DNA from: Allacma fusca
Lineage: Eukaryota > Arthropoda > Collembola > Symphypleona > Sminthuridae
Length of the DNA stretch: 64,000 nucleotides
Direction: 5' to 3'
NCBI GenBank assembly: GCA_947179485.1
Contig: OX359245.1
Coordinates: forward strand, 33,963,067-34,027,066
This document shows positions 1-64,000 of this stretch, one piece after another (within the stretch, counting starts at the first letter, position 1; the number at the start of each line of letters is the position of its first letter). The translations under genes and the position numbers were made by a program. A model generated the notes under the pieces. It was not told the DNA's origin, ran no database searches, and was given only the letters and a program-made list of their open reading frames with translations.

Positions 1-2115
1 TGCCATTGATACAGCATCTTGCCAGTGATTTTCTCCAAGTCCAGCCTCGACTAGCATTGCTCTAGCCATTTTGGTGATGGTCTGAACATCTCTCTCGATC
101 TTTCCATTAGATTGGGGAGAGTAGGCTGGGGTGAACATATGGTCAATTCCTTTGTCCGAGCAGAAGTTGGCCCATTGTGAGTTCTTGAATTCCGTCCCAT
201 TATCCGACTTAAACTTTTTAACTGGTCTATTCGTTTGGGTGGAGATGTAGTTCACTGCATCTTTGAGGTTGTTGACAGTCCTGTCAGCTGTTTTGTCCGT
301 CTGGAAATATCCCAGCCTATAGTTTGAGGCATGATCCTTCACTAGTAGGTAGTATCTGCATTTCTGATTGGAGACGGCAGCAGCATGAACAAGGTCGGCA
401 TGTAACAGTTCCCCCGTTACATACTCCTTGTCGTGTGTCTGAGTTTTAAATGAATCATTATTCATTTTTGTTATGGCACAAATTTCACATTTGTATGCGG
501 GCTCTATTCGGTCGTCATCCTTGATATAAGCCGCTTTCTGGTCAAATGTTTTTCTGAGGAAATCAAAGTTTAGATGTCCCATCCTCTCGTGCCATCGTTG
601 ACTTATAGGCCGGAATAATCCTAATACTGCGAGAGCCTTTGGAAATACATAGGGTCTGCGGAAGTCCATAATGTGGATTTTGTCCTGTACTTCAGTTGCA
701 CTTAAGGTTTCTTCACCAGTCGTTTTGTTGATAAACACTGAGCGATTTCCATCCATTACGTATCTGTATCCCGTCTTGTTGTATGTTCCCACTGAAAATA
801 GATTTATCCCTCCGGGGTAGTAAATCACGTTTTCCAGTATAACTGGCTCCCAGTTTTTACGGATTTTGGCTTCTACCACGACAGTTCCCCTTCCCGGGCA
901 ATCTACGTGTTTATCGCCTACCGCCATGAGTTTCCAAGGTTGTTCAAATTCATCGTATTCTGAAAACCAATCCCGTTGGCCGCACAAATGTACCGAGGCC
1001 CCTGTGTCGCAGACCCATTGGAATGCGGAGCGCCTGATCTGTCCTGTTGCGGGCTTGAAGTGTGATGAGCTGAGGGCTATTGTCTTCCCAGGAGTGTAAA
1101 TTGGCCTAAGCATACAGGCTCGAATTTCTTGAGGTTTTTGTGGAGTTTTGGATTTCTCATCCTTTTTCTCCTCCTGCTTTTGCTCCTTTGGGGGTTGCTC
1201 CTTTCGCTCTTTTTTCTCGGAGCGGCATTCGGCCTTCCAATGACCTTTCTTGCCACAGTTGTGACAAGTGCCGGGCTTTTTCTTAGCCTTTCCATTCTGG
1301 GCATTGTTCCCATTGGCTTTAGGATTCCCTCCTTGAGCCTTAGGGTGCCCTGCAAACATAGCTCGTTCCGAAGGTTCGTCTGTTGGTTTGTATGTGATGA
1401 ATGATCTGAGCTGTGACTGGAAGGTAGCTAGTGTCCTTTCCACATATGGCTTTCCTCTCCACACTGTAACAAAACTCTCATAGTATGAGCTTCGCATTGC
1501 ATGTATGGTTTGTGTGATCGCGTCATCATCATCCAAAGGACTTTTGCCTGGGGGTAATTGAGCGTTGATCAGTCCTTGCAGGTCAAGAATCTTGTCCAAA
1601 AGTTCCAGTCCATTGGTATTTGGGGTGAGTTTGATATCTCGGTACTGATCCTTGAGGTCATCCAATGAACTTTCATTAGATACCCCATATGCTGATTTTA
1701 ACTTGTTCCACATTTCACGTGAGGAGGTGCATGACCGTGTGAGGACGGTGGCCTTTGAGTCCAGGGCAGTTAACATAATGCCTATGGCTGACTTGTCGGC
1801 GCGTATCCATGCTTTCTTATCTTCCTCTGATCCAGTTGAGGGAAAAGGTAAATTTCCATAAACGATGTCATCCAAATCACTTCCACAAAACACTGAGTCC
1901 AGGCCTTGTTGCCAATCCAAGTAATTGTGGGCGCCCGCCAGTTTGGGGTATTTTGATGCATCCAGTTTGTAAGTACGGTGTACTATCTGCGTTGACATGA
2001 TAGGAACGGGGTTTGCTTGTGCAGCTGCTGCTCCTTGAGCTTGAGCTTGACCTTGAGCTTGTTTCTGCGGACTGCCTGTTTGAGTTGGATCAGGAGTCCC
2101 ACCAGATCCTGACAT
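1..2115 (-). CDS. copia-type Gag-Pol polyprotein (N-terminal 705 codons, partial)
   Basis: The start is the ATG at 2115-2113; the frame is open to base 1 (every in-frame triplet checked for stops). Gag comes first, with a Q/A/G-rich N-terminus. A CX2CX4HX4C zinc knuckle (CHNCGKKGHWKAEC) lies at residues 284-297. The aspartic protease follows, with catalytic motif DTGAS (D about residue 370). Next is the pre-integrase zinc domain (HERMGH then CEIC). The integrase core has D574, D638 in SDNGTEF and E674 in KIERD, giving the classic D(35)E spacing. The protein packages element RNA, matures itself and inserts the cDNA. A basic, K/E/Q-rich stretch follows the zinc knuckle. The C-terminal RT and RNase H are expected beyond the left edge. 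Function is known for the family; intactness is only shown for the visible part. Confidence 0.93.
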   Translation of the reverse strand, partial: MSGSGGTPDPTQTGSPQKQAQGQAQAQGAAAAQANPVPIMSTQIVHRTYKLDASKYPKLAGAHNYLDWQQGLDSVFCGSDLDDIVYGNLPFPSTGSEEDKKAWIRADKSAIGIMLTALDSKATVLTRSCTSSREMWNKLKSAYGVSNESSLDDLKDQYRDIKLTPNTNGLELLDKILDLQGLINAQLPPGKSPLDDDDAITQTIHAMRSSYYESFVTVWRGKPYVERTLATFQSQLRSFITYKPTDEPSERAMFAGHPKAQGGNPKANGNNAQNGKAKKKPGTCHNCGKKGHWKAECRSEKKERKEQPPKEQKQEEKKDEKSKTPQKPQEIRACMLRPIYTPGKTIALSSSHFKPATGQIRRSAFQWVCDTGASVHLCGQRDWFSEYDEFEQPWKLMAVGDKHVDCPGRGTVVVEAKIRKNWEPVILENVIYYPGGINLFSVGTYNKTGYRYVMDGNRSVFINKTTGEETLSATEVQDKIHIMDFRRPYVFPKALAVLGLFRPISQRWHERMGHLNFDFLRKTFDQKAAYIKDDDRIEPAYKCEICAITKMNNDSFKTQTHDKEYVTGELLHADLVHAAAVSNQKCRYYLLVKDHASNYRLGYFQTDKTADRTVNNLKDAVNYISTQTNRPVKKFKSDNGTEFKNSQWANFCSDKGIDHMFTPAYSPQSNGKIERDVQTITKMARAMLVEAGLGENHWQDAVSMA

Positions 2116-2201
2116 GAATTAGTTTATGAATCTAAAAATTCTCCTGGAATATAATAGATCGCAAACTGTGAGTGTTGGAATTCTTTTTGAAAAAAAATTC
2201 A

Positions 2202-2983
2202 CTGCTGGTAACCAATTTTTCAAATATTTACTCAGACTGTAACCTTCTCGGAAACTAGTTTCGTAAATTATTTTTCGTGGTAAAAATTTGGTGTAATTTA
2301 AAGATCGCTGGGTAGAATAATTGGGAAGAGCACTTTAGCTTTTTGAAGATTTCACACACACTTTGACGAATTTGTTGGAGTCAAAATTTTAAGATAACTT
2401 TCTCAGTTATTCAGACGAAATTGACTTTGACTTATAATTCTCACTGTTGTTGAAAAAAACTGTACTGTGTCTTACTCACTTTTATTCTGGTAAGTCTGAG
2501 AGAGAAAAAAAAATCTCGACTTCCCCCCTTGCACTAACTTGAAAATATTCCAAAAGAAATTTTCTGTTTCAGTGACTGTACTCAGTGCTTAACTTGTGTA
2601 AAATTTCCAATTAAATCACAAGTAAGTATGAGCGTGCTCGATAACGTATTGAAAGAAAGAGACTGAAAAGAAGTAGTACTTCCCCGATATCAGTTCTAAG
2701 ACTGAAGATTTATTTTCAAATAAACATATATTTATACCAGTTACAGGAATGCCTTTTCTTACAACATAACAATGCCCAAATGTCATATTTCCAATAATAA
2801 TAACAATGTAGGACACAACATGTTTTGACAGTCGATTCCTGAAAACATTAGAAAGGTTGAAACTGTATAATAACAGCTTCCGGATTTCACACTTACTTGT
2901 GAAATCCCTTTTAACTCTTTACTTGAACTATGTGCTGTGTTGGCACTTGTGTACAAGTGCTGATGTCCGGTCGAGGCCGAACA
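2202..2983 (-). repeat. probable 5' LTR and primer-binding region of the copia element
   Basis: On the minus strand the stretch begins TGTTCGGCC at 2983. It has a TATA box (TATAAATA, 2736-2729) and, about 250 bases further on, a poly-A signal AATAAA (2486-2481), the usual U3-R-U5 order. It ends before a PBS-like TGGTTACCAGCAG (2214-2202). The leader then runs to the ATG at 2115. The matching 3' LTR is outside the window, so the borders are inferred and could be off by tens of bases. The PBS-like site was not matched to a tRNA. Confidence 0.45.
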
Positions 2984-3086
2984 TCTTACAATAACACGCA
3001 CTAACTATAAACAATGTATTCATATTACTTGCTAACATTACTACTATAGAAAGTGCATTGATATACATTTCAATCATGCCTTTCAA

Positions 3087-3562
3087 CAACGACTTTATCC
3101 GATCGGTTCGGATCACAAATAATAAATATCGGATAATCCGACGGATATCCGAAAACCAAATTTTTAGCGCGTTCGAGCGACCAATAAGAACGAAGTGTGT
3201 AATAACAATTTGTCCAAGGAGTAACTGTGCCGCTTTTTGCGTGTTTTCTTATTAATTCTGTGCTTCAAATTTACAGCGGTGTTTGTAAAGTTTTTCTTCA
3301 GTTTGTAATGTATTCAAAAATGATTAATATTGTGATGTAGTAAAAAGCTAATGCATTTTTGCAGTGAAAATTCCTAATACTTTTTTCCATTATCATTTAA
3401 TGGGGTTATTTCGGATCGGATACGGATGAATAAAATTTTTATCCGAATCCGTAACGGTCGGATCGGATATTAAGAAAACTTATCCGAAAATTTCGTTTCG
3501 GATCGGATTCGGATCGGATTCGGATCGGATATTCGATTTGTCCGGTCGGATGGAAGCCTTAA
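3087..3562. repeat. CGGATC-motif element, copy 1
   Basis: A 475-bp stretch packed with CGGATCGGAT/ATCCGATC words, densest near both ends. The right end reads CGGTCGGATGGAAGCCTTA and the left end ACTTTATCCGATCGG, roughly inverted relative to each other. The left 110 bp recur at about 29,088-29,200, and the right end is the reverse complement of the left end at 28,763. No target duplication was found. It resembles the hAT-like motif-filled elements elsewhere in the window. Confidence 0.6.
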
Positions 3563-3665
3563 TTGGCTGAATTCGGCAGGGATTTCACGTTTTGTAGGGG
3601 ATTTGTTTTACCAACAGGGATTTTGAAAATCGGTGACCTTTTTCTCAGCAGGGATGTTTGGTGCA
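3562..3665. repeat. fragment of GGCAGGGATTTT hAT-like family
   Basis: About 100 bp matching the central and right part of the elements at 32,040-32,399 and 34,168-34,538 (GGCAGGGATTT, CAACAGGGATTTTGAAAATCG, then a GACC...TTCAGCAGGGAT block). Both termini are missing, so it is a truncated copy lying directly against the CGGATC element. Confidence 0.6.
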
Positions 3666-5622
3666 CAGTATCGTGTTGTCAACTTCTCAACATTTTGATC
3701 CACCGTAGACGTCAGATGTTGTTCAAGTAGGATAAAAGATGAGTTTGTATAAGTAATCATGTGTAAAACAGTAGCGTGGATTTGCATATCTTAGACTTAC
3801 ATATGAATACATTTATCACTTTTTTCAATAACAAGTTGAAAAACTGTTTCTCTTTTTAATCCGAAAGTTATGAATACAGAAAGAGGAAGAAGAAGAAACT
3901 CACGCCACTTAAGAAAGTGGGGCAGAACAGTGTCAGTTCATATTTGAAAAATAGTTAGTAGGAAATTTAATTTATTATTTTTAAATTAAGATGAACTATG
4001 ACAAATTTTCATTGCCAAAAGATTTTTTTCCATAAAGCCATTGCGATTTAAATATATACACATATCTGTATGAGTAATATAAGTTCACTTAGGGTTGTCC
4101 CCTCGCGTGCTTAAATTTAGATCTTCATTAAGAATGGAACTCATTCTAAAATTGACACTGTGCAAAGCGATTGTCCAAAATATAGTATTGTCCTACATTT
4201 GACATATTTTCAGTATTAAAACTATTGAAATGTTCGTAAGAGTTTTCAACTTCATTTCCGTAAAGGGGTTGATTTCACAATGTTAGACACGCAGCAAATA
4301 CATTTTAGTTTTAAATAACGCATCAAGTAAAATCTCATAATAATGGATCGCATTACAAATAATTTTTCGCAGCAAAACTTTAACCCTTCATGTATTAACA
4401 CAATCAGAAGCTTCAAATATGCTCGAAATATGCACATAAATAAAAATATACAATAACGTGGCAATAAAGCAAAAGATGGATAAAAAATATTGTCAAACCC
4501 AGAATTGTTGAATTCAGTACGGACTCGTAGCCAAATTGATCAATCATTCTTCTGTTTTGTTCAAAGCTGAAAAACGACACATTATGACACTTTCTCTCGG
4601 CTTGACGAGGAATATTGTGATTCGGAACCTCAGTTTTGTTTCTGTACTTCAAAAATCTGAATTGTTGCGCAAATCCGACTTTATAACTCTTTTCCAGATC
4701 CCATAGCCAGAGGGAAGAAATTTCTGAAAAAATGGCTCCATTTAAATTTTGGGGGAAATTTGTTTTTGCTATAAACATTAAAGGATTCTAATCGAAAGAC
4801 TATTTATTAAAATTATTTGAATAACTCAAACCCCTGGTTTCTTTCCGAGCGGTGGGTTTCAATTTTCCCCAATTTTCATTTCCAAAACCCGAATCGTTAC
4901 AGAAGATGCTTAAAATGGCCCACAACAATAGCATATGCATATTTATTTTCTTCCTTTACATTTTGCACTTTTTAAATTAAGTTCTTTACAATAAAGACTC
5001 CAAATACTCTTTGAAATGGTTTGGTCTAAATCCTGGTAGTTAAGGTTTCCAGATGCTCACAGTGTTTTCCTCAATCACAGGAAGCTCTTCCAACAGCCGT
5101 TAGTATTTAATCACATGACTAATTGACTTAAAGGCATTTTTTGCGGTAAGTTTGTAACCTCAATCTTTTCTGCGAAAATAAACTAAAAGGGGTTAACGCG
5201 ACTTTTACATAGGGAGACATCAAACAGTTCCTTAACACTTAAGTTATAATTAGTTATGTTTCCTGTTACGTATGTGAATTCATAGTTCAAAATTATCCGC
5301 AATGCCTTGTGTATAATAATTCAAATATTTGCACATTCAGTATCAACTTTTAAAAGTAACCGAAATAGAAGAGAGGAATTGGAATTGTGTATAAAGGAAA
5401 ACAGTTGGAACACCCTTTGTATGTATATCTATACATCCTGTGGTTTATTCCAATGTACTGCAGATTTAAGCTAGCGACTGAAAATAATTTGTTTAAGCTG
5501 TCAATTTGCGCAGAAAACGAAAACAAGAATAATTCTAAAATATAAATATGGTTGGGATGTAACTAATATCAGCAGTAGCTACATTTGCATTTTAGTTATT
5601 TTAGCATTTTAACAAGTTTACA
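3666..5622. other. intergenic, no supported gene
   Basis: AT-rich DNA. The only sizeable open frame is a 121-codon minus-strand frame at 4413-4778 with a hydrophobic C-terminal third; I do not recognise it and see no splice partner or repeat copy, so it is not called as a gene. Confidence 0.5.
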
Positions 5623-5985
5623 GATTATATGCATTATCGATTTAGTCCCAATTGTCCCATTACACTTACAGCTCCTTCTACTAAATATGTTTTCGTTTTT
5701 GTACCTTTCACGCTTTCAGCCCATTGATAATTTAGGTGCTTATCAATTATAACAAACTATGTATTTTATTTTAATTTTACATTTTGAACGGTAACGTTTT
5801 TAGCCATATTTTCCTTTTAGACCCTGTAATTAAATAGCGATGAACATTTATCTTAATGGTCTTATTTTGATGGTCATTCTAATTTTGAACAACTTCTGTA
5901 TGCTAACCATCTTATCCCCTTAACTGTATTTATTGCAGACAAGCGCATTAAAGTAATTATTGAGGTTTCTGCATCCCGAATATGT
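5623..5985. repeat. direct repeat, partner of 10,209-10,562
   Basis: About 360 bp shared at high identity with 10,209-10,562, starting GATTATATGCATTATCGATT and ending near GACAAGCGCATTAA. Small indels occur, such as an 11-base TTTTATTTTAAT-type expansion in this copy. No terminal inverted repeats were seen; it reads as a segmental duplication of non-coding DNA. Confidence 0.8.
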
Positions 5986-6227
5986 GGAGGGGTAAAATGG
6001 GTTACGCCTTAGCAAGTAAATCTAAAGCAAGCCACCCGAAAAGAGTCCTTAATAAATTAAAATCGAAAATCTGAATCTCAAATCCAAAACAAGAAGACAA
6101 AGTTACGAAAAGATAATGCTCCACTTCTCAAACGTTTGAATCCCTTGGGCCGTTGTATCTGGAATACAGACGGATGTGCCAGCAATGATATACAACCTGT
6201 TGAAACATGCCTTGAGAAAAAGCCTCA

Positions 6228-6290
6228 TTCGTTAGAAAGGAGAGCCACGGCAACTGTGGGTGACGAGATAAAATGCATGTCCTACTATCA
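6228..6290. repeat. short dispersed repeat (GAGAGCCACGGCAA...GTGGGTGACGAGA)
   Basis: A conserved block, GAGAGCCACGGCAACTGTGG followed by GTGACGAGATAAAATG. It recurs at about 15,815-15,850, 21,625-21,670 and 27,960-27,995, where it follows a pyrimidine tract ending in TTTTAGGTA or TTTTAGGCA. Function unknown. Confidence 0.6.
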
Positions 6291-6359
6291 TCTTGCTTAG
6301 AGAAAATAATTATGTACCGCATTACAATTGAAAATATTAATTATTATATAATATTAGTG

Positions 6360-7840
6360 TTGTGCGGTATACGTTTTCCTGGCTTCCTTTTACTTTATAT
6401 GTTTGCAATATTTGTGATTATTTAAGTCATTAATACCTGTAGAAACTGGGAACTGAAATGGTATGAAAGGCCGAAAAGGACGTGCTGTGTTACGTGTTCC
6501 ACTAAAGAAGAGGTTAACAAGGTCAGTAGCTGTTAAATCATTGTTGTCCATTGGTCCAGCGCAATAGAGTTTGATGTTGTGTTAGCGTCAAGAAATTACG
6601 AAGCGGGAAGTGCAACTTACAAGGTATGAACTGATACGCTCTTTTTAGCGTAGAAATATGTATTTGATACGTCCATATTAGCGTAAGATTTAATGTAATG
6701 CTTACTAATAAAAATAGGAAGAATGGACATAGGACTGTGTAAATGTGAGTAGTGCGTGTACAAGCTTGCTGGCCGTTGGCTTTAATAAAAATACTCACAG
6801 TTGGAAAAGTTCTTGTGTGTGTGTGGAAATTACCCATTTTCTCCTCTCAGCCCGAGCGGATGGGAAGAGGAGGGAAATCTCTCCATGCGTAAGATTTATA
6901 AGTATATAAGTTATTAGTGTGTAATAAGCTTGAGACTATTGTCTTTTAGAGTGTAAGAAGTTTTCCCAGGGAGAACACGTATTGATTTTAAGGCATGTTA
7001 GTACATAAGTGTAACCATAGTTACGGTCTTATAACCATAGGGTTAGGAGGAAGTTATGTGAATAGGAAAGACAAAGTTATTTCGTTCCGGAGCTAATAGG
7101 ATTAGTTTATGAAGGTTATAACATTCCTTCTAAATAATCGGATCTGTCTCAAATAACTGGCTCGGTCTTTACGGCCGTAATTAAAATAAGATATGATAAG
7201 ACCTAAGATTAGAAAAGTAATTGAGGCTGAGAAAGCCTATGTATGTATTATCATGTGTTTAAATGTAAAGCAATCTCGAACCGGCGCCAGGCTGGCGGGG
7301 TTGGAACGTGGTTTCGGCCAGATGGTCCGGTTATAAAATCCATCCAATTAACTTCGGTTTTTGAGAGTGCGGTTGCGGCCGAGTATAAATACCCCTGGAA
7401 AATCTTACAGATTCACAGTGGATCTGAACACGCCGATCCGTAACGCTGTCCTCTTGGACTCTCTCTTCGTATAGCACTCGGGTTTCGGTTTTCTCCATTT
7501 TTACTCCCATTTTATCGAAATACTCTCAGAATCTAGTAGCTTCTCTGGAAGATAGCCTTTACTCTCAGAAGAGTAAGGATTTTACCACAGCCCTTCAGGC
7601 TGGTGGGTTGTATTCAGAATTTTGAGGGAATAGTTAGAAATTTTGACCGAATTTCGGGAAACCTTTTGGGTAACCCTTGACAATTTGTAATAGTAATTAA
7701 ACTTGAACTTTTATAACTTTATAAGTTTTGTATTTAGATTTAAAGAAGGTCTTCTTTGAGTTAATACTTATATTCAGAATTCAATCTCAGTGTTAAATTA
7801 TATTTTAGAAAATCAAACAAACATATTATTAAGTTCCATT
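6360..7840. repeat. LTR-like / promoter-like region
   Basis: This 1.4 kb has no supported gene but contains an LTR-style core promoter. There is a TATA box TATAAATA at 7384-7391 in GC-richer surroundings, a possible initiator TTCACAGTG about 30 bases downstream, and AATAAA at about 7862. A TGTAACC start near 7011 and an AACAAACA end near 7830 would fit a solo LTR of about 0.8 kb. No target duplication supports these borders, and a decayed host promoter is the alternative. Confidence 0.3.
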
Positions 7841-7977
7841 TGTGTATTTGTCCAAAGTTAAATAAAATCTCTTCAACATTAGAAGAACCAAAAGTAAACT
7901 TAAGGGAATTCATAGTACGTTATTTCCACTCAACTCAGACCCCTAACAGAACCTTAAAAACCTGCGGGTTCTTCAAG

Positions 7978-9777
7978 CATAGCTGCACATACATATTCAC
8001 TAGTGTAGTCAAGTCTAATCTTTGTTGGTCGTGGTATTGACTAGTCTAGTCTAGTGAATTCACAACGGTTTCCAAGACATCCTAGTCAAGTCAAGTCAAA
8101 GTCACTTTTTAAGTCGAAAATCCTAGCCAAGTCATTGTAGTCTCCTAGTCACTTGCATTTTATTGTCGCAGCTGTACGTGCTGTTTTATTATTTGCCTTA
8201 TTATTTATTTATTAGCTAAATCAATTCATAACCAAACCCTGAAAACAATATCAAAGGGGGCATGCATAAATTATGTAACGCTAATTTGCCACATTTTTGA
8301 CCACCTCCGACCCCGAGTAACGCATACGTAACGCAGTCATCTAACCCCTACTTTTATACATAACGCAATGATAATTAATTTATGCATAACTTAAATAATA
8401 AGTTCTAAAATTATATTGGAATACTCCCATTAACCTTATTGTGTTAATCCAACTTTAATTCCAATATAGCTACATCGCATTCTGTGAAAGGGCACATTAG
8501 ACACAAATATTTTCACTAATTGTGTCAACAATTCCTACGCGTTAAAATCGGGTCTAATCAAATATTGCGTTACGTAAAAGAGTACACAGGTACTACCTAC
8601 TGTGCGTAACGTTAGCGTAACGTTAAGAAAAACCACCACCGACCATATAAGCGTTACATAATTTATTCATGCCCCAAAGTAGTTCCTATTTTAAGTTTTA
8701 ACTGCGCAAGTATGTATGAAGGGAATGTTCCATTTAATTGGAGGAATTAAATAATTATCTAGCATGAATAAAGAATTGAAACAAATTGTGAAATATTTTG
8801 ATATTCAATGCACTAGAACGGTTAAGGCCCCGGAAACGAACAGATAGTACCGTTTCATAAGTCCAGTTTTGCTGCGTCTGGTTAGGATTTTCTAATTAAT
8901 AAATTATTTATATTTAAATTAATAAATTCTGTGTGCAATATTTGTTGCTCCAACTGCGATGGCTCAACAGAAGCTCTGTGAGCACGAGCAATGACCGACA
9001 GCTCAGAGAATAGTCCGAAATTAGTTGCCTTGACGTGATCTTCTCTAGATGTGATTTCATTTAGTTGTTCGTTTTCTGCACGTTTTGGGGGACGGGTTTT
9101 CTGGCGATGCTTTCCTTTCACGATTTTTATTGTTCAGTCTTTAAACATTTTCTCACTACCTCAGACTTATTTTTGCAGGGAACGTTTACTGCATTGGCTT
9201 CGGCCTCAAACATTTGGAATATTTATATAAATCTGTATGTCTGATGAGATTTCACAGATTTTCGACTGGACCTTGGGCGATTCATGATTTAATATTTTAA
9301 TATAAATGAGTGTTTTTATTAAATTTCTTTAAACAGATACATGACGTATAGAGTGCTGTTGCTGCCTATATTGTGCAATAAATTAACGGCTTGAATAATG
9401 CACTGCATTTTTCCGCACTGAATTTATTAATCGTTAAAGGACACAGTTACAAGTCCTGATATGGGAATTTCTTATGGTTCGGAGCCTTTGTTATTGTTAG
9501 AACTTTCCCCATTTCCTACTTAAACTGCTTGATTGAATGATTTAGGCATCGTTTGAAGACATTCACAAATTGACTAGACTAGTTCCTGCACTTTGTTCAC
9601 CTAGTCAAGTCAAGCCAATCATAATTTCTAGTGCAAGCCTAGTCTAGTCAAGTCAATTCTTTTCGGTATTCTGTGCTTGCTAGTCAAGTCAAACTAGTCA
9701 AATTAACGAAAATCCTTAACTAGTCTAGTCAAGTCTCCCATTTCCTAGTCAAGTCTGACTAGACTAGTGCAGCAGTG
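7978..9777. mobile_element. hAT-like non-autonomous element with CTAGTC arrays; TSD TCTTCAAG
   Basis: The 8-bp duplication TCTTCAAG lies at 7970-7977 and again at 9778-9785. The ends are imperfect inverted repeats: CATAGCTGCAC on the left, CACTGCTGCAC on the right (reverse complement). Inside each end is an array of CTAGTC/AAGTC words (7998-8160 and 9570-9770). No transposase frame is visible in the 1.8 kb, so mobilisation in trans is inferred. A smaller element (8257-8675) is inserted inside it. The 8-bp duplication and CA-type ends are hAT features. Confidence 0.85.
8257..8675. mobile_element. nested 419-bp inverted-repeat element (GGGGCATG ends)
   Basis: The left end is GGGGCATGCATAAATTATG then TAACGC. 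The right end, reverse-complemented, is GGGGCATGAATAAATTATG then TAACGC: about 25 of 26 bases match. It is flanked by AAAG on both sides (8253-8256, 8676-8679). The word GTAACGC recurs inside. It has no coding capacity. A 4-bp duplication does not fit hAT, and the superfamily is left open. Confidence 0.8.
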
Positions 9778-9854
9778 TCTTCAAGCATCGAGTCCCAATT
9801 ACAATGATTCAAAGTTATCTACACCTGCGTTTCCGCCGCCCCCTAAAACAAGTT

Positions 9855-10200
9855 TCTGATTCACTTGAATGTCAATATTTGCAGCTTACTTAAATTGTGC
9901 ATTTAGTATTAAAAAGCAATTTAGTAGTCCTAGTAATATTTCGGAAATTGGTTCGCACAATTTAGAAAGAAATGGAATTCATTGACTACAGGTTACTGGC
10001 ATGATTGGATTGTGGCTGTTTCACAATGAGAGTTATAAACTATAGAACCATAACTTTTTAAGCTGATTATGTCTAGCTCCCTTCAATGACACGTACATAC
10101 TTTTGTAATGGCACAAACATAACATTATATAACAAAATGAAGTATTTTTGTTAATACTCAAATTGAATATATTACCATGAAACAGTCCTATTTCACATTA
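9855..10200. repeat. direct repeat, partner of 10,783-11,165
   Basis: About 350 bp beginning GATTCACTTGAATGTCAATA, repeated in tandem orientation at 10,783-11,165 at high identity. More diverged relatives lie at about 16,110-16,400 and 28,260-28,490 (shared GTATTAAAAAGTAATTTG and TCAATGA..CGTAC blocks). No terminal repeats seen; it belongs to the duplicated surroundings of the chemoreceptor genes. Confidence 0.75.
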
Positions 10201-10208
10201 ATAAAATG

Positions 10209-10562
10209 GATTATATGCATTATCGATTCAGTTCCAGTTGTCCCATTACACTTACAGCTCCTTTTACTAAAGAAGTTTTTATTTTTGTACCTCTTACGCT
10301 TTCAGTCCATTCAAAATTTAGGTGCTTATCAATTATAACGAACTATGTATTTTACATTTTGAACGATAACGTTTGCAGCCATATTTTCCTTTTAGACCCT
10401 GTAATTAAACAGCGATGAAAATTTATCTTGATGGTCTTATTTTGATAGTCGTTCTACTTTTGAAAAACTTCTGTTTGCTAAACATCTTATCCCCTTAACT
10501 GTATTTATTGCAGACAAGCGCATTAATTTAATAATTGTGGTTTTTATTGCATCTCGAATACA
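10209..10562. repeat. direct repeat, partner of 5,623-5,985
   Basis: Second copy of the 360-bp block described at 5,623-5,985. It is sandwiched between the two copies of the 350-bp repeat, so this part of the locus has the order A-B-A', with another B near 5.6 kb. Confidence 0.8.
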
Positions 10563-10563
10563 G

Positions 10564-10640
10564 TCGACTCTCTTTATAACGACATCAATAAAAAGTGACG
10601 TTATAAGGGAACGACGTTATAGAGGTACATCATATAAATA
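10564..10640. repeat. pogo/Tigger-like terminal sequence
   Basis: CAGTCGACTCTCTTTATAAC followed by GACATC, then an inverted echo (ACGTTATAAGGGAACGACGTTATAGAG). This CAGTYGACTCT...TATAACG terminus is typical of pogo/Tigger-type Tc1-mariner elements. Only one end is recognisable here, so it is a fragment. Confidence 0.5.
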
Positions 10641-10782
10641 ACGGTTTAATTGCAAATGTTTCGTTTTTAGTTAAATTGGAGTCAGGGCTTGTTTCATTTA
10701 AGTAGCACATACTCTATGTATATGTAGAATGTGAATAAAAATGGTTAATATTAATAAATAAATAATATTTTTCATATGTTTC

Positions 10783-11165
10783 ATTCATTCTGATTCACTT
10801 GAATGTCAATATTTGCAGCTTACTTATACTGTTTATGTATAGTATTAAAAAGTAAATTAGTAGTCCTAGTAATATTTCAGAAATTGGTTCGAACAATTTA
10901 GAAAAAAATTGAAATTCATTGATTACAGGTTACTGGCTTGATTTGATTGTGGCTGTTTCACTGTTATGTCATGTTATGTTATGTTCAAAGTTATAAACTG
11001 TAGAACTATAAATTTTTAAGCTGATTATGTCTAGCTCAATTTCCTTCAATGACACGTACTACATTTTTGTAATGGTACGTAATAGCATTATAAAGCAACA
11101 TGTAATATTTTTGTTAATACTCAAATTGAATATATTACCATTATTCACATCCTATTTCACCTAAA
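10783..11165. repeat. direct repeat, partner of 9,855-10,200
   Basis: Second copy of the GATTCACTTG block. Compared with the first copy it carries a small microsatellite-like insertion, (TGTTA)n, near 10,965-10,985. Confidence 0.75.
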
Positions 11166-11319
11166 TAAAACTGCTCCTGCTACTATTTAAATGATTTATT
11201 ATGAAGATTATCGTGGAGATGGGACATGCTATAGTTTGAGAACAATTATTTATTATTTTTTGGTAAATTTCAAGTGCAAAAAATAAGCCAATTTACTAGA
11301 TATTCTTAATGTATATATT

Positions 11320-11545
11320 GTATATTCATGACATTTAACGTTTCAATGTTTTGTGTGTACAAACGGATCGTTTACAAATACAGGAGTGATTCACATTGTC
11401 GAAACTTGCTTGTTGCTTCCAAATTTTAATGCAGATTTTATAAACATGATTACCATTATCATTACACTGGGTCAATGTTTTTGGTAACAGACATGTAGCA
11501 CGCAGTGGCAAGAAAAGAGAGGCTTTAAAAAAAATAAAAGTAGCT
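11320..11545. repeat. direct repeat, partner of about 17,455-17,690
   Basis: The block starting CATTTAACGTTTCAATGTTT recurs near 17,457 with moderate identity through GATGCAGATTTTATA and a TTATCATTA..GGTCAA segment. Part of the multi-copy flanks of the chemoreceptor genes. Further right (11,850-11,895) sits the single end of a small element, ACTATATAGGAAATTCACT, also present as a full inverted pair at 28,886-29,059. Confidence 0.6.
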
Positions 11546-12239
11546 TAATTATATTACTTATTCACTGGGGTGTGTGATTAAATCTCAACATTAATAATTT
11601 GAAAGACAGCAAACTGACGCGACATGTGAGTCTGCTAGGTTCTCTCTACCTGACCTGACTTACTTTGCTTCGTTTGTTGGTCCCTTGTTTTTGTCTAATA
11701 TAATTGCAAGGTTGGGAATATTGTGAATATATGGTGGATTCTACGGATTGTACCTCCTAATATATGCGGATGCCACTATACTTTTCTACTGTATAGCGTA
11801 AATGTAATCCCACGAAAAATTTAAGCATGCAAATATAATGAGAATGTGGTCTATAAGAGGAAACTACTATATAGGAAATTCACTAGTACAATGTTATGCG
11901 TTGATAGTCATTCCCAAGGTTTCATTTGATAACATGAGATTTTTAATCAACCGATTATCTCAACATCTTGATAATGGAGAGACGAACTATACAACACATC
12001 TTGAGTGGCAAAAGTGACAGTAGTGACACAAAAAGTGTAATCTGTATTTTCTGGTGCAAATTGTGCAGATTCGTTTAATTTGACTGCAAATTTTGCATGA
12101 TAAATTTTTCCTTGCGAAATTGACACTAATGATATTTGATACCTCAAATTTTCAACAAGGTGTCTCCTGTTATATTTGATTTCATAAGCAAATTTCATTT
12201 TTGTCAGTTGAGGATTTAAATAACATTTAAACATGTTAA

Positions 12240-12420
12240 TCCAATTATACTTTCCATATGATGCATTCATGAGCATTTATCATTTTATTTTTTAGGTCGT
12301 AAATAACATAAATTCTAGCAAGAGTAGATATAGATAGGATGATCCGGAAATAGCCATTGAAAATGTTTACCAGATTCAGACCGAAGTGGCCAGATTGGTT
12401 ATCTGGGTTAAATAGCTGAC
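12240..12420 (-). other. conserved open segment shared with 27,361-27,565
   Basis: Minus-strand frame containing GHFGLNLVNIFNGYF and ARIYVIYDLKNKM, open for about 55 codons and ending at a stop near 12,258. The copy near 27.4-27.6 kb keeps a corresponding open frame (GHIGLNPVEILNSYF, GRIRASYDLKMK). Conservation of the frame between two diverged copies suggests a former exon, perhaps of a chemoreceptor paralogue. A 109-codon minus frame at 11,947-12,276 follows in another phase and is of uncertain status. I do not recognise a domain. Confidence 0.35.
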
Positions 12421-12831
12421 ATCTCGGACAAATTTATCTTCCCGTAGTTGTAACGGCAGGCCTTGATTAAACGTTACATTATTTACGCACATATCACAAG
12501 ATTCGGTTCACGGAAGCAGATACCAACATAGGATCCCACTTTCTAAATTGTGAACTGATTCGCAATGTATTATATACGAAATGGTCTTGACAATCACCAA
12601 AAGAGTATACGTAGATATTTAATAATATTTAAAAATATCAGTACGTAAAACGGTGCTTTTACTAACTTCAAAACAGTTGCAAAGGCAGATCAAAGTCAAT
12701 ATTCATTACTACAACCGCATTAAAATCAATTATCAAAACTTGTTGTGATTAAATATAGATATGCAATTATTTAAGTTTAAATATTTTAGTAATTCGGATT
12801 CTAACAACACACATGCATTGAAAAAGCGGGT

Positions 12832-14310
12832 TCAAGAAAGTAAAATTGTTAAAGTCCAGTCCTGAATGGTGTGCATAGCTGAGAAAATTATTCCTTTATC
12901 AAAATGGAAAAAATGTCCACAAGCGATCTTGATTGGTTGCAAAGCACTAAGGTGTAATTTATTGTGCTTATAGTTGTATATACTTCTCCAGCGAAACAGT
13001 ATCTCCTGCGATTCTTCATAAATGTTTCCCGAAAATTGGTTATAAACAACACCGACAGCAAAATTCGTGAAAACAAGCGCAACATCTGGAATTATAAAGT
13101 ACCATTGGTGGGTTCGTATCAAGATAACTAACGAAGCTGTTAATGCCAACATCCATGTTAATTGTACCACTGGGCCCACGTCAGAGCATAAGGCGTTAAA
13201 TGTTGTCACCAGTATTTGTACTTGACGGTATTCTTCAATAAATATCTTCATATGCCACACTCCCTTGTTCCCAGTTTTCAAAGAAACCTGGCACCTAAAA
13301 TTAAATTTAGCGTTTGATAACAAAATTGAAATGAAAATTAACAATGTTCATAGTAAACATTAATATTGTTCAGTTTGTGAAGTATGATTATTGCGACGGT
13401 AGTCTTTATAACATTTCGACATTATGCAAACAATGACTGGTTCACACTGAAAATTTTGCGACCAAATCAAAAAGTTGTGTACACGTGTGTTATCGAATGT
13501 GCTATTTCTTGACAAAATTAGGTATCTGATTCATACAACTTACAAATGATCCCGAATAGCGCCTCTAATAACAACTAGGCACGGAAGAGCAGTGCTGTAG
13601 CCAGTTACAAAAATCAGAGTTAGACCTGTCGTTACCATATATGTAATCACCAAAGATGACACAACGTACTTAAATGCACCGAGCGGTGTCGTTATTGGAA
13701 ACCGCATTTGAAATATATGTAGTGGCAAATAGGGATACGCCATTAAAATAAAAATCCACAACATGAAACTAGTAGCACTACAATAAATCACTTGAGCAAC
13801 GATGTCAAATGCTGAATTTCCTTGAGTCTTCTTATCTGGAAAATAGAAACGTCTTTCCATTTGTAAATATGAGATTTGTGTCAACATGAAATGGCACATC
13901 CCATAGCAAAATATTTAAACACTCGATTTCTTACCTTCGAAGCACCTGTAGAATATGAAATATTGATTGTACAAAACCGGGAGGAGCTCGTACATATAAA
14001 TCGACTTCAAATAGATGCATGTACAAAGGAAAACCTGTGCACAATTTGCAATAGTCATTGCCTGAATGTGAAGATCCAATTGATACCATTGATTAGTTAC
14101 CCACAGTTGGGTTAGTCGGTACCAAAAATTGCACGTAAATCCACCGAAACAAACCATTGATAGAATCCAAATCGCAAATCGACATCTGCTTTTCGCAACC
14201 TCGGGACGGTTTTGAATAAAATTCCACTTGATAGGTAGACACCCAGTGTAATGACCCCAAAGTATACCATATTTTAAATATCGGGTAGACAACGGTCCCA
14301 ATACGTGCAT
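12832..14310 (-). CDS. 7-TM chemoreceptor-like protein (gustatory-receptor type), three exons
   Basis: Exons on the minus strand: 14310-13935, 13835-13544 and 13294-12832. The donors (GTAAGAAA, GTAAGTTG) and acceptors (TTTTCCAG, AATTTTAG) have phases that join (1, then 2), giving 376 residues plus stop, the usual length for insect gustatory receptors. Hydrophobic segments fit about seven helices: FAIWILSMVCFGGFTCNFWY, TIANCAQVFLCTCIYL, SATSFMLWIFILMAYPYL, VVSSLVITYMVTTGLTLIFV, LTWMLALTASLVILI, IIPDVALVFTNFAVGVVY, and a C-terminal helix. The expected role is a ligand-gated channel in chemosensory neurons. Identification rests on length, topology and the presence of paralogous fragments at 21.0, 23.5 and 37.4-38.1 kb, not on a diagnostic motif. 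Another multi-pass membrane family is possible. No lesion was seen. Confidence 0.6.
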
Positions 14311-15044
14311 TTTTGATAAATGAAGATGCGTCTTGAATGTGCACTTTGTAAATCTAAACCAAGAATACTGTCGGTAATACGTAGCTTGATGTTTTATATC
14401 ATTCTGGATAATGGCTTTGGTTTTTTCAAATTAAAGATAATTTGATCGCAATGGTTTTATGCCCGCATATTTAGGTTTCATTTCGGTATTTTATATATCG
14501 GTCATAGTTTAATGTTAATGCTCAGCAGTCATGTCGATTCAAATGGGGTTTAAATATGCAGATTGAGTCGTAATATTCTCATATGAATGCATGAAACTTT
14601 TGATACTTTTCAAATAGTTCGGTGAGTAGGATATGTTGAGATATTTGTTCTAGAATATTTTGTAATTCTGTTGGGGGTTTAAGAGTTAAGCGAATCCAAA
14701 CTTGGAAATTCTAATTTAGTGTAACAAATCGCGAAATTTGTACAGGGTGTGGTATTATATATATTATTGCAAGAGACAGGAAGCTCTATAGTCTATATTT
14801 CAAAGCAGAAATGACATAGTTAAGGAAAACAGACAGCAGTTAGTTTCAGGGCTTGACGTCAACAAAACTAATGCTTCTTTCAAACCTTTTCCATCCTGTG
14901 TTCGAGAAGGTTTACTAAAGAATAGAAATGGGACAATAGATATTTACTGCAATTTTGGGTACGAATTCGTACCCTTGTTTCTGCGCCTTCTATATAATTT
15001 TATTATAGTATTTGGAAGACATTCAAGTTAGAAAATTTTATTAA
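14311..15044. other. 5' flank of chemoreceptor gene, nothing further supported
   Basis: AT-rich. The frame of exon 1 stays open for about 20 codons upstream of the chosen ATG (14310), but the paralogue at 38.1 kb has a stop just upstream, so the shared MHxLGP start is preferred. No convincing TATA box was identified. Confidence 0.4.
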
Positions 15045-15345
15045 ATTTGGTTCGAAGAACACATCTATTTGAAGTTTAGTTTTTTCGAACTGAATGATTA
15101 CATTACTTTTGTCAATACATTTGGGTTTTATTGCAATGGTCTACATGTCGAGCATACTTTAACCTGCTGTGCAATATTATTAATTTAAATTGATACATTA
15201 AATTAGTACAGTCAATTGGAAAAATGTTTATGCAGCATTAATATTGACGCTTTTATGCAACTCAGGCAACTTATATAAGTGATATATTTGAGCGCACAAA
15301 TATGTAATGTTGTTCGAGTTGATTCCCATGAGAATCTTAACGCTT
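15045..15345. repeat. direct repeat, partner of 31,722-32,005
   Basis: Shares TTCGAAGAACACA, GTCAATACATTTGGGTTT and TGCTGTGCAATATTA blocks, in the same order, with 31,722-32,005. It lies upstream of chemoreceptor exon-like sequence and probably travelled with it during duplication. Confidence 0.7.
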
Positions 15346-15479
15346 AACTTAGAAAGAACTCCCTTTGTACTTTGTCTTGTTCTTTCTTTTTCATTGGTAA
15401 TACTGCATGTGTTGTGTGCATTGAAATGTAAGCAGAATACACAAGTACAATAATTGCTCCAGTTCGTAAAGGCAAATAA

Positions 15480-15610
15480 AGGAGAAAATGCAGGATTAGA
15501 CATTCGATAATAGCTATCTTTAAACTCCTGGAACATTTTGGAAAGTTCAGGAACGGATTCGTATTTTGCGTTGACACATATATGTTTTGGGACGTAAAAT
15601 AATTTCAATC
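15480..15610 (-). pseudogene. possible chemoreceptor exon remnant
   Basis: Minus-strand frame with LFYVPKHICVNAKYESVPEL. The diverged copy at about 27,690-27,770 keeps a related frame (LFLVPEDTRDNAKCESISEL). Conservation at the protein level between two otherwise drifting copies argues for past coding function. I cannot place it in a known domain. A related TAGCTATCT..CTGGAAC block also occurs near 21,320. Confidence 0.3.
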
Positions 15611-15729
15611 ATTGGCGCCATGTCTTTACTACTTCACCAAAATTGTAATAAAATTTGCCAATTTAATAAACCTCACTTCTAAAAAAATCATCAAAAAATC
15701 ATGCTAGCTGATGAAACGCATCCCATCAC

Positions 15730-16595
15730 ACACGGGTTATAGAACCTGCAAATTAATTTTTCCTATCTAAATTCTCTTTCATTTTTAGGTAGGAGAAGAT
15801 TTGATTAGTTAAAGGGGAGAGCCACTTTAAATGTGAGTGGCGACGAATTTTACGCGATGATGAATTAGGCAAATTCTCTGTTCAGATCACCCGCTCATTC
15901 AAGCAGAAACATTTCTATGAAGTTTTCTGCACAGAGAGGTTTTCCTGCTGAGAGAGTGAAGGTGGCCAGTAAAAATAGTTTTTTTATTCACAACCCTGCC
16001 TCTGACCCTCTCCAGTCTGACTTCAGCTCTTACACTTGGAATACTGGTCCCATGCAGGCTACTAGTCCCAGTCCCTTCAAACAACTTTCAGGTTCACCTA
16101 ATTACCCCAATTGTTTATTTTGTATTGAAAAGTAATTTGATAGTATTAAGTTTTCGGAAGTTGGTTGGAACAATTTATTAAAACGTTTAGATTACGCAAT
16201 ATTACTGGTTACATGTATTATTAGGCTGCGTTGAAGTAAGGTCATGCATGACCCGCAGAACCTTGGTTTTGACAGATACTAATGCGTAGTTCAATTTTAT
16301 TGAATGACATGTACTGCACTATTGTATTAATATAAATAAAACAAACTATATTATAATATATAAAAAGCATAGTATTTCTGTAAATATTTAAATTAAATAT
16401 TGTTTTGTGAAACAGCCCAAGTACCCCCTACCAGTGCTGATCGTTTCTATCTCAGTTATTCTACTTTATCCTTAAATTGTGAGAATCCGGCTACTATTAA
16501 TTCTATTCTACTTTCCAGAATTTTTCGTTTCTCTGTATTTCACTTCTACGCCTTTACTAATGCTTTAAATTCTGCTACTACTTCTATATTTTCTG
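15730..16595 (+). repeat. duplicated block, partner of 27,890-28,762
   Basis: Collinear with 27,890-28,762. It contains a pyrimidine tract and TTTTAG, the GAGAGCCAC repeat, then a plus-strand segment whose translation is similar in both copies: FPAERVKVASKNSFFIH...PLQSDFSSYTW here, FPAEREKVVSKNDFFIH...PLQSDISSYTW there. It ends in CTATTAATTCTATTCTACTT pyrimidine-rich DNA. The partner copy is interrupted by the CGGATC element at 28,763. The coding-like part (about 15,935-16,045) may be an old exon; its function is unknown. Confidence 0.7.
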
Positions 16596-16998
16596 CCTAG
16601 TACAGTGTATTATATTTCATAACCTTAGCTTTTCTTACATTCACAGGGTGGCAGTTTAAATGACTTCAACATTGTTAACTGTATTGTAATTGTTTTAATG
16701 ATACGTTTAGTATGCATGTACGAATTTATATGCGCATGTTATGCAACTTCTACTTTTACTATCTGCTCTTGTATTGCCTGTCTATTCTATTTCTAATGAT
16801 ACCACAGAATGTTAACTTGACAGTTAATAATAAACAGTTAAATACCTCTACTCTACTTGCAAGATTAGAAATTTGGTTTCTATTTACATGTAAATACTTC
16901 TACTGGATGAATATTCGTGTTACCTCTATTCTGTTTCTACTCTTTTTGACTTATTTGTCTCGAATTCTACTTTATTTTTCCTTCTACTTCTATTGTCG

Positions 16999-17249
16999 GT
17001 AGAGTAGACCTGCCTGCACCTGTACCGTTAGAAAATTTTATAGCATCATTAAATCCAGAAACTGAACTCACCTTGATATATACAAAGGTGGAGGTGGATC
17101 TTAGTATAAAACCCAAAATATGTCGTAGTAATTTCAGTCGTAAAAAGTTAGACTGTTATAACTTATGCAAATTATTTCATCAGTTACATTTTTTGAAACA
17201 ATCAATGCAGTATTGGCTTAGGGACTACATGATTTTGTGTAATAGTTAG
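16999..17249 (+). other. possible orphan exon (about 80 open codons)
   Basis: A long pyrimidine-rich tract (16,915-16,997, TTCTACTTC-type) leads to GTCGGTAG, an acceptor-like site. After it a frame stays open to TAG at about 17,247-17,249, with PAPVPLENFIASLNPETELT and KKLDCYNLCKLFHQLHFLK. There is no ATG in phase. It could be the last exon of a gene whose other exons were lost, or a retroelement scrap. A short part (GTAAAAAGT..GACTGTTATAACTTA) recurs at 27,275. Confidence 0.3.
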
Positions 17250-18814
17250 CTGTTTATTTTCTGTTATCAAAAATTGCGGATTAATCTGTATTGGCTTTAA
17301 ATTTAAAAATCGTGGCGGACAACGTTGATGTTGGTTTGTAAAAACTTCGTCGAATTAAACGATCAAGAAGTAAATATTTTTTCCTATATGTCGAGTACAG
17401 AAACCGTGTTTACTGGGTATTCTATGATTACAAATTCATAGTAGCAGAATTCATGGCATTTAACGTTTCAATGTTTTGTGAGTATAAAGTGATCATTTAC
17501 AAATTTTGCACGAGTGATTTGCATTGTTAAAATTTGCGTGGTGCTACCAGATGTGCATACAATGTAAGAACTAATTGTTGGTAATTTTGATGCAGATTTT
17601 ATACAGATTATTCTCATTATCATTAAATTAGGTCAAAGTTTTCGGTAAACCAGTCATCGAACACGTGGTGTAATTCAGGCAATTTGAGAGAAATAAAGTA
17701 GCTTAATTTTCTTACTCTAGTTTAATGGTTGGGAAATATGATTAGATCTATATTTAAATTTGGATTGTAAACACTCACATTGACGAGGTCATACGAGAAG
17801 AAAAAATGTTGCTTAACTTTGCGAAAAAATATTCATTGCAATGTTATGACGGTATCTAGATGTAAGAATTTCCAAATAAATATTTGTATCAAATTAGTTC
17901 TGTTTCTAGCAGTTTATAACTTGGCGTTAAATAATAAAAGTAAAATAACGTCGCATTTTCAAAAACTTTTTTCCATATTTTGGGAGCTCTCTAAATACGT
18001 TAATTAATTTTTAGGTCCCAGTTATTTGGTATGCTAAATTTAGTAAGAAGCTGTGTATTCAAAATGCAGGGTGAATATGCTGAAAGTATTCACAATATCA
18101 AAATTGCCATCAAATTATAATACCCATATGCCATTTACATTTATGAAAACCATGAGCAGAAAGCATATTTTTCTGTGCTGGCTGACCAACATTAACCAAT
18201 TTAAGGCTCAACTAACGTTAAATGCATCTACACAATACTGAATAAAATTTCCTGTAAAGTGCTTCTGATTTACAATTTACCGATTTTTTAACAAAGTTAT
18301 GAATGCTAATTGCACGGTCATTTGCCGCTTTTTATTTTGTTGTAGTAATTTTTTTCAAACCATACAGCAAAATATTGTAATTGGGCTCGTAAATATGTAT
18401 AGAATTACTTTACGTTCTAGTCGTAATAAATAAATCGTATAAATATTTAAACTCAAGGAAACCATAAAGACTACATTGTAAAATTTTGAAAAAGTGCATA
18501 TTTCTGTCTGCCGTAAGTCAAATCGGGGAAAATCCGAAACGGGGTCAGGCGTTAGCCAGCATGCAAGCATTGCTTGCTCGTCGTTGTAGTAGATCAGGAG
18601 AGGAGGTTTCAGCGAACATAAATACACAGGCAGCGCTTTCGTTGAACACAGAAAGCTCTATCACGCTCCATGTCCATTCCTTGGGACCGTGCCGCAGCTC
18701 AACTAGTCACAAATTATTTTTTGAATAATTTGGGATTGGTTGGTTGTAGCTTAATAATCTTTGGCCTCAATATTAGGGCCGCTATTTAAAATGTATGTAC
18801 ATTACATGTGTATA
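17250..18814. other. intergenic, duplicated and unassigned sequence
   Basis: 17,455-17,690 matches 11,320-11,545. The rest is AT-rich with short unsupported frames. A GC-richer patch at 18,500-18,700 contains open frames on both strands, but I cannot assign it to a family. Confidence 0.4.
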
Positions 18815-18822
18815 GCCGAAAC

Positions 18823-20383
18823 CAGTGTTGCGACCAATTGCAAATAATATTTTAAAATTCAATTTCAAATCCGAATCAAACCAAATACAAATAGGCATTT
18901 TCTAATAAATTGGTTTATCGAATCAAATTCAGTTGTGTTTTTAATTTGAAATTGGTTTTGAAATAGGGGTGAAATTCAAATCAAGTATTAATTTGTCATT
19001 TGAAAACCAAATCAATTTCGAATCCAGATTGACTTAATGCAAAATTTGAATTTGAAATTGGTTTTGAACTTGGGTATTAATTGTATCGCATAAAATCTAA
19101 AACATTGAAAGCTTCTGGACTATCAAACAAATGATTTTGTGCATCGCTCATCGCAAGATGAGCTTAAATCTTACCAGGTACCAAAATTATTATAAAACAA
19201 AAATCAAATTGTATAATGGAAGAACAGGGAGATACTCAATATCCAGCAGTTGGCGAAACTTCAGTAATTCAGGTTCGAAAAGCGGGTCCATCGCCCACAA
19301 CCATTTCAAGATCAAAGATTTGATGCATTCAATGCAATTATTGCAAGTAATTACTAGTACACATACAAAATGTTAAACAATCAAAATATTTTCAAGTATA
19401 GTTCTTGAATGCAAAGCCGGTCACCGAATTTTCATACAAGAAACATAATCAGTATGTATTCAAACGAAGAGTAAACGAGTTGATTAGTATTATTTTTACA
19501 GCCGAATTTTGTTAAGGATCCCAAGTACACCACAGTAATTTCTTGGCACGCTTAATTTATTTAAGTTCTTCTTTGCCCTTTTCTTTTTTAATTAATGCTG
19601 TATACATTGTAATTTAGGACTATTAAAACCTATTGAAAGTATTACATCCCCGAAGAAATGCCTACTAATTTTGAACCGGAACACGATGTTCTGTATGAAA
19701 GTCTAATGAATCGGCCTAATCGTAATTCAACGGATGAATTGAAAACGTATTTAGCTGCGTCTAGTGCCGTTTCCTCATGAAAAATGGGGTGCTTTGTTAT
19801 TGGAAGGTTATAGTTTAAATTAAAATTAACACAATAAATAAGTTGAACTACTATTTTGGCAACTAGTAACTTGTTTTATGAAAATGAACACATTCCATAA
19901 TGTGTCAAAAAGGGCTACATTTGTTTAGGAGCTTCAACAACTGTTTGAATGTGGAGTTCTTATTCGCAACAGTTACCGACTTGCTGACTGTCAAAATGAT
20001 GCTAATGCATGCTTTTGCTACTTAAACTTGTAAAAAGGCTTAATACAGTTGTTAGCGAAATGCTCAGTGAGCTTAGTGAGTAGACTTGTTTGGCTGGCGT
20101 GTACTCAACCATACTCACCTGTTTGGGATAGCTTAAACTTGAAAACCAAGTTCAAATCCAATTTCAAATCAAATGCAATTTCGGATAATTTGTCGATTTG
20201 AAATGCAAATAAAATTCGGACTCAAATGAAACACTGCATTTGGTTTGATCAAATCGGTTATTTATTCAATTGATTTGGTTTTTCAAATCCAAATCAATTT
20301 AGGAGTCGTGAATAAATTGCATTTGAAATCCGGATTCAAATGCAATTTCGGATCTGAAAATGTTTGATTTGGTCGCAACATTG
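18823..20383. mobile_element. hAT-like non-autonomous element with TTTGAAAT arrays; TSD GCCGAAAC
   Basis: Perfect 8-bp target duplication GCCGAAAC at 18815-18822 and 20384-20391. The inverted ends are CAGTGTTGCGACCAA and, reverse-complemented from the right, CAATGTTGCGACCAA (14 of 15). Both subterminal zones (18,835-19,060 and 20,130-20,365) are filled with AATTTGAAATTGG, CAAATCAAAT and similar words. The middle has no transposase frame. The CAGTG start and 8-bp duplication are classic hAT traits. Confidence 0.9.
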
Positions 20384-20458
20384 GCCGAAACAAATACTTC
20401 TTTATGGGAATGGCAGTTTAAAAAATCATTGCTACGCGATAATTTGAGGCTTCGCGTA

Positions 20459-20859
20459 GGGTGGCGTCAGCCAAAGTAGGATAAATTTTAGTTTTTTTTT
20501 CGGAATTTCAGATTTTGTTTCAAAAAACTATCCGGCCGACTTCAATCGCATAAACAGTAACCATTACTTTTTACATAAGCAATATTCATAAAAAGTTTCA
20601 TTGAAATCGATTCAGTAGCTTTAGAGATAACAGTCATTTGACATCAAGTCCAAAATGTGAAGAATTTTTTTCAAAAAAACTATCTGGCAGATTGCAACCA
20701 AACACGAACTGAGCCTTACTTTTGATACAAGTAATGCACATAAACATTTTCATTGAAATCGGTTCAGTAATTTTTGTGTAATCGTGCGGAGGGACACACG
20801 TACGTACGGACGTACGGACGTACGGTCAAGACTATTTTACTAGGGGGCTGACGCCACCC
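20459..20859. mobile_element. TA-flanked inverted-repeat element (Tc1/mariner-like MITE)
   Basis: The ends are GGGTGGCGTCAGCC and its exact reverse complement, flanked by TA on both sides. It carries a TACGGACG tandem run near the right end. A copy in the opposite orientation lies at about 34,080-34,806. The sequence just outside the left end (GCGATAATTTGAGG) is also shared with that copy, so the true border may lie about 25 bases further left. Confidence 0.65.
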
Positions 20860-20952
20860 TAAAAACAGATTCACCTAGTATTTAAAGCATATGATAGTAT
20901 TTAGTATTAAATCAATAATTATTTTTTAAAATGAACCTACACACGTGTGTCT

Positions 20953-21094
20953 GAGATGCGAGACGAGATTTGCTTTTCGCAACTTCGGGGCGGTTTTGGA
21001 GAAAATTACACTTGATATGTAGACACCCCGTGTAATGACTCCAAAGTATGCCATACTTTAGATAACGGGTAAACAACGGCCCGAATATGTGCAT
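20953..21094 (-). pseudogene. chemoreceptor exon-1 fragment
   Basis: About 47 codons from the ATG at 21094 (MHIFGPLFTRYLKYGILWSH and NFLQNRPEVAKS) closely match the first 47 residues of the gene at 12.8-14.3 kb. Similarity stops abruptly before the first membrane helix, and no further exons follow. It is a truncated duplicate. Confidence 0.85.
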
Positions 21095-21599
21095 CCTTAA
21101 TTAAAGGAGGATATGTGTCTTGAATGTACACGGGGCAAATTTGAACCGAGAATACTGCTGGTAATAAATATGTTGTCGTTTCATACTAGTCTATGTTTTG
21201 GCTTCAGTTTTCTTAATAAATTTCATTGATTTCAATTGCTTTATGTCAACACATTTGGGTTTCGTATTAATGTCCTACACACAACAGACAACGCAGAACT
21301 CATCCAGTCAATAATAGCTATCTATATACGTATATTTTCTGGAACCGTGAATTTCCTGTACAGCGTGATTTTCCATTATTGATTATATTGGCATGCTTAA
21401 ATTCTACTTATCATTACGTATATATTATAATTGCCATGATATACATGCATTGGCATGTATTTTAACATCCCTTGAAAACCCTTATATAGGAAATTGCTTG
21501 AAGAACTTTTATACTTTAGGTGTCCTTCTTTATTACATTTTTAAAACTGTGATAAAAACCCGCAATAATTATTATTATATCTGACTGCATTATATTTCG

Positions 21600-22680
21600 T
21601 TTTTAGGCAGGAAAGAAAGTCTGATTCGTTAAAGCGATGAGTTTCGGAACCTATGGGTGACGAGATAAAATGTATGCCATGTTTTCTGCCTGAAAAAAAT
21701 TATGCCTCATATTAAAAGTTGCGGAAATGTTTTATACATTTTCACTACCTCCGTTCATTTTATAAATGTTCACGTACACACACAATTATTATTTACACTC
21801 TTCCAGAAACAGAGGCACAGTCTTACCACATTGGCACTTTTAACCCTATTAAATTTGAACCTGAAGAACCCGTATCTCCGTCTTTCATGAGGGATCAACA
21901 AATTAATCCCAAATTTTCATTTTGCATTCCCTTCCAGCGTCAAGGACGAGATTTCAAATAGAATAGCTACGTTATGACATGTGTGTTAACCAACGAAGAT
22001 TGGAAATCATGCTTCGTTTCTTGTGTCTCATATGGTTCCCCGGATCTTATTATGACGACATTATTAGGCCCCAAACGTTTTAAAGCCAAACTACTAGGAG
22101 ACATTTTATCAGCCAACGAATGCATTGATGAAACCCTTTATCTGTTTTTTTATAAAGAAGCCAACAGGACACCGTGTTTCATAAAATGAATTGTGATTTA
22201 CTTGAGAACAAGTTAAATGAATAACATAGTAGATTGTCCCCACTAAACAAGACATTTTCCGGGTCACACACGTTGTCTCATGTGAGCATAATCATTTTAT
22301 TTTGACACTGGAAGTCATGTTTTTGTTTTATCCAACAGAATCGTTTCCTTAGTGTTCTCTGTTTTACCTTCAACAGTTCAGAAACAGAATAATCAATCTC
22401 ATCTCCTCGAAATTATATTTGAAAACCCCGGGCATTTACACAGCCTCGGAGATTTCGAATTTTCCGAACATTTTTTAAAATCTACTCGATTTACCAGGTC
22501 AATTTACAATTGAGAAGGTTAATGGCACCAGCCTATAACCCCTTCTCCGGGAAGAATCGTTCCCTCTTTACACAAAAATCCGAGCCTGTTGTGGCCCAAA
22601 TGTTTGAAGTAAACTGGAAATTTGATGGAAATGGATGCAAACAACGTTTGATACAAGCCCTGTGATTTAAAATGTTTTAT
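21600..22680 (+). pseudogene. decayed coding region of unknown family
   Basis: After a TTTTAGGCAGG acceptor-like site and the GTGGGTGACGAGA repeat, several plus-strand segments look like former protein. These are PETEAQSYHIGTFNPIKFE (about 21,800-21,960), WKSCFVSCVSYGSPDLIMT (about 22,000-22,185) and, in other frames, HLLEIIFENPGHLHSLGDFE (about 22,400-22,510) and FEVNWKFDGNGCKQRLI (about 22,600-22,660). Stops and frame changes separate them. I do not recognise the family. Confidence 0.45.
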
Positions 22681-22799
22681 TGTTCTTCCGTTTTATTCTT
22701 CATGCAGGTAGTATTAACAACATCAAAAATTCCTCATTCTCCGAACTTTATTTAGTGCGTAAACCAGTATTTCGTTGACCATGATTTCGGTGTTTCTTG

Positions 22800-23580
22800 G
22801 CTATATAAACAATTCGCCACGTAGATACCTAACAAATAGTTTTAAAAAAACACACAGTTTCACGCAGACAAGTGTCAAAATACTGAATACAAATTATTGT
22901 GATTATAAATATATTGACATCCATGGGAATTAGTATTTGCATTTCATCAATGAACAGGGTAATAATAACAGGGCTTGTTTATAAATTCAATTTTGGACAA
23001 GTCTTTTTGTTTCCAAATATAAAATTTTGCATTTAGTGAAACGGTTTGCATTTAATTTAAAATACAACTAAACCCTGCAATCTCTTGATAATTTTTGAGC
23101 TACCTCGAGTTCTGAACAAATGGAGGATATACCAAGGCAGCTCTTGTGCATACTTCATATTGATCAGTGCAAGCCGAGACAAATCGAGTTTCATATGCAT
23201 CATAATTCCATAAAACTGAGAGAATCGATAATTCCCGAGATCCAGTAGTCCAGTAACAGTAGTAACAAGTCCAGTAGTGGATTATTAACAATTTAGTGGG
23301 TAATTTCTCTCAATAAATGAAATTCACATAAATGTACATAAAAAGACACATTCTTCAGGCAATAATTATATTATAATCACTACCTGCATTTCCGAATTTA
23401 AAACAGACCATCGATCATTCACCCATATTTGCGTAGCTCTGTAATTAAAATTGCCTAAATATCACCGAAGAAAAGCATTGGTAGCAACCAAAGTTTTAGG
23501 TAAGATCTGCGTTTTCGCGAATTCGGAGAAAATTCTTGCAAGATTCCACTTGATTTGCAATCATTCCATGTAATGACTAC
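22800..23580 (-). repeat. duplicated block with chemoreceptor exon-1 remnant, partner of 36,820-37,545
   Basis: Collinear with 36,820-37,545 at roughly three-quarters identity (shared ACAGTTT..GCAGACAAGTG, TTTGCATTTAATTTAAA and TGAGCTACCT..GTTCTGAACAAATGG). At its right end, on the minus strand (23,580-23,410), is a broken first-exon copy: HYMEWLQIKWN, EFAKTQ, then in another frame YRATQIWVNDRW, aligning with the intact gene's YRLTQLWVTNQW. It contains a frameshift and stop. Confidence 0.75.
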
Positions 23581-23583
23581 AAA

Positions 23584-24412
23584 GATGGGCCCCAGCCTAG
23601 ATCTAGGATGGAATCTCGGCATAAGTGCTAGGCTGGCTTACAATTGAGATAAAATGTAGGCCAGCGTCTAGGATGGGCTCCACAAAGTGACTGGGGTACA
23701 GGGAAGATATAGGGAAGTTGCCAAATAATGGAACATTATGGGTCTAAAGTAGGCAAGGCCAAACGGAAACTATATTGCCTAGACGGAATATAGGTAGGCT
23801 AGCATATATGGCCCATGCATACAGTCAATTCTGTAAACGTTTTTTTCGGACACACTAGTTCTACAATTCGAAATCTACATCAAAACATTTTAAATTTAGT
23901 CGAGCAAATGGGAAATAATAACTATTGTTTGCCGTCCTTGCTATTACTTAGGACTTCGGAGATATTTATAGATTTATAGTTTTTTGTTCGCTTTTATTCT
24001 TTGCTTTTTATTTTGGTTCGTCTACTTTCTGATTCACTATTCGATTGAAATGGCGGCTGAAGGCGTTAAAAAATACTGAGAATGGATGACAACACAATTC
24101 AACGTGTAGTAAAGTAAGCACACGCACAAGTACGTGCAAAAGGTATTATGCTTTTATATGTATATGTATGAATGAAGGGTATGAATATTGGCTTATGTGT
24201 AGGAAAGGTTGAGAGGATGCCTTCTAGGCAAGGGTTCGCTTGAATGCATTTCCTATACACCATTCTGGGTAGGCTAAGCCGCCAAGCGCTCTTGGATGCC
24301 GTAAATGGGGGGTGTTTTAATTGTACAAGCTCTGCTTATAGGCCATGAGGTGGGGCCGCCGATGATTACTGAAACTGGTTAGGATATAGGCTGGGGTTAT
24401 ACAGAGGCCCAT
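23584..24412. repeat. motif-filled element with ATGGGCC ends
   Basis: The left end is ATGGGCCCCAGCCTAG; the right end, reverse-complemented, is ATGGGCCTCTGTATAACCCC followed by AGCCTA. Inside, words such as CTAGGATGG, TAGGCTGG and GTAGGCTA recur in both orientations. No clean target duplication was found. Similar in design to the hAT-like elements. Confidence 0.45.
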
Positions 24413-25351
24413 GTTTGAATGACTACCTTTTAGACAATGGCGGCAATACATATATAGATTTAGGTAATTCACAGAAGATGCTAATCTAAATGTTCATGAA
24501 TTGAGGTTGAAACAAGAATATTTTCGAATATATTTGGGTTTCATCGTAGTTTCATTTTTTTTAAATTGGGATTTAATATAAGAACTTGTATCTATTGATA
24601 CGCTGCGGATGCTGGATTTCATTTTAACAGTGTGCGTCAACGCAATACTTTATTCCCCTCTACAATAATGTAATTTAATTGTAGTAATGCACATAAATAA
24701 AACCCACGGGTATTTTAAACTTTCAGAGTCAATTGAAACATACATAGTACATTCAACAGCGGTAGTCGTGATTCTTTTCAGGCAGTTTAGATAGATGGGA
24801 CATATTTCACCAAAACAAATTCTTTTCTTCACTTGTGGTATAACAAGTAAGTTTATTTAATAATATAGTAATTTGCCACGGACACTGAACTTGAATTAGG
24901 TAAGATAAATGAATGCATTTACCAATATGTCTGAGATGTAACTGTTTCTCAAGTTTCTTCTCTCAAACACAGTGTCTTGGACAATTTAACCAAATAACTG
25001 GGTATCCAAAACTTATTCAGGAAACGTAAAGTAACGGACAAGTCATTCGAGTTTAGAGCTGTACAACTGTGTAGATCAAAGTAAATAACATGACCTTGAT
25101 ACAGATTATTTTTCCTTAAAACGAATAACCTTATAACTTCTAGGTAATTTATCACGAATTTTAAGTTGGCTCCACTAATTTGTTTACAGCCCTCATATAC
25201 ATTGAATTTAATGTACATATTTATCCAGTAGTAAGTAAGTACTGCAAACAAACCAAAACAGTTAAAGAGTTGATTTCAAATGTTTCAAATTCGTGCTTTT
25301 ATCTTCAAAATATTTATTTGAACATTTCACTACAGACAATTTGAGAATTGC
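24413..25351. other. intergenic, nothing supported
   Basis: AT-rich DNA with a few minus-strand frames of 60-100 codons (24,650-24,832; 24,949-25,251) that have no recognised motif, splice partner or second copy. Confidence 0.4.
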
Positions 25352-25677
25352 CAGAGCTATGTATTTCGAAATTGTATTTTGTATTTGAAATACGTAATGG
25401 ATAAAGTTACAAAATAAACAAATACAAAATATCATAACGTTCGTTGATCCTGAAAATACGAAATACAAAATACAATGGAGATTGTGGTGCTGACAAAACA
25501 CGAAATACAAAATACAATGGAAATTCTCGGTGCTGACAAAATACGAAATACAAAATATCTTGAAACATTTACAGCGACGAAAATGCCAAATACGGAATGT
25601 ATTTCAAATATATTTTTATTATTACAAATGCAGTATACTGTTTGAAACTTAATATTTCGAAATATTCCATACCTCTG
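25352..25677. repeat. AAATACGAAATAC-motif element
   Basis: The ends are CAGAGCTATGTATTTCGAAA and, reverse-complemented, CAGAGGTATGGAATATTTCG, with CGAAATACAAAATAC arrays between. The CAGAG start and motif filling match the hAT-like set, but the flanking 8-mers differ. Confidence 0.55.
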
Positions 25678-25897
25678 GTATTTACAGTGCCCTACGTGTG
25701 AAAAAACAGTTGTAATACGAGTGCTCAAACTTGGTCCTATTAAAAATTCTTAATACATGAGTAAATTTATTCAATATTATTAACATTTTTATGAAAAATT
25801 TCGAATTAGTATTCAAATAGGAGGTTCCTTACATAAAGAGGGTCCCTTGCACAGAGGTTTTAAACCCCGATGAAAACCAAGATATTATGTAACAATT

Positions 25898-26495
25898 GAA
25901 TCCGATGTGAAACCTTTGTTTACATATTCTATTATATTTACATAAAGATACTGATCCATCCCTACTCATCACATTCAATAAGCGTGCACTAAAGGAGCAA
26001 AACTTCTTTTTGGCTCTGAAATTTTTTTTACATAAACTATCAAGCGGAAAGGATCGTTTCAAAATGCTTAAGCATGTGTACGTACTAAATACAATGAACT
26101 ATTATTTATCATGAATATACATACGTGAAAGCAATGATTGAACTCTGCGCAACGTCAAATATGCATGCCAACTATCTGTACTAAATTATATTCTATGAAT
26201 CCGATGTGAAACCTTTGTTTACATATTCTATTGTATTTACATCACACATATACTATACATTCCTATTTATCACATTCATTAAGCGAGCACGAGAACTAAA
26301 GAAGCAAAACTCGTTTTTGGATCTGAACATTTTTGAACATAAACTATCAAGCTGAAGGGATCGCTTCAAATTGCTTAAGCATGTGTACGTATTAAATACA
26401 ATGAACTATTATTTATCATGAATACGTGAAAAGAATAATTGAGCTCTGCGCAACGTCAAATATGTATGCCACCTATCTGTACTAAATTCTATTCT
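25898..26495. repeat. tandem duplication, two units of about 299 bp
   Basis: Unit 1 (25,898-26,196) and unit 2 (26,197-26,495) both start GAATCCGATGTGAAACCTTT and end CTGTACTAAATT.TATTCTA. They differ by substitutions and small indels. No coding content. Confidence 0.9.
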
Positions 26496-26504
26496 AGCAG
26501 GATT

Positions 26505-26725
26505 GTCGGGTCATTTGTAATTTCAGGCCCGCCCGAAACCCGAACTGAAAAATAAATACAGGCCCAAGCCCGAACTTAACACGGTTTCATTGTTTTAGTG
26601 CATTCCGATCCCGGTCGGAGACCGACGTAAGTTCGTATTTATAGCCTGAACCAGGCCAAAAACCCGGTCGGGCCGGGTTCGGGCCGGCCCGAATCCAAAT
26701 ACCCGCTTCCGGGCCCCAGCTCTAA
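26505..26725. repeat. GCCCGAACCCG-motif stretch
   Basis: GC-rich patch made of GGCCCGAACCCG/CGGGTTCGGGCC words in both orientations, bordered by TAGCAGGATTG on the left and GGGGCCCCAGCTCTA-like sequence on the right. Probably another hAT-like motif-filled element; ends are poorly matched and no target duplication was seen. Confidence 0.4.
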
Positions 26726-26739
26726 TACATACCTATATG

Positions 26740-27268
26740 GTATAGCCCGGATGAGTGGGGGACGCGTGAGCCTGATGTTCCAAAATATTAAGAGATGCTA
26801 TTCCCTTCTGCTTCTCCCAAGCTGGCAATCGTAAGCTTCTTCCACTATGCGTGTAATTAAATGCAGAGCAAGGGAAATTGTTTATTCTGGATGGGAAATG
26901 ACTTTTTACTTTTATTTCCAAAATTATGAAAGTTTTCGAAAACTGGGAAGGAACTCAATAAAATAAAGTACAGCTCTGCTCAAAGTCCAAACCCTCTCTT
27001 CCTTTTTCTCTGGAGCTCGACCTCACGCAGGAGATCAGCCCAGAGCTTTTCCACCTTATCCACCTCCTCTCACTTTCCAGTACTTTACAAAAGTACTCCT
27101 CCACATGACCTTTGAAATGTCACATACATATCCCAACATTTCCCCAACACAGACACACTCACTCCAATACTCCTTCCCAATACATACACATGACCCCCAA
27201 CCTTAACCTGCACAAGTGCTACAGGACACCTAGTGTGTTCTCTAACAGTGGCTCAACAACGTGGGGTG
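26740..27268 (+). repeat. LTR remnant with Lys-type primer-binding site
   Basis: A pyrimidine-rich tract ends TCTAACA at 27,247, followed after one base by TGGCTCAACAACGTGGGG (27,249-27,266). This closely resembles the tRNA-Lys primer-binding site of gypsy-class elements and retroviruses (TGGCGCCCAACGTGGGG). What follows is not retroelement but the repeat shared with 17.1 kb, so the internal region was lost. The left LTR border is not defined. Confidence 0.4.
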
Positions 27269-27360
27269 GATTGGGTAAAAAGTGACTGTTATAACTTAGC
27301 AGTGCATCTAGAAGTAATAATTTCCACTTTCAACATTTTCGTCAGTTGATGAAATTATTT

Positions 27361-28762
27361 AAACAACAATTAAACTATAATCCAACGATACATTCCATAT
27401 GATGCATTTGTGAGTATTTAGTATTATTTTCATCTTGAGGTCGTAACTAGCACGAATTCTACCAAGAATAGACATAGATATGATGATTACGAAATAGCTA
27501 TTGAGAATTTCTACCGGATTCAGACCGATGTGGCCCGATTGGCAATCTCAGGATACTATGTTGCGGAAAGCTGGGACAACTGTTTTTCCCATTATTCTCT
27601 CTTACATATATATGTAGTTGTAACGACAGACGTGACGAAACGGTACATTATTTACCCGTTAGTCACAAGACTCGGTACATTAATGTAACATTTCTGGAAG
27701 TTCAGATATGGATTCGCATTTTGCATTGTCACGTGTGTCTTCTGGAACGAGAAATAATTTCAATCATTGGCGTTATTTCTTTACAACGTCACCAGAATTT
27801 TAATAAAATTCCACTTCCATAAACCCCACTTCCAAAAAACCAATAAAAGAATTATGCAAGACACTTAAACCAATTCCACCAGACACTGGTTATAGAGCCA
27901 ACATTTCATTTTTTCTATCTAAATTCTCTCATTTTTAGGTATTAGAATTTTTGATTAGTTAGAGGGAGAGCCACGGCAAATGTGGGTGACAAGACACTTT
28001 GCGCGATGATGAAGTAGGCGAGTTCTCTGCTCTAAACACCCGCTCATTCAGTCTGAATCATTTTTATTCCCTTTTCTGCTCAGAGGGTTTTCCAGCTGAG
28101 AGGGAGAAGGTGGTCAGTAAAAATGATTTCTTTATCCACGACCCTGCCTCTGAACCTCTCCAGTCTGACATCAGCTCTTACACTTGGGTCTCATGCAGGA
28201 TACTAGTCGCAGTTCTTGAAAATAACTTTCAGGTTCACTTGAGTGTGTTAAACCGGTTATCCAAATTGTTTATTTTGTATTAAAAAGTAATTTGTTCGTA
28301 GTAATACATATTTCCTAAATTGGGTCTAACATTTTAGGTAATACCAAGACCCAAATACCTTGGTTTTGAAAAATAACCATGTCTAGCTCAATTGCATTGA
28401 ATGATGCATACCGCACTATTGTAATAATATAAATCTATAATATAATATATAAAAATCATAGTATTTCTGTAAAAAACTGAATTAAATGTATTATTTTGAT
28501 GCTCAGTTCATATTAATAGAAGCGTCCATAAATACATAATATGCTCTCTAATAGTTGTTCAGACGCAAGCAGTGCGGGGAGGTACATTTTACCCCGTACT
28601 AGTGCTGGGCGTTTCCATGTTAGCATGTTATTCTATTCTATGCTTAAATTGTGAGAATCCGGCTTCTATTAATTCTATTCTACTTTCCAGAATTTTTTGT
28701 TTCCCTGTATTTCACTTCGATGCCTTTACTAATACTTTCTATTCTGCAACTACTTCTATATA
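27361..28762. repeat. duplicated chemoreceptor-flank blocks (partners at 12.2-12.4, 15.55-16.6 kb)
   Basis: 27,361-27,565 pairs with 12,240-12,420 and keeps a minus-strand open frame. 27,690-27,870 pairs with 15,540-15,700. 27,890-28,762 pairs with 15,730-16,595, including the SKNxFFIHxPAS coding-like segment and the AATTGTGAGAATCCGGCT tract. Together they form a third, gene-less copy of the chemoreceptor neighbourhood. Confidence 0.7.
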
Positions 28763-29215
28763 AGGCTTCCATCCGATCGGATGATCCGTGGATATCGGAA
28801 GATCGGATATCCGAAAGTTCGGATCGGATACACTGCTTATCACAACTGCTAACACAATCCGATCGGATCGGATACGTACCTCTAATAGTGAATTTCCTAT
28901 ATAGTGGTTTCCTCTTAGACAGCATTCCCTTTATATGGGCACGTTTAAAATTTCCCTAGGATTACATTTACATTACATTGTAGTAAGATATAATGGCATC
29001 CCCATTTATTGGCAGGTAATTAGCCATCCCTTAGGAACCACTATATAGGAAATTCACTTTATCAGGTTATCGGATTCGGATCGGATTTAGAAACGACTTT
29101 GTCCAATCGGTTCGGATCACAAATAGTGAATACCGGATCATCCGACGGATAACCGAAAATCAAATGTTTAGCGCGTTCGAGAGATCAATAAGAACGAAGT
29201 GTGCAGCAACAATAC
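28763..29215. repeat. CGGATC-motif element, copy 2, with small element inside
   Basis: Begins TAAGGCTTCCATCCGATCGG (inverse of the right end of copy 1) and is rich in CGGATC/ATCCGA. From 29,088 it matches the left 110 bp of copy 1 (ACGACTTTGTCC, GTTTAGCGCGTTCGAGAGA). It was inserted into the duplicated block after CTTCTATA. At 28,886-29,059 it contains a 174-bp element with ends TAGTGAATTTCCTATATAGT and the inverse ACTATATAGGAAATTCACTT; a single end of that element also lies at 11,870-11,893. Confidence 0.65.
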
Positions 29216-29457
29216 TGCAAAGGTGTTCAAATGACTCAATCTATCCTATATCTTTATTATTTATAAAATTTTAACTGATCATAGATGTAAGCCTACCTAC
29301 ATTCCAACCCCCGTGGCGCCGAATAGGTCAGCCTAACCTACATCCTTCCCACGTGGGGATCACGATGTCTACATTTCGTTGACAAATTAGCTCAACGAAG
29401 TCTACATCCTTCCTAAATCTTTTTTAAATCTTTCTCTAAAAGCTTTTCGTTAATGAT

Positions 29458-31352
29458 CAGAGCTGCGCTCAAGTGCAAGTAGTACTTGACAAGTATCAAG
29501 TCAGGTCAAGTTCGGGATCATGAGCGTTTCTACTTGGCTGAATCGGGTCAAGTTCATGTATTTGCTGGATCCGAACTTGGAACTTCAAGTCGGTTCTGGT
29601 CCAAGTGCAAGCCCACAGAATTGACTTGCACTAAGGATCAAGTTCAAGTTCGGATCTGGGAATAGATTTCACTTGAACCCGAACTTGGACTTTCAAGTAC
29701 CGATTCAAGTATCTTAGTTCCAACGTTTGATTCCTTTGTGCGTTCTTCGCCATTGGTTGTTCGCACTCTGTAACACACATTCTAGAAACTAGTGATGCCA
29801 ATGGTCTGGTCTGATCCAGTCGTTCGGACCAGACCCGACCAAAGACGATGCTGAAGACGGTCCAGAACACCATTGAGAGCAATTAAATAATTACATTTTA
29901 TCCCGTCAAATTATTCTTTTATCCCCAGAAATGTCCATTTTAATTTGTTCCATGGGATTTCGTCGATAATAAACTTATAAATTTTTATTTTGCGTACGTT
30001 TAAGACCATGATCCTGTGATCGGGTCTGGTCTGGTCCTGAAGCTGGACCAATTGTATCTGGTATGGTCCAACTAGGTAACATTTTCAGATGGTACACGTG
30101 GATTCAAACAAAGCATAGCACATGTTTTAGTACTCAAATATTATGTTTCAAAACTCATGTAAATCCAGTGCATTTTGCCCCGTTCTCCTAGGACACGTCA
30201 CCAAAGTTTCAAAATTTAAAACGGTACAACAGGTCCTTTAGACCTGTCTTTTAGAAAAAAATCAATGTTAAATCCCATAAGGATTTTGAATTTTTAAAAG
30301 TCGGCGAAATTTTGAATTTTACTATTTCAAGGAAATTCAAGTTTTAACGTGCACATTTATATATCCTTCAACAAAATTCCCCCAAAAGTAATCCCTCCAT
30401 CATGGCGCATCCGTATGTATATGTAGTCGATAAGATATATTCACTCCGTATTTCATACGCATGAATTAGACTATTGAGTTTTGTCTTATGATATACACAT
30501 GTACAACATTAGTAAATTACAAATTAAACTAAACTACCCCCCCCGCAAAAATATCGTCACATTTTATTCAAAAGTAATCTCTCCGATGTGTGCACTACAG
30601 ATTTCCGCCTGAATGAAGTTTTGCCCTATGATGTACAAACAGGGTTACTCAAACGAAATTGTCGTGGCTTTTATGCCTATCCACCTTACGGACTGGCGGC
30701 AGTGTTGTATCAGACCGGACCAGACCATACAACTCTGGGACCAGACCGGACCAGACCAATAACGCTCCATTATAAATTGTCCGGACCAGACCATTGGCAT
30801 CCCTACTAGAAACCATGCCTGCAGAGATATGCACAGAAGTTGCAGCTCACTTTCACTTGGACTGACTGTTGTGTATTCTGTAAATCGTCGTGCTTAAAAC
30901 TATTCTTCTAATTTTTCATTTTTTTCATCATTTTTGAAAAACTGTTGAAGTAAAGTGTCAGGTGAGACTGTAACACTAGGAAGAAACCACGAGTGAACCC
31001 GAATCTGATTTTAATAGAGACGATGGAAATTGAAAACCTTTAGCTCCACCCGTTGGAATGGTTTTGCGACTTCATACTACAAAGTTGCAAGATTCAAGTA
31101 ATTACTTGAAATCCAAGTTCGGGTTCAAGTCAATTCCAAGTTCGGTTCTCAAGATTTATGGACCCCACATTCAAGTATCAGATCAAGTTTGGGTTTAGGA
31201 AAAATTACTTGCAAGATATGACTTGGTATGGCAAGTAATTCCTGGGAACCGAAACGCCAAGTTCGGGTACTGACAAATATCTAATTGAAAGTTCAAGTGC
31301 AGGTCAAGTTCAAGTTCGGATCCTTAAAATATTTGACCCGAACGCACATCTG
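29458..31352. mobile_element. hAT-like non-autonomous element with CAAGTTCGG arrays; TSD TTAATGAT
   Basis: Perfect 8-bp duplication TTAATGAT at 29,450-29,457 and 31,353-31,360. The ends are CAGAGCTGCGCTCAAGT on the left and CAGATGTGCGTTCGGGT (reverse complement) on the right. Both ends are filled with CAAGTTCGG, CCGAACTTG and CAAGTGCAAG words. A second hAT-like element (29,790-30,805) is nested inside. No transposase frame. Confidence 0.9.
29790..30805. mobile_element. hAT-like element with GGTCTGGTC arrays, nested; TSD CTAGAAAC
   Basis: Perfect 8-bp duplication CTAGAAAC at 29,782-29,789 and 30,806-30,813. The ends are TAGTGATGCCAATGGTCTGG and TAGGGATGCCAATGGTCTGG (right end reverse-complemented), 19 of 20 matching. 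GGTCTGGTC / GACCAGACC words fill both ends. Its insertion into the CAAGTTCGG element shows it is the younger of the two. No coding capacity. Confidence 0.92.
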
Positions 31353-31721
31353 TTAATGATAGACTATTTAAGGAAATTCTACTCTAATAAATTAAAACAC
31401 GAGTCAATGTAATCGGAATAAAATAATTTGAGTTAAGCCACCAAGTCCCTAAGAGCAAAGCAGATCCCCCTTTGGTTGGCACCGGAGTAGTGCTCAAATT
31501 TTACAATGTTGGTCAAAAGGGATGTCCTACTTAAGATTACACAAATCAAATGCCACAAAAAACATTTCTAAAGTCAGCTGAACAATACAAAGACAATCAT
31601 GATAGCAGGAATCTATCAGCTTACTGAAAACATATCTCATAGTAAATCCTGTTTGAAATTTAAACTGTGTTCAAGCGCAAATTTTTATTTCAGTGGATTA
31701 AATATTTAAGATATTGAAGTT

Positions 31722-32005
31722 CGAAGAACACACATCTATTGTAAGTTCAGCCTTTTCGAATTGAGATTCATTGATTACATTACCTTTGTCAATACATTTG
31801 GGTTTCGTTGCAATGTTAAGCCACATGTCGATCGTCCTTTAATCTGCTGTGCAATATTAATAAATAAATTTGTATTTTAAATTAGTATATAGACCAACGG
31901 GAAAATTTTCATGCAACATTAATCAGCTCAGAAATTAGAGAAATATTTGACCACGGAAAATATGTAATCTTATTGGCGTTGATTACTCTGGGATTGTTAA
32001 CTCGG
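31722..32005. repeat. direct repeat, partner of 15,045-15,345
   Basis: Diverged copy of the block described at 15,045-15,345. It ends just before the hAT-like insertion at 32,040. Confidence 0.7.
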
Positions 32006-32039
32006 TAATTCGAATTCGGTAAAACGATCTACAAGATTG

Positions 32040-32399
32040 CAGGGGTCGGTTTTTGTAGGAAGACGGGAAGATTCTCCCCAGGGAAAAAATATTTCTGGCA
32101 GGGAAAATACCGAAGAGAAGGGATTTATTTTTACGAACAGGGATTTTTAAAATCGTTGTCCCTTTTTGGCAGGGATTTTCAAATTTGTTGGCAGGGATTT
32201 TTGGCTTGATTAGCCTAATTTGGCAGGGATTTCCCGTCTTGTAAGGCATTTTTTTTGCCAGAAGGGATTTTGAAAATCGTTGACCTCTCTTTCAGCAGGG
32301 ATTTTTGAAATCGTTGAGGACCTACCGGCAGGGAGATAATAGTCCGCAGGGAAATTCAGAAATGATCTTCCAGGGAGATTTACAAAAATCCGACCCCTG
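32040..32399. mobile_element. hAT-like element, GGCAGGGATTTT family, copy 1; TSD CAAGATTG
   Basis: Perfect 8-bp duplication CAAGATTG at 32,032-32,039 and 32,400-32,407. The ends are CAGGGGTCGGTTTTTGT and, reverse-complemented, CAGGGGTCGGATTTTTGT. The 360-bp interior consists of GGCAGGGATTTTTG-like units. A 143-codon-scale open frame across it is a by-product of the repeats. Confidence 0.93.
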
Positions 32400-33218
32400 C
32401 AAGATTGCTACAGAGTAAAATATAGTATACCCTTAGAGAGGGTTCATTGTTTTTTTGGGTGCTCATTTGCAGTGAACTTTGTGTGAAAGATCAGTTTTTA
32501 TAAGCACAGCCGAATTTTCGCAAAGAAATGTTCAGGACGGGAGTAATTTCACAAATGTCATTTGCAATGACACATTGAATTTTCTTTCATTTCTTACGAG
32601 AAAAAGACTTAAACGTAAGTTACAGGGGAGAGCGTATTATAAGTATATGTTCTATTTCTGCCTTGAGAAACATTGCACGTCTCATACTACTGGGTGTGGA
32701 AATATTAGTATAAAAAATAAGTATTGTGCGATATGAGCATTAAAAATCTGTGTATTTGAAGCATCGAGACGAAATGTATATGTGTTATAGTGCGCAAATG
32801 CGTATGTTTCAGTCTAAGAATATTTTACAGCTGATTCGGGTGAATCCCATATCAGAATAAACGCTTTTACAAATCGCTTTTAGAGAGAAGGGGATCATGT
32901 ACATACATGAAGTATATCATGTACGTGTGACTCTTTAAGTAATTAGTGACAATATACTACATTATGAAGACGTTTTGTACAAAATTACATTGAATCCTAT
33001 TCTCTACATCTATTTTGTTATTATTCCTCGTCTGTGTTTATTTATTTATTCTTCCTAAAGCCTATTTCACTAAAATCATATACTTTAGCTACACAATCTG
33101 AAATACATTTACTGTATAATGTAACGTTAAAATGGTATTAACAATAAGCTATATGTATTCAGAAACACTAAAAATGGCTACAGAAGTTTCCAACATACGG
33201 GCATGATCACATAAAATT

Positions 33219-33509
33219 CAGCAAAATGTTTCAATTCTCAACGTATCCAAATAGTCGGGTACAATGGGGGTGGGTACGAGTAAATGACCCCATTATACCC
33301 GTACCCCGTGGGTATGTACCCATTTTGAAATCCTTGTACCAATACCCGTATCCGTACCCGAAATTTTGAACCGACCAAAGTGTACCCGGGTAGTACCCGA
33401 AATTGTTCGGGTAAACAAAATCGGTACCCGGGTAGTACCCATACCCGTACTCATACCCGTTAACCCGAGTATTACCCATACCCGTGCCGAGAACTGCTTC
33501 CCAGCACTG
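33219..33509. repeat. ACCCGGGTA-motif element
   Basis: Dense TACCCG/CGGGTA words. The right end, reverse-complemented, reads CAGTGCTGGGAAGCAGTTCT, a hAT-type terminus; the left end CAGCAAAATGTTTCAATTCT matches it weakly. No target duplication. The YGYGYW-rich frame on the minus strand is a repeat artefact. Confidence 0.5.
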
Positions 33510-33645
33510 AATCCTGTTCATGCAAAACGTTTTTAAGCGGGTTGTAGTTGTAAAATTGAAGGAAGACTATTTTTAGAAAAAGGCTGAAGGCAAAAAAATC
33601 CGTGCACTGCACTGATTTGAGCAAACTTCGTTTGCATGTGCAGGA

Positions 33646-33992
33646 AAGTGAAACTTGTATTAAAAGATTTACAGTAAGGTAGGGAAATAGATTTGAATTG
33701 TAATCGGTAAAGGTCGCATGTCCGTACGTTAATCCGTTGGAAAGATAGCAAATGCAAGATTTTTTTGATAATTATATACAGAAAATAATTTTCTGAGGTC
33801 AAACGGTTGACCTCAGGTCACCAAAGTTATCAGAAGGCACAACTAGATTTTATGGCCGATGTTTTGGTGAAGGCCACATGTTCCTACATCATTCCGTTGT
33901 AAAGATATGGCTACCACAAGATTTTGTAGACTGACACAATGACGGACGGACGGACGGAATACACTCGTGCATAAGAAAGTTTCACTTTCTAA
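33646..33992. repeat. possible 347-bp inverted-repeat element (GAAAGTGAAACTT ends)
   Basis: GGAAAGTGAAACTT on the left faces AAGTTTCACTTTCT on the right. GACGGACGGACGG lies near the right end. No clear target duplication; low certainty. Confidence 0.35.
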
Positions 33993-34079
33993 TGAGTATG
34001 TATTTTGGAAGGAAGGGCGAAGGAAGGCATATTTTTTAGAGGGATTCATTCTAACACATGTTGAAGGAGAAATTTGTAC

Positions 34080-34806
34080 TTCCGTGTGTCCTTCCGCGCG
34101 ATATCTCAGAAACAACTGGACCAATTTCAATGAAATATTTTATGGAGTACTTGTGTCAAAAGTAAGGCAGGGGTCGGATTTTTGTGGGAAGATGGGAAGA
34201 TTCTTCCCAGGGAAAACATATTTCTGGCAGGGAAAATACCAAAGAGAAGGGATTTATTTTTACGAACAGGGATTTTTTGGCAGGGATTTTCAAATCTGTT
34301 GACGTGTTTCAGGGAAATTTATTAAGCAATCCGGGATTTTTGGATTGATTGGGCTAATTTGGCAGGGATTTCACGTCTTGTAAGGAATTTGTTTTGCCAA
34401 CAGGGATTTTGAAAATCGTTGACCTTTCTTTCAGCACGGATTTTTGAAATCGTTGAGGACCTACCAGCAAGGAAATAACAGTCAGCAGGGAAATTCAGAA
34501 ATGATATTCCAGGGAGATTTACAAAAATCCGACCCCTGAAGTAAGGCTGAGTTTGTATTTGGTTCAAATCGGCTGGATATTTTTTTCGAAAACAATTCTT
34601 GAATTTTTGGACTTCAAGTCAAATGAAAGTTATCTCCAAAACTACTAAACCGATTACAATGAAACTTTCTGTGAATATTACATATGTTAATAGGAATGGT
34701 TATTGACTATGCGTTTGAAATCGACCGGATTGTTTTATCGTAAAAAATTCTGAAATTTCGAAAAAATTTATCCTACTTTGACGGCGGTAGCTGCATAACG
34801 CCACCC
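34080..34806. mobile_element. second copy of the GGGTGGCG element, reverse orientation, split by a hAT-like insertion
   Basis: Reverse-complement relative of 20,459-20,859. It shares TTCCGTGTGTCC, TTTCAATGAAA, TGTCAAAAGTAAGG, then after the insertion CTGAGTTTGTATTTGGTT and TTTATCCTACTTTGACG...CGCCACCCTA. The 34,168-34,538 element sits exactly at AAGTAAGG, duplicating it. The left terminal repeat is not recognisable. Confidence 0.75.
34168..34538. mobile_element. hAT-like element, GGCAGGGATTTT family, copy 2; TSD AAGTAAGG
   Basis: Perfect 8-bp duplication AAGTAAGG at 34,160-34,167 and 34,539-34,546. The ends are CAGGGGTCGGATTTTTGT both ways. It is close to copy 1 in sequence and length (371 bp against 360 bp). 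The empty site is known from the uninterrupted relative at 20.7 kb (AAAGTAAGGCTCAG in reverse complement), which confirms the borders. Confidence 0.95.
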
Positions 34807-35394
34807 TACGCTAAACCTCAAATTATCGCTTAGAGAGGTTTTTCGTTGATAATGCAGCGATGTCGCCTGCGTATTCAATAATTATCATTGAGCCAGAATA
34901 CGTGGTATTCTGACGCGTAAATTCTTAATCAGCTCAAAATGCTACAGATGAATTACAGTGTAAAGGTTTATATAGTATAAGGTGTATACGTGTTTTTAGG
35001 TAGCAGATGCATTATCGTAGATTTAAATAGTTTATTTCTCTTTCTGATTTAGGTTGTATTTGAATTAATGCGTCCCGTTTGGTAATATTTCAATAGCAAG
35101 GACGGTGCCTTCAAATATTTTCCGTACTTTGCAAGTAAATCTAGTAAAACTCCATTTGACCAATCGAATCCAACAACTAGTTACAACATATTCTCCACCT
35201 GCTCGTCAATTTTGTTGACGTCATACTGAAAGTTTCAAAAAAAACAAATCATGATTGTATTTAGCATTACGTCGTAAATCTACGAAAAAATCCTGCAGTG
35301 TATAGTTTCGCACAGAATCTTTATATGCAATAATGAAAGATCTTTAAACTCTCAGCTCATACTCACCTTTTCAAACATTGTATTGTTATGGGTT
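34807..35394. other. intergenic, nothing supported
   Basis: AT-rich sequence between the split TA-type element and the trehalase pseudogene. No frame or repeat is called. Confidence 0.4.
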
Positions 35395-36660
35395 TTGTAA
35401 GTGACGTAATTATTAGTAATTCACTTTTGCGCAGTCTCCAATGCTACTTTGCTTGCTCCTCATTTCCAGTGGCTTCCAAGGCTTCAATGAACCAATGTAC
35501 ATACATACGGCGCCCAGGCATTTGGAAAGTCCCATTGCTTTCCACTATGGATCAAGGATGATGGTATTCCGCCAGGGTAGTCCAGCACTCCCATTCTTTT
35601 CAAATATTCCAAAACCATCTGGGGTTTGTTTGTCATGGTGGGGAGATTTAAAACGAGTGGCAAAAAATATTCCCTGGTTAAAAATCCGTTTTATGGCCTT
35701 GCCTTCCCTCCGTGTCAATGTAGTCAAACCAAGAGCCTTGTGTTTCATTCCTAAAAACCGCATTTATTGTTTCTTCCCATTGCTTAGCGATTTTGGAGTA
35801 GAAACTGCCCTTGTTCCCATTTCCAAGCTACAGTTAATGTCGGAAAATATCTCAGTTGCAATATTTGTGTAATCGCATTAATGTATTAATTTAAATTTTA
35901 AAATGATTACCATTTGATGAAATTTCTGTAATAGTTTTTCATTTCGGAGAATAAGCAATTCTAAATCCACTGGTATTACAAATCTAGCCTTGCAGTCCTG
36001 CAGCAAACCAGACGCTACAAAAATGTTATATTTTATTCTAAAATTTTAATTATTACAATTTTACCAAAATTTATAACTTTTTTCCCTGTGTAAATTATCT
36101 GAATTAAATTATTTTTGTCCAACTTACTAGACGTATTTTGAGGAAGAAACCAGCGAGACTCAGCCGCGGTTTTTAAATCCATGTACAGCTCATCTTTTGA
36201 CTTCGAATCCGTTAAACTTTCTGCGAGGTTAGGATCCTCACCAAATAAATAAATTCAGTCAATAACTCCCGAACAAAAAGGAAGAGCAAGTGAAGATAAA
36301 TAGTTATCATGAAATAAATTCACACAAAAATTAAAGTAAATTAACCTCACTTCTAGGATTCGGGTCTGGGATCAGAAATCTCCACATTGTATCTAATGAC
36401 TGTGTAATTTTGATTGCCCCTCACATTAACAACACATGAACACATGAGCGATTATTCATCCAAAAGTCAAATTCCTTCTCCAAAATCTGGACGTGGTTTT
36501 TCAAAAACATAAAATCCCCCGTAAATTAATTTTAATGTTACGCTTGCAATGAATCTAATTAAATTTAATCTCAAGAGCCTACCCCTTGAAATTCTTCTTT
36601 GATAAGATTCATTTTTTAAGTCGGTAAACAGGTGATCTGACTTGCTCTACGCTCTTTCTT
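35395..36660 (-). pseudogene. trehalase (GH37) pseudogene, introns retained
   Basis: Trehalase splits trehalose, the main insect blood sugar, into glucose. Minus-strand segments in correct order match the family. FDFWMNNRS is at about 36,470, RYNVEISDPRPES at about 36,400-36,358, DLKTAAESRWF at about 36,170, SFYSKIAKQWEETINAVF and GSWFDY at about 35,800-35,715, LDYPGGIPSS at about 35,570, and signature 2 QWDFPNAWAP at 35,538-35,509. FIEALEATGNEEQAK follows. Lesions include a stop after PRPES, a frame change after the tryptophan-motif region, stops near KTDF, a frame change before LDYPGG, and a stop replacing tryptophan near the end. The two inner gaps (about 36,340-36,237 and 36,128-35,863) keep splice-like borders (GTGAGG; GTAAGT donor), so this is a duplicated-gene relic, not a processed copy. 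The N-terminal third is too decayed to read. The 143-codon plus-strand frame at 35,441-35,872 is its antisense shadow. Confidence 0.85.
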
Positions 36661-36819
36661 TATTGGATTCCTGAGAGGAATCATTGGAAGTGTTAGATTG
36701 AAACAACAACGTAATCATAAATGAAACGAAGCCACTTGGCTCTGTCACTAACGCAAGCATCTGTATACAAAGAAACAAGCACCTCCACCGCTGACAGGTT
36801 TAATTGTTAGTTATAGTAA

Positions 36820-37545
36820 TCCAATAATAGGAAACAATCCGCCACCTAGAGACCTAACAAATGATAAAAAGTTTCCTAGAAAATACATACAGTTTCCTGC
36901 AGACAAGTGCCAAAATATTGAAACCATATTATTGTGTAAATCAACATATTGATATTCTTGGGTATTAGTATTTGCATTTCATTTATGAACAGGATAACTG
37001 CTTTACATGGATTCTTGATTGAAATTAAAATTATGGTCAAGTTTTTTTGTTTTCGAATACATTATTTTGCATTAAGTGGAACTGTTTGCATTTAATTTAA
37101 ATTACTACTTAACCCTGTAATATCTTGACAATTTTTGAGCTACCTTGTGTTCTGAACAAATGGCTGATATATCAAGGAAACTTTGTGCATGCTTCGTATT
37201 GATCGGTGGATAAATTGAGTTCAATAAGGAACATAGTTTCATAACACCGAGGATTCCCGAGACTTCGCAGCAAGTCCAATAGTGAATTAGGAACAACTTT
37301 TAGTACGGTAATGGGGAGTTCTTCTAAATAAATGGGATTTGGATAGATACACGTAAAAAAACATTCCTATTGTAACTATACTATAATTACTACCTGCATT
37401 TCCGAATTTACAAGAGTTCATCGATCATTTGGCCATAGCTGGGTAGCTCTGTAAAAAAATGCCAAAATATCCCCGAAGAAAGGCACTATCAGTATCAACA
37501 GTGACAGGCAAGATCTGCATTTTTGCAACTTTGGAGACTGTCCTT
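36820..37545 (-). repeat. duplicated block with chemoreceptor exon-1 remnant, partner of 22,800-23,580
   Basis: Collinear with 22,800-23,580. At 37,540-37,430 (minus) a broken first-exon piece reads CLSLLILIVPFFGDILAFFY and RATQLWPND, aligning with the second part of exon 1 of the intact gene (CRFAIWILSM...YRLTQLWVTN); a TGA follows. It is directly joined to exon 2 of the neighbouring paralogue. Confidence 0.75.
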
Positions 37546-38139
37546 ATTGGAAACTGCATTTCAAATATGTGTGATGGCAAATGGGGGTAGGCCATGGCCA
37601 CAATAACCCACAAGATGCAACTGGCACATACATAGAACATCATTCTAGCAAAGTCTTCGTAAGCTGGATTTCTAAAGTTTCTCTCTGAAATAAATGACAT
37701 ATGTATGTACACTATCGAGTGTTGTGTAGTCTTTATGTGTAACCAAGGCCAACTGTAAGTCACATCTCTTACCTTCCAATCGTCTGCGGAAAAGGAAATA
37801 TTGATTGTATAGTAATGGAAAGAGCTCGCGTATATAAACGATTTTTGCACAAATGCAAAAGCAAACCATGCTATGAGTAAAATTTATTATGACCCACGAT
37901 CTTATTTCCAAACCTAACAAATCCCATTCATTATTTATGGTTATCCTGCAGATATTGTTGCATAAATATCCACAGGAAAACACCATTGATGCTATCCAAG
38001 CTGCGAAGCGAAATTTGGTTTTTGCAACTTCAGGGCAATTTCGAACATAATTCCAATTGATGCGCAGGCACCCAGTGTAATGACTCCGTAGGATGCCGTC
38101 TTTTAAGTAACGGGTTGACACTGGCCCCAATATATGCAT
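37542..38139 (-). pseudogene. chemoreceptor paralogue, truncated and chimeric
   Basis: Exon 1 (38,139-37,773) starts MHILGPVSTRYLKDGIL and ends in phase 1 at GTAAGAG, as in the gene at 12.8-14.3 kb. Exon 2 starts after TTATTTCAG at 37,684 and aligns through MAYPHLPSHIFEMQFPIRT. At about 37,542 the match to exon 2 stops and the sequence turns into the middle of another paralogue's exon 1 (KVAKMQ...). The second half of exon 2 and all of exon 3 are missing, so a full receptor cannot be made. A deletion that fused two tandem paralogues explains it. Confidence 0.8.
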
Positions 38140-39900
38140 AATTTTTAACAGTGAATACGTTTTCTGAGTCACATGCTAAATTTCAAACGAGAATAGCTGC
38201 AATGGTATTTCGGTTACAGTTTTCATTCGATCTGAGCTTCACTTTAAGCTTTTTCTATTGGAGGCTCACTCCAATAGCGCGTCAAAACTATACTTGCCTT
38301 ATTCTCATGTGTAGTCTTATCACATTGTCTAAATGAGACTCGCGGGTATTCTTAAATAGAGGGAATCGAAAATGTCATTCCACAGTGGTAAACGCAATCA
38401 TTTCCGAAGAGTCCGGAAAGACATGGGACATTAAAAGGAGCAAACAAATATGCAATCAACTTGGGTCGGAATGGAGTGATCATCCCTGGAGGTTAGAAAC
38501 GGATATGCAGAAATTCGATTAGAACATTACAAGGTAGTCTTGTGGATTGTACAGCAAATAAGTTTAGTTTGCATTAGGCATACTCACTTAGCAGGAATCA
38601 TTAATGCTTGTCCCACTCAAACCTTGAAAGGTTCTGAAATATGAAATATACATTTGTTGCATTTCAACATGTAATCACTGCAACCAGCCACATAATTTTG
38701 TCAATACTGGTTCTTCGCAGACCAACAATAAGGACGTAATTGTTCCATAATAAAATATTTAAAGCAGTATTAGCTTACGAATGACCTACGTAGTTCTACA
38801 TATTTATATAAATTTTATAAATATTATTTGTGGTTGCAATATTTGTATGAATTACAAATATAATTTAATGACAGTAAAACTACCAAAATTGATGTGAAAC
38901 ACTCGGGTAATGGTTAAAGTACATTTTATGATTTCTGCCATTTTCTTTCATGCATTACTCGTTTTTTGTACGTCTTTCGAATAATAAGTCGAGGAATTTA
39001 TTGCACATAAAAAATTCTGAAGCAGTTGGTAATAGTGAGTCACAAAAAGTGATTAAATGGTATAGCGTACGAGAATCCCTGACAAGGGACTTCCTACGCT
39101 CCAGTTTAAATAAGTCCGTAATCTCCAGTGTTAACTTTACATACGATGAAAGTATCTACAATTGCGAATGAATTAAGAAGTTACATAATGATCCTAGCAA
39201 ATATCTGTAAAAGTTGTATTTTGAGCTCTCAGTCTTATTCTGAGAGTTATTCCTTCCAGTTATAATTTTATTTTCCCGAGTTTAACATCTTGTAATGTTT
39301 CAAGTTTTAATTTTTATGTCAATGATCAAAAGATCATCAGCTTCAATTTTATTTCCTTGTTAATATAACAATCAGCATTCAGGTTAATCATCCCAATGTG
39401 GTGCTTGAGTGATTATTTATTTCGTCAGCTATTAAAGCACGGTTAATAAATATCTAACTAGTTCAGCTCATTTTCACAAAGAAAGCCCAAAGCTGAGCTT
39501 AAGATGTTGGCCCAATGAAAAAGATCCTTCCCACATATGTATGTACACCCATGAAGTTTCGTATCGAACAGACCCCCGGATTAAAAGCGCTTTAGTTAAG
39601 ATATTGATAAGCAATTAAAAGTACGGAATAATGTTAAAATTTTAGAATATTGCGATTTTGTTTACAAATAATTTTTCCTGTGCAAGATGTCTTGGGACTG
39701 AGTGATTTTAACTATTGAAGCCTCTGGACGGGGTTTAAACGTGCCTTCCTGGACTACCCTATTGTCTGTCCCAAATTTGTGGCTCCGTGGATCGAGTTTG
39801 GTTCAAGCAGAGGACATTTCTTGCTTTTTCATTGATTTGGCAGAGGATTCATTAATGTCTTGTGCACTTTATTGTACACAATTATCATTTCAAGTCTGAG
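38140..39900. other. intergenic, nothing firmly supported
   Basis: AT-rich. The plus-strand frame 38,950-39,171 (73 codons) has no recognised motif and might be part of the old retroelement that follows. Confidence 0.35.
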
Positions 39901-42250
39901 GTTCGTATTGACTGGAAACAAGGTACGCAAATGATTACGTTATAATTTGTCCGACCCAAATAAGTCTCATAAAAGACCTACATAAGTCCAGTGCTGCATC
40001 AAGATCACAATCTAGTTCTTATTGGCATACTCGTTCTACTCGATCGCATTCTACCTCTGATTTTGTAGATATATCTTAATTTGGAAACGTTCTTCAGGCA
40101 GCTCATAGGCACCTTAAACCCCGAATATTATCCAATGAATCTTTAAAAATTTGTGATAAAAGAACTTGTGTATCTATACCTCAACCCTTACCATTAAAAG
40201 CAGTACACCAATGACTTTTACTTGTAGTTTTTTAACTTCTCTTCAAATAAGGTTACAACAAATAAATTGCTCACATAAACTTCAACCTGAAGTTATTAAC
40301 GTATGTAATTTATTTAAGAAACCTCAAGGGTTGAATAAGAAAGTGACGACTATAGCTACATAAAATCCCACTACCCTTGTGGTTATCGACACAGCTCCCA
40401 TAAAATCTGTAATTATTATTATTCTATTTAAGAAAATACATCAATTTTATTAAGCTAATCACAACGTGAATAATTTTATTGTTCATTTGAAGCAGGTCAT
40501 TGCTCTATATGATTGGGATTGGTCTGAGATGCTCAGAAATCTCCCTAATTTACTGATATATATAAGTGGTTACAAACCGAAATTTCTAGAGCCGTTAGTC
40601 TTATTGCTAATATTTTTGCAATGTATACTGCTCTGGGTAAGCTATACTGTAAGAATAGGCAAGATTATCTTCATCAGTTACTTTTTATATGATTTTGATT
40701 TTTTTTGCACTCGTTATGACGCTACTACGTCAGATGCAGATCGTTTAACATGGGGTAAAGCTGGATTACAACCCAAATACGACATTACAACTGGGGGATT
40801 AAGCTTCACAAATATCGCTGCTTTAGTGAGATTTTGTGAATAACGAGAATTTCAAGTAGAAGATGTTACCATTTCGGATATACATTATCCAAAATAAAGA
40901 CATTATAAAAACATAATAAAGCAATTGACAGTATCTGATGCCCCAAATGCACAAGTAAACAGCTGAAGGTCAACCCCTTCAGAACAATCGTACAGTCAAT
41001 AATTTAATAAATAGTAATACATTATTTAATCATAAGGTTACTCATTATCTTCGCAGTCTTGCTAATAACGAAGTATGCTCTGTAGAAAGTGGATGCTGTC
41101 CCTGCCTGTTTAGTCCATTTTTACTTTAAGCATTCCTTCTTGTAGACAAATGTACATAGTACATGCCCACTACAGAAATTCATTCCACTCATTCACGTTA
41201 TTTTACACCAGGTCAGGCAAAAGAAAAACAGTTTCAGGTTAGTTTGCCCTGTCATCAACCCTCATAAAAATGTTCTATTGGCTGTTAATGCGTCTCGCTT
41301 TGCTCAAGTTATAGTCTCAGGCCTTTTGGTAGGATTTTCTGAACGCTGTGATTTTGTACAATCCAACTCATCTTCTGACATTTCGGTTTTTACAAAACCT
41401 GACTCCGGATGTAATTACTCATGGTTATTAAGATAAGTTCCAAACGCACTTCAAGTGAACTAACTGCGATACTAAACCAATATTCCTGTATTTTGACGTA
41501 AAGTATTTATGATTTTCAAGTATGTACACTCCCGCCCATGCGAATTACCTTACCTCGGATGTGCGCGTTCATGCAAAACATAAATTAAGCTCCGTGGGGC
41601 GATAAATATTTCAAAATTACTGTATGCAATGTTCCACTCCCGTATTTCGTATTCCACAAAGGCCAAACAAATGTCGTTTGGCTTGTGATTTTTGAATATT
41701 TAATTAAAATGTTCGATATGAATTTTTCCCTCTTCGAATGCATGACTAGCTCCGACACGCTAAGTAGTTTTTTGCCTTTGATTTATTTAGTGGCTATAAT
41801 CAGACGTTGATCCATCCTTAGACATTTGTAAGGTATCGTTACAGATTTCGGTAAAATCATGTACCTCCGTGTATGCTTTGGTCTCAAGAATGTTCCAGCA
41901 TATTTCCAAAAGTTAGCTATGCTCACTCTTGGAAATATATTGTGTGTCATATATTGATGATATAATTCCTATATCGTGATTTGGATCCTTGTTAAATCCC
42001 TTGTTAAGGTAAATTTCGTTCTGAATCCTTGGAAGTGTTGGTTTCCCAAGCCAGAGCAAATAATGTTTGGTTTTCATTGTATCGAGACCAATATCAATCG
42101 TTGAATTATTTTAGCCCATGGTTACGACCGTTTGTATGAGGGGCGGTCTCCATTGGTTTGAAATCAAATAGTGGCATCCGGCGGCAACCTGTCATTGTCC
42201 GTCATCTAATGAGCTACCCCTATCTGGAATTAAGACTCAATATCCTTAAG
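39900..42250 (+). pseudogene. ancient Ty3/gypsy-like retroelement remnant
   Basis: The clear anchor is a reverse-transcriptase palm at 41,835-41,967. It reads YLRVCFGLKNVPAYFQKLA, then TLGNILCV, then, one frame over, YIDDII at 41,950-41,967. This is the gypsy-type FGLKNAPxxFQ...YxDD arrangement. Upstream, SNSSSDISVFTKPDSG (about 41,365) could be the RT fingers. A 125-codon frame at 40,466-40,843 and a serine-rich stretch near 40,000 may be old gag or protease. Stops and frameshifts are frequent; LTRs were not found. Borders are approximate. Confidence 0.6.
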
Positions 42251-43264
42251 AGAGCAAACCAAAAATGATAATAATTAAAACTAGCATCCCAATGATTCTT
42301 GCCATAGACCAGTGCACATTTTAATTTGTTGTATAAAAGAAGTTGTTGTTTTGAATGAAATTCAATTCCTTTTAAGAATAATAAAAATGCATTCGGATTA
42401 TTCCAGACGAACCTGTAATAGATGAACTAATGATTTTTTTATGCAGATTTTCGTAAGTTAAACGTTTTCTGCGATTCCTAAAAAAGATGACAAAAGTGCA
42501 CTGCGAGCTCCAACTCGAAGACCAATATTTCCATCAATAATTTGAATACTTCCTTAAAAAATTGTAGACAAGGATCATAAATTAATTTATATACACGATA
42601 ATCTTCCAATGCTTGATTTAATAATGTATCCGTTTTGACTTTGAAAAACTGAAAAATGTGGATGGAACCGTAGTGAAAAAAATTAAAGGGCTTTGTTTGA
42701 GTTTAATTAGAAAAAGATTTTATTGAAAGCTTCATTCTCTCAAGCATTCATAAAGGGCATGGGTAGCCAGTAGCCAGCCATTCAAATTTATAATTTACAA
42801 AATATGCACACCAATTCCCAAGCTATTTTTAGGTATAAATGTATATATCTCGTTTGTCTTTATCAAGTACACTGGGGTCGGAATTCTTAAACAATGCTCT
42901 TGATCTTGTCTGAAGAAGTAACACGGAGAAGCAATCATGAGTCTAAAACTAAAGGCACTTTTCAACCCCGGGATTTAATGCTACAAAGTATACATAGAGA
43001 AATAAATATGGTACTGTACACTGACTGGAGTTCGGAGTTAAGCTGGCATCTATGTATATAAATACATGAACATTTTAGTGAAACAAAGTAAATAGCAAAG
43101 GTTTTTGTGAGTCGGAGAAAGAAAGAAAACTATTTGCACTAGGCATACAATAAAATGAGTAATAAGAAGTCATAGGAACAATTTAGACGGGAAAAGAACT
43201 GTGGCTATGCCACTCAGGTGAGTTTGTGGAATTATTTGAGAGTAGCACTGGAAGGGTGAGACGT
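42251..43264. other. 3' flank of the VWFA gene
   Basis: No coding sequence seen. For the minus-strand gene, an AATAAA poly-A signal lies at 42,723-42,718, about 540 bases past the stop; use of this site is only a guess. Confidence 0.35.
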
Positions 43265-46200
43265 CTACGCAAACTTGTAGAAGGTGACGACAGACATAAG
43301 GAGAGTAATAAAAAGTCCAGGCATGGAAACCAGATTGTGAACAGCAGTATTGCATCTCATGTCCCAGTGGGAGAAAGTGACTTTCACTTGGTCAGCATAT
43401 TGGCAATCATCAACTGTGAATAAAGAAGTAACGCAAAAATTTACAACAGAGAAAAGTTTGCATGGAAGCCGTTTCAAGCTTGAAAAAATAATAGCGTCAA
43501 AATTAGAACACCATAATGTTGACTAATATGAGGCTTCTAAATCTTTAAAAGTGCTCAAGTTTTGCATTGAGATATTACCTCGGCAATCAAGTCTTTCTGA
43601 CTCTGTGGCTGCAGAAGTTGGACTAATGGAGAGATAAATAGGATCACATCCGTTTCGGTTACCATCTCCACCACATGGCTTGTTGTAAGCGATTTCAAGA
43701 TCTTCTCCCGATCCTGGTGTCTTGTACTGTCCCGTCGTCTCTTCACATTCCACGTACCTCTCATTAATGTTCAAATTACTGGGGTATCGGATACTTCGGG
43801 AGTAGCAAACTCTGACTTTCCCATTGTAACTTGAGAACTGCCCAGCAGAAAAAAAATCCTTCAGTTTTGTACACAAGCATTAAGATAAACATTGACTCGA
43901 CGTACATATCTTGTATGTTAATCCGAGCTCTACATTCCGTAGAAGATTAGATTTGATCAGTTTCAAGAATTACGTCAAAATTCAAGCAATCCAATTGAAG
44001 AGATACACACAAATAAATAGAACACAATTTTAAATATATTATAGTATTATAGTAAGTGAAATGTCTCACCCTCAGTCGGAGGTTCTTGGCACTGTAGAAA
44101 TAATCGGGGCTAATTTTGTAGTAATGAATCTTGTTTGGCGAGATAAACAAATCGGTGCCAATTTTGTCTTCATCATCTTGTGGGTACCTGTCCTTATTAC
44201 AGCGGGTGTAGGTAATGCGACCGTGATTTCCTGGAACAAACAATATACATTTAGGTTCAAGTATGAATGCTGAACTCAATTCCGCCAGCTTTTTAAGTTG
44301 GCAGATTGGAATTGGGGAGAACAAGGTAATTGTTAGCAAGAAATTAAATGTAACTTACGCTTTACATATTCCTTCACAAATCTCCCAGCTTCAGTGGAAA
44401 GATTGGCTGAGCTTTGAATTCTAATGACATCATATTCCCGATCGTACACGAAATCGTCGTAATCCCCAACTTGGTATTTACTTGTTGCATACATAATATG
44501 TACGTCTGCGGAATTCCAGTAATAAATCAGTTATTAATTCAATTTTCAATGCACAGTGGGCAACAAACACCTTTCATGCTCACACAGGGTGTCTATTAAT
44601 TACGAACGACACTTCAATGTAAGTGATTTCGCCCATTGTCAAGGAAATATTTTTCAGACTTTTCAAAACTATTTTGATAGATCGTATGTTCAGATTTTTT
44701 GAGGACCATAGGCATTAAATATTTTGATCCTCGGTCAAATTTTGCTTCAAATATCTTTGTTTGTGGGAAATGTTATAGAATTTCTCAAAAGTTGCTAACA
44801 AGTTCCTAACGTCGAGAATTGTGGAATGACCCCCGTAAAACCATAGCAAAGATAGGGAAAATCAGTTTCAGGAGCGAAAGTGCGAAAGACGGAGAAAAGA
44901 CAAAATTTCTGATTTTGAAAATGGTAATTGAATGCCTGGACTTCATAAAAATATGTTAAAACAGTATTTCTATGAAAACATTATGAAATTTGAATTGCTA
45001 TTGTCACGGGGCATGCCTACAAACTACTTCTTTCTACAAACTATCATCTACAAACTATTTAAAATCTGGAAACAAAATTACTTGAAAATGGGGGATATCT
45101 CATATTTTGCTTCACCAGGGCGAAGTCAAATAATAAATCCTGTGTATTGCAAGAATACAACCCAAAAGTAATGTAAAGTTTTTATTAACCTCCGTTGGTC
45201 CTCTCAAATTCATCCAGTTTGCCTCTGATGTCGTCCCTTAAAGTAGCTTCCAGTTTTTTGCCTTGATTGAGAAACAAAACCGTGATTCCGTTCTTATCCT
45301 GATAGTTGTCGCGTAATTCTTCCAGTTTGATTCTATCCAGCTCAGCTTGCAAGGTGGTTAGAGCTCTGACAGGTTCTAGTTGTGCTTGGTTTCCTAAGAT
45401 TAATTAACGTAATCAAATACCGTCAGTATAACCAGATTGTGCAACATCTCAACAATAATCATCGACAATAATCCAATTTGGAGCATTTTTTGATTGACAC
45501 ATTACAATTTGACTATTATTATTATAATTGAAAAACTTATTATTTCCCTTACTTATATTTTCTCCCAAAATTCTGCAGGCTAGAATTGCTGCATTATCTG
45601 TAAAGTTTGGCTTAATACGAATTGTACCATCAGCTCCGTTGATTAGGCCAAGACGGGAACCATGTGGTTTCACCCCCAACTCGTATGCTAAACTCCTGTA
45701 GAAAAAAAAATTGTACTGGCTTTAATATATCTTAATTTTAGTATTTTCTAAACAGACTAATGCAACATTAATGCAAAACATTGTATTTAATAATTACGCA
45801 ATGAATCGCTTCTGTTGCACCAATTCGAAATCCGTAGTGTCAGACGGATCAACCACGACGTAAAGAGTTGTTGGAGCCACTATTGTCTTATCTGTGTCAG
45901 GAACTTCATTGGATGAGGATTCTCTTTGTTCACAAGGAGGATCAATTGAGGAAAAGCTACCTGAAAGGTGTAACAAAATGAACTCTCACTTTACACGAAT
46001 TCAATTTTTCGGCACAACGGATCTTCAGAAATTGTATTGATTGTTAACATGTTTGTAAGAAAAATCGTGGTTGCACTTACTCGCTAAACCCATCATTTTG
46101 TCATAGGCAACCCTCACGGCATTATACAGCTCTTGAATATTTTCTGCAGTGGCAACCTTAAGAGAACTGGTTTTATTGTTGTAAATATAAGCAAAGGAGT

Positions 46201-49200
46201 TCGCCTGATTCAAAATCTCGCCGCTGTCAACAGTTCCGGAAAAGACAGAGCCTCGATTGCAGGCTCTGTAACGGGACTGACCCACAATCCCTTTTTCACT
46301 GTAGTACATCTCCAGAATCTCACTCAATTTGTAGCCATACATATCATCCCATTGCTTGATTTGAGTTCCCAATACCAATCCTGCAAAAAATAACAACAAT
46401 CAATGTTTCACTAATCGAAATCTTGTTGAGCAAAGAAATATACGATTTCCCTGTAATTCCTGGAAACTGTAGTAATCAATAGTCCTTACCATCCACCCCT
46501 CCTCGAATCTCTGCAGCTGTCATGTATGTCCAAGAGTCATGGGCGTGGGAGACATCGAGGTCCGGATTTGACAAAGCTTCTAAGACATACTCCCGGGGGC
46601 AGAGAGAGTCGTTGAAGGTTCCGGCAGGGGGAGAGACATTAGGTGGATTTTCAAAAACTGCATTGAAAAGGGCTGCTTGACCTACCTCTCCTGGAATTTG
46701 AACAGAATCCCGGTTTAAATCAATACAGACCATCAATCAAATCAAGATCATCCCAGGCGTCATCCTCATTTTATGTTCATCATTAGTTTGTTAGCTTTTG
46801 GGGATGAGTTTATGTGTTACGTACCTGCTAGAGTAGTAGCGTGATAGTTTAATAAGGGTTGCAAGTAATTCCCACTTTGACGCTTCACCCGGTTACGTGG
46901 GTACGTGGGTTCTCTATTTCTACCCACAAAACCACCTTGATTCCGATTTCCACTACCGGAACTACTGCTTCCCGGTTGTGGAATTCCACTGAAAGCAGAC
47001 TCAGTACTGATGATGACTGGCATTGAAATGGGCTCGAGACCAGCAGCAATTCCTTCAAATAAAAAAAAAACTAATTTCAAGTCTCGTTCCACCTCGTATT
47101 TAATGTAAATCCTTAAATACTGAATATAGGAAATTCACCTCCAATAAGTTGAGCTCCAGCAATTGCCCCCCATTTGGTGTGAATGACGCCAGTCTCAATG
47201 GGCTTTTTAGAGGCTGGTAAACCTATCAATCGTTCAGATTTCCCACCTGTGGGGTCATAATGTTCCTTATCGTTTTGGACCTCTGCATCACTTGGAAGGT
47301 TTTCAATACGTCCATCCTTGAGTGCAGCCAAGTCACTGGGTGCTCCTCCAAGTTGTGACGCTGGATCTGTGACAGGAAGAAAAATTTGTCATTACATTAA
47401 ACATTAAACATGGAGATTTATTTGTAGTTTTATTTTTGTTTGAAGTATATCTTTCAAAGTATTACTGCTTTCGTAGTCTTGGAGATCCTCGTCCTTTTCA
47501 ATTTCTTCGTAGTCACTGTCATTCAGGAGACTTCGTTGCTTTCCAGTTTCTCGCTTTGCTCTCAAATAGCCCTTGTTATATTGTGGCTGATCTCTCTCCT
47601 CATCATCTCGTAGTGTTGCGTTCAGGGAGTGAGACAGCATCCAATGGAGAGCACACTGTGATTTTAGAAAAAAAAAACAAATTGAACCTTAAAAGTTCGT
47701 ACAGTTTTGTACACTTTGAGGTTTTACATATAAAATTGTATCTCCAAAGGAAATCCTTGCAAACAAAAAGTACAAAGGGAGAAATTAAATGTTCGTTAAA
47801 TTTACATCCCAGCTTGGGGGCAGAAAAATGGGAACTCATATACTGTCATAGTACAAATATTCTAGACACAAAGAGTATGTGCTTTAAGTCTTTTACTGCC
47901 GCTAATAAAGATAAATCAACAAAAGATACGACTCCTTCGCAAAATAGTACAGGAGATATGACGGACAGGGAAAATTTAGCAAGCCAACAGATACTATCGT
48001 TATCAGGGAGGTTGTCCAAAGTACATAGGAGAGTTGGCAAGTGAGTTGTTTTTCTGCTCCTGCTTGGGACTCTCTTTTTTTCAAGTAGTTTCTGATGAAT
48101 ATTTACTTTACGACTTGAATTCTTTAGACCGTGTCTGGCTGGATACTTTATTTTATGGACTAATTATCTCTGTTATTACAGTATTGGCTTCAATGCAATT
48201 CTAAAATGTTTCCGTACCCTTTCATCATTATCCAGCGTCCCGTCCGGGATTGTCTCTTCACCCGGGAGCAAGGAGTGTACAATGTCCGTGCGGTGATCCT
48301 CATTTGTGGAGGTCTCATATCGAAATACCTGCTTTTTGCTCGGGTCATATGTCAATCCGTCAAATTGGAATCTAATTGAATCAAATATGTACACATTTCA
48401 GGATCATTTCATTCTTTTCTTTGGTAATATAAATTCAGCATATGCGGGGTGAAATGCATAAACTTAAACTGGGATAGGAATTCTGGGATCGCTGGAGAAA
48501 AAATATGTAGGGATTTGGAAGAGAGACATCTGGATCAGCCTAATTTTATCACTGCAGTGCCGCACTTCTGAGTTCTGAATAACTACGTGCCGACGTTACT
48601 AGTGTGCACCAGTCTTTCATTAACACAACATCACAATATGTCAGTAGAAAAAAAAAATTCTTTTTAAATCTGGCCAGATATATCTGATCGTATGAAATTT
48701 TGTGTTACACTGGGCCAAAGGTTGAAATTTTACTTGCATGTAAAGGGTTTCCAAAGTCCCGTTTTAATTTTCATATCATTTGGAAGTGGTAACTAGCTGT
48801 GAAGTTGGCACCAGCAACATTTGAAGTTTATGTAAACAGTCTAGTTTCAAGTGCATTACTTCCTTTGAACTAAAATTACGGGGAAATTCTAGCTGAAGTT
48901 TATCCCAAATACCGCCATAATTTTAGTTCAAAAAGAATTATACAGTGCACAATTAACGACCTTGAGACTCGACATCTTCTACTTGAATTTCAAATATTCA
49001 TTGTGTCATCTGGACAGCATGTCAACTTCCAAATTATCCAAATGGTTATGATTTTATCATTTAAGAAACCCTTCTCAGGCAAGTCAAAATTTGGAATTTG
49101 GGTAATATATTGTATTTACATAGAACTGTATGCTCGGATATCTAAAATCATACAAAGTTTCAATTTCAATCCATAGTGTCAATATGGCGGCTCTGTACGT

Positions 49201-49949
49201 GTTAAAGACTGCTTCACACTGGAATCCTCAGACTATCGTTAATCAGATATATTCATTACTTTCAGAGCGACATCACACTGTTTAATGAGTAATAAGGCTG
49301 ACTGGGAGGTATAAATGGTATTAGTTTCCAGTAATTTTAATCCTGCGGTCCCAGTATTTGAGTCCAACTCATTTTACACTTCAATTTCGAGCATACTTGA
49401 GAGCTCTTTACTTTCACCGGAACGAAAATTTAATTCTTATATTTAATTTAAATTGAACCGTTACTGTTTAAGAATCGTCCGCGAGAGTTGACGTGGAGTC
49501 CAGGTATTGAAAATTTTCTCCTCAATTTTTCGGACGATGGCAATCAGATTTGCTATTTGCATGGGTTGACGCGTGTAACGGTTGTAAGCGGTGGAATTCT
49601 GGTAGCATGATGTGATTGTATTGGGAATGCTTCGTTTTTGGGCTAGAGCCACTGAACACACTGTGAAAACAAAATTATAGCTTTGATAAACCCTTTAAAA
49701 AACTTATTTCACGAATAATAAAATCACAGGAAGGCAAATATGAGCTTAATTTCCTCTCCTACGAAAATGTATCAGTGAGGCGGAGTTGGGTATAAGAACA
49801 AAATTGAAAAATTGTAATTATATAGTAAAAAACTAATAATATAATAAAATAGATTTGAAATAATAGCATCTAGCACGGAAATGAAACGGAGAAATGGATT
49901 TACACTAACCTCCCACTAAAATGAGAAAACTATAAAATTTAAACTCCAT
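43265..49949 (-). CDS. secreted or membrane-anchored protein with VWFA-like domain, 15 exons, 920 residues
   Basis: Exons (minus): 49949-49910, 49660-49465, 48371-48218, 47655-47466, 47366-47139, 47052-46825, 46690-46490, 46380-46081, 45960-45798, 45695-45553, 45393-45190, 44505-44359, 44230-44070, 43837-43579, 43413-43265. All junctions have AG acceptors and GT donors and matching phases; the total of 2763 bases is a whole number of codons. Residues 1-21 are a signal peptide ending SVALA-Q. RAKR (about 165) and RVKR (about 327) look like furin sites. A Ser/Gly-rich stretch (about 295-312) follows a WGAIAGAQLIGGIAAG motif. Residues about 543-731 form a VWFA-like fold: LYVVVDPSDT with a degenerate MIDAS, RLGLING, GITVLFLNQ, DVHIMYATS. 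A Cys-rich part follows. The last 20 residues (SMPGLFITLLMSVVTFYKFA) suggest a GPI or membrane anchor. Full family not recognised. Probably functional; likely role extracellular binding. Confidence 0.82.
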
Positions 49950-50140
49950 TGTTAAAGAAGGAGTAGATTAAATCACTATTTTGTCCCCTCTGACTGGACC
50001 GTAATGAAGTATAACACAGAATGGAACGAGGACAGGATGATAATTGTTTTTAACGAAGGTTCCTATTCAGTACCGGTTCTATCTTCCGACTCCAACTAAA
50101 ATACTTTTTAGTGATCCTTGAGTCAATATATAAAATGGTG
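49950..50140 (-). promoter_or_regulatory. candidate promoter of the VWFA gene
   Basis: On the minus strand a TTATATATT box lies at about 50,134-50,126, roughly 180 bases before the start codon, with TTTTAGTTG about 30 bases further on as a possible start site. Only weakly supported. Confidence 0.3.
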
Positions 50141-50588
50141 TCATCGGCTTATCCTTATCTCCGTGAAAAGGTTAATTTTCCGTGATAACCAGCGACGGAT
50201 CTTGAATGTGTCAGTTACATCAGCATATTAAACGTTCGAATCTGAAAACAAATCACACTATTGCCTTGTTTGCTTTCCCTGATATAAAACCTACAATATA
50301 TGTATATAGAATAGGGTTTGAATGTACGCTACTGACAAGGGAGCCTTTTGAGGTGGATAACATAGGTGAAAATAAAACCTTTTGTGAGCAAAGGATCTTG
50401 GTCCAATACCCAAACAAGCAAAAACGTGAAGACAGTTCGCGCTAGTTCCGGCCTGAGGCTGCCCGAAAGTTTTAATTTGATTTTTTATTGGTCAAGTAGG
50501 GGGTGTATGTTTAAAAATTCCATGTTAAATCCCGTAAGAAATTTCCATTATCGAATTTGGAGATATAAACTTTGCATTGGATAAAAAG
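50141..50588. other. intergenic with one arm of an inverted repeat
   Basis: 50,376-50,420 (TTTGTGAGCAAAGGATCTTG, then GTCCAATACCCAAAC) is an imperfect inverse of about 50,996-51,045 (GTTTGGGCATTGGACCAAGT). The minisatellite lies between the arms. No gene called. Confidence 0.45.
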
Positions 50589-50800
50589 TGTCACAAAGGC
50601 TTCAATGACTTGTGATTGTTAAAAAATATGTCACAAAGGTTTCACGACATCTTATTGGTCAAAATATGTCATATAGGGTTAAATGAACTACGAATGATCA
50701 TAATGTGTAACAATGACTTCACTAACCTGTGATTGGTCGAATGTTTCCAAATGTTTCAATGACCTGTAAATGGTCGAAATGTGTCACAAAGGCTTCAATT
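50589..50800. repeat. minisatellite, 38-40 bp unit, about 5.5 copies
   Basis: Units start at 50,589, 50,629, 50,667, 50,706, 50,744 and 50,782 (partial), each opening TGTCACAAAGG or a variant and carrying CTGTGATTGGTCGAAATG or a variant. Several units hold ATTGG, the reverse of a CCAAT box. Confidence 0.85.
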
Positions 50801-52176
50801 TCATTCATTCCGTCCATCATACGAATGTAATGGAGAGATTCTCGTACATTTACTGCTCCTACGTAGAAAAGTGACTTGAAATTCTGAAAAGTTATTCTTA
50901 GAAATGAGGCTTGAAAGGGCTTTGTACAATTGGAACATTAATTGCAAAACCTCAGACAAACATTGCCTGTAGACACAAAATATTTTAATACGTCAACATG
51001 CAGGTTTGGGCATTGGACCAAGTTCCTACTCTCACACAAAGTTTCCTTTCGATCCGCGCTATCCACTCCTAGAGGTTCCCCTGTGAGTCATGGTTGGGCG
51101 TCCATTATTTTATTCAATAGTTATCTCATTGACATGGAGAGAAAGGTTATCCTCAAAGGTACATCTGAGCTCCTTTTTGCACATTGGATTCTCCTCTGTC
51201 CGTTTAGCAAGAGCTGCATGGCAGTTGTCCTCAAAACTAAACAAGGCTTGACGGTATGGGATTTTTGCGGTGCTAATTGCTCGTGTAATCGTGCAGAGTT
51301 ATATTATTATCGCAGTTGAAACTCTTTTAGTAAGTTGTTGCATAAGAGGAAATTATTTTTCAACGGAAATCGACTCAGTCATTATCACTCAAGTGAATAA
51401 GCTATAGTATCAGAGAGTGCAAACATTTTACATTCCATAAGGGCTATATTTACAACACGGAGTCCTATCACAGTCGTGTCTTTCTTTGCTCCTATCTTGT
51501 TTTGATACTACGGTGATGTTCTTCCCTCTCACAGTTAGATCACCGTTGACTCACAATTAACAATGGACATATATATGTAGAAGAGCAGCTTAGGCTGAGG
51601 AGTGCTAGCATAAAGGTTTTCAATAATTTATATCAGCGATGTATCTACCTGAGGCTACAATAACAGTATCAAAGCAAAACAATGATTCACTTAGATCCGC
51701 TTATGCGAAAATCCGTGATCGTTTTGCAAGAGGGGTGATTCATCTGTGTGCAACAAGTTGCACATCCGATTTCCTGACTAATCAAGTCCTTAAAAGGAAA
51801 TACTTCCCACATTTACATTTCATAATCCCTTGTAGGTATTCTATTAGCGTATTTTGGTTTGAGCATATAGATGCTGCAAACGACTAGAAATACACCCCTA
51901 AAAATTAAATAACTCATCCATAAAATCGTTACCTGGTAAATTGGATATTAGAATATACATAAATGAACATGTGTAACAAACTTCCGCTTGTGTATATTTA
52001 TGAGCTCTTAGAACGCATCTATTCTGTCAAATAAAGATTGGCTGTATTTTCTCATTGGAATTATTTGTGGCTCATATACATAGTCTTCGTTGGAATATCC
52101 GTGCTATTATTTATTATTTACTTGGTCCATGTTAAATTAAATTGATTCTTCTGGGGATTTTTCAACCTAAGTTAAA
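50801..52176. other. intergenic, nothing firmly supported
   Basis: A 125-codon plus-strand frame (50,942-51,319) starts inside the inverted-repeat arm. An 82-codon frame (51,639-51,887) has no recognised feature. Neither has splice sites or a copy that would support it. Confidence 0.35.
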
Positions 52177-52410
52177 TTAATTCCTCCATTGACAACAGTT
52201 TGCACTGAAATCCCCGTACAAATTCCCTTGCCTTTTATGGACCAAAAACGAATAAGAACTACTGACATTTAACTGAAATTTTTTCGATGAGCTTGAGATC
52301 GCTGAAGTACTGGGAGTAGCATCTTGTTCCGTGACAAGGTTTGGTTCATCCGACTGTGGCTTGGGATCTGCGTTACTCAATTTTTTCGTCTTTGGGTTTG
52401 AAAAATTCAA
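52177..52410 (-). other. possible N-terminal scrap of a hAT-type transposase
   Basis: A 77-codon minus frame, SNPKTKKLSNADPKPQSDEP then TPSTSAISSSSKK. The Lys/Ser/Thr-rich, disordered start resembles N-termini of domesticated or active hAT/ZMYM-type transposases, but no zinc finger or catalytic region follows. Assignment is tentative. Confidence 0.2.
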
Positions 52411-52953
52411 CGGAGGATTTTAAGTTCCGATTTTTTTTTGAAAATTACTTCTGGCGTGCAAGAAGCTGATGTGATTTTAATGGTGATTGACGACAGATCA
52501 GCTTTAATCGTGAAATGCGTTTCGGCAATCTGGGGGGATTTCTCCCGGTTTGGGAGATATTAATAACAGAAATCTTGTCTTTTGTTACTGCAACATATCA
52601 GTTTTGAAATCCTCGAACTCCGATCGTGTAACGAAAATCTAGTTTTTTGTTAAAGTTCTGGTTAAATCAAAGGAAGTAATGGGATACTGATGAAACTTAA
52701 AGGATAATTTGGTTAAAAATGCCATAATAAACACTAACTACGTATTTAATGAAATGGCAAGTGTGAGAAGACTTTTCAAATAAAAAGATGTATCACATTA
52801 CCACAATATGTTTATGACATACATTACATAAGCAGGCAGAACTGACAAAATGGGAAACGGATTCCTATACTTGATAAACACAAATTTTAGTCATATGTTC
52901 GATTGTGCCCATAGTGCAATTGAAAGGCTCACAATCCTCCTTAGACGAAGGAA
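52411..52953. other. intergenic, nothing supported
   Basis: AT-rich, no frame, repeat or signal that I can defend. Confidence 0.4.
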
Positions 52954-53147
52954 TAGTGCTATCGCACTAGTCAATTCTAGTCGATTCCCTCTATGTTAAC
53001 ATTCTGACTATTCCAGTCTATTCTACTCCTTTTTAATTTGCATCAAGGCAATTCAAGTCTAGTCTATTCAATTTGATCCTACACCCGGGTTATTCTATTC
53101 AATTCCCTAGTTTCCTAGTCTAGTCGGACTAGACTAGGGCAGCACTG
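52954..53147. repeat. short CTAGTC-motif hAT-like element
   Basis: The left end is TAGTGCTATCGCACTAGTC; the right end, reverse-complemented, is CAGTGCTGCCCTAGTCTAGT. Filled with CTAGTC/CTATTC words like the 7,978-9,777 element, but only 194 bp long. The flanking 8-mers do not match. Confidence 0.6.
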
Positions 53148-54368
53148 GTTGGTACGGGTCAAATCAGTCAAACATGTATGTTGAATGCAATGACAAGAAA
53201 TGATTATACTCGAATAAAAAAGAATAAAATTGTAAACAATATTTAATCCCTAAAATGCCTCAGGAAATATGTCATCGATTTTTAAAGAAAACGTCTAGAA
53301 AAAGAGAGCATATCCAGAAATTTTTTATTGAGAATTGCTTATTCAACGTTTTCAAAACTTATTTTGGGGCTAATTATTAACATTTTATGAGCGATATTGG
53401 ATGATATTATACAAGTCACTATATTTCGAATTCTCCAAATGAATGACAAATTGTGCGAAAGGTTTCAGGATTTTCTGATCTTGCTGTTTTCACTATTCCA
53501 AAACACAGTGGTTACAAGAAATTTTGTGGGAATTCATTAAGTTTAATGGGAGTTTAATTTTACATAGCCTGAATTGTTTAAGTGCAAAGCCAGAATTAGA
53601 TTCTGCGTCATGTTTTTATTTCCTCAGATCTCAACCATTGGCTTGGAAAAATGGTAAAGCCAAGTTTCCAGCAAAATTGCTGGTTTTATTTATCCAGTTT
53701 ATTTTGTCCCCTGGTACCCGCAAATGCCTGCGGGCTGGCATAGTCGTGTGCAATTGTTCATACTAATAATTAGGCTGGTACGGGCAATATTTTCGGTCAC
53801 CTTTAGCGTAACAGTCTGAGCCACTCAAAAATAAACTAATTCTACGGGTCACAGGTGGGCTGAATAAAGACTAACAACTCTAATACGGAGCTAATTGTTA
53901 TAGAAAAAATATTCAACGTGCCCCAGCTCTATTCCCTGCAGCGCATTTTCCCGATTTAGTGTAGTTTCCAATAAAACAATAAAATACACGATACTAGTCA
54001 TGATGGCTGTCTTTGCTTTAATTTATTTCAAATGGCATTAGGTGATGGAACATTTGTATTAATGGAATAAGCTATTTTGTGAAAACTGTGCATGAGAACC
54101 CTTTATTTGCATTTATATTTATAAATAAACTAATTCAATATTTGATCATAATTAGGTACTTGTAATTCTCTTCAAATATATTATCCTCAACTTTAACTCC
54201 GGATATTTAGAACAACTTTGACTTCAACTGACATTAAGTAATCCCACTTGAGCTTATTAGAAAATTTATTACTTGTACTTCTTTTACAAGCCTTCAGTGA
54301 ATCCGCTTTTGGCTTTGGTTTAAGTATCCAACATAAACCCTATTTTGACAATGCTATGTCAAAGCTTG
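53148..54368. other. intergenic, nothing supported
   Basis: AT-rich. An 80-codon plus-strand frame (53,524-53,766) has no recognised feature. Confidence 0.4.
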
Positions 54369-54376
54369 GATGAGTG

Positions 54377-55287
54377 CAGAGCTTCTGCCGGGGACGGGGA
54401 CGGGACGTCGGGACACTGGACGGACCGGGACGGGACGTCCCCGGGGACAAAATAATTGTCCCCATGTCGTGATCGGGACGGGACGGGGACAAAAAAATTG
54501 TACCAATTATATTCGGGACGGGACGGGGACAAAAAAAATGTCCCCATTATATCAGGGACGGGACGGGGACAAAACAAATTGTCCCCACTATATTCGGGAC
54601 GGGACGGGGACAAAACAAATTGTCCCCACTATATTCGGGACGGGGACAAAAACAATTGTCCCCATTATATTCGCGACATGCTTTTTGGTCGTGTATATAA
54701 CGTGGCGGGACGAGCAAGCATAGCAAAACAAGGATAACGTTTCAGCTTTAATGCTCGTGAGTAAACTATTCTGTGAACATTATTTCACCGAATGTAAGAC
54801 ATTCGATTTCAGGTTGTAGAAAATGAGGCTTGTTGGTCAAAAAATTCAGGAAGAATCTTGAAGCCACGATTCTATAAATGTGTTTTTATGTGTTTGGTAT
54901 AAATATTGTTTGTACGAAATTTTCCTCATGTTCCGATTTTCTGTTTTATTATTATTCTGTTTTTAGTAATTATCGGGACGGTACAGGAATTTCGTTCACA
55001 TGCCACGATTTTCGGGGCCGGGGACAATATTTTTTTAATTTTGGGGACGGGACGGGGACAACGTTTTTTAAAAATTTTGGGGACGGGACGGGGACAAGAT
55101 TTTTGTCCCCATGTCCTGACTTTCGGGACGGGACCGGGGACAACGTTTTTAAAAATTTTTGGGGACGGGACGGGGACATGGTTTTTGTCCCCGTGTCCCG
55201 ATTGACGGGACGGGACTGGGGACAAAGGTTTTTAAAAAATATCGGGACGGGGACGGGACAATAATTTTGTCCCCAACAGAAGCACTG
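54377..55287. mobile_element. hAT-like non-autonomous element with GGGACGGGAC arrays; TSD GATGAGTG
   Basis: Perfect 8-bp duplication GATGAGTG at 54,369-54,376 and 55,288-55,295. The ends are CAGAGCTTCTGCCGGGGAC and, reverse-complemented, CAGTGCTTCTGTTGGGGAC. Two arrays (54,393-54,670 and 54,975-55,275) of GGGACGGGACGGGGACAA units flank an AT-rich core. The long D/G/T-rich frames here on both strands come from the array, not from a gene. Confidence 0.92.
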
Positions 55288-55295
55288 GATGAGTG

Positions 55296-56462
55296 CATCG
55301 ATTAACGGTTTTATACATGCATATATAAATAAGGAGCATTTAGTAATAACTAGCAAATTACATATGTACATGTAACCCCTAGTAGGGACCTAGTTGTTGA
55401 ATGACGCTACAAAATAGGAAGTATAGCAATGACAGTATGCAAATGCTGTTTTTTCTACATGGATCATTATGTCTGCTGTCGACAGGTATACGATAATTTC
55501 AGCATTTAGCAGTTGAAACATTTCAATGACAGACGCATGTTCGTAAATGTATTGTAAAAGACACTCTGTGGAAGAAGACTGATGTATGTGTTTCCCAATG
55601 AGCCTTCAGCGTTCAAATGATAATTGATAAAAGTGCAACGGGATTATTATTTTGTCAATCAAAAAATTTCAAGTTACACGCTGAATGATTGATGAAGTAT
55701 TTATGTACTGTCTGACCATGGAAAGTTTAACTAGCAAACTCCCATGAAGTTTGGTCACGCTTAAAAGCTATATGTATTTGAATCCCAGCTTCCGTAGAAA
55801 CCATTTCCCCGACTTTCATCCGCAACAAGAAACAATGTATCAATGAGGAATTTTTAGTGCTAATTTATTAGAGCTCAAATTCTGCATGGATTTGTGGAGA
55901 GAGGAATAATATCTGTATAATTACACTAAGCATTTAATGAATAGAAGTGTGTGCTTTCTGTGTCCAAAAACATAGATGGGTCACAACTAAGAATCCATGA
56001 GCTTGTACGGATATACACATCACATATATTGGAGTGTCAGGACCAACCCTGAGTGAGCCTTATTGTATTCCCATTACATAAAACAATATGTACTGTACAG
56101 CGAGACTCTGCTTCCAATGCCATGTAAATACCATGGTCTTACCATTAATTTTTAGTTGTTACGGAATTTCCTAAAAACGTTTTAAAAATTTTGTTGAAAA
56201 TCAGTTCACGGGTAAGTACGGCAACTGAGCTTTTTCGAATCACGTGGTTTTCCAGTGGTTGATTTTTATCAATCCTTTGACATAATTGTCCACAGCACCA
56301 TCGGAAATCTGGCCATTATACTTGTACATATCAGTATAATGATTTTGTAAACTTGTTTCCTCAAAGGTAAACTTCATTTTTACAGTTAATTACACGAGTT
56401 AGTTTTAATTTAAAACAATCAAGTGTTTTAACCTCTGTATTAATTTTACGAATCAAAAATGC
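55296..56462. other. intergenic, nothing supported
   Basis: AT-rich DNA without a defensible frame or repeat. Confidence 0.4.
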
Positions 56463-57015
56463 GAAACATTAGTTAACACACCGAAATTGATCCAAGACTG
56501 TCATTTTTAGATGAATAGGCGCAAAACAAATGAGCTTCGGCCATGCAGTAACTCATGTAGGGAGGAGTATGGACCTTAAAATGATAAGGAGGAGGAATAG
56601 TTCGTTTTCCCTGTGAATCTAAAGTAGTTCTTGAAGCACAAAGCATGGATTGAGGTTTAGTGTACGAAGTTTTAAAACTTTTATTTGGTAAGGGTTCTGC
56701 AGCGGAAACATAAGTTGAGGGTTGGGAGTGACAATATGTGGAGATGCGTTTTATAGGTTAATGTGAATTTGTTAACAAAGGATGCAGTATCACAATCGGG
56801 TTTAATTATAAGTTGGGTAATGGATCAGAATGGATCGTATGTACGTTCGGAGAATGCTTTCCATTCGGCAGAAGCAGCAGATAGTACTCTTAAAGCAAAT
56901 GCTGATTGAAATTCGTGCGTATAAGTTATTGCAGATGAAGCATTCAATAACTTAGACGGAGGGTCCTGTACTTCACACAACATTTGATTCATCATATCAC
57001 CGCAGTATTACCGTA
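56463..57015 (-). pseudogene. decayed coding remnant, possibly retroelement gag
   Basis: The minus strand reads MMNQMLCEVQDPPSKLLNAS and FALRVLSAASAEWKAFSE, then a TGA, then DTASFVNKFTLTYKT. After a frame change it reads YVSAAEPLPNKSFKTSYTK and PPPYHFKVHTPPYMSYCMAE to a stop near 56,463. It clearly once encoded a protein of at least 170 residues. The helix-rich first part and proline-rich second part would fit a gag, but no zinc knuckle or pol is next to it. Confidence 0.45.
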
Positions 57016-57129
57016 CGTTTTCCGTTTGGTAAAATCAAGGTTGCAGTGATAGTCAAAGAAATGTTTACCAATGCTTGAAAAATCGGAAAATTGTAGACCC
57101 ACATATTTCGACCTTTTGGCAAGAATAAA

Positions 57130-57215
57130 ATTTGCGTTCCAGTGCGCATCCATTCCTGTTCCTGTTCCCCGAAATCTGGGTGTCTCCTGTTCCGGTGGAC
57201 CGCCCTAAAGTATAC
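57130..57215. repeat. CCTGTTCC-motif stretch
   Basis: A short run of ATTCCTGTTCCTGTTCCCC and CTCCTGTTCCGGTGGACC, similar in style to the motif arrays of the hAT-like elements; too short to define ends. Confidence 0.3.
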
Positions 57216-57547
57216 TAACCAGTAATGTTCCCGTTGATAACTAGCACACTATTATTGACAGGAGATAGAGAATTCTTTAAACGTAATTACTTTTATAATT
57301 TTATTTAAGATTCTTATTGGGTGTTTTGATAGTCCAATTTGAAATGACGTGAATAATCGTGAGCAAATTCCGCCCAAAAAAACGCACTTATTACAACCAA
57401 TTACTTTTTAGGCAACATTGCAGTACATGAGTTAAAGGTATGTGTATAGATAGTGTGCTACCTGGATACAATCATTGTGGATACTACCCAGGTAATCTTG
57501 ATTTTAGACAATAAAGTGGGTGCAGTTACGGGTACATATTTGTATGA

Positions 57548-57719
57548 TTGTGGTCCGAGTTTTGTAAATTTCCCTGGAAGATCATTTCTGAATTTCCTTG
57601 CTGGATCTTGTGTCCCTGCCGGGAGGTGCTCAACGATTCCCAAAATCCCTTTTTCCTGTCAAAAATAATTTTTTCTGGGAAGAATCTTCCCGTCTTCCCA
57701 CAAACATCCGAACCCTCGT
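57548..57719. repeat. GGCAGGGATTTT-family element, diverged copy, inverted
   Basis: Reverse orientation relative to 32,040-32,399. The left end TGTGGTCCGAGTTTTGT and right end AACATCCGAACCCTCG are worn versions of CAGGGGTCGGATTTTTG. The flanks TGTATGAT / TGTATGGG agree in 6 of 8 positions, consistent with an old 8-bp duplication. The middle has been deleted down to 172 bp. Confidence 0.65.
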
Positions 57720-57941
57720 GTATGGGCATTCACTCATGGCCAATCGGGTTGTACCCAATAAACATATACGGGCATCACTGCGTAAAATATCTTTACCCGT
57801 GCATGCTGTGCGACAACCATGGAGTTGGGCGTAAATGCACAATGTTCTATTGCATATGGAAACGTCACTAATGCCTAAATATGGAACATGAAACGAATTT
57901 GAAAGTCCAGCAATGACCCACTAGATTCAATCTTAATTTAA

Positions 57942-58354
57942 TGTTGCTCTTGACAGAATAGTCTTCGATGGAGTTAACAGTAAGCTAAAACTCGCCATAT
58001 GGTTAAATGATGCTAATAATAAGTTTTTGCAAACTAGTATAACATATAGAATGCGCATAAATACCTTTATAGATTACATTACTCTTTCACTCACATTCTT
58101 ACCCTTTTCGCTAGCTACTTAAGTCTAGCTCTGATCCAGACTCGTCAGTTCTGGTTCAACCGTTCCCTTGTAAACATCTACCAATTACTATTAATAAACC
58201 TATCTTGAATATACCTCACAAGTGTACCACATCGTACTACATTAGCATCCCGGAATCACCGCTCATAGTCTCCCCTGAGCTACATACCTATTAGATCGGT
58301 CCCAGAACTCATAGTTAACTAGGCTCACATTCCCCCAAAAGCCCACTCGTTACA
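57942..58354 (+). repeat. 5' LTR of the gypsy element
   Basis: Begins TGTTGCTC and ends CTCGTTACA (TGT...ACA). It holds a TATA-like ATAAATA near 58,057, an initiator TCAGTTC at about 58,145 and AATAAA at 58,193-58,198, in the correct order. The right border is fixed by the adjacent PBS; the left border is inferred from the TGT and has not been checked against a 3' LTR. Confidence 0.65.
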
Positions 58355-58355
58355 A

Positions 58356-58373
58356 TGGTGGAGGTGCGGTTCC
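58356..58373 (+). promoter_or_regulatory. primer-binding site of the gypsy element
   Basis: TGGTGGAGGTGCGGTTCC, one base after the LTR. TGG pairs with the CCA tail of a tRNA. I could not match the rest to a common animal tRNA 3' end. Confidence 0.55.
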
Positions 58374-59040
58374 TTCCTTATTCCGGTGCTTTTCTTCTTA
58401 CTTAACTTTACTTTCCACGCGTGTTCCCCTACTCTTCTCATAATTTCGAACTGGTTACAATGTGGAGTGACTCTTTCATATTTCTTCTCATTCCACGCGG
58501 TTATTTTTAACTTTATACCTGCTACACCTTGTGCAGTGTCGTTTCTACAAACATTACATTCTGCGGACTACTTCTTAACTTTTCACCGCATTTCCGAAAT
58601 TAAAACATTTTATTCACGCTTCCTGATTCTTGGCCTTATCACTGGATATTCGTTACCAATGGTGGACTTTCCTGTTCGTTCCTACGTCCGGTGTCCTCAA
58701 ACTTAAATCCATTATTTTTCGACTGACTAAAATCGATCCGGCTTTTTCAACCTTCCATCGGCTTTTCTTCATCTGGTCCAGATACCTTGGACCTTCCGAT
58801 TGGGTGGAACCTTTAATTCCTGGTGGAGAAGTTAACTCCCGGATTTCTGGTCTTCCGTTGCCGTTTCCGTCCATCCACTCATTTTTGCTGCTGCCGACCT
58901 AAATTTGATCCTTAACGAAGATTACTACTTACCTACTTATCTGGTATAGTCCAACTTAATTATTCCTCTCTGCCTTTGGCCTCTCTATTTCTGATCATAT
59001 TTCCCTCATCCCTCATTGATTGTCACATCTTGAGTTCAAC
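58374..59040 (+). other. gypsy leader, C/T-rich, non-coding
   Basis: Pyrimidine-rich leader with several upstream ATG frames (106 codons at 58,386; 90 at 58,630) that overlap and resemble no protein; presumably RNA packaging sequence. Confidence 0.5.
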
Positions 59041-60333
59041 ATGGCTACCATTCAAGAACTTCAAGCTAAAATTGCCCAACTTGAATCAGACTATCAAAAT
59101 CAATTAGATGCTAAAAATGCAGAAATTCAGATACAAACTGATGCTCATCTTGATTTGCAAAAACAGATTGACTCCCTTAAAACAGTCATTCCCAGCCTCA
59201 AGTTGCTAGGTCGTTCAACACCAGACCAGCACGAGGACAATTTCAAGAAACTCAAAACTCGAGTCTCTCTTTATAATGGGACAGACAACGCTAAGGATTA
59301 TGTTCAAAATCTTGACACCCAACGATATTATTTAAAATTACCCTTAGATTATTTTCTCCACGTCTTTCATTTTTTCCTTGAAGCCAAATCTCATCCAGAT
59401 GTCAAGGATTGGTTCGCTACAGTTCATCCCAAACTTCGCAAGAAGCTAGAGAAGAAAGAACCTCCTGACTAAATTTGGCATTATTTCCATGAAGCTTTTC
59501 TCCGACAGTACGATGATATCGTCCAGTGTCGGGATGCCGTTGATGATTATGAAGAATTTTCACTTAAACCAGGAATGTCTTCTCACGAGTTTGTTACAAA
59601 ATTATCCAAACTCCTTTACAAAATTGAACCTACTTATTCTACTATTCAAATTGTAGAACGACTACGGTGCAAATTGCCTGCGCAACTCCGCATCCATTTT
59701 TCCGGTGAACAGAACAGATCCGTTCCCGAATTTGAAGCCCGACTGAAAGAAGTCATTTCCGTCGAGACCAAGAAAGGTCATTTCCTTGCATCTGATGATG
59801 CCTCATCTCCGACTTCCAAGAAAAAGAAACGGACCCCTTCCTCAGTGTCGTCGGCTAATACACCTGAGATTCCAATCAAAAATCTTACACCTTTAATGTG
59901 TCAATATTGCAATAAGCGTGGCCATTCCGCTGCCACCTGCTTCCGCATTCGTGATGGATTAACGTCGATTTTGCCTACCACGCAACCCGTGGCTCCTCAA
60001 AATCCTCAGCAACAACATCAGCAGCCCCAAAGGAATTTAATTCGTGGCGACCGTCCAGGGGTGCCTCAGAACCAAGTCCAAAATCAACCTCGAGGTAACA
60101 TCCACAATCCTCGGAATGGCGATAATCGACAACCTAGGAATTTTCAATTCCAGAGGAATTGGCAGCCTGCAAGAAATCAGCAGCAAGTTCCATCTCCTCC
60201 CAATAATGATGCCCATCAGCAAGGGCCTGAGCCGTCTTTACGTGATCTTCAGAAAGCCGTCCAGGATATTCGGGCGCTGCTGTATGCACCCAGACCGGCA
60301 CCAGCGGTTGCTCCTCCGAATGAGCGTCCTTAA
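59041..60333 (+). pseudogene. gypsy Gag with one in-frame stop
   Basis: The start ATG at 59,041 (AACATGG) is preferred over an in-frame ATG at 59,020. The N-terminus is a coiled coil (IQELQAKIAQLESDYQNQL). The capsid region follows, with WFATVHPKL, RQYDDIVQC and MSSHEFVTKLSKLLYK. A basic linker leads to the zinc knuckle CQYCNKRGHSAATC (residues 287-300) and a Q/P/N/R-rich tail. The only lesion is TAA at 59,470-59,472; the frame on both sides is the same, so a single base change could explain it. Gag forms the particle shell that packages element RNA. Confidence 0.88.
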
Positions 60334-60494
60334 CCGTCTCGTATTTCATCCCCATACTTGGGAAACGAGTCGGTGTGCTGACTCGGGATCAGCACAGTCA
60401 ACACTCTCAACCTCCAAAATCGAACCATATTCATAATTCAAACCATCCATTTTCATAATATCAAAATTTTCTTCAGCAACAACCATCCCGCCCG

Positions 60495-61105
60495 TTGACA
60501 ACTAATTCAGTTCCGGATGCAACTAAATTTTCTCAACCCGTTTCAAATCATCACGTACCTCCTACGGTACCTCCGGTGTCCGACCCTCAGGGTCCCCTAC
60601 CTTTAAATTCTCATCATATCAATTCTCCATTTCATTCTACACATCAAATCAGGCATAACGAAACAGAGTCCCGATCTGTTCTCAGTTCAGGTCAACATCC
60701 TTGTCCTACAACTTTAACTAAGGAATTTGACCGTATGCAAGCTAAAGAGACTCCTTCATATGATTTTTTATGCTCCATTAAATTACTCAACTGTGACAAA
60801 TGCATCACAGGACTTTTTGATTGTGGTGCAGGACTTTCCGCTATTTCTCTTGCCCTGGTACATGAATTACTCAAAGTTATACCTCAAGCTATTCATGTAC
60901 GTACTCACAGACGCAGAGCTGTTGGACAGTTTGTTCAAAATTCTACTGTCTACTATTCTCAAACTGCTACGTTATTTTATGAGATTGATAATCAATTTCA
61001 TTCTTTGATTTTGCCGTGATTCCTCGAGTCTCCAATCTTCTCATCGTTGGAATTGACTTCCTGGACTATCATCGTGCCACTCTACAATTTGGTCGATGGA
61101 GATAC
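60495..61105 (+). pseudogene. gypsy aspartic protease region
   Basis: LFDCGAGLSAISLALVHELL carries the catalytic D in DCGA (usual D-S/T-G-A). Later comes LLIVGIDFLDYHRATLQFG, the C-terminal ILG-type strand, but in another frame: a shift occurs at about 61,017. The protease would cut the polyprotein. A 160-base gap separates it from gag. Confidence 0.8.
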
Positions 61106-61279
61106 AATTTACAACCCGTCTCCCGTCATGATCAACAGCCACATCCATCAACACATACTTCCTATGATGCTTCTATCCACACGGACTCTTCTCATCATTC
61201 ACAATCAGTCGATTCCTCAGCCATTCGACGACTTACCTGTTTTACCTCTCGTCCATACGAGATTCCTGCTAGGACTTTT

Positions 61280-62080
61280 GAACCCTTACATGAATGCCCC
61301 AGCCGAATTCCAGAGCATGATTGATGATATTTTAGGCAACCTAAAATATACACTCGTCCTCGTGTACGTCGACGATGTCTTGGTATTCGCCGGTACCTTT
61401 GAAGAGTTAATGACCCGGCTGGAACTCGTCCTTTTAAGATGCCAAGGCTATGGATTAAGATTTAATATTCATAAATGTTTCTTTCGATATAATTCCATCC
61501 GCTATCTCGGTTGGCAGATAGACAAGAATGGGATCAGCATACCAAGTTCCAAGGTAGAAGCTGTTCAGAAATTCCCCATTCCAGCTAATCTCAAAGCGGT
61601 CCTATGCTTTCTTGGACTTACAGAACAATTCCGTAAATTTATCAAAGGATATGGACAGATAGAAAAACCCATATCAGACCTGAGACGAAAGGATGTTCCT
61701 TTCATATGGACTATTGAATGTGATATTCAATACATTGAAACATGCACTCATCAATGCTCCAGTACTGCAGATCTACAACCCTGCTGCAGAACTTCATATA
61801 CATACGGATGCCTCACAAATTGGCATTGGAGCAATTCTTTTTCAGACTATTGATGCAGGCAAAAATTTATATCCCATTGAATATGCCTCCAGGGCACTCA
61901 CCCCTGAAGAGCAAAAGTACTCTACACATCAAAGATCAGATCATCAAGATTATCATCGCTATTCGTAAATTCCGTCCGTACATTTATGGAAAGAAAATAT
62001 TTCTAAAGACGGACCATCAGTCCCTTCAATATTTACATTCTTTGAAGGACCCCCATGGACAATTAGGACTCTTGAATTAG
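61280..62080 (+). pseudogene. gypsy reverse transcriptase (C-terminal half) and RNase H
   Basis: RT begins abruptly at NAPAEFQSMIDDIL, then YVDDVLVFAG (active-site YVDD at about 61,365), FNIHKCFF, RYLGWQ and LGLTEQFRKFI. The fingers and first catalytic Asp that should precede it are absent: only about 180 bases separate it from protease, where several hundred are normal. RNase H (IHTDASQIGIGAILFQ) is in the next frame from about 61,780. A further shift near 61,935 leads to AIRKFRPYIYGKKIFLKTDH, and another near 62,080. Confidence 0.88.
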
Positions 62081-62085
62081 CAGAG

Positions 62086-64000
62086 TTGGAAATTGTCATC
62101 AAATACCAAAAAGGAGCAAATATGGCCCAAGTCGATTGCTTATCACGCTATCCCATCAGGTCGCTCCAATATTCCATTCTACGTTCCCATCTGCAAGACA
62201 TCGCAGAAGAGGACAAAATTCTTCAACACACAGTTGGAGGTAACATTCCACTATTTATTTCTAAACAACATGAAGATTCTAAACTGTTTCGAATAATTGA
62301 AGAATTACAAAAGCATGGAGACAAGTCGGAATTTCCTCATATCTTCGGAAAGCATTACTGTCTCATCTATGGACTCTTATATCGCATTGATGCAAATATG
62401 GCTGCATCACCTTACAAGCTCGTCATTCCATTATCCCTTCGACGAGACATCCTCCGACTCATGCATGATGACATTACAGTTGGACATGCAGGCTTTTATA
62501 AGACCTGCTCTCTCATACGAACCCGCTACTACTGGCCTCGTATGAACATGGACATTTTTAAATACATCAAGACCTGCGCCACGTGTCAAAAGGAAAATGC
62601 TAGAAATAATTTTGCCTTGACACTATCGCAATGGACTACATAGGACCCTTTAATAAAACATCTCGAGGTAATACCTATGCATTGGTCATAATTGACTATG
62701 CGTCCAGATTTCTAGCCGTTGTACCTACTAAACGGGCTGATACTCTAACATCACAAACAGTATTTGAAGATAAAATTTTATTCCATCATGGAAGGCCTTC
62801 CAGAGTTGTCACCGATGGCGGCACACACTTTACCGGAACCACCTATCGTTCCTTTCTAGCCGAACATGGCATTCAACATACAATTCTCATGCCCCACTCG
62901 CCTCAATCCAATGTCATTGCAGAGAGAAGCAACATAGAAATTAAAAATTACGTTGTAAGTACCTAGAACCTCCCAACCGTCAACAGATTTGGGATGCGTT
63001 ATTACATAAGGCAGCGTTTGCTCACAATATCAAAATACATGAAGCAACAAAGTACTCACCTTTCTACCTATTTCAAGGTAGGCAGCCACTCCTCCGAGCC
63101 GATTTAGTCATCCGACCGGAAGTACCACCAGCTCCTGAGGATTTACAACAGGACCTGAATGCCGCACTTGCTAAAGCGGCTGAGCTTTCCAGAGAAAAGC
63201 AAAGACAGTGTGATGCAGTCTTCAATGAGAACCGAATTGATCACTCGTATTCTATTGGTGGCTGGGTCATAGTCGACTCCCTCTTGGAAGGACTCAATAC
63301 ACGATCCAAAGGTCCCTATGTTGTTACTAAAATTCTTGGTAATTTATCCTACGAAATTACTTCAGCATTTGATGACATGAACCTTTGCAAGAGGAATGTT
63401 CATCAACAGCACATGAGACCGTTCCATCAACCTCCAGAGGAATGGAAACGAGACTATCCTCATTTAATCAAAGATCCAGTTTTCAACCGAAACTCGGTGA
63501 GTTCTTTAATGGGACAAACAGAGTTACCCGTACTACCCAGGTCAGATGAAGTCATGAATCATCCTGCCCCGGCTACCATACAGGAAACCTCCGTACATGC
63601 TCCGTCATCTTCATTCCATCATCCTATACTTACAGCCGTGCAGCCAGCAGCAAGTGCACAGCCACCGCCTGTACCCAGCTCTACTTACATACCACCTTTA
63701 ATGTCAATCATCATCTCTCCTCCAGCATCCCGCTCTCCTTCCCCACAAGCTGGATACTACAGAGACATGGATTATGTTCCTCCCAGGTATGCTCAGCATA
63801 CTACCTCCTATGGGCCAGCCTTTTCTACCCGCTCTAGGAGAAGACAACGACGACGTGTTTCAACGCCTCCGTCGCCCATTGCATCCTCCCCTGCATCATA
63901 TACCTGTTCTTCTGATGACACGAACCCGCCCAGGATTAATACTCCGCCCGCCAGCTCGCGTTCATCTTCCCGCACTTCATATTCTTCAGTTGCAGTACAT
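62086..64000 (+). pseudogene. gypsy integrase and C-terminal tail, runs off right edge
   Basis: First frame (62,086 on): tether, then the zinc-binding domain with HxxxxxxH and CATC (YYWPRMNMDIFKY, CATCQKEN). A frame change at about 62,600 leads to the core, DYIGPF, VVTDGGTHF and AERSN, a correct D(35)E triad. A second change at about 62,956 moves to the frame that stays open to 64,000. That part holds QQIWDALLHKAAFAHNIKIH, the GPY module (SKGPYVVTKILGNLSYEI) and a Pro/Ser/Arg-rich extension of about 170 residues. The extension has no chromodomain and might be an env-less tail or a fused gag-like domain. Confidence 0.87.

Follow-up and report, generated by a model that had tools for sequence, protein, structure and literature searches.

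Similar tips and family-specific subterminal words in hAT-type elements of Allacma fusca, probably private addresses for their own transposases

The window, meaning the whole stretch of 64,000 nucleotides of Allacma fusca DNA that was analysed, contains eight elements belonging to seven families that have exact 8-bp target duplications and YA tips (Table 1), where the initial annotation had counted seven perfect duplications. A border scan, scored as tip matches of 11 and controlled with 60 Markov-3 shuffles, found six elements with a tip score of 10 or 11 when 0.02 were expected and one with a score of 9 when 0.1 was expected. Three candidates had a score of 8 against an expectation of 0.95, and since 29458 is the only one of these three with arrays, its identification depends on the arrays. 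The CGGATC, ACCCG and AAATAC loci had been counted in the same hAT-like set; they do contain word arrays, but each is either incomplete or read as lacking a clean duplication, and the ends of 25352, 33250 and 52954 were picked by their resemblance to hAT tips. Only three ORFs of at least 120 aa were found in the eight elements, all overlapping the GACGGG arrays, and a piece at 19637-19777 that resembles a hAT C-terminus by eye was rejected when Pfam gave it no support. The window also contains a retroelement ORF, and scanning it for tRNAs and Rfam families gave no hits.

Table 1. Positions, duplications and tips of the elements, fragments and arrays in the window
Feature	Position	Strand	Duplication	Tips (left / right)	Remarks
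CGGATC-family copy, without left part	3087..3561	+		right tip (reverse complement) TAAGGCTTCCATCC	aligned to second copy
CAGGGA-family fragment adjoining CGGATC copy	3571..3660	+			by alignment; borders approximate
CTAGTC element	7978..9777	+	TCTTCAAG	CATAGCTGCAC / CACTGCTGCAC	sites at 8000, 8041, 8082, 8123 and 9601, 9639, 9680, 9720; contains nested element 8257-8676
ATTTGAAAT element	18823..20383	+	GCCGAAAC	CAGTGTTGCGA / CAATGTTGCGA	numerous copies in genome
TAGGC-word element	23580..24417	+	AATGACTA	CAAAGATGGGC / CAAACATGGGC	weak array
AAATAC array	25352..25677	+		CAGAGCTATG / CAGAGGTATG	42-bp units; no clean duplication; ends by eye
CGGATC-family copy, without right part	28761..29215	+		left tip TAAGGCTTCCATCC	interrupted by hairpin element 28878-29067
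CAAGTTCGG element	29458..31352	+	TTAATGAT	CAGAGCTGCGC / CAGATGTGCGT	tips 8/11 matching
GGTCTGGTC element	29790..30805	+	CTAGAAAC	TAGTGATGCCA / TAGGGATGCCA	nested in 29458-31352
CAGGGA (GGCAGGGATTTT) element	32040..32399	+	CAAGATTG	CAGGGGTCGG	
CGGGTA (ACCCG) array	33250..33510	+		right tip alone, CAGTGCTGGG	by eye; no duplication found
Second CAGGGA element	34168..34538	+	AAGTAAGG	both CAGGGGTCGGATTT	
CTAGTC-type element, short, diverged	52954..53147	+			sites at 52967, 53008, 53049, 53090; ends by eye; no duplication
GACGGG element	54377..55287	+	GATGAGTG	CAGAGCTTCTG / CAGTGCTTCTG	left end 40-41-bp units; right end spacing 36-45 bp
CAGGGA-family fragment	57550..57718	-			by alignment; borders approximate

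The claim that each family has its own word was borne out by a cross-pairing test, in which the left zone was matched best by its own right zone in 7/7 families and the true pairing ranked 1 of 5040. When two further duplication-flanked elements with two new words were added, which were met by chance beside genome copies of the 18823 family, the left zone best matched its own right zone in 9/9. The privacy claim rests on this test because zone-level Markov-2 shuffles preserve the words, and their maxima were not exceeded by five of the eight elements (7978, 23580, 29790, 34168 and 54377). The words had also been described as opposite in orientation at the two ends. This was rejected as a general rule, as it is clear for GGTCTGGTC alone (forward 1 left and 0 right, reverse 1 left and 4 right) and the words run mostly the same way in five of the seven duplication-bearing families. 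The left/right counts were 12/11 forward and 0/0 reverse for GACGGG, 5/4 and 0/0 for CAGGGA, 3/5 and 0/0 for AGTCAAGTC, 4/4 and 2/0 for TAGGC, and 12/11 and 6/3 for CAAGT, while orientation was mixed for TTTGAAAT (3/2 forward, 1/1 reverse). On the whole, the initial annotation is partly confirmed.

The tips behave differently from the words. Because the ends of the three loci named above had been picked by likeness, the tip test was redone on duplication-bearing elements only (a five-family subset was likewise picked by likeness). Tip similarity among the seven duplication-bearing families was 0.56 compared with 0.37 in controls, a value reached by 1/1500, and beyond the first three bases it was 0.49 compared with 0.27 (0/1500), with the caveat that the scan itself picks hAT-type ends with YA starts and the control reproduces this selection only in part. 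The seven hand-picked words were not more alike than random decamers (4.62 vs 4.54 matches). One of the elements from the genome flanks, L182, has an 11-bp tip, TAGGGATGCCA, identical to the one on the right side of element 29790 in the window, and the words of the two differ. Common tips with unrelated words are what related transposases with diverged DNA specificity would be expected to leave, and this candidate explanation fits most clearly in the L182 element.

These data indicate that the genome houses a number of families of small, cut-and-paste DNA transposons with similar tips, in which the word probably serves as a private address for the family's own transposase. More specifically, we propose, with a probability of roughly 0.7, that these are non-autonomous hAT transposons whose related transposases use a common tip while a separate N-terminal domain docks on the family-specific word. 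The transposase core of this related group would recognise the common short tip, about YAGWGMTGC, and the N-terminal DNA-binding domain (a BED finger plus a Hermes-type domain) would dock on the many copies of the family word inside the tips. The words would then be transposase-binding sites, the BED fingers would have diverged among families, and the family-specific words would keep the transposon families apart. A recurrence of about 41 bp in some families, close to four helical turns, could reflect a multimeric transposase lying on the end. The arrays would probably gain copies through tandem duplication, and later selection on mobilisation would preserve words and spacing as the spacers decay. 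It is possible, though we hold it only tentatively, that all of this represents one hAT lineage with a common end geometry and a swappable alphabet, where the tip and, in several families, the ~41-bp ruler were kept and the word was repeatedly replaced.

The spacing of the words bears on how the arrays arose. Word clusters about 41 bp apart were robust in 3/10 families and appeared in a fourth in some settings, and a universal 41-bp ruler was rejected since nothing was found in 6/10 families at the maximum over lags 20-65; this maximum was taken because the 36-46 band used earlier had been picked after data inspection. Without CTAGTC and CGGGTA the recurrence test leaves 151/1000 shuffles, and the GACGGG right end fails the spacing contrast, being exceeded by 491/600 random stretches. 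The GACGGG and AAATAC arrays consist of whole units of about 40 bp, spacers included, and look recently duplicated. In CTAGTC, site identity was 0.64-0.85 within ends and 0.70 between the two copies (site starts were hand-picked), whereas the spacers were mostly at the shuffled level both within ends and between copies, with those of the relic slightly alike (0.38 vs 0.27). Since the spacers are unrelated and yet the sites persist along with a left-end spacing of 41, 41, 41 in both copies, this suggests that CTAGTC sites and spacing may be under constraint. The earlier proposal that arrays expand by a replication process has support in GACGGG and AAATAC, and such growth and diverged transposase specificity may act together. 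A different explanation is that the arrays are by-products of ends prone to tandem duplication or slippage during replication or gap repair, with an accidental unit fixed in each family and read by nothing. The whole-unit arrays are what it predicts, short tandem runs of 5-7 bp occur in many zones, the CAGGGA copies at 32040 and 34168 show gains and losses between words, and an unrelated 39-bp repeat at 50584-50799 indicates that duplication of about 40 bp occurs beyond hAT-like elements too. We nevertheless consider it unlikely, as it does not account for the like sites and unlike spacers of CTAGTC or for the same word standing at both ends of each family, and hAT repeats described in the literature are bound by transposase (see below).

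The assignment to hAT was examined with 20 fetched genome copies of one family, 18823. An exact 8-bp duplication was present in 13/20 and a match of at least 7/8 in 17/20, and both tips were exactly CAGTGTTGCGACCA in 16/20, so that consistent ends and duplications extend to the genome copies of this family. Among 21 aligned copies, variation was 0.017 and 0.019 in the arrays compared with 0.040 in the middle, a difference not used as evidence because the middle mixes two length classes. hAT tips are short, imperfect and inverted and start with YA(G/A), and the tips of the seven families are of this kind; one tip of element 7978 starts CAT and the other CAC. The window elements also have the subterminal short-motif repeats typical of hAT. 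Ac-type hAT elements prefer the target nTnnnnAn, and counted by eye this fits 2/8 window duplications and 4/13 exact genome duplications, and of these 13, nine carry T at position 2 and seven carry A at position 7, a pattern that leans toward the hAT type. The hAT-like class given in the initial annotation is thus upheld by the YA tips and by the duplications in the window and in one family's genome copies. The P and Merlin superfamilies also make 8-bp duplications, and a case for them or another such superfamily could be built on the low nTnnnnAn fit in the window and on Pfam, which identified no hAT transposase in or for the elements (no match for 10 relic pieces, of 71 open pieces listed in all); this is very improbable given the hAT-type tips, the dense subterminal words and the T and A counts of the genome duplications.

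The arrays were said to be tied to the element ends, and word matches do stop at the borders: there were 2-15 inside the ends, and none in the 250 bp beyond at 12/16 borders, with 1, 1, 2 and 2 at the other four. Tandem Repeats Finder reports some of the arrays, but with these borders and with words kept at both ends in 20/20 18823-family copies at different sites, ordinary satellites unrelated to element borders are hardly credible and are refuted for the eight duplication-bearing elements, the AAATAC and CGGGTA borders not being secured. In viral contigs there were 0, 28, 20, 9 and at least 120 stretches; word counts were computed for 177 of these loci, and the best and low-GC matches among them showed tandem runs or scattered words, with no hAT-like element recognised.

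That subterminal binding repeats differ between hAT elements is already published. In the mosquito element Herves, the motif CG/AATTCAT, repeated inside both ends, suffices for transposase binding, and different hAT transposases bind different sequences, ensuring specificity (PMC3143072). Herves is one element with one motif, whereas in the single genome of A. fusca nine or more words accompany one set of similar tips. CGGBP-type or hAT-19 transposons and the proteins domesticated from them bind diverse motifs, mostly CGG or CGC and some AT-rich, and for four hAT proteins the motifs match their own subterminal regions (PMC8097297). The words reported here are likewise partly CGG-containing or AT-rich, but there the proteins are known and here the evidence is DNA sequence, and array spacing is not described in the portion of that account used. 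Maize Ac/Ds has 11-bp tips, and the AAACGG motifs repeated within its outermost 200 bp bind transposase cooperatively and are retained by non-autonomous copies (PMC3260210), with one word for the family where here the word differs per family. In the house fly element Hermes, AAG(T/C) repeats inside the ends are bound by BED domains, it is critical where a repeat lies with respect to the tip, and the two ends are unlike (PMC10368747); binding in the solved complex lies within the first 35 bp, and the part of the account used does not describe a ~41-bp recurrence.

Should every word prove to be read by a finger of its own, the A. fusca genome would contain a ready-made set of finger-word pairs sharing one scaffold, from which a BED-finger recognition code could be read and the way in which transposon families escape cross-mobilisation shown. 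A common spacing would reveal, without any structure, how the transposase complex is arranged, and should the alphabet prove swappable, one genome would hold many mutually isolated transposon families. Such a suite had been regarded as unusual for a single 60-kb window, which is doubtful, as about 22 kb of flank elsewhere in the genome contained two more such elements.

The initial annotation, which had proposed a set of hAT-like elements with private short words in their ends, made a good observation that is mostly confirmed here, and the phenomenon is of an already known kind. Eight elements in the window (33963067-34027066 in a genome of 392.7 Mb) are flanked by exact 8-bp duplications and carry YA tips together with inverted ends that match each other. 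When tip matches were scored out of 11 against 60 Markov-3 shuffles, 6 elements reached at least 10 (0.02 expected), 1 element reached 9 (0.1 expected) and 3 candidates reached 8 (0.95 expected), with arrays only in 29458 among the latter (elements are named by their start coordinate). Elements 32040 and 34168 are two copies from one family and 29790 is nested within 29458. Two fragments each of the CGGATC and CAGGGA families and one of the CTAGTC family (families being named for their arrayed words), together with the CGGGTA and AAATAC arrays, make up the rest of the recognised set. Element-specific short repeats within hAT ends, bound by transposase or linked to activity, have already been described for Herves (PMC3143072), Ac (PMC3260210), Hermes (PMC10368747) and Kat1, each with its own motif. 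Yellan et al. (PMC8097297) describe CGGBP-type proteins with diverse CGG and AT-rich motifs, and the four hAT proteins among them have motifs that correspond to their own ends.

In the 18823 family, the one whose genome copies were examined, the outcome that the initial annotation named as refuting it, inconsistent ends lacking 8-bp duplications, is not borne out. This element matched at least 122 genomic pieces, and 20 copies chosen as near full length were fetched and scored with a shift of up to 10 bases allowed at each end. The 8-bp duplication was exact in 13 of the 20 and matched at 7 or more of 8 positions in 17; it was absent at L191, L194 and L204, and at L194 a proper end was not found. 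Both tips were exactly CAGTGTTGCGACCA in 16 copies, and 3 had a single change in one tip. Fuzzy words were kept at both ends in all 20 (left 15-17, right 12-15, middle 3-7 per copy). A scan of about 22 kb of flank around 18823 copies in eight loci of that genome search, done as for the window, found two additional elements (0.125 hits in shuffles of all eight loci). The first lies within one end of an 18823 copy, its duplication being part of that end, and has CCTTC 25 times inside compared to 3 in the remainder of the locus. The second has TATCG 15 times inside compared to 2 elsewhere in its locus. Its 11-bp tip is identical to the right-end tip of 29790. The 11-12 bp tips were all that blastn aligned between the two, and a search of it for the 29790 word found none.

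These data add a putative regularity to the initial annotation: in the families examined here, the same or similar tip may accompany a different word. With 16-bp tips removed and one CAGGGA copy used, the closest match of each left zone was the right zone of the same element in 7/7 families, and the true pairing ranked 1 of 5040 at word lengths 6, 7 and 8. Adding the two flank elements gave 9/9, reached by 0 of 100,000 relabellings. The tips of the seven families with duplications are alike beyond chance (0.56 vs 0.37 in the control; 0.49 vs 0.27 beyond the first three bases), and a comparison of seven hand-picked words found no likeness beyond chance.

A second putative regularity is a partial recurrence at 41 bp. 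The word-free lag counts, pooled for ten families, peaked at 5-6, 35-37, 40-43 and 45-47 and were low at 22-29, and 31 site distances listed by hand in five families had a mean of 41.5 bp. In per-family tests (five settings, 400 shuffles), the spacing scores of CTAGTC and CGGGTA were equalled by no shuffle, that of AAATAC by 0-1, that of GACGGG by 0-218 depending on setting, and those of the other six families by 27-372. When the best value over lags 20-65 was compared with 1000 shuffles, the ten-family mean was highest at 42 and was equalled once. This rose to 14 shuffles without CTAGTC, 31 without GACGGG and AAATAC, and 151 without CTAGTC and CGGGTA; the six other families alone gave no signal (965). 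Among 600 random stretches outside elements, none reached the left end of 7978 (CTAGTC), the CTAGTC-type relic 52954, CGGGTA or AAATAC, 13 reached the right end of 7978 and 3 the left end of GACGGG. The GACGGG right end failed this contrast (491/600). A literature search, limited for subscription papers, found no report of a shared ~41-bp recurrence or of many private words in one genome.

In GACGGG and AAATAC entire ~40-bp units are repeated, spacers included, and therefore these arrays are probably the product of tandem duplication. CTAGTC spacers differ as much as shuffled sequence, both within each 7978 end and between both copies, while site identity is 0.64-0.85 within ends and 0.70 between the two copies and the spacing 41,41,41 is kept in both left ends. 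Relic spacers are slightly alike (0.38 vs 0.27). Because sites and spacing stay alike while spacers differ, we infer from the sequences that selection on mobilisation may hold them.

Words had been described as lying in opposite orientation at the two ends, and this does not hold generally. Counted word by word, left and right ends mostly carry the word on the same strand, whereas in Kat1 the repeats reportedly change polarity from one end to the other. A second count took 7-mers that the left zone carries on one strand; here direct sharing exceeded inverted sharing in 7/8 window elements, narrowly in 18823 (34:28) and 29790 (5:3). The ratio was 22:24 in 29458, and 46:22 and 21:28 in the CCTTC and TATCG elements. 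Strand composition may contribute to the excess.

Other features are collected in the table. The element nested in the CTAGTC element has a word array but its tips are not hAT-like, so hAT-type elements are not alone here in having such arrays. The minus-strand open frames are, we presume, reminiscent of arthropod chemoreceptors; Pfam gave no match for three of them.

Positions of the flank elements and of neighbouring features in the window
Feature	Position	Duplication	Tips or ends	Description
CCTTC-word element	L181:2700-3258	GTCGCAAC	CAGAGATGCGC / CAGGGATGCGC	
TATCG-word element	L182:383-1400	CTAGGACC	TAGGGATGCCA	
Element nested in CTAGTC element	8257-8676		GGGGCATG	32-bp arms, 91% complementary; own word GTAACGC, forward at left, reverse at right
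Open frames	12832-15608; 37425-38175			minus strand
Direct repeat	25886-26490			roughly 300-bp stretch repeated once, direct orientation (by eye)
Small hairpin element	28878-29067			32-bp arms; within CGGATC copy
Possibly another DNA transposon	50331-51088			two 90-bp arms, 72% complementary, flanking a 39-bp tandem repeat (50584-50799)
Retroelement remains	59020-62643			matches to reverse transcriptase and integrase zinc-binding
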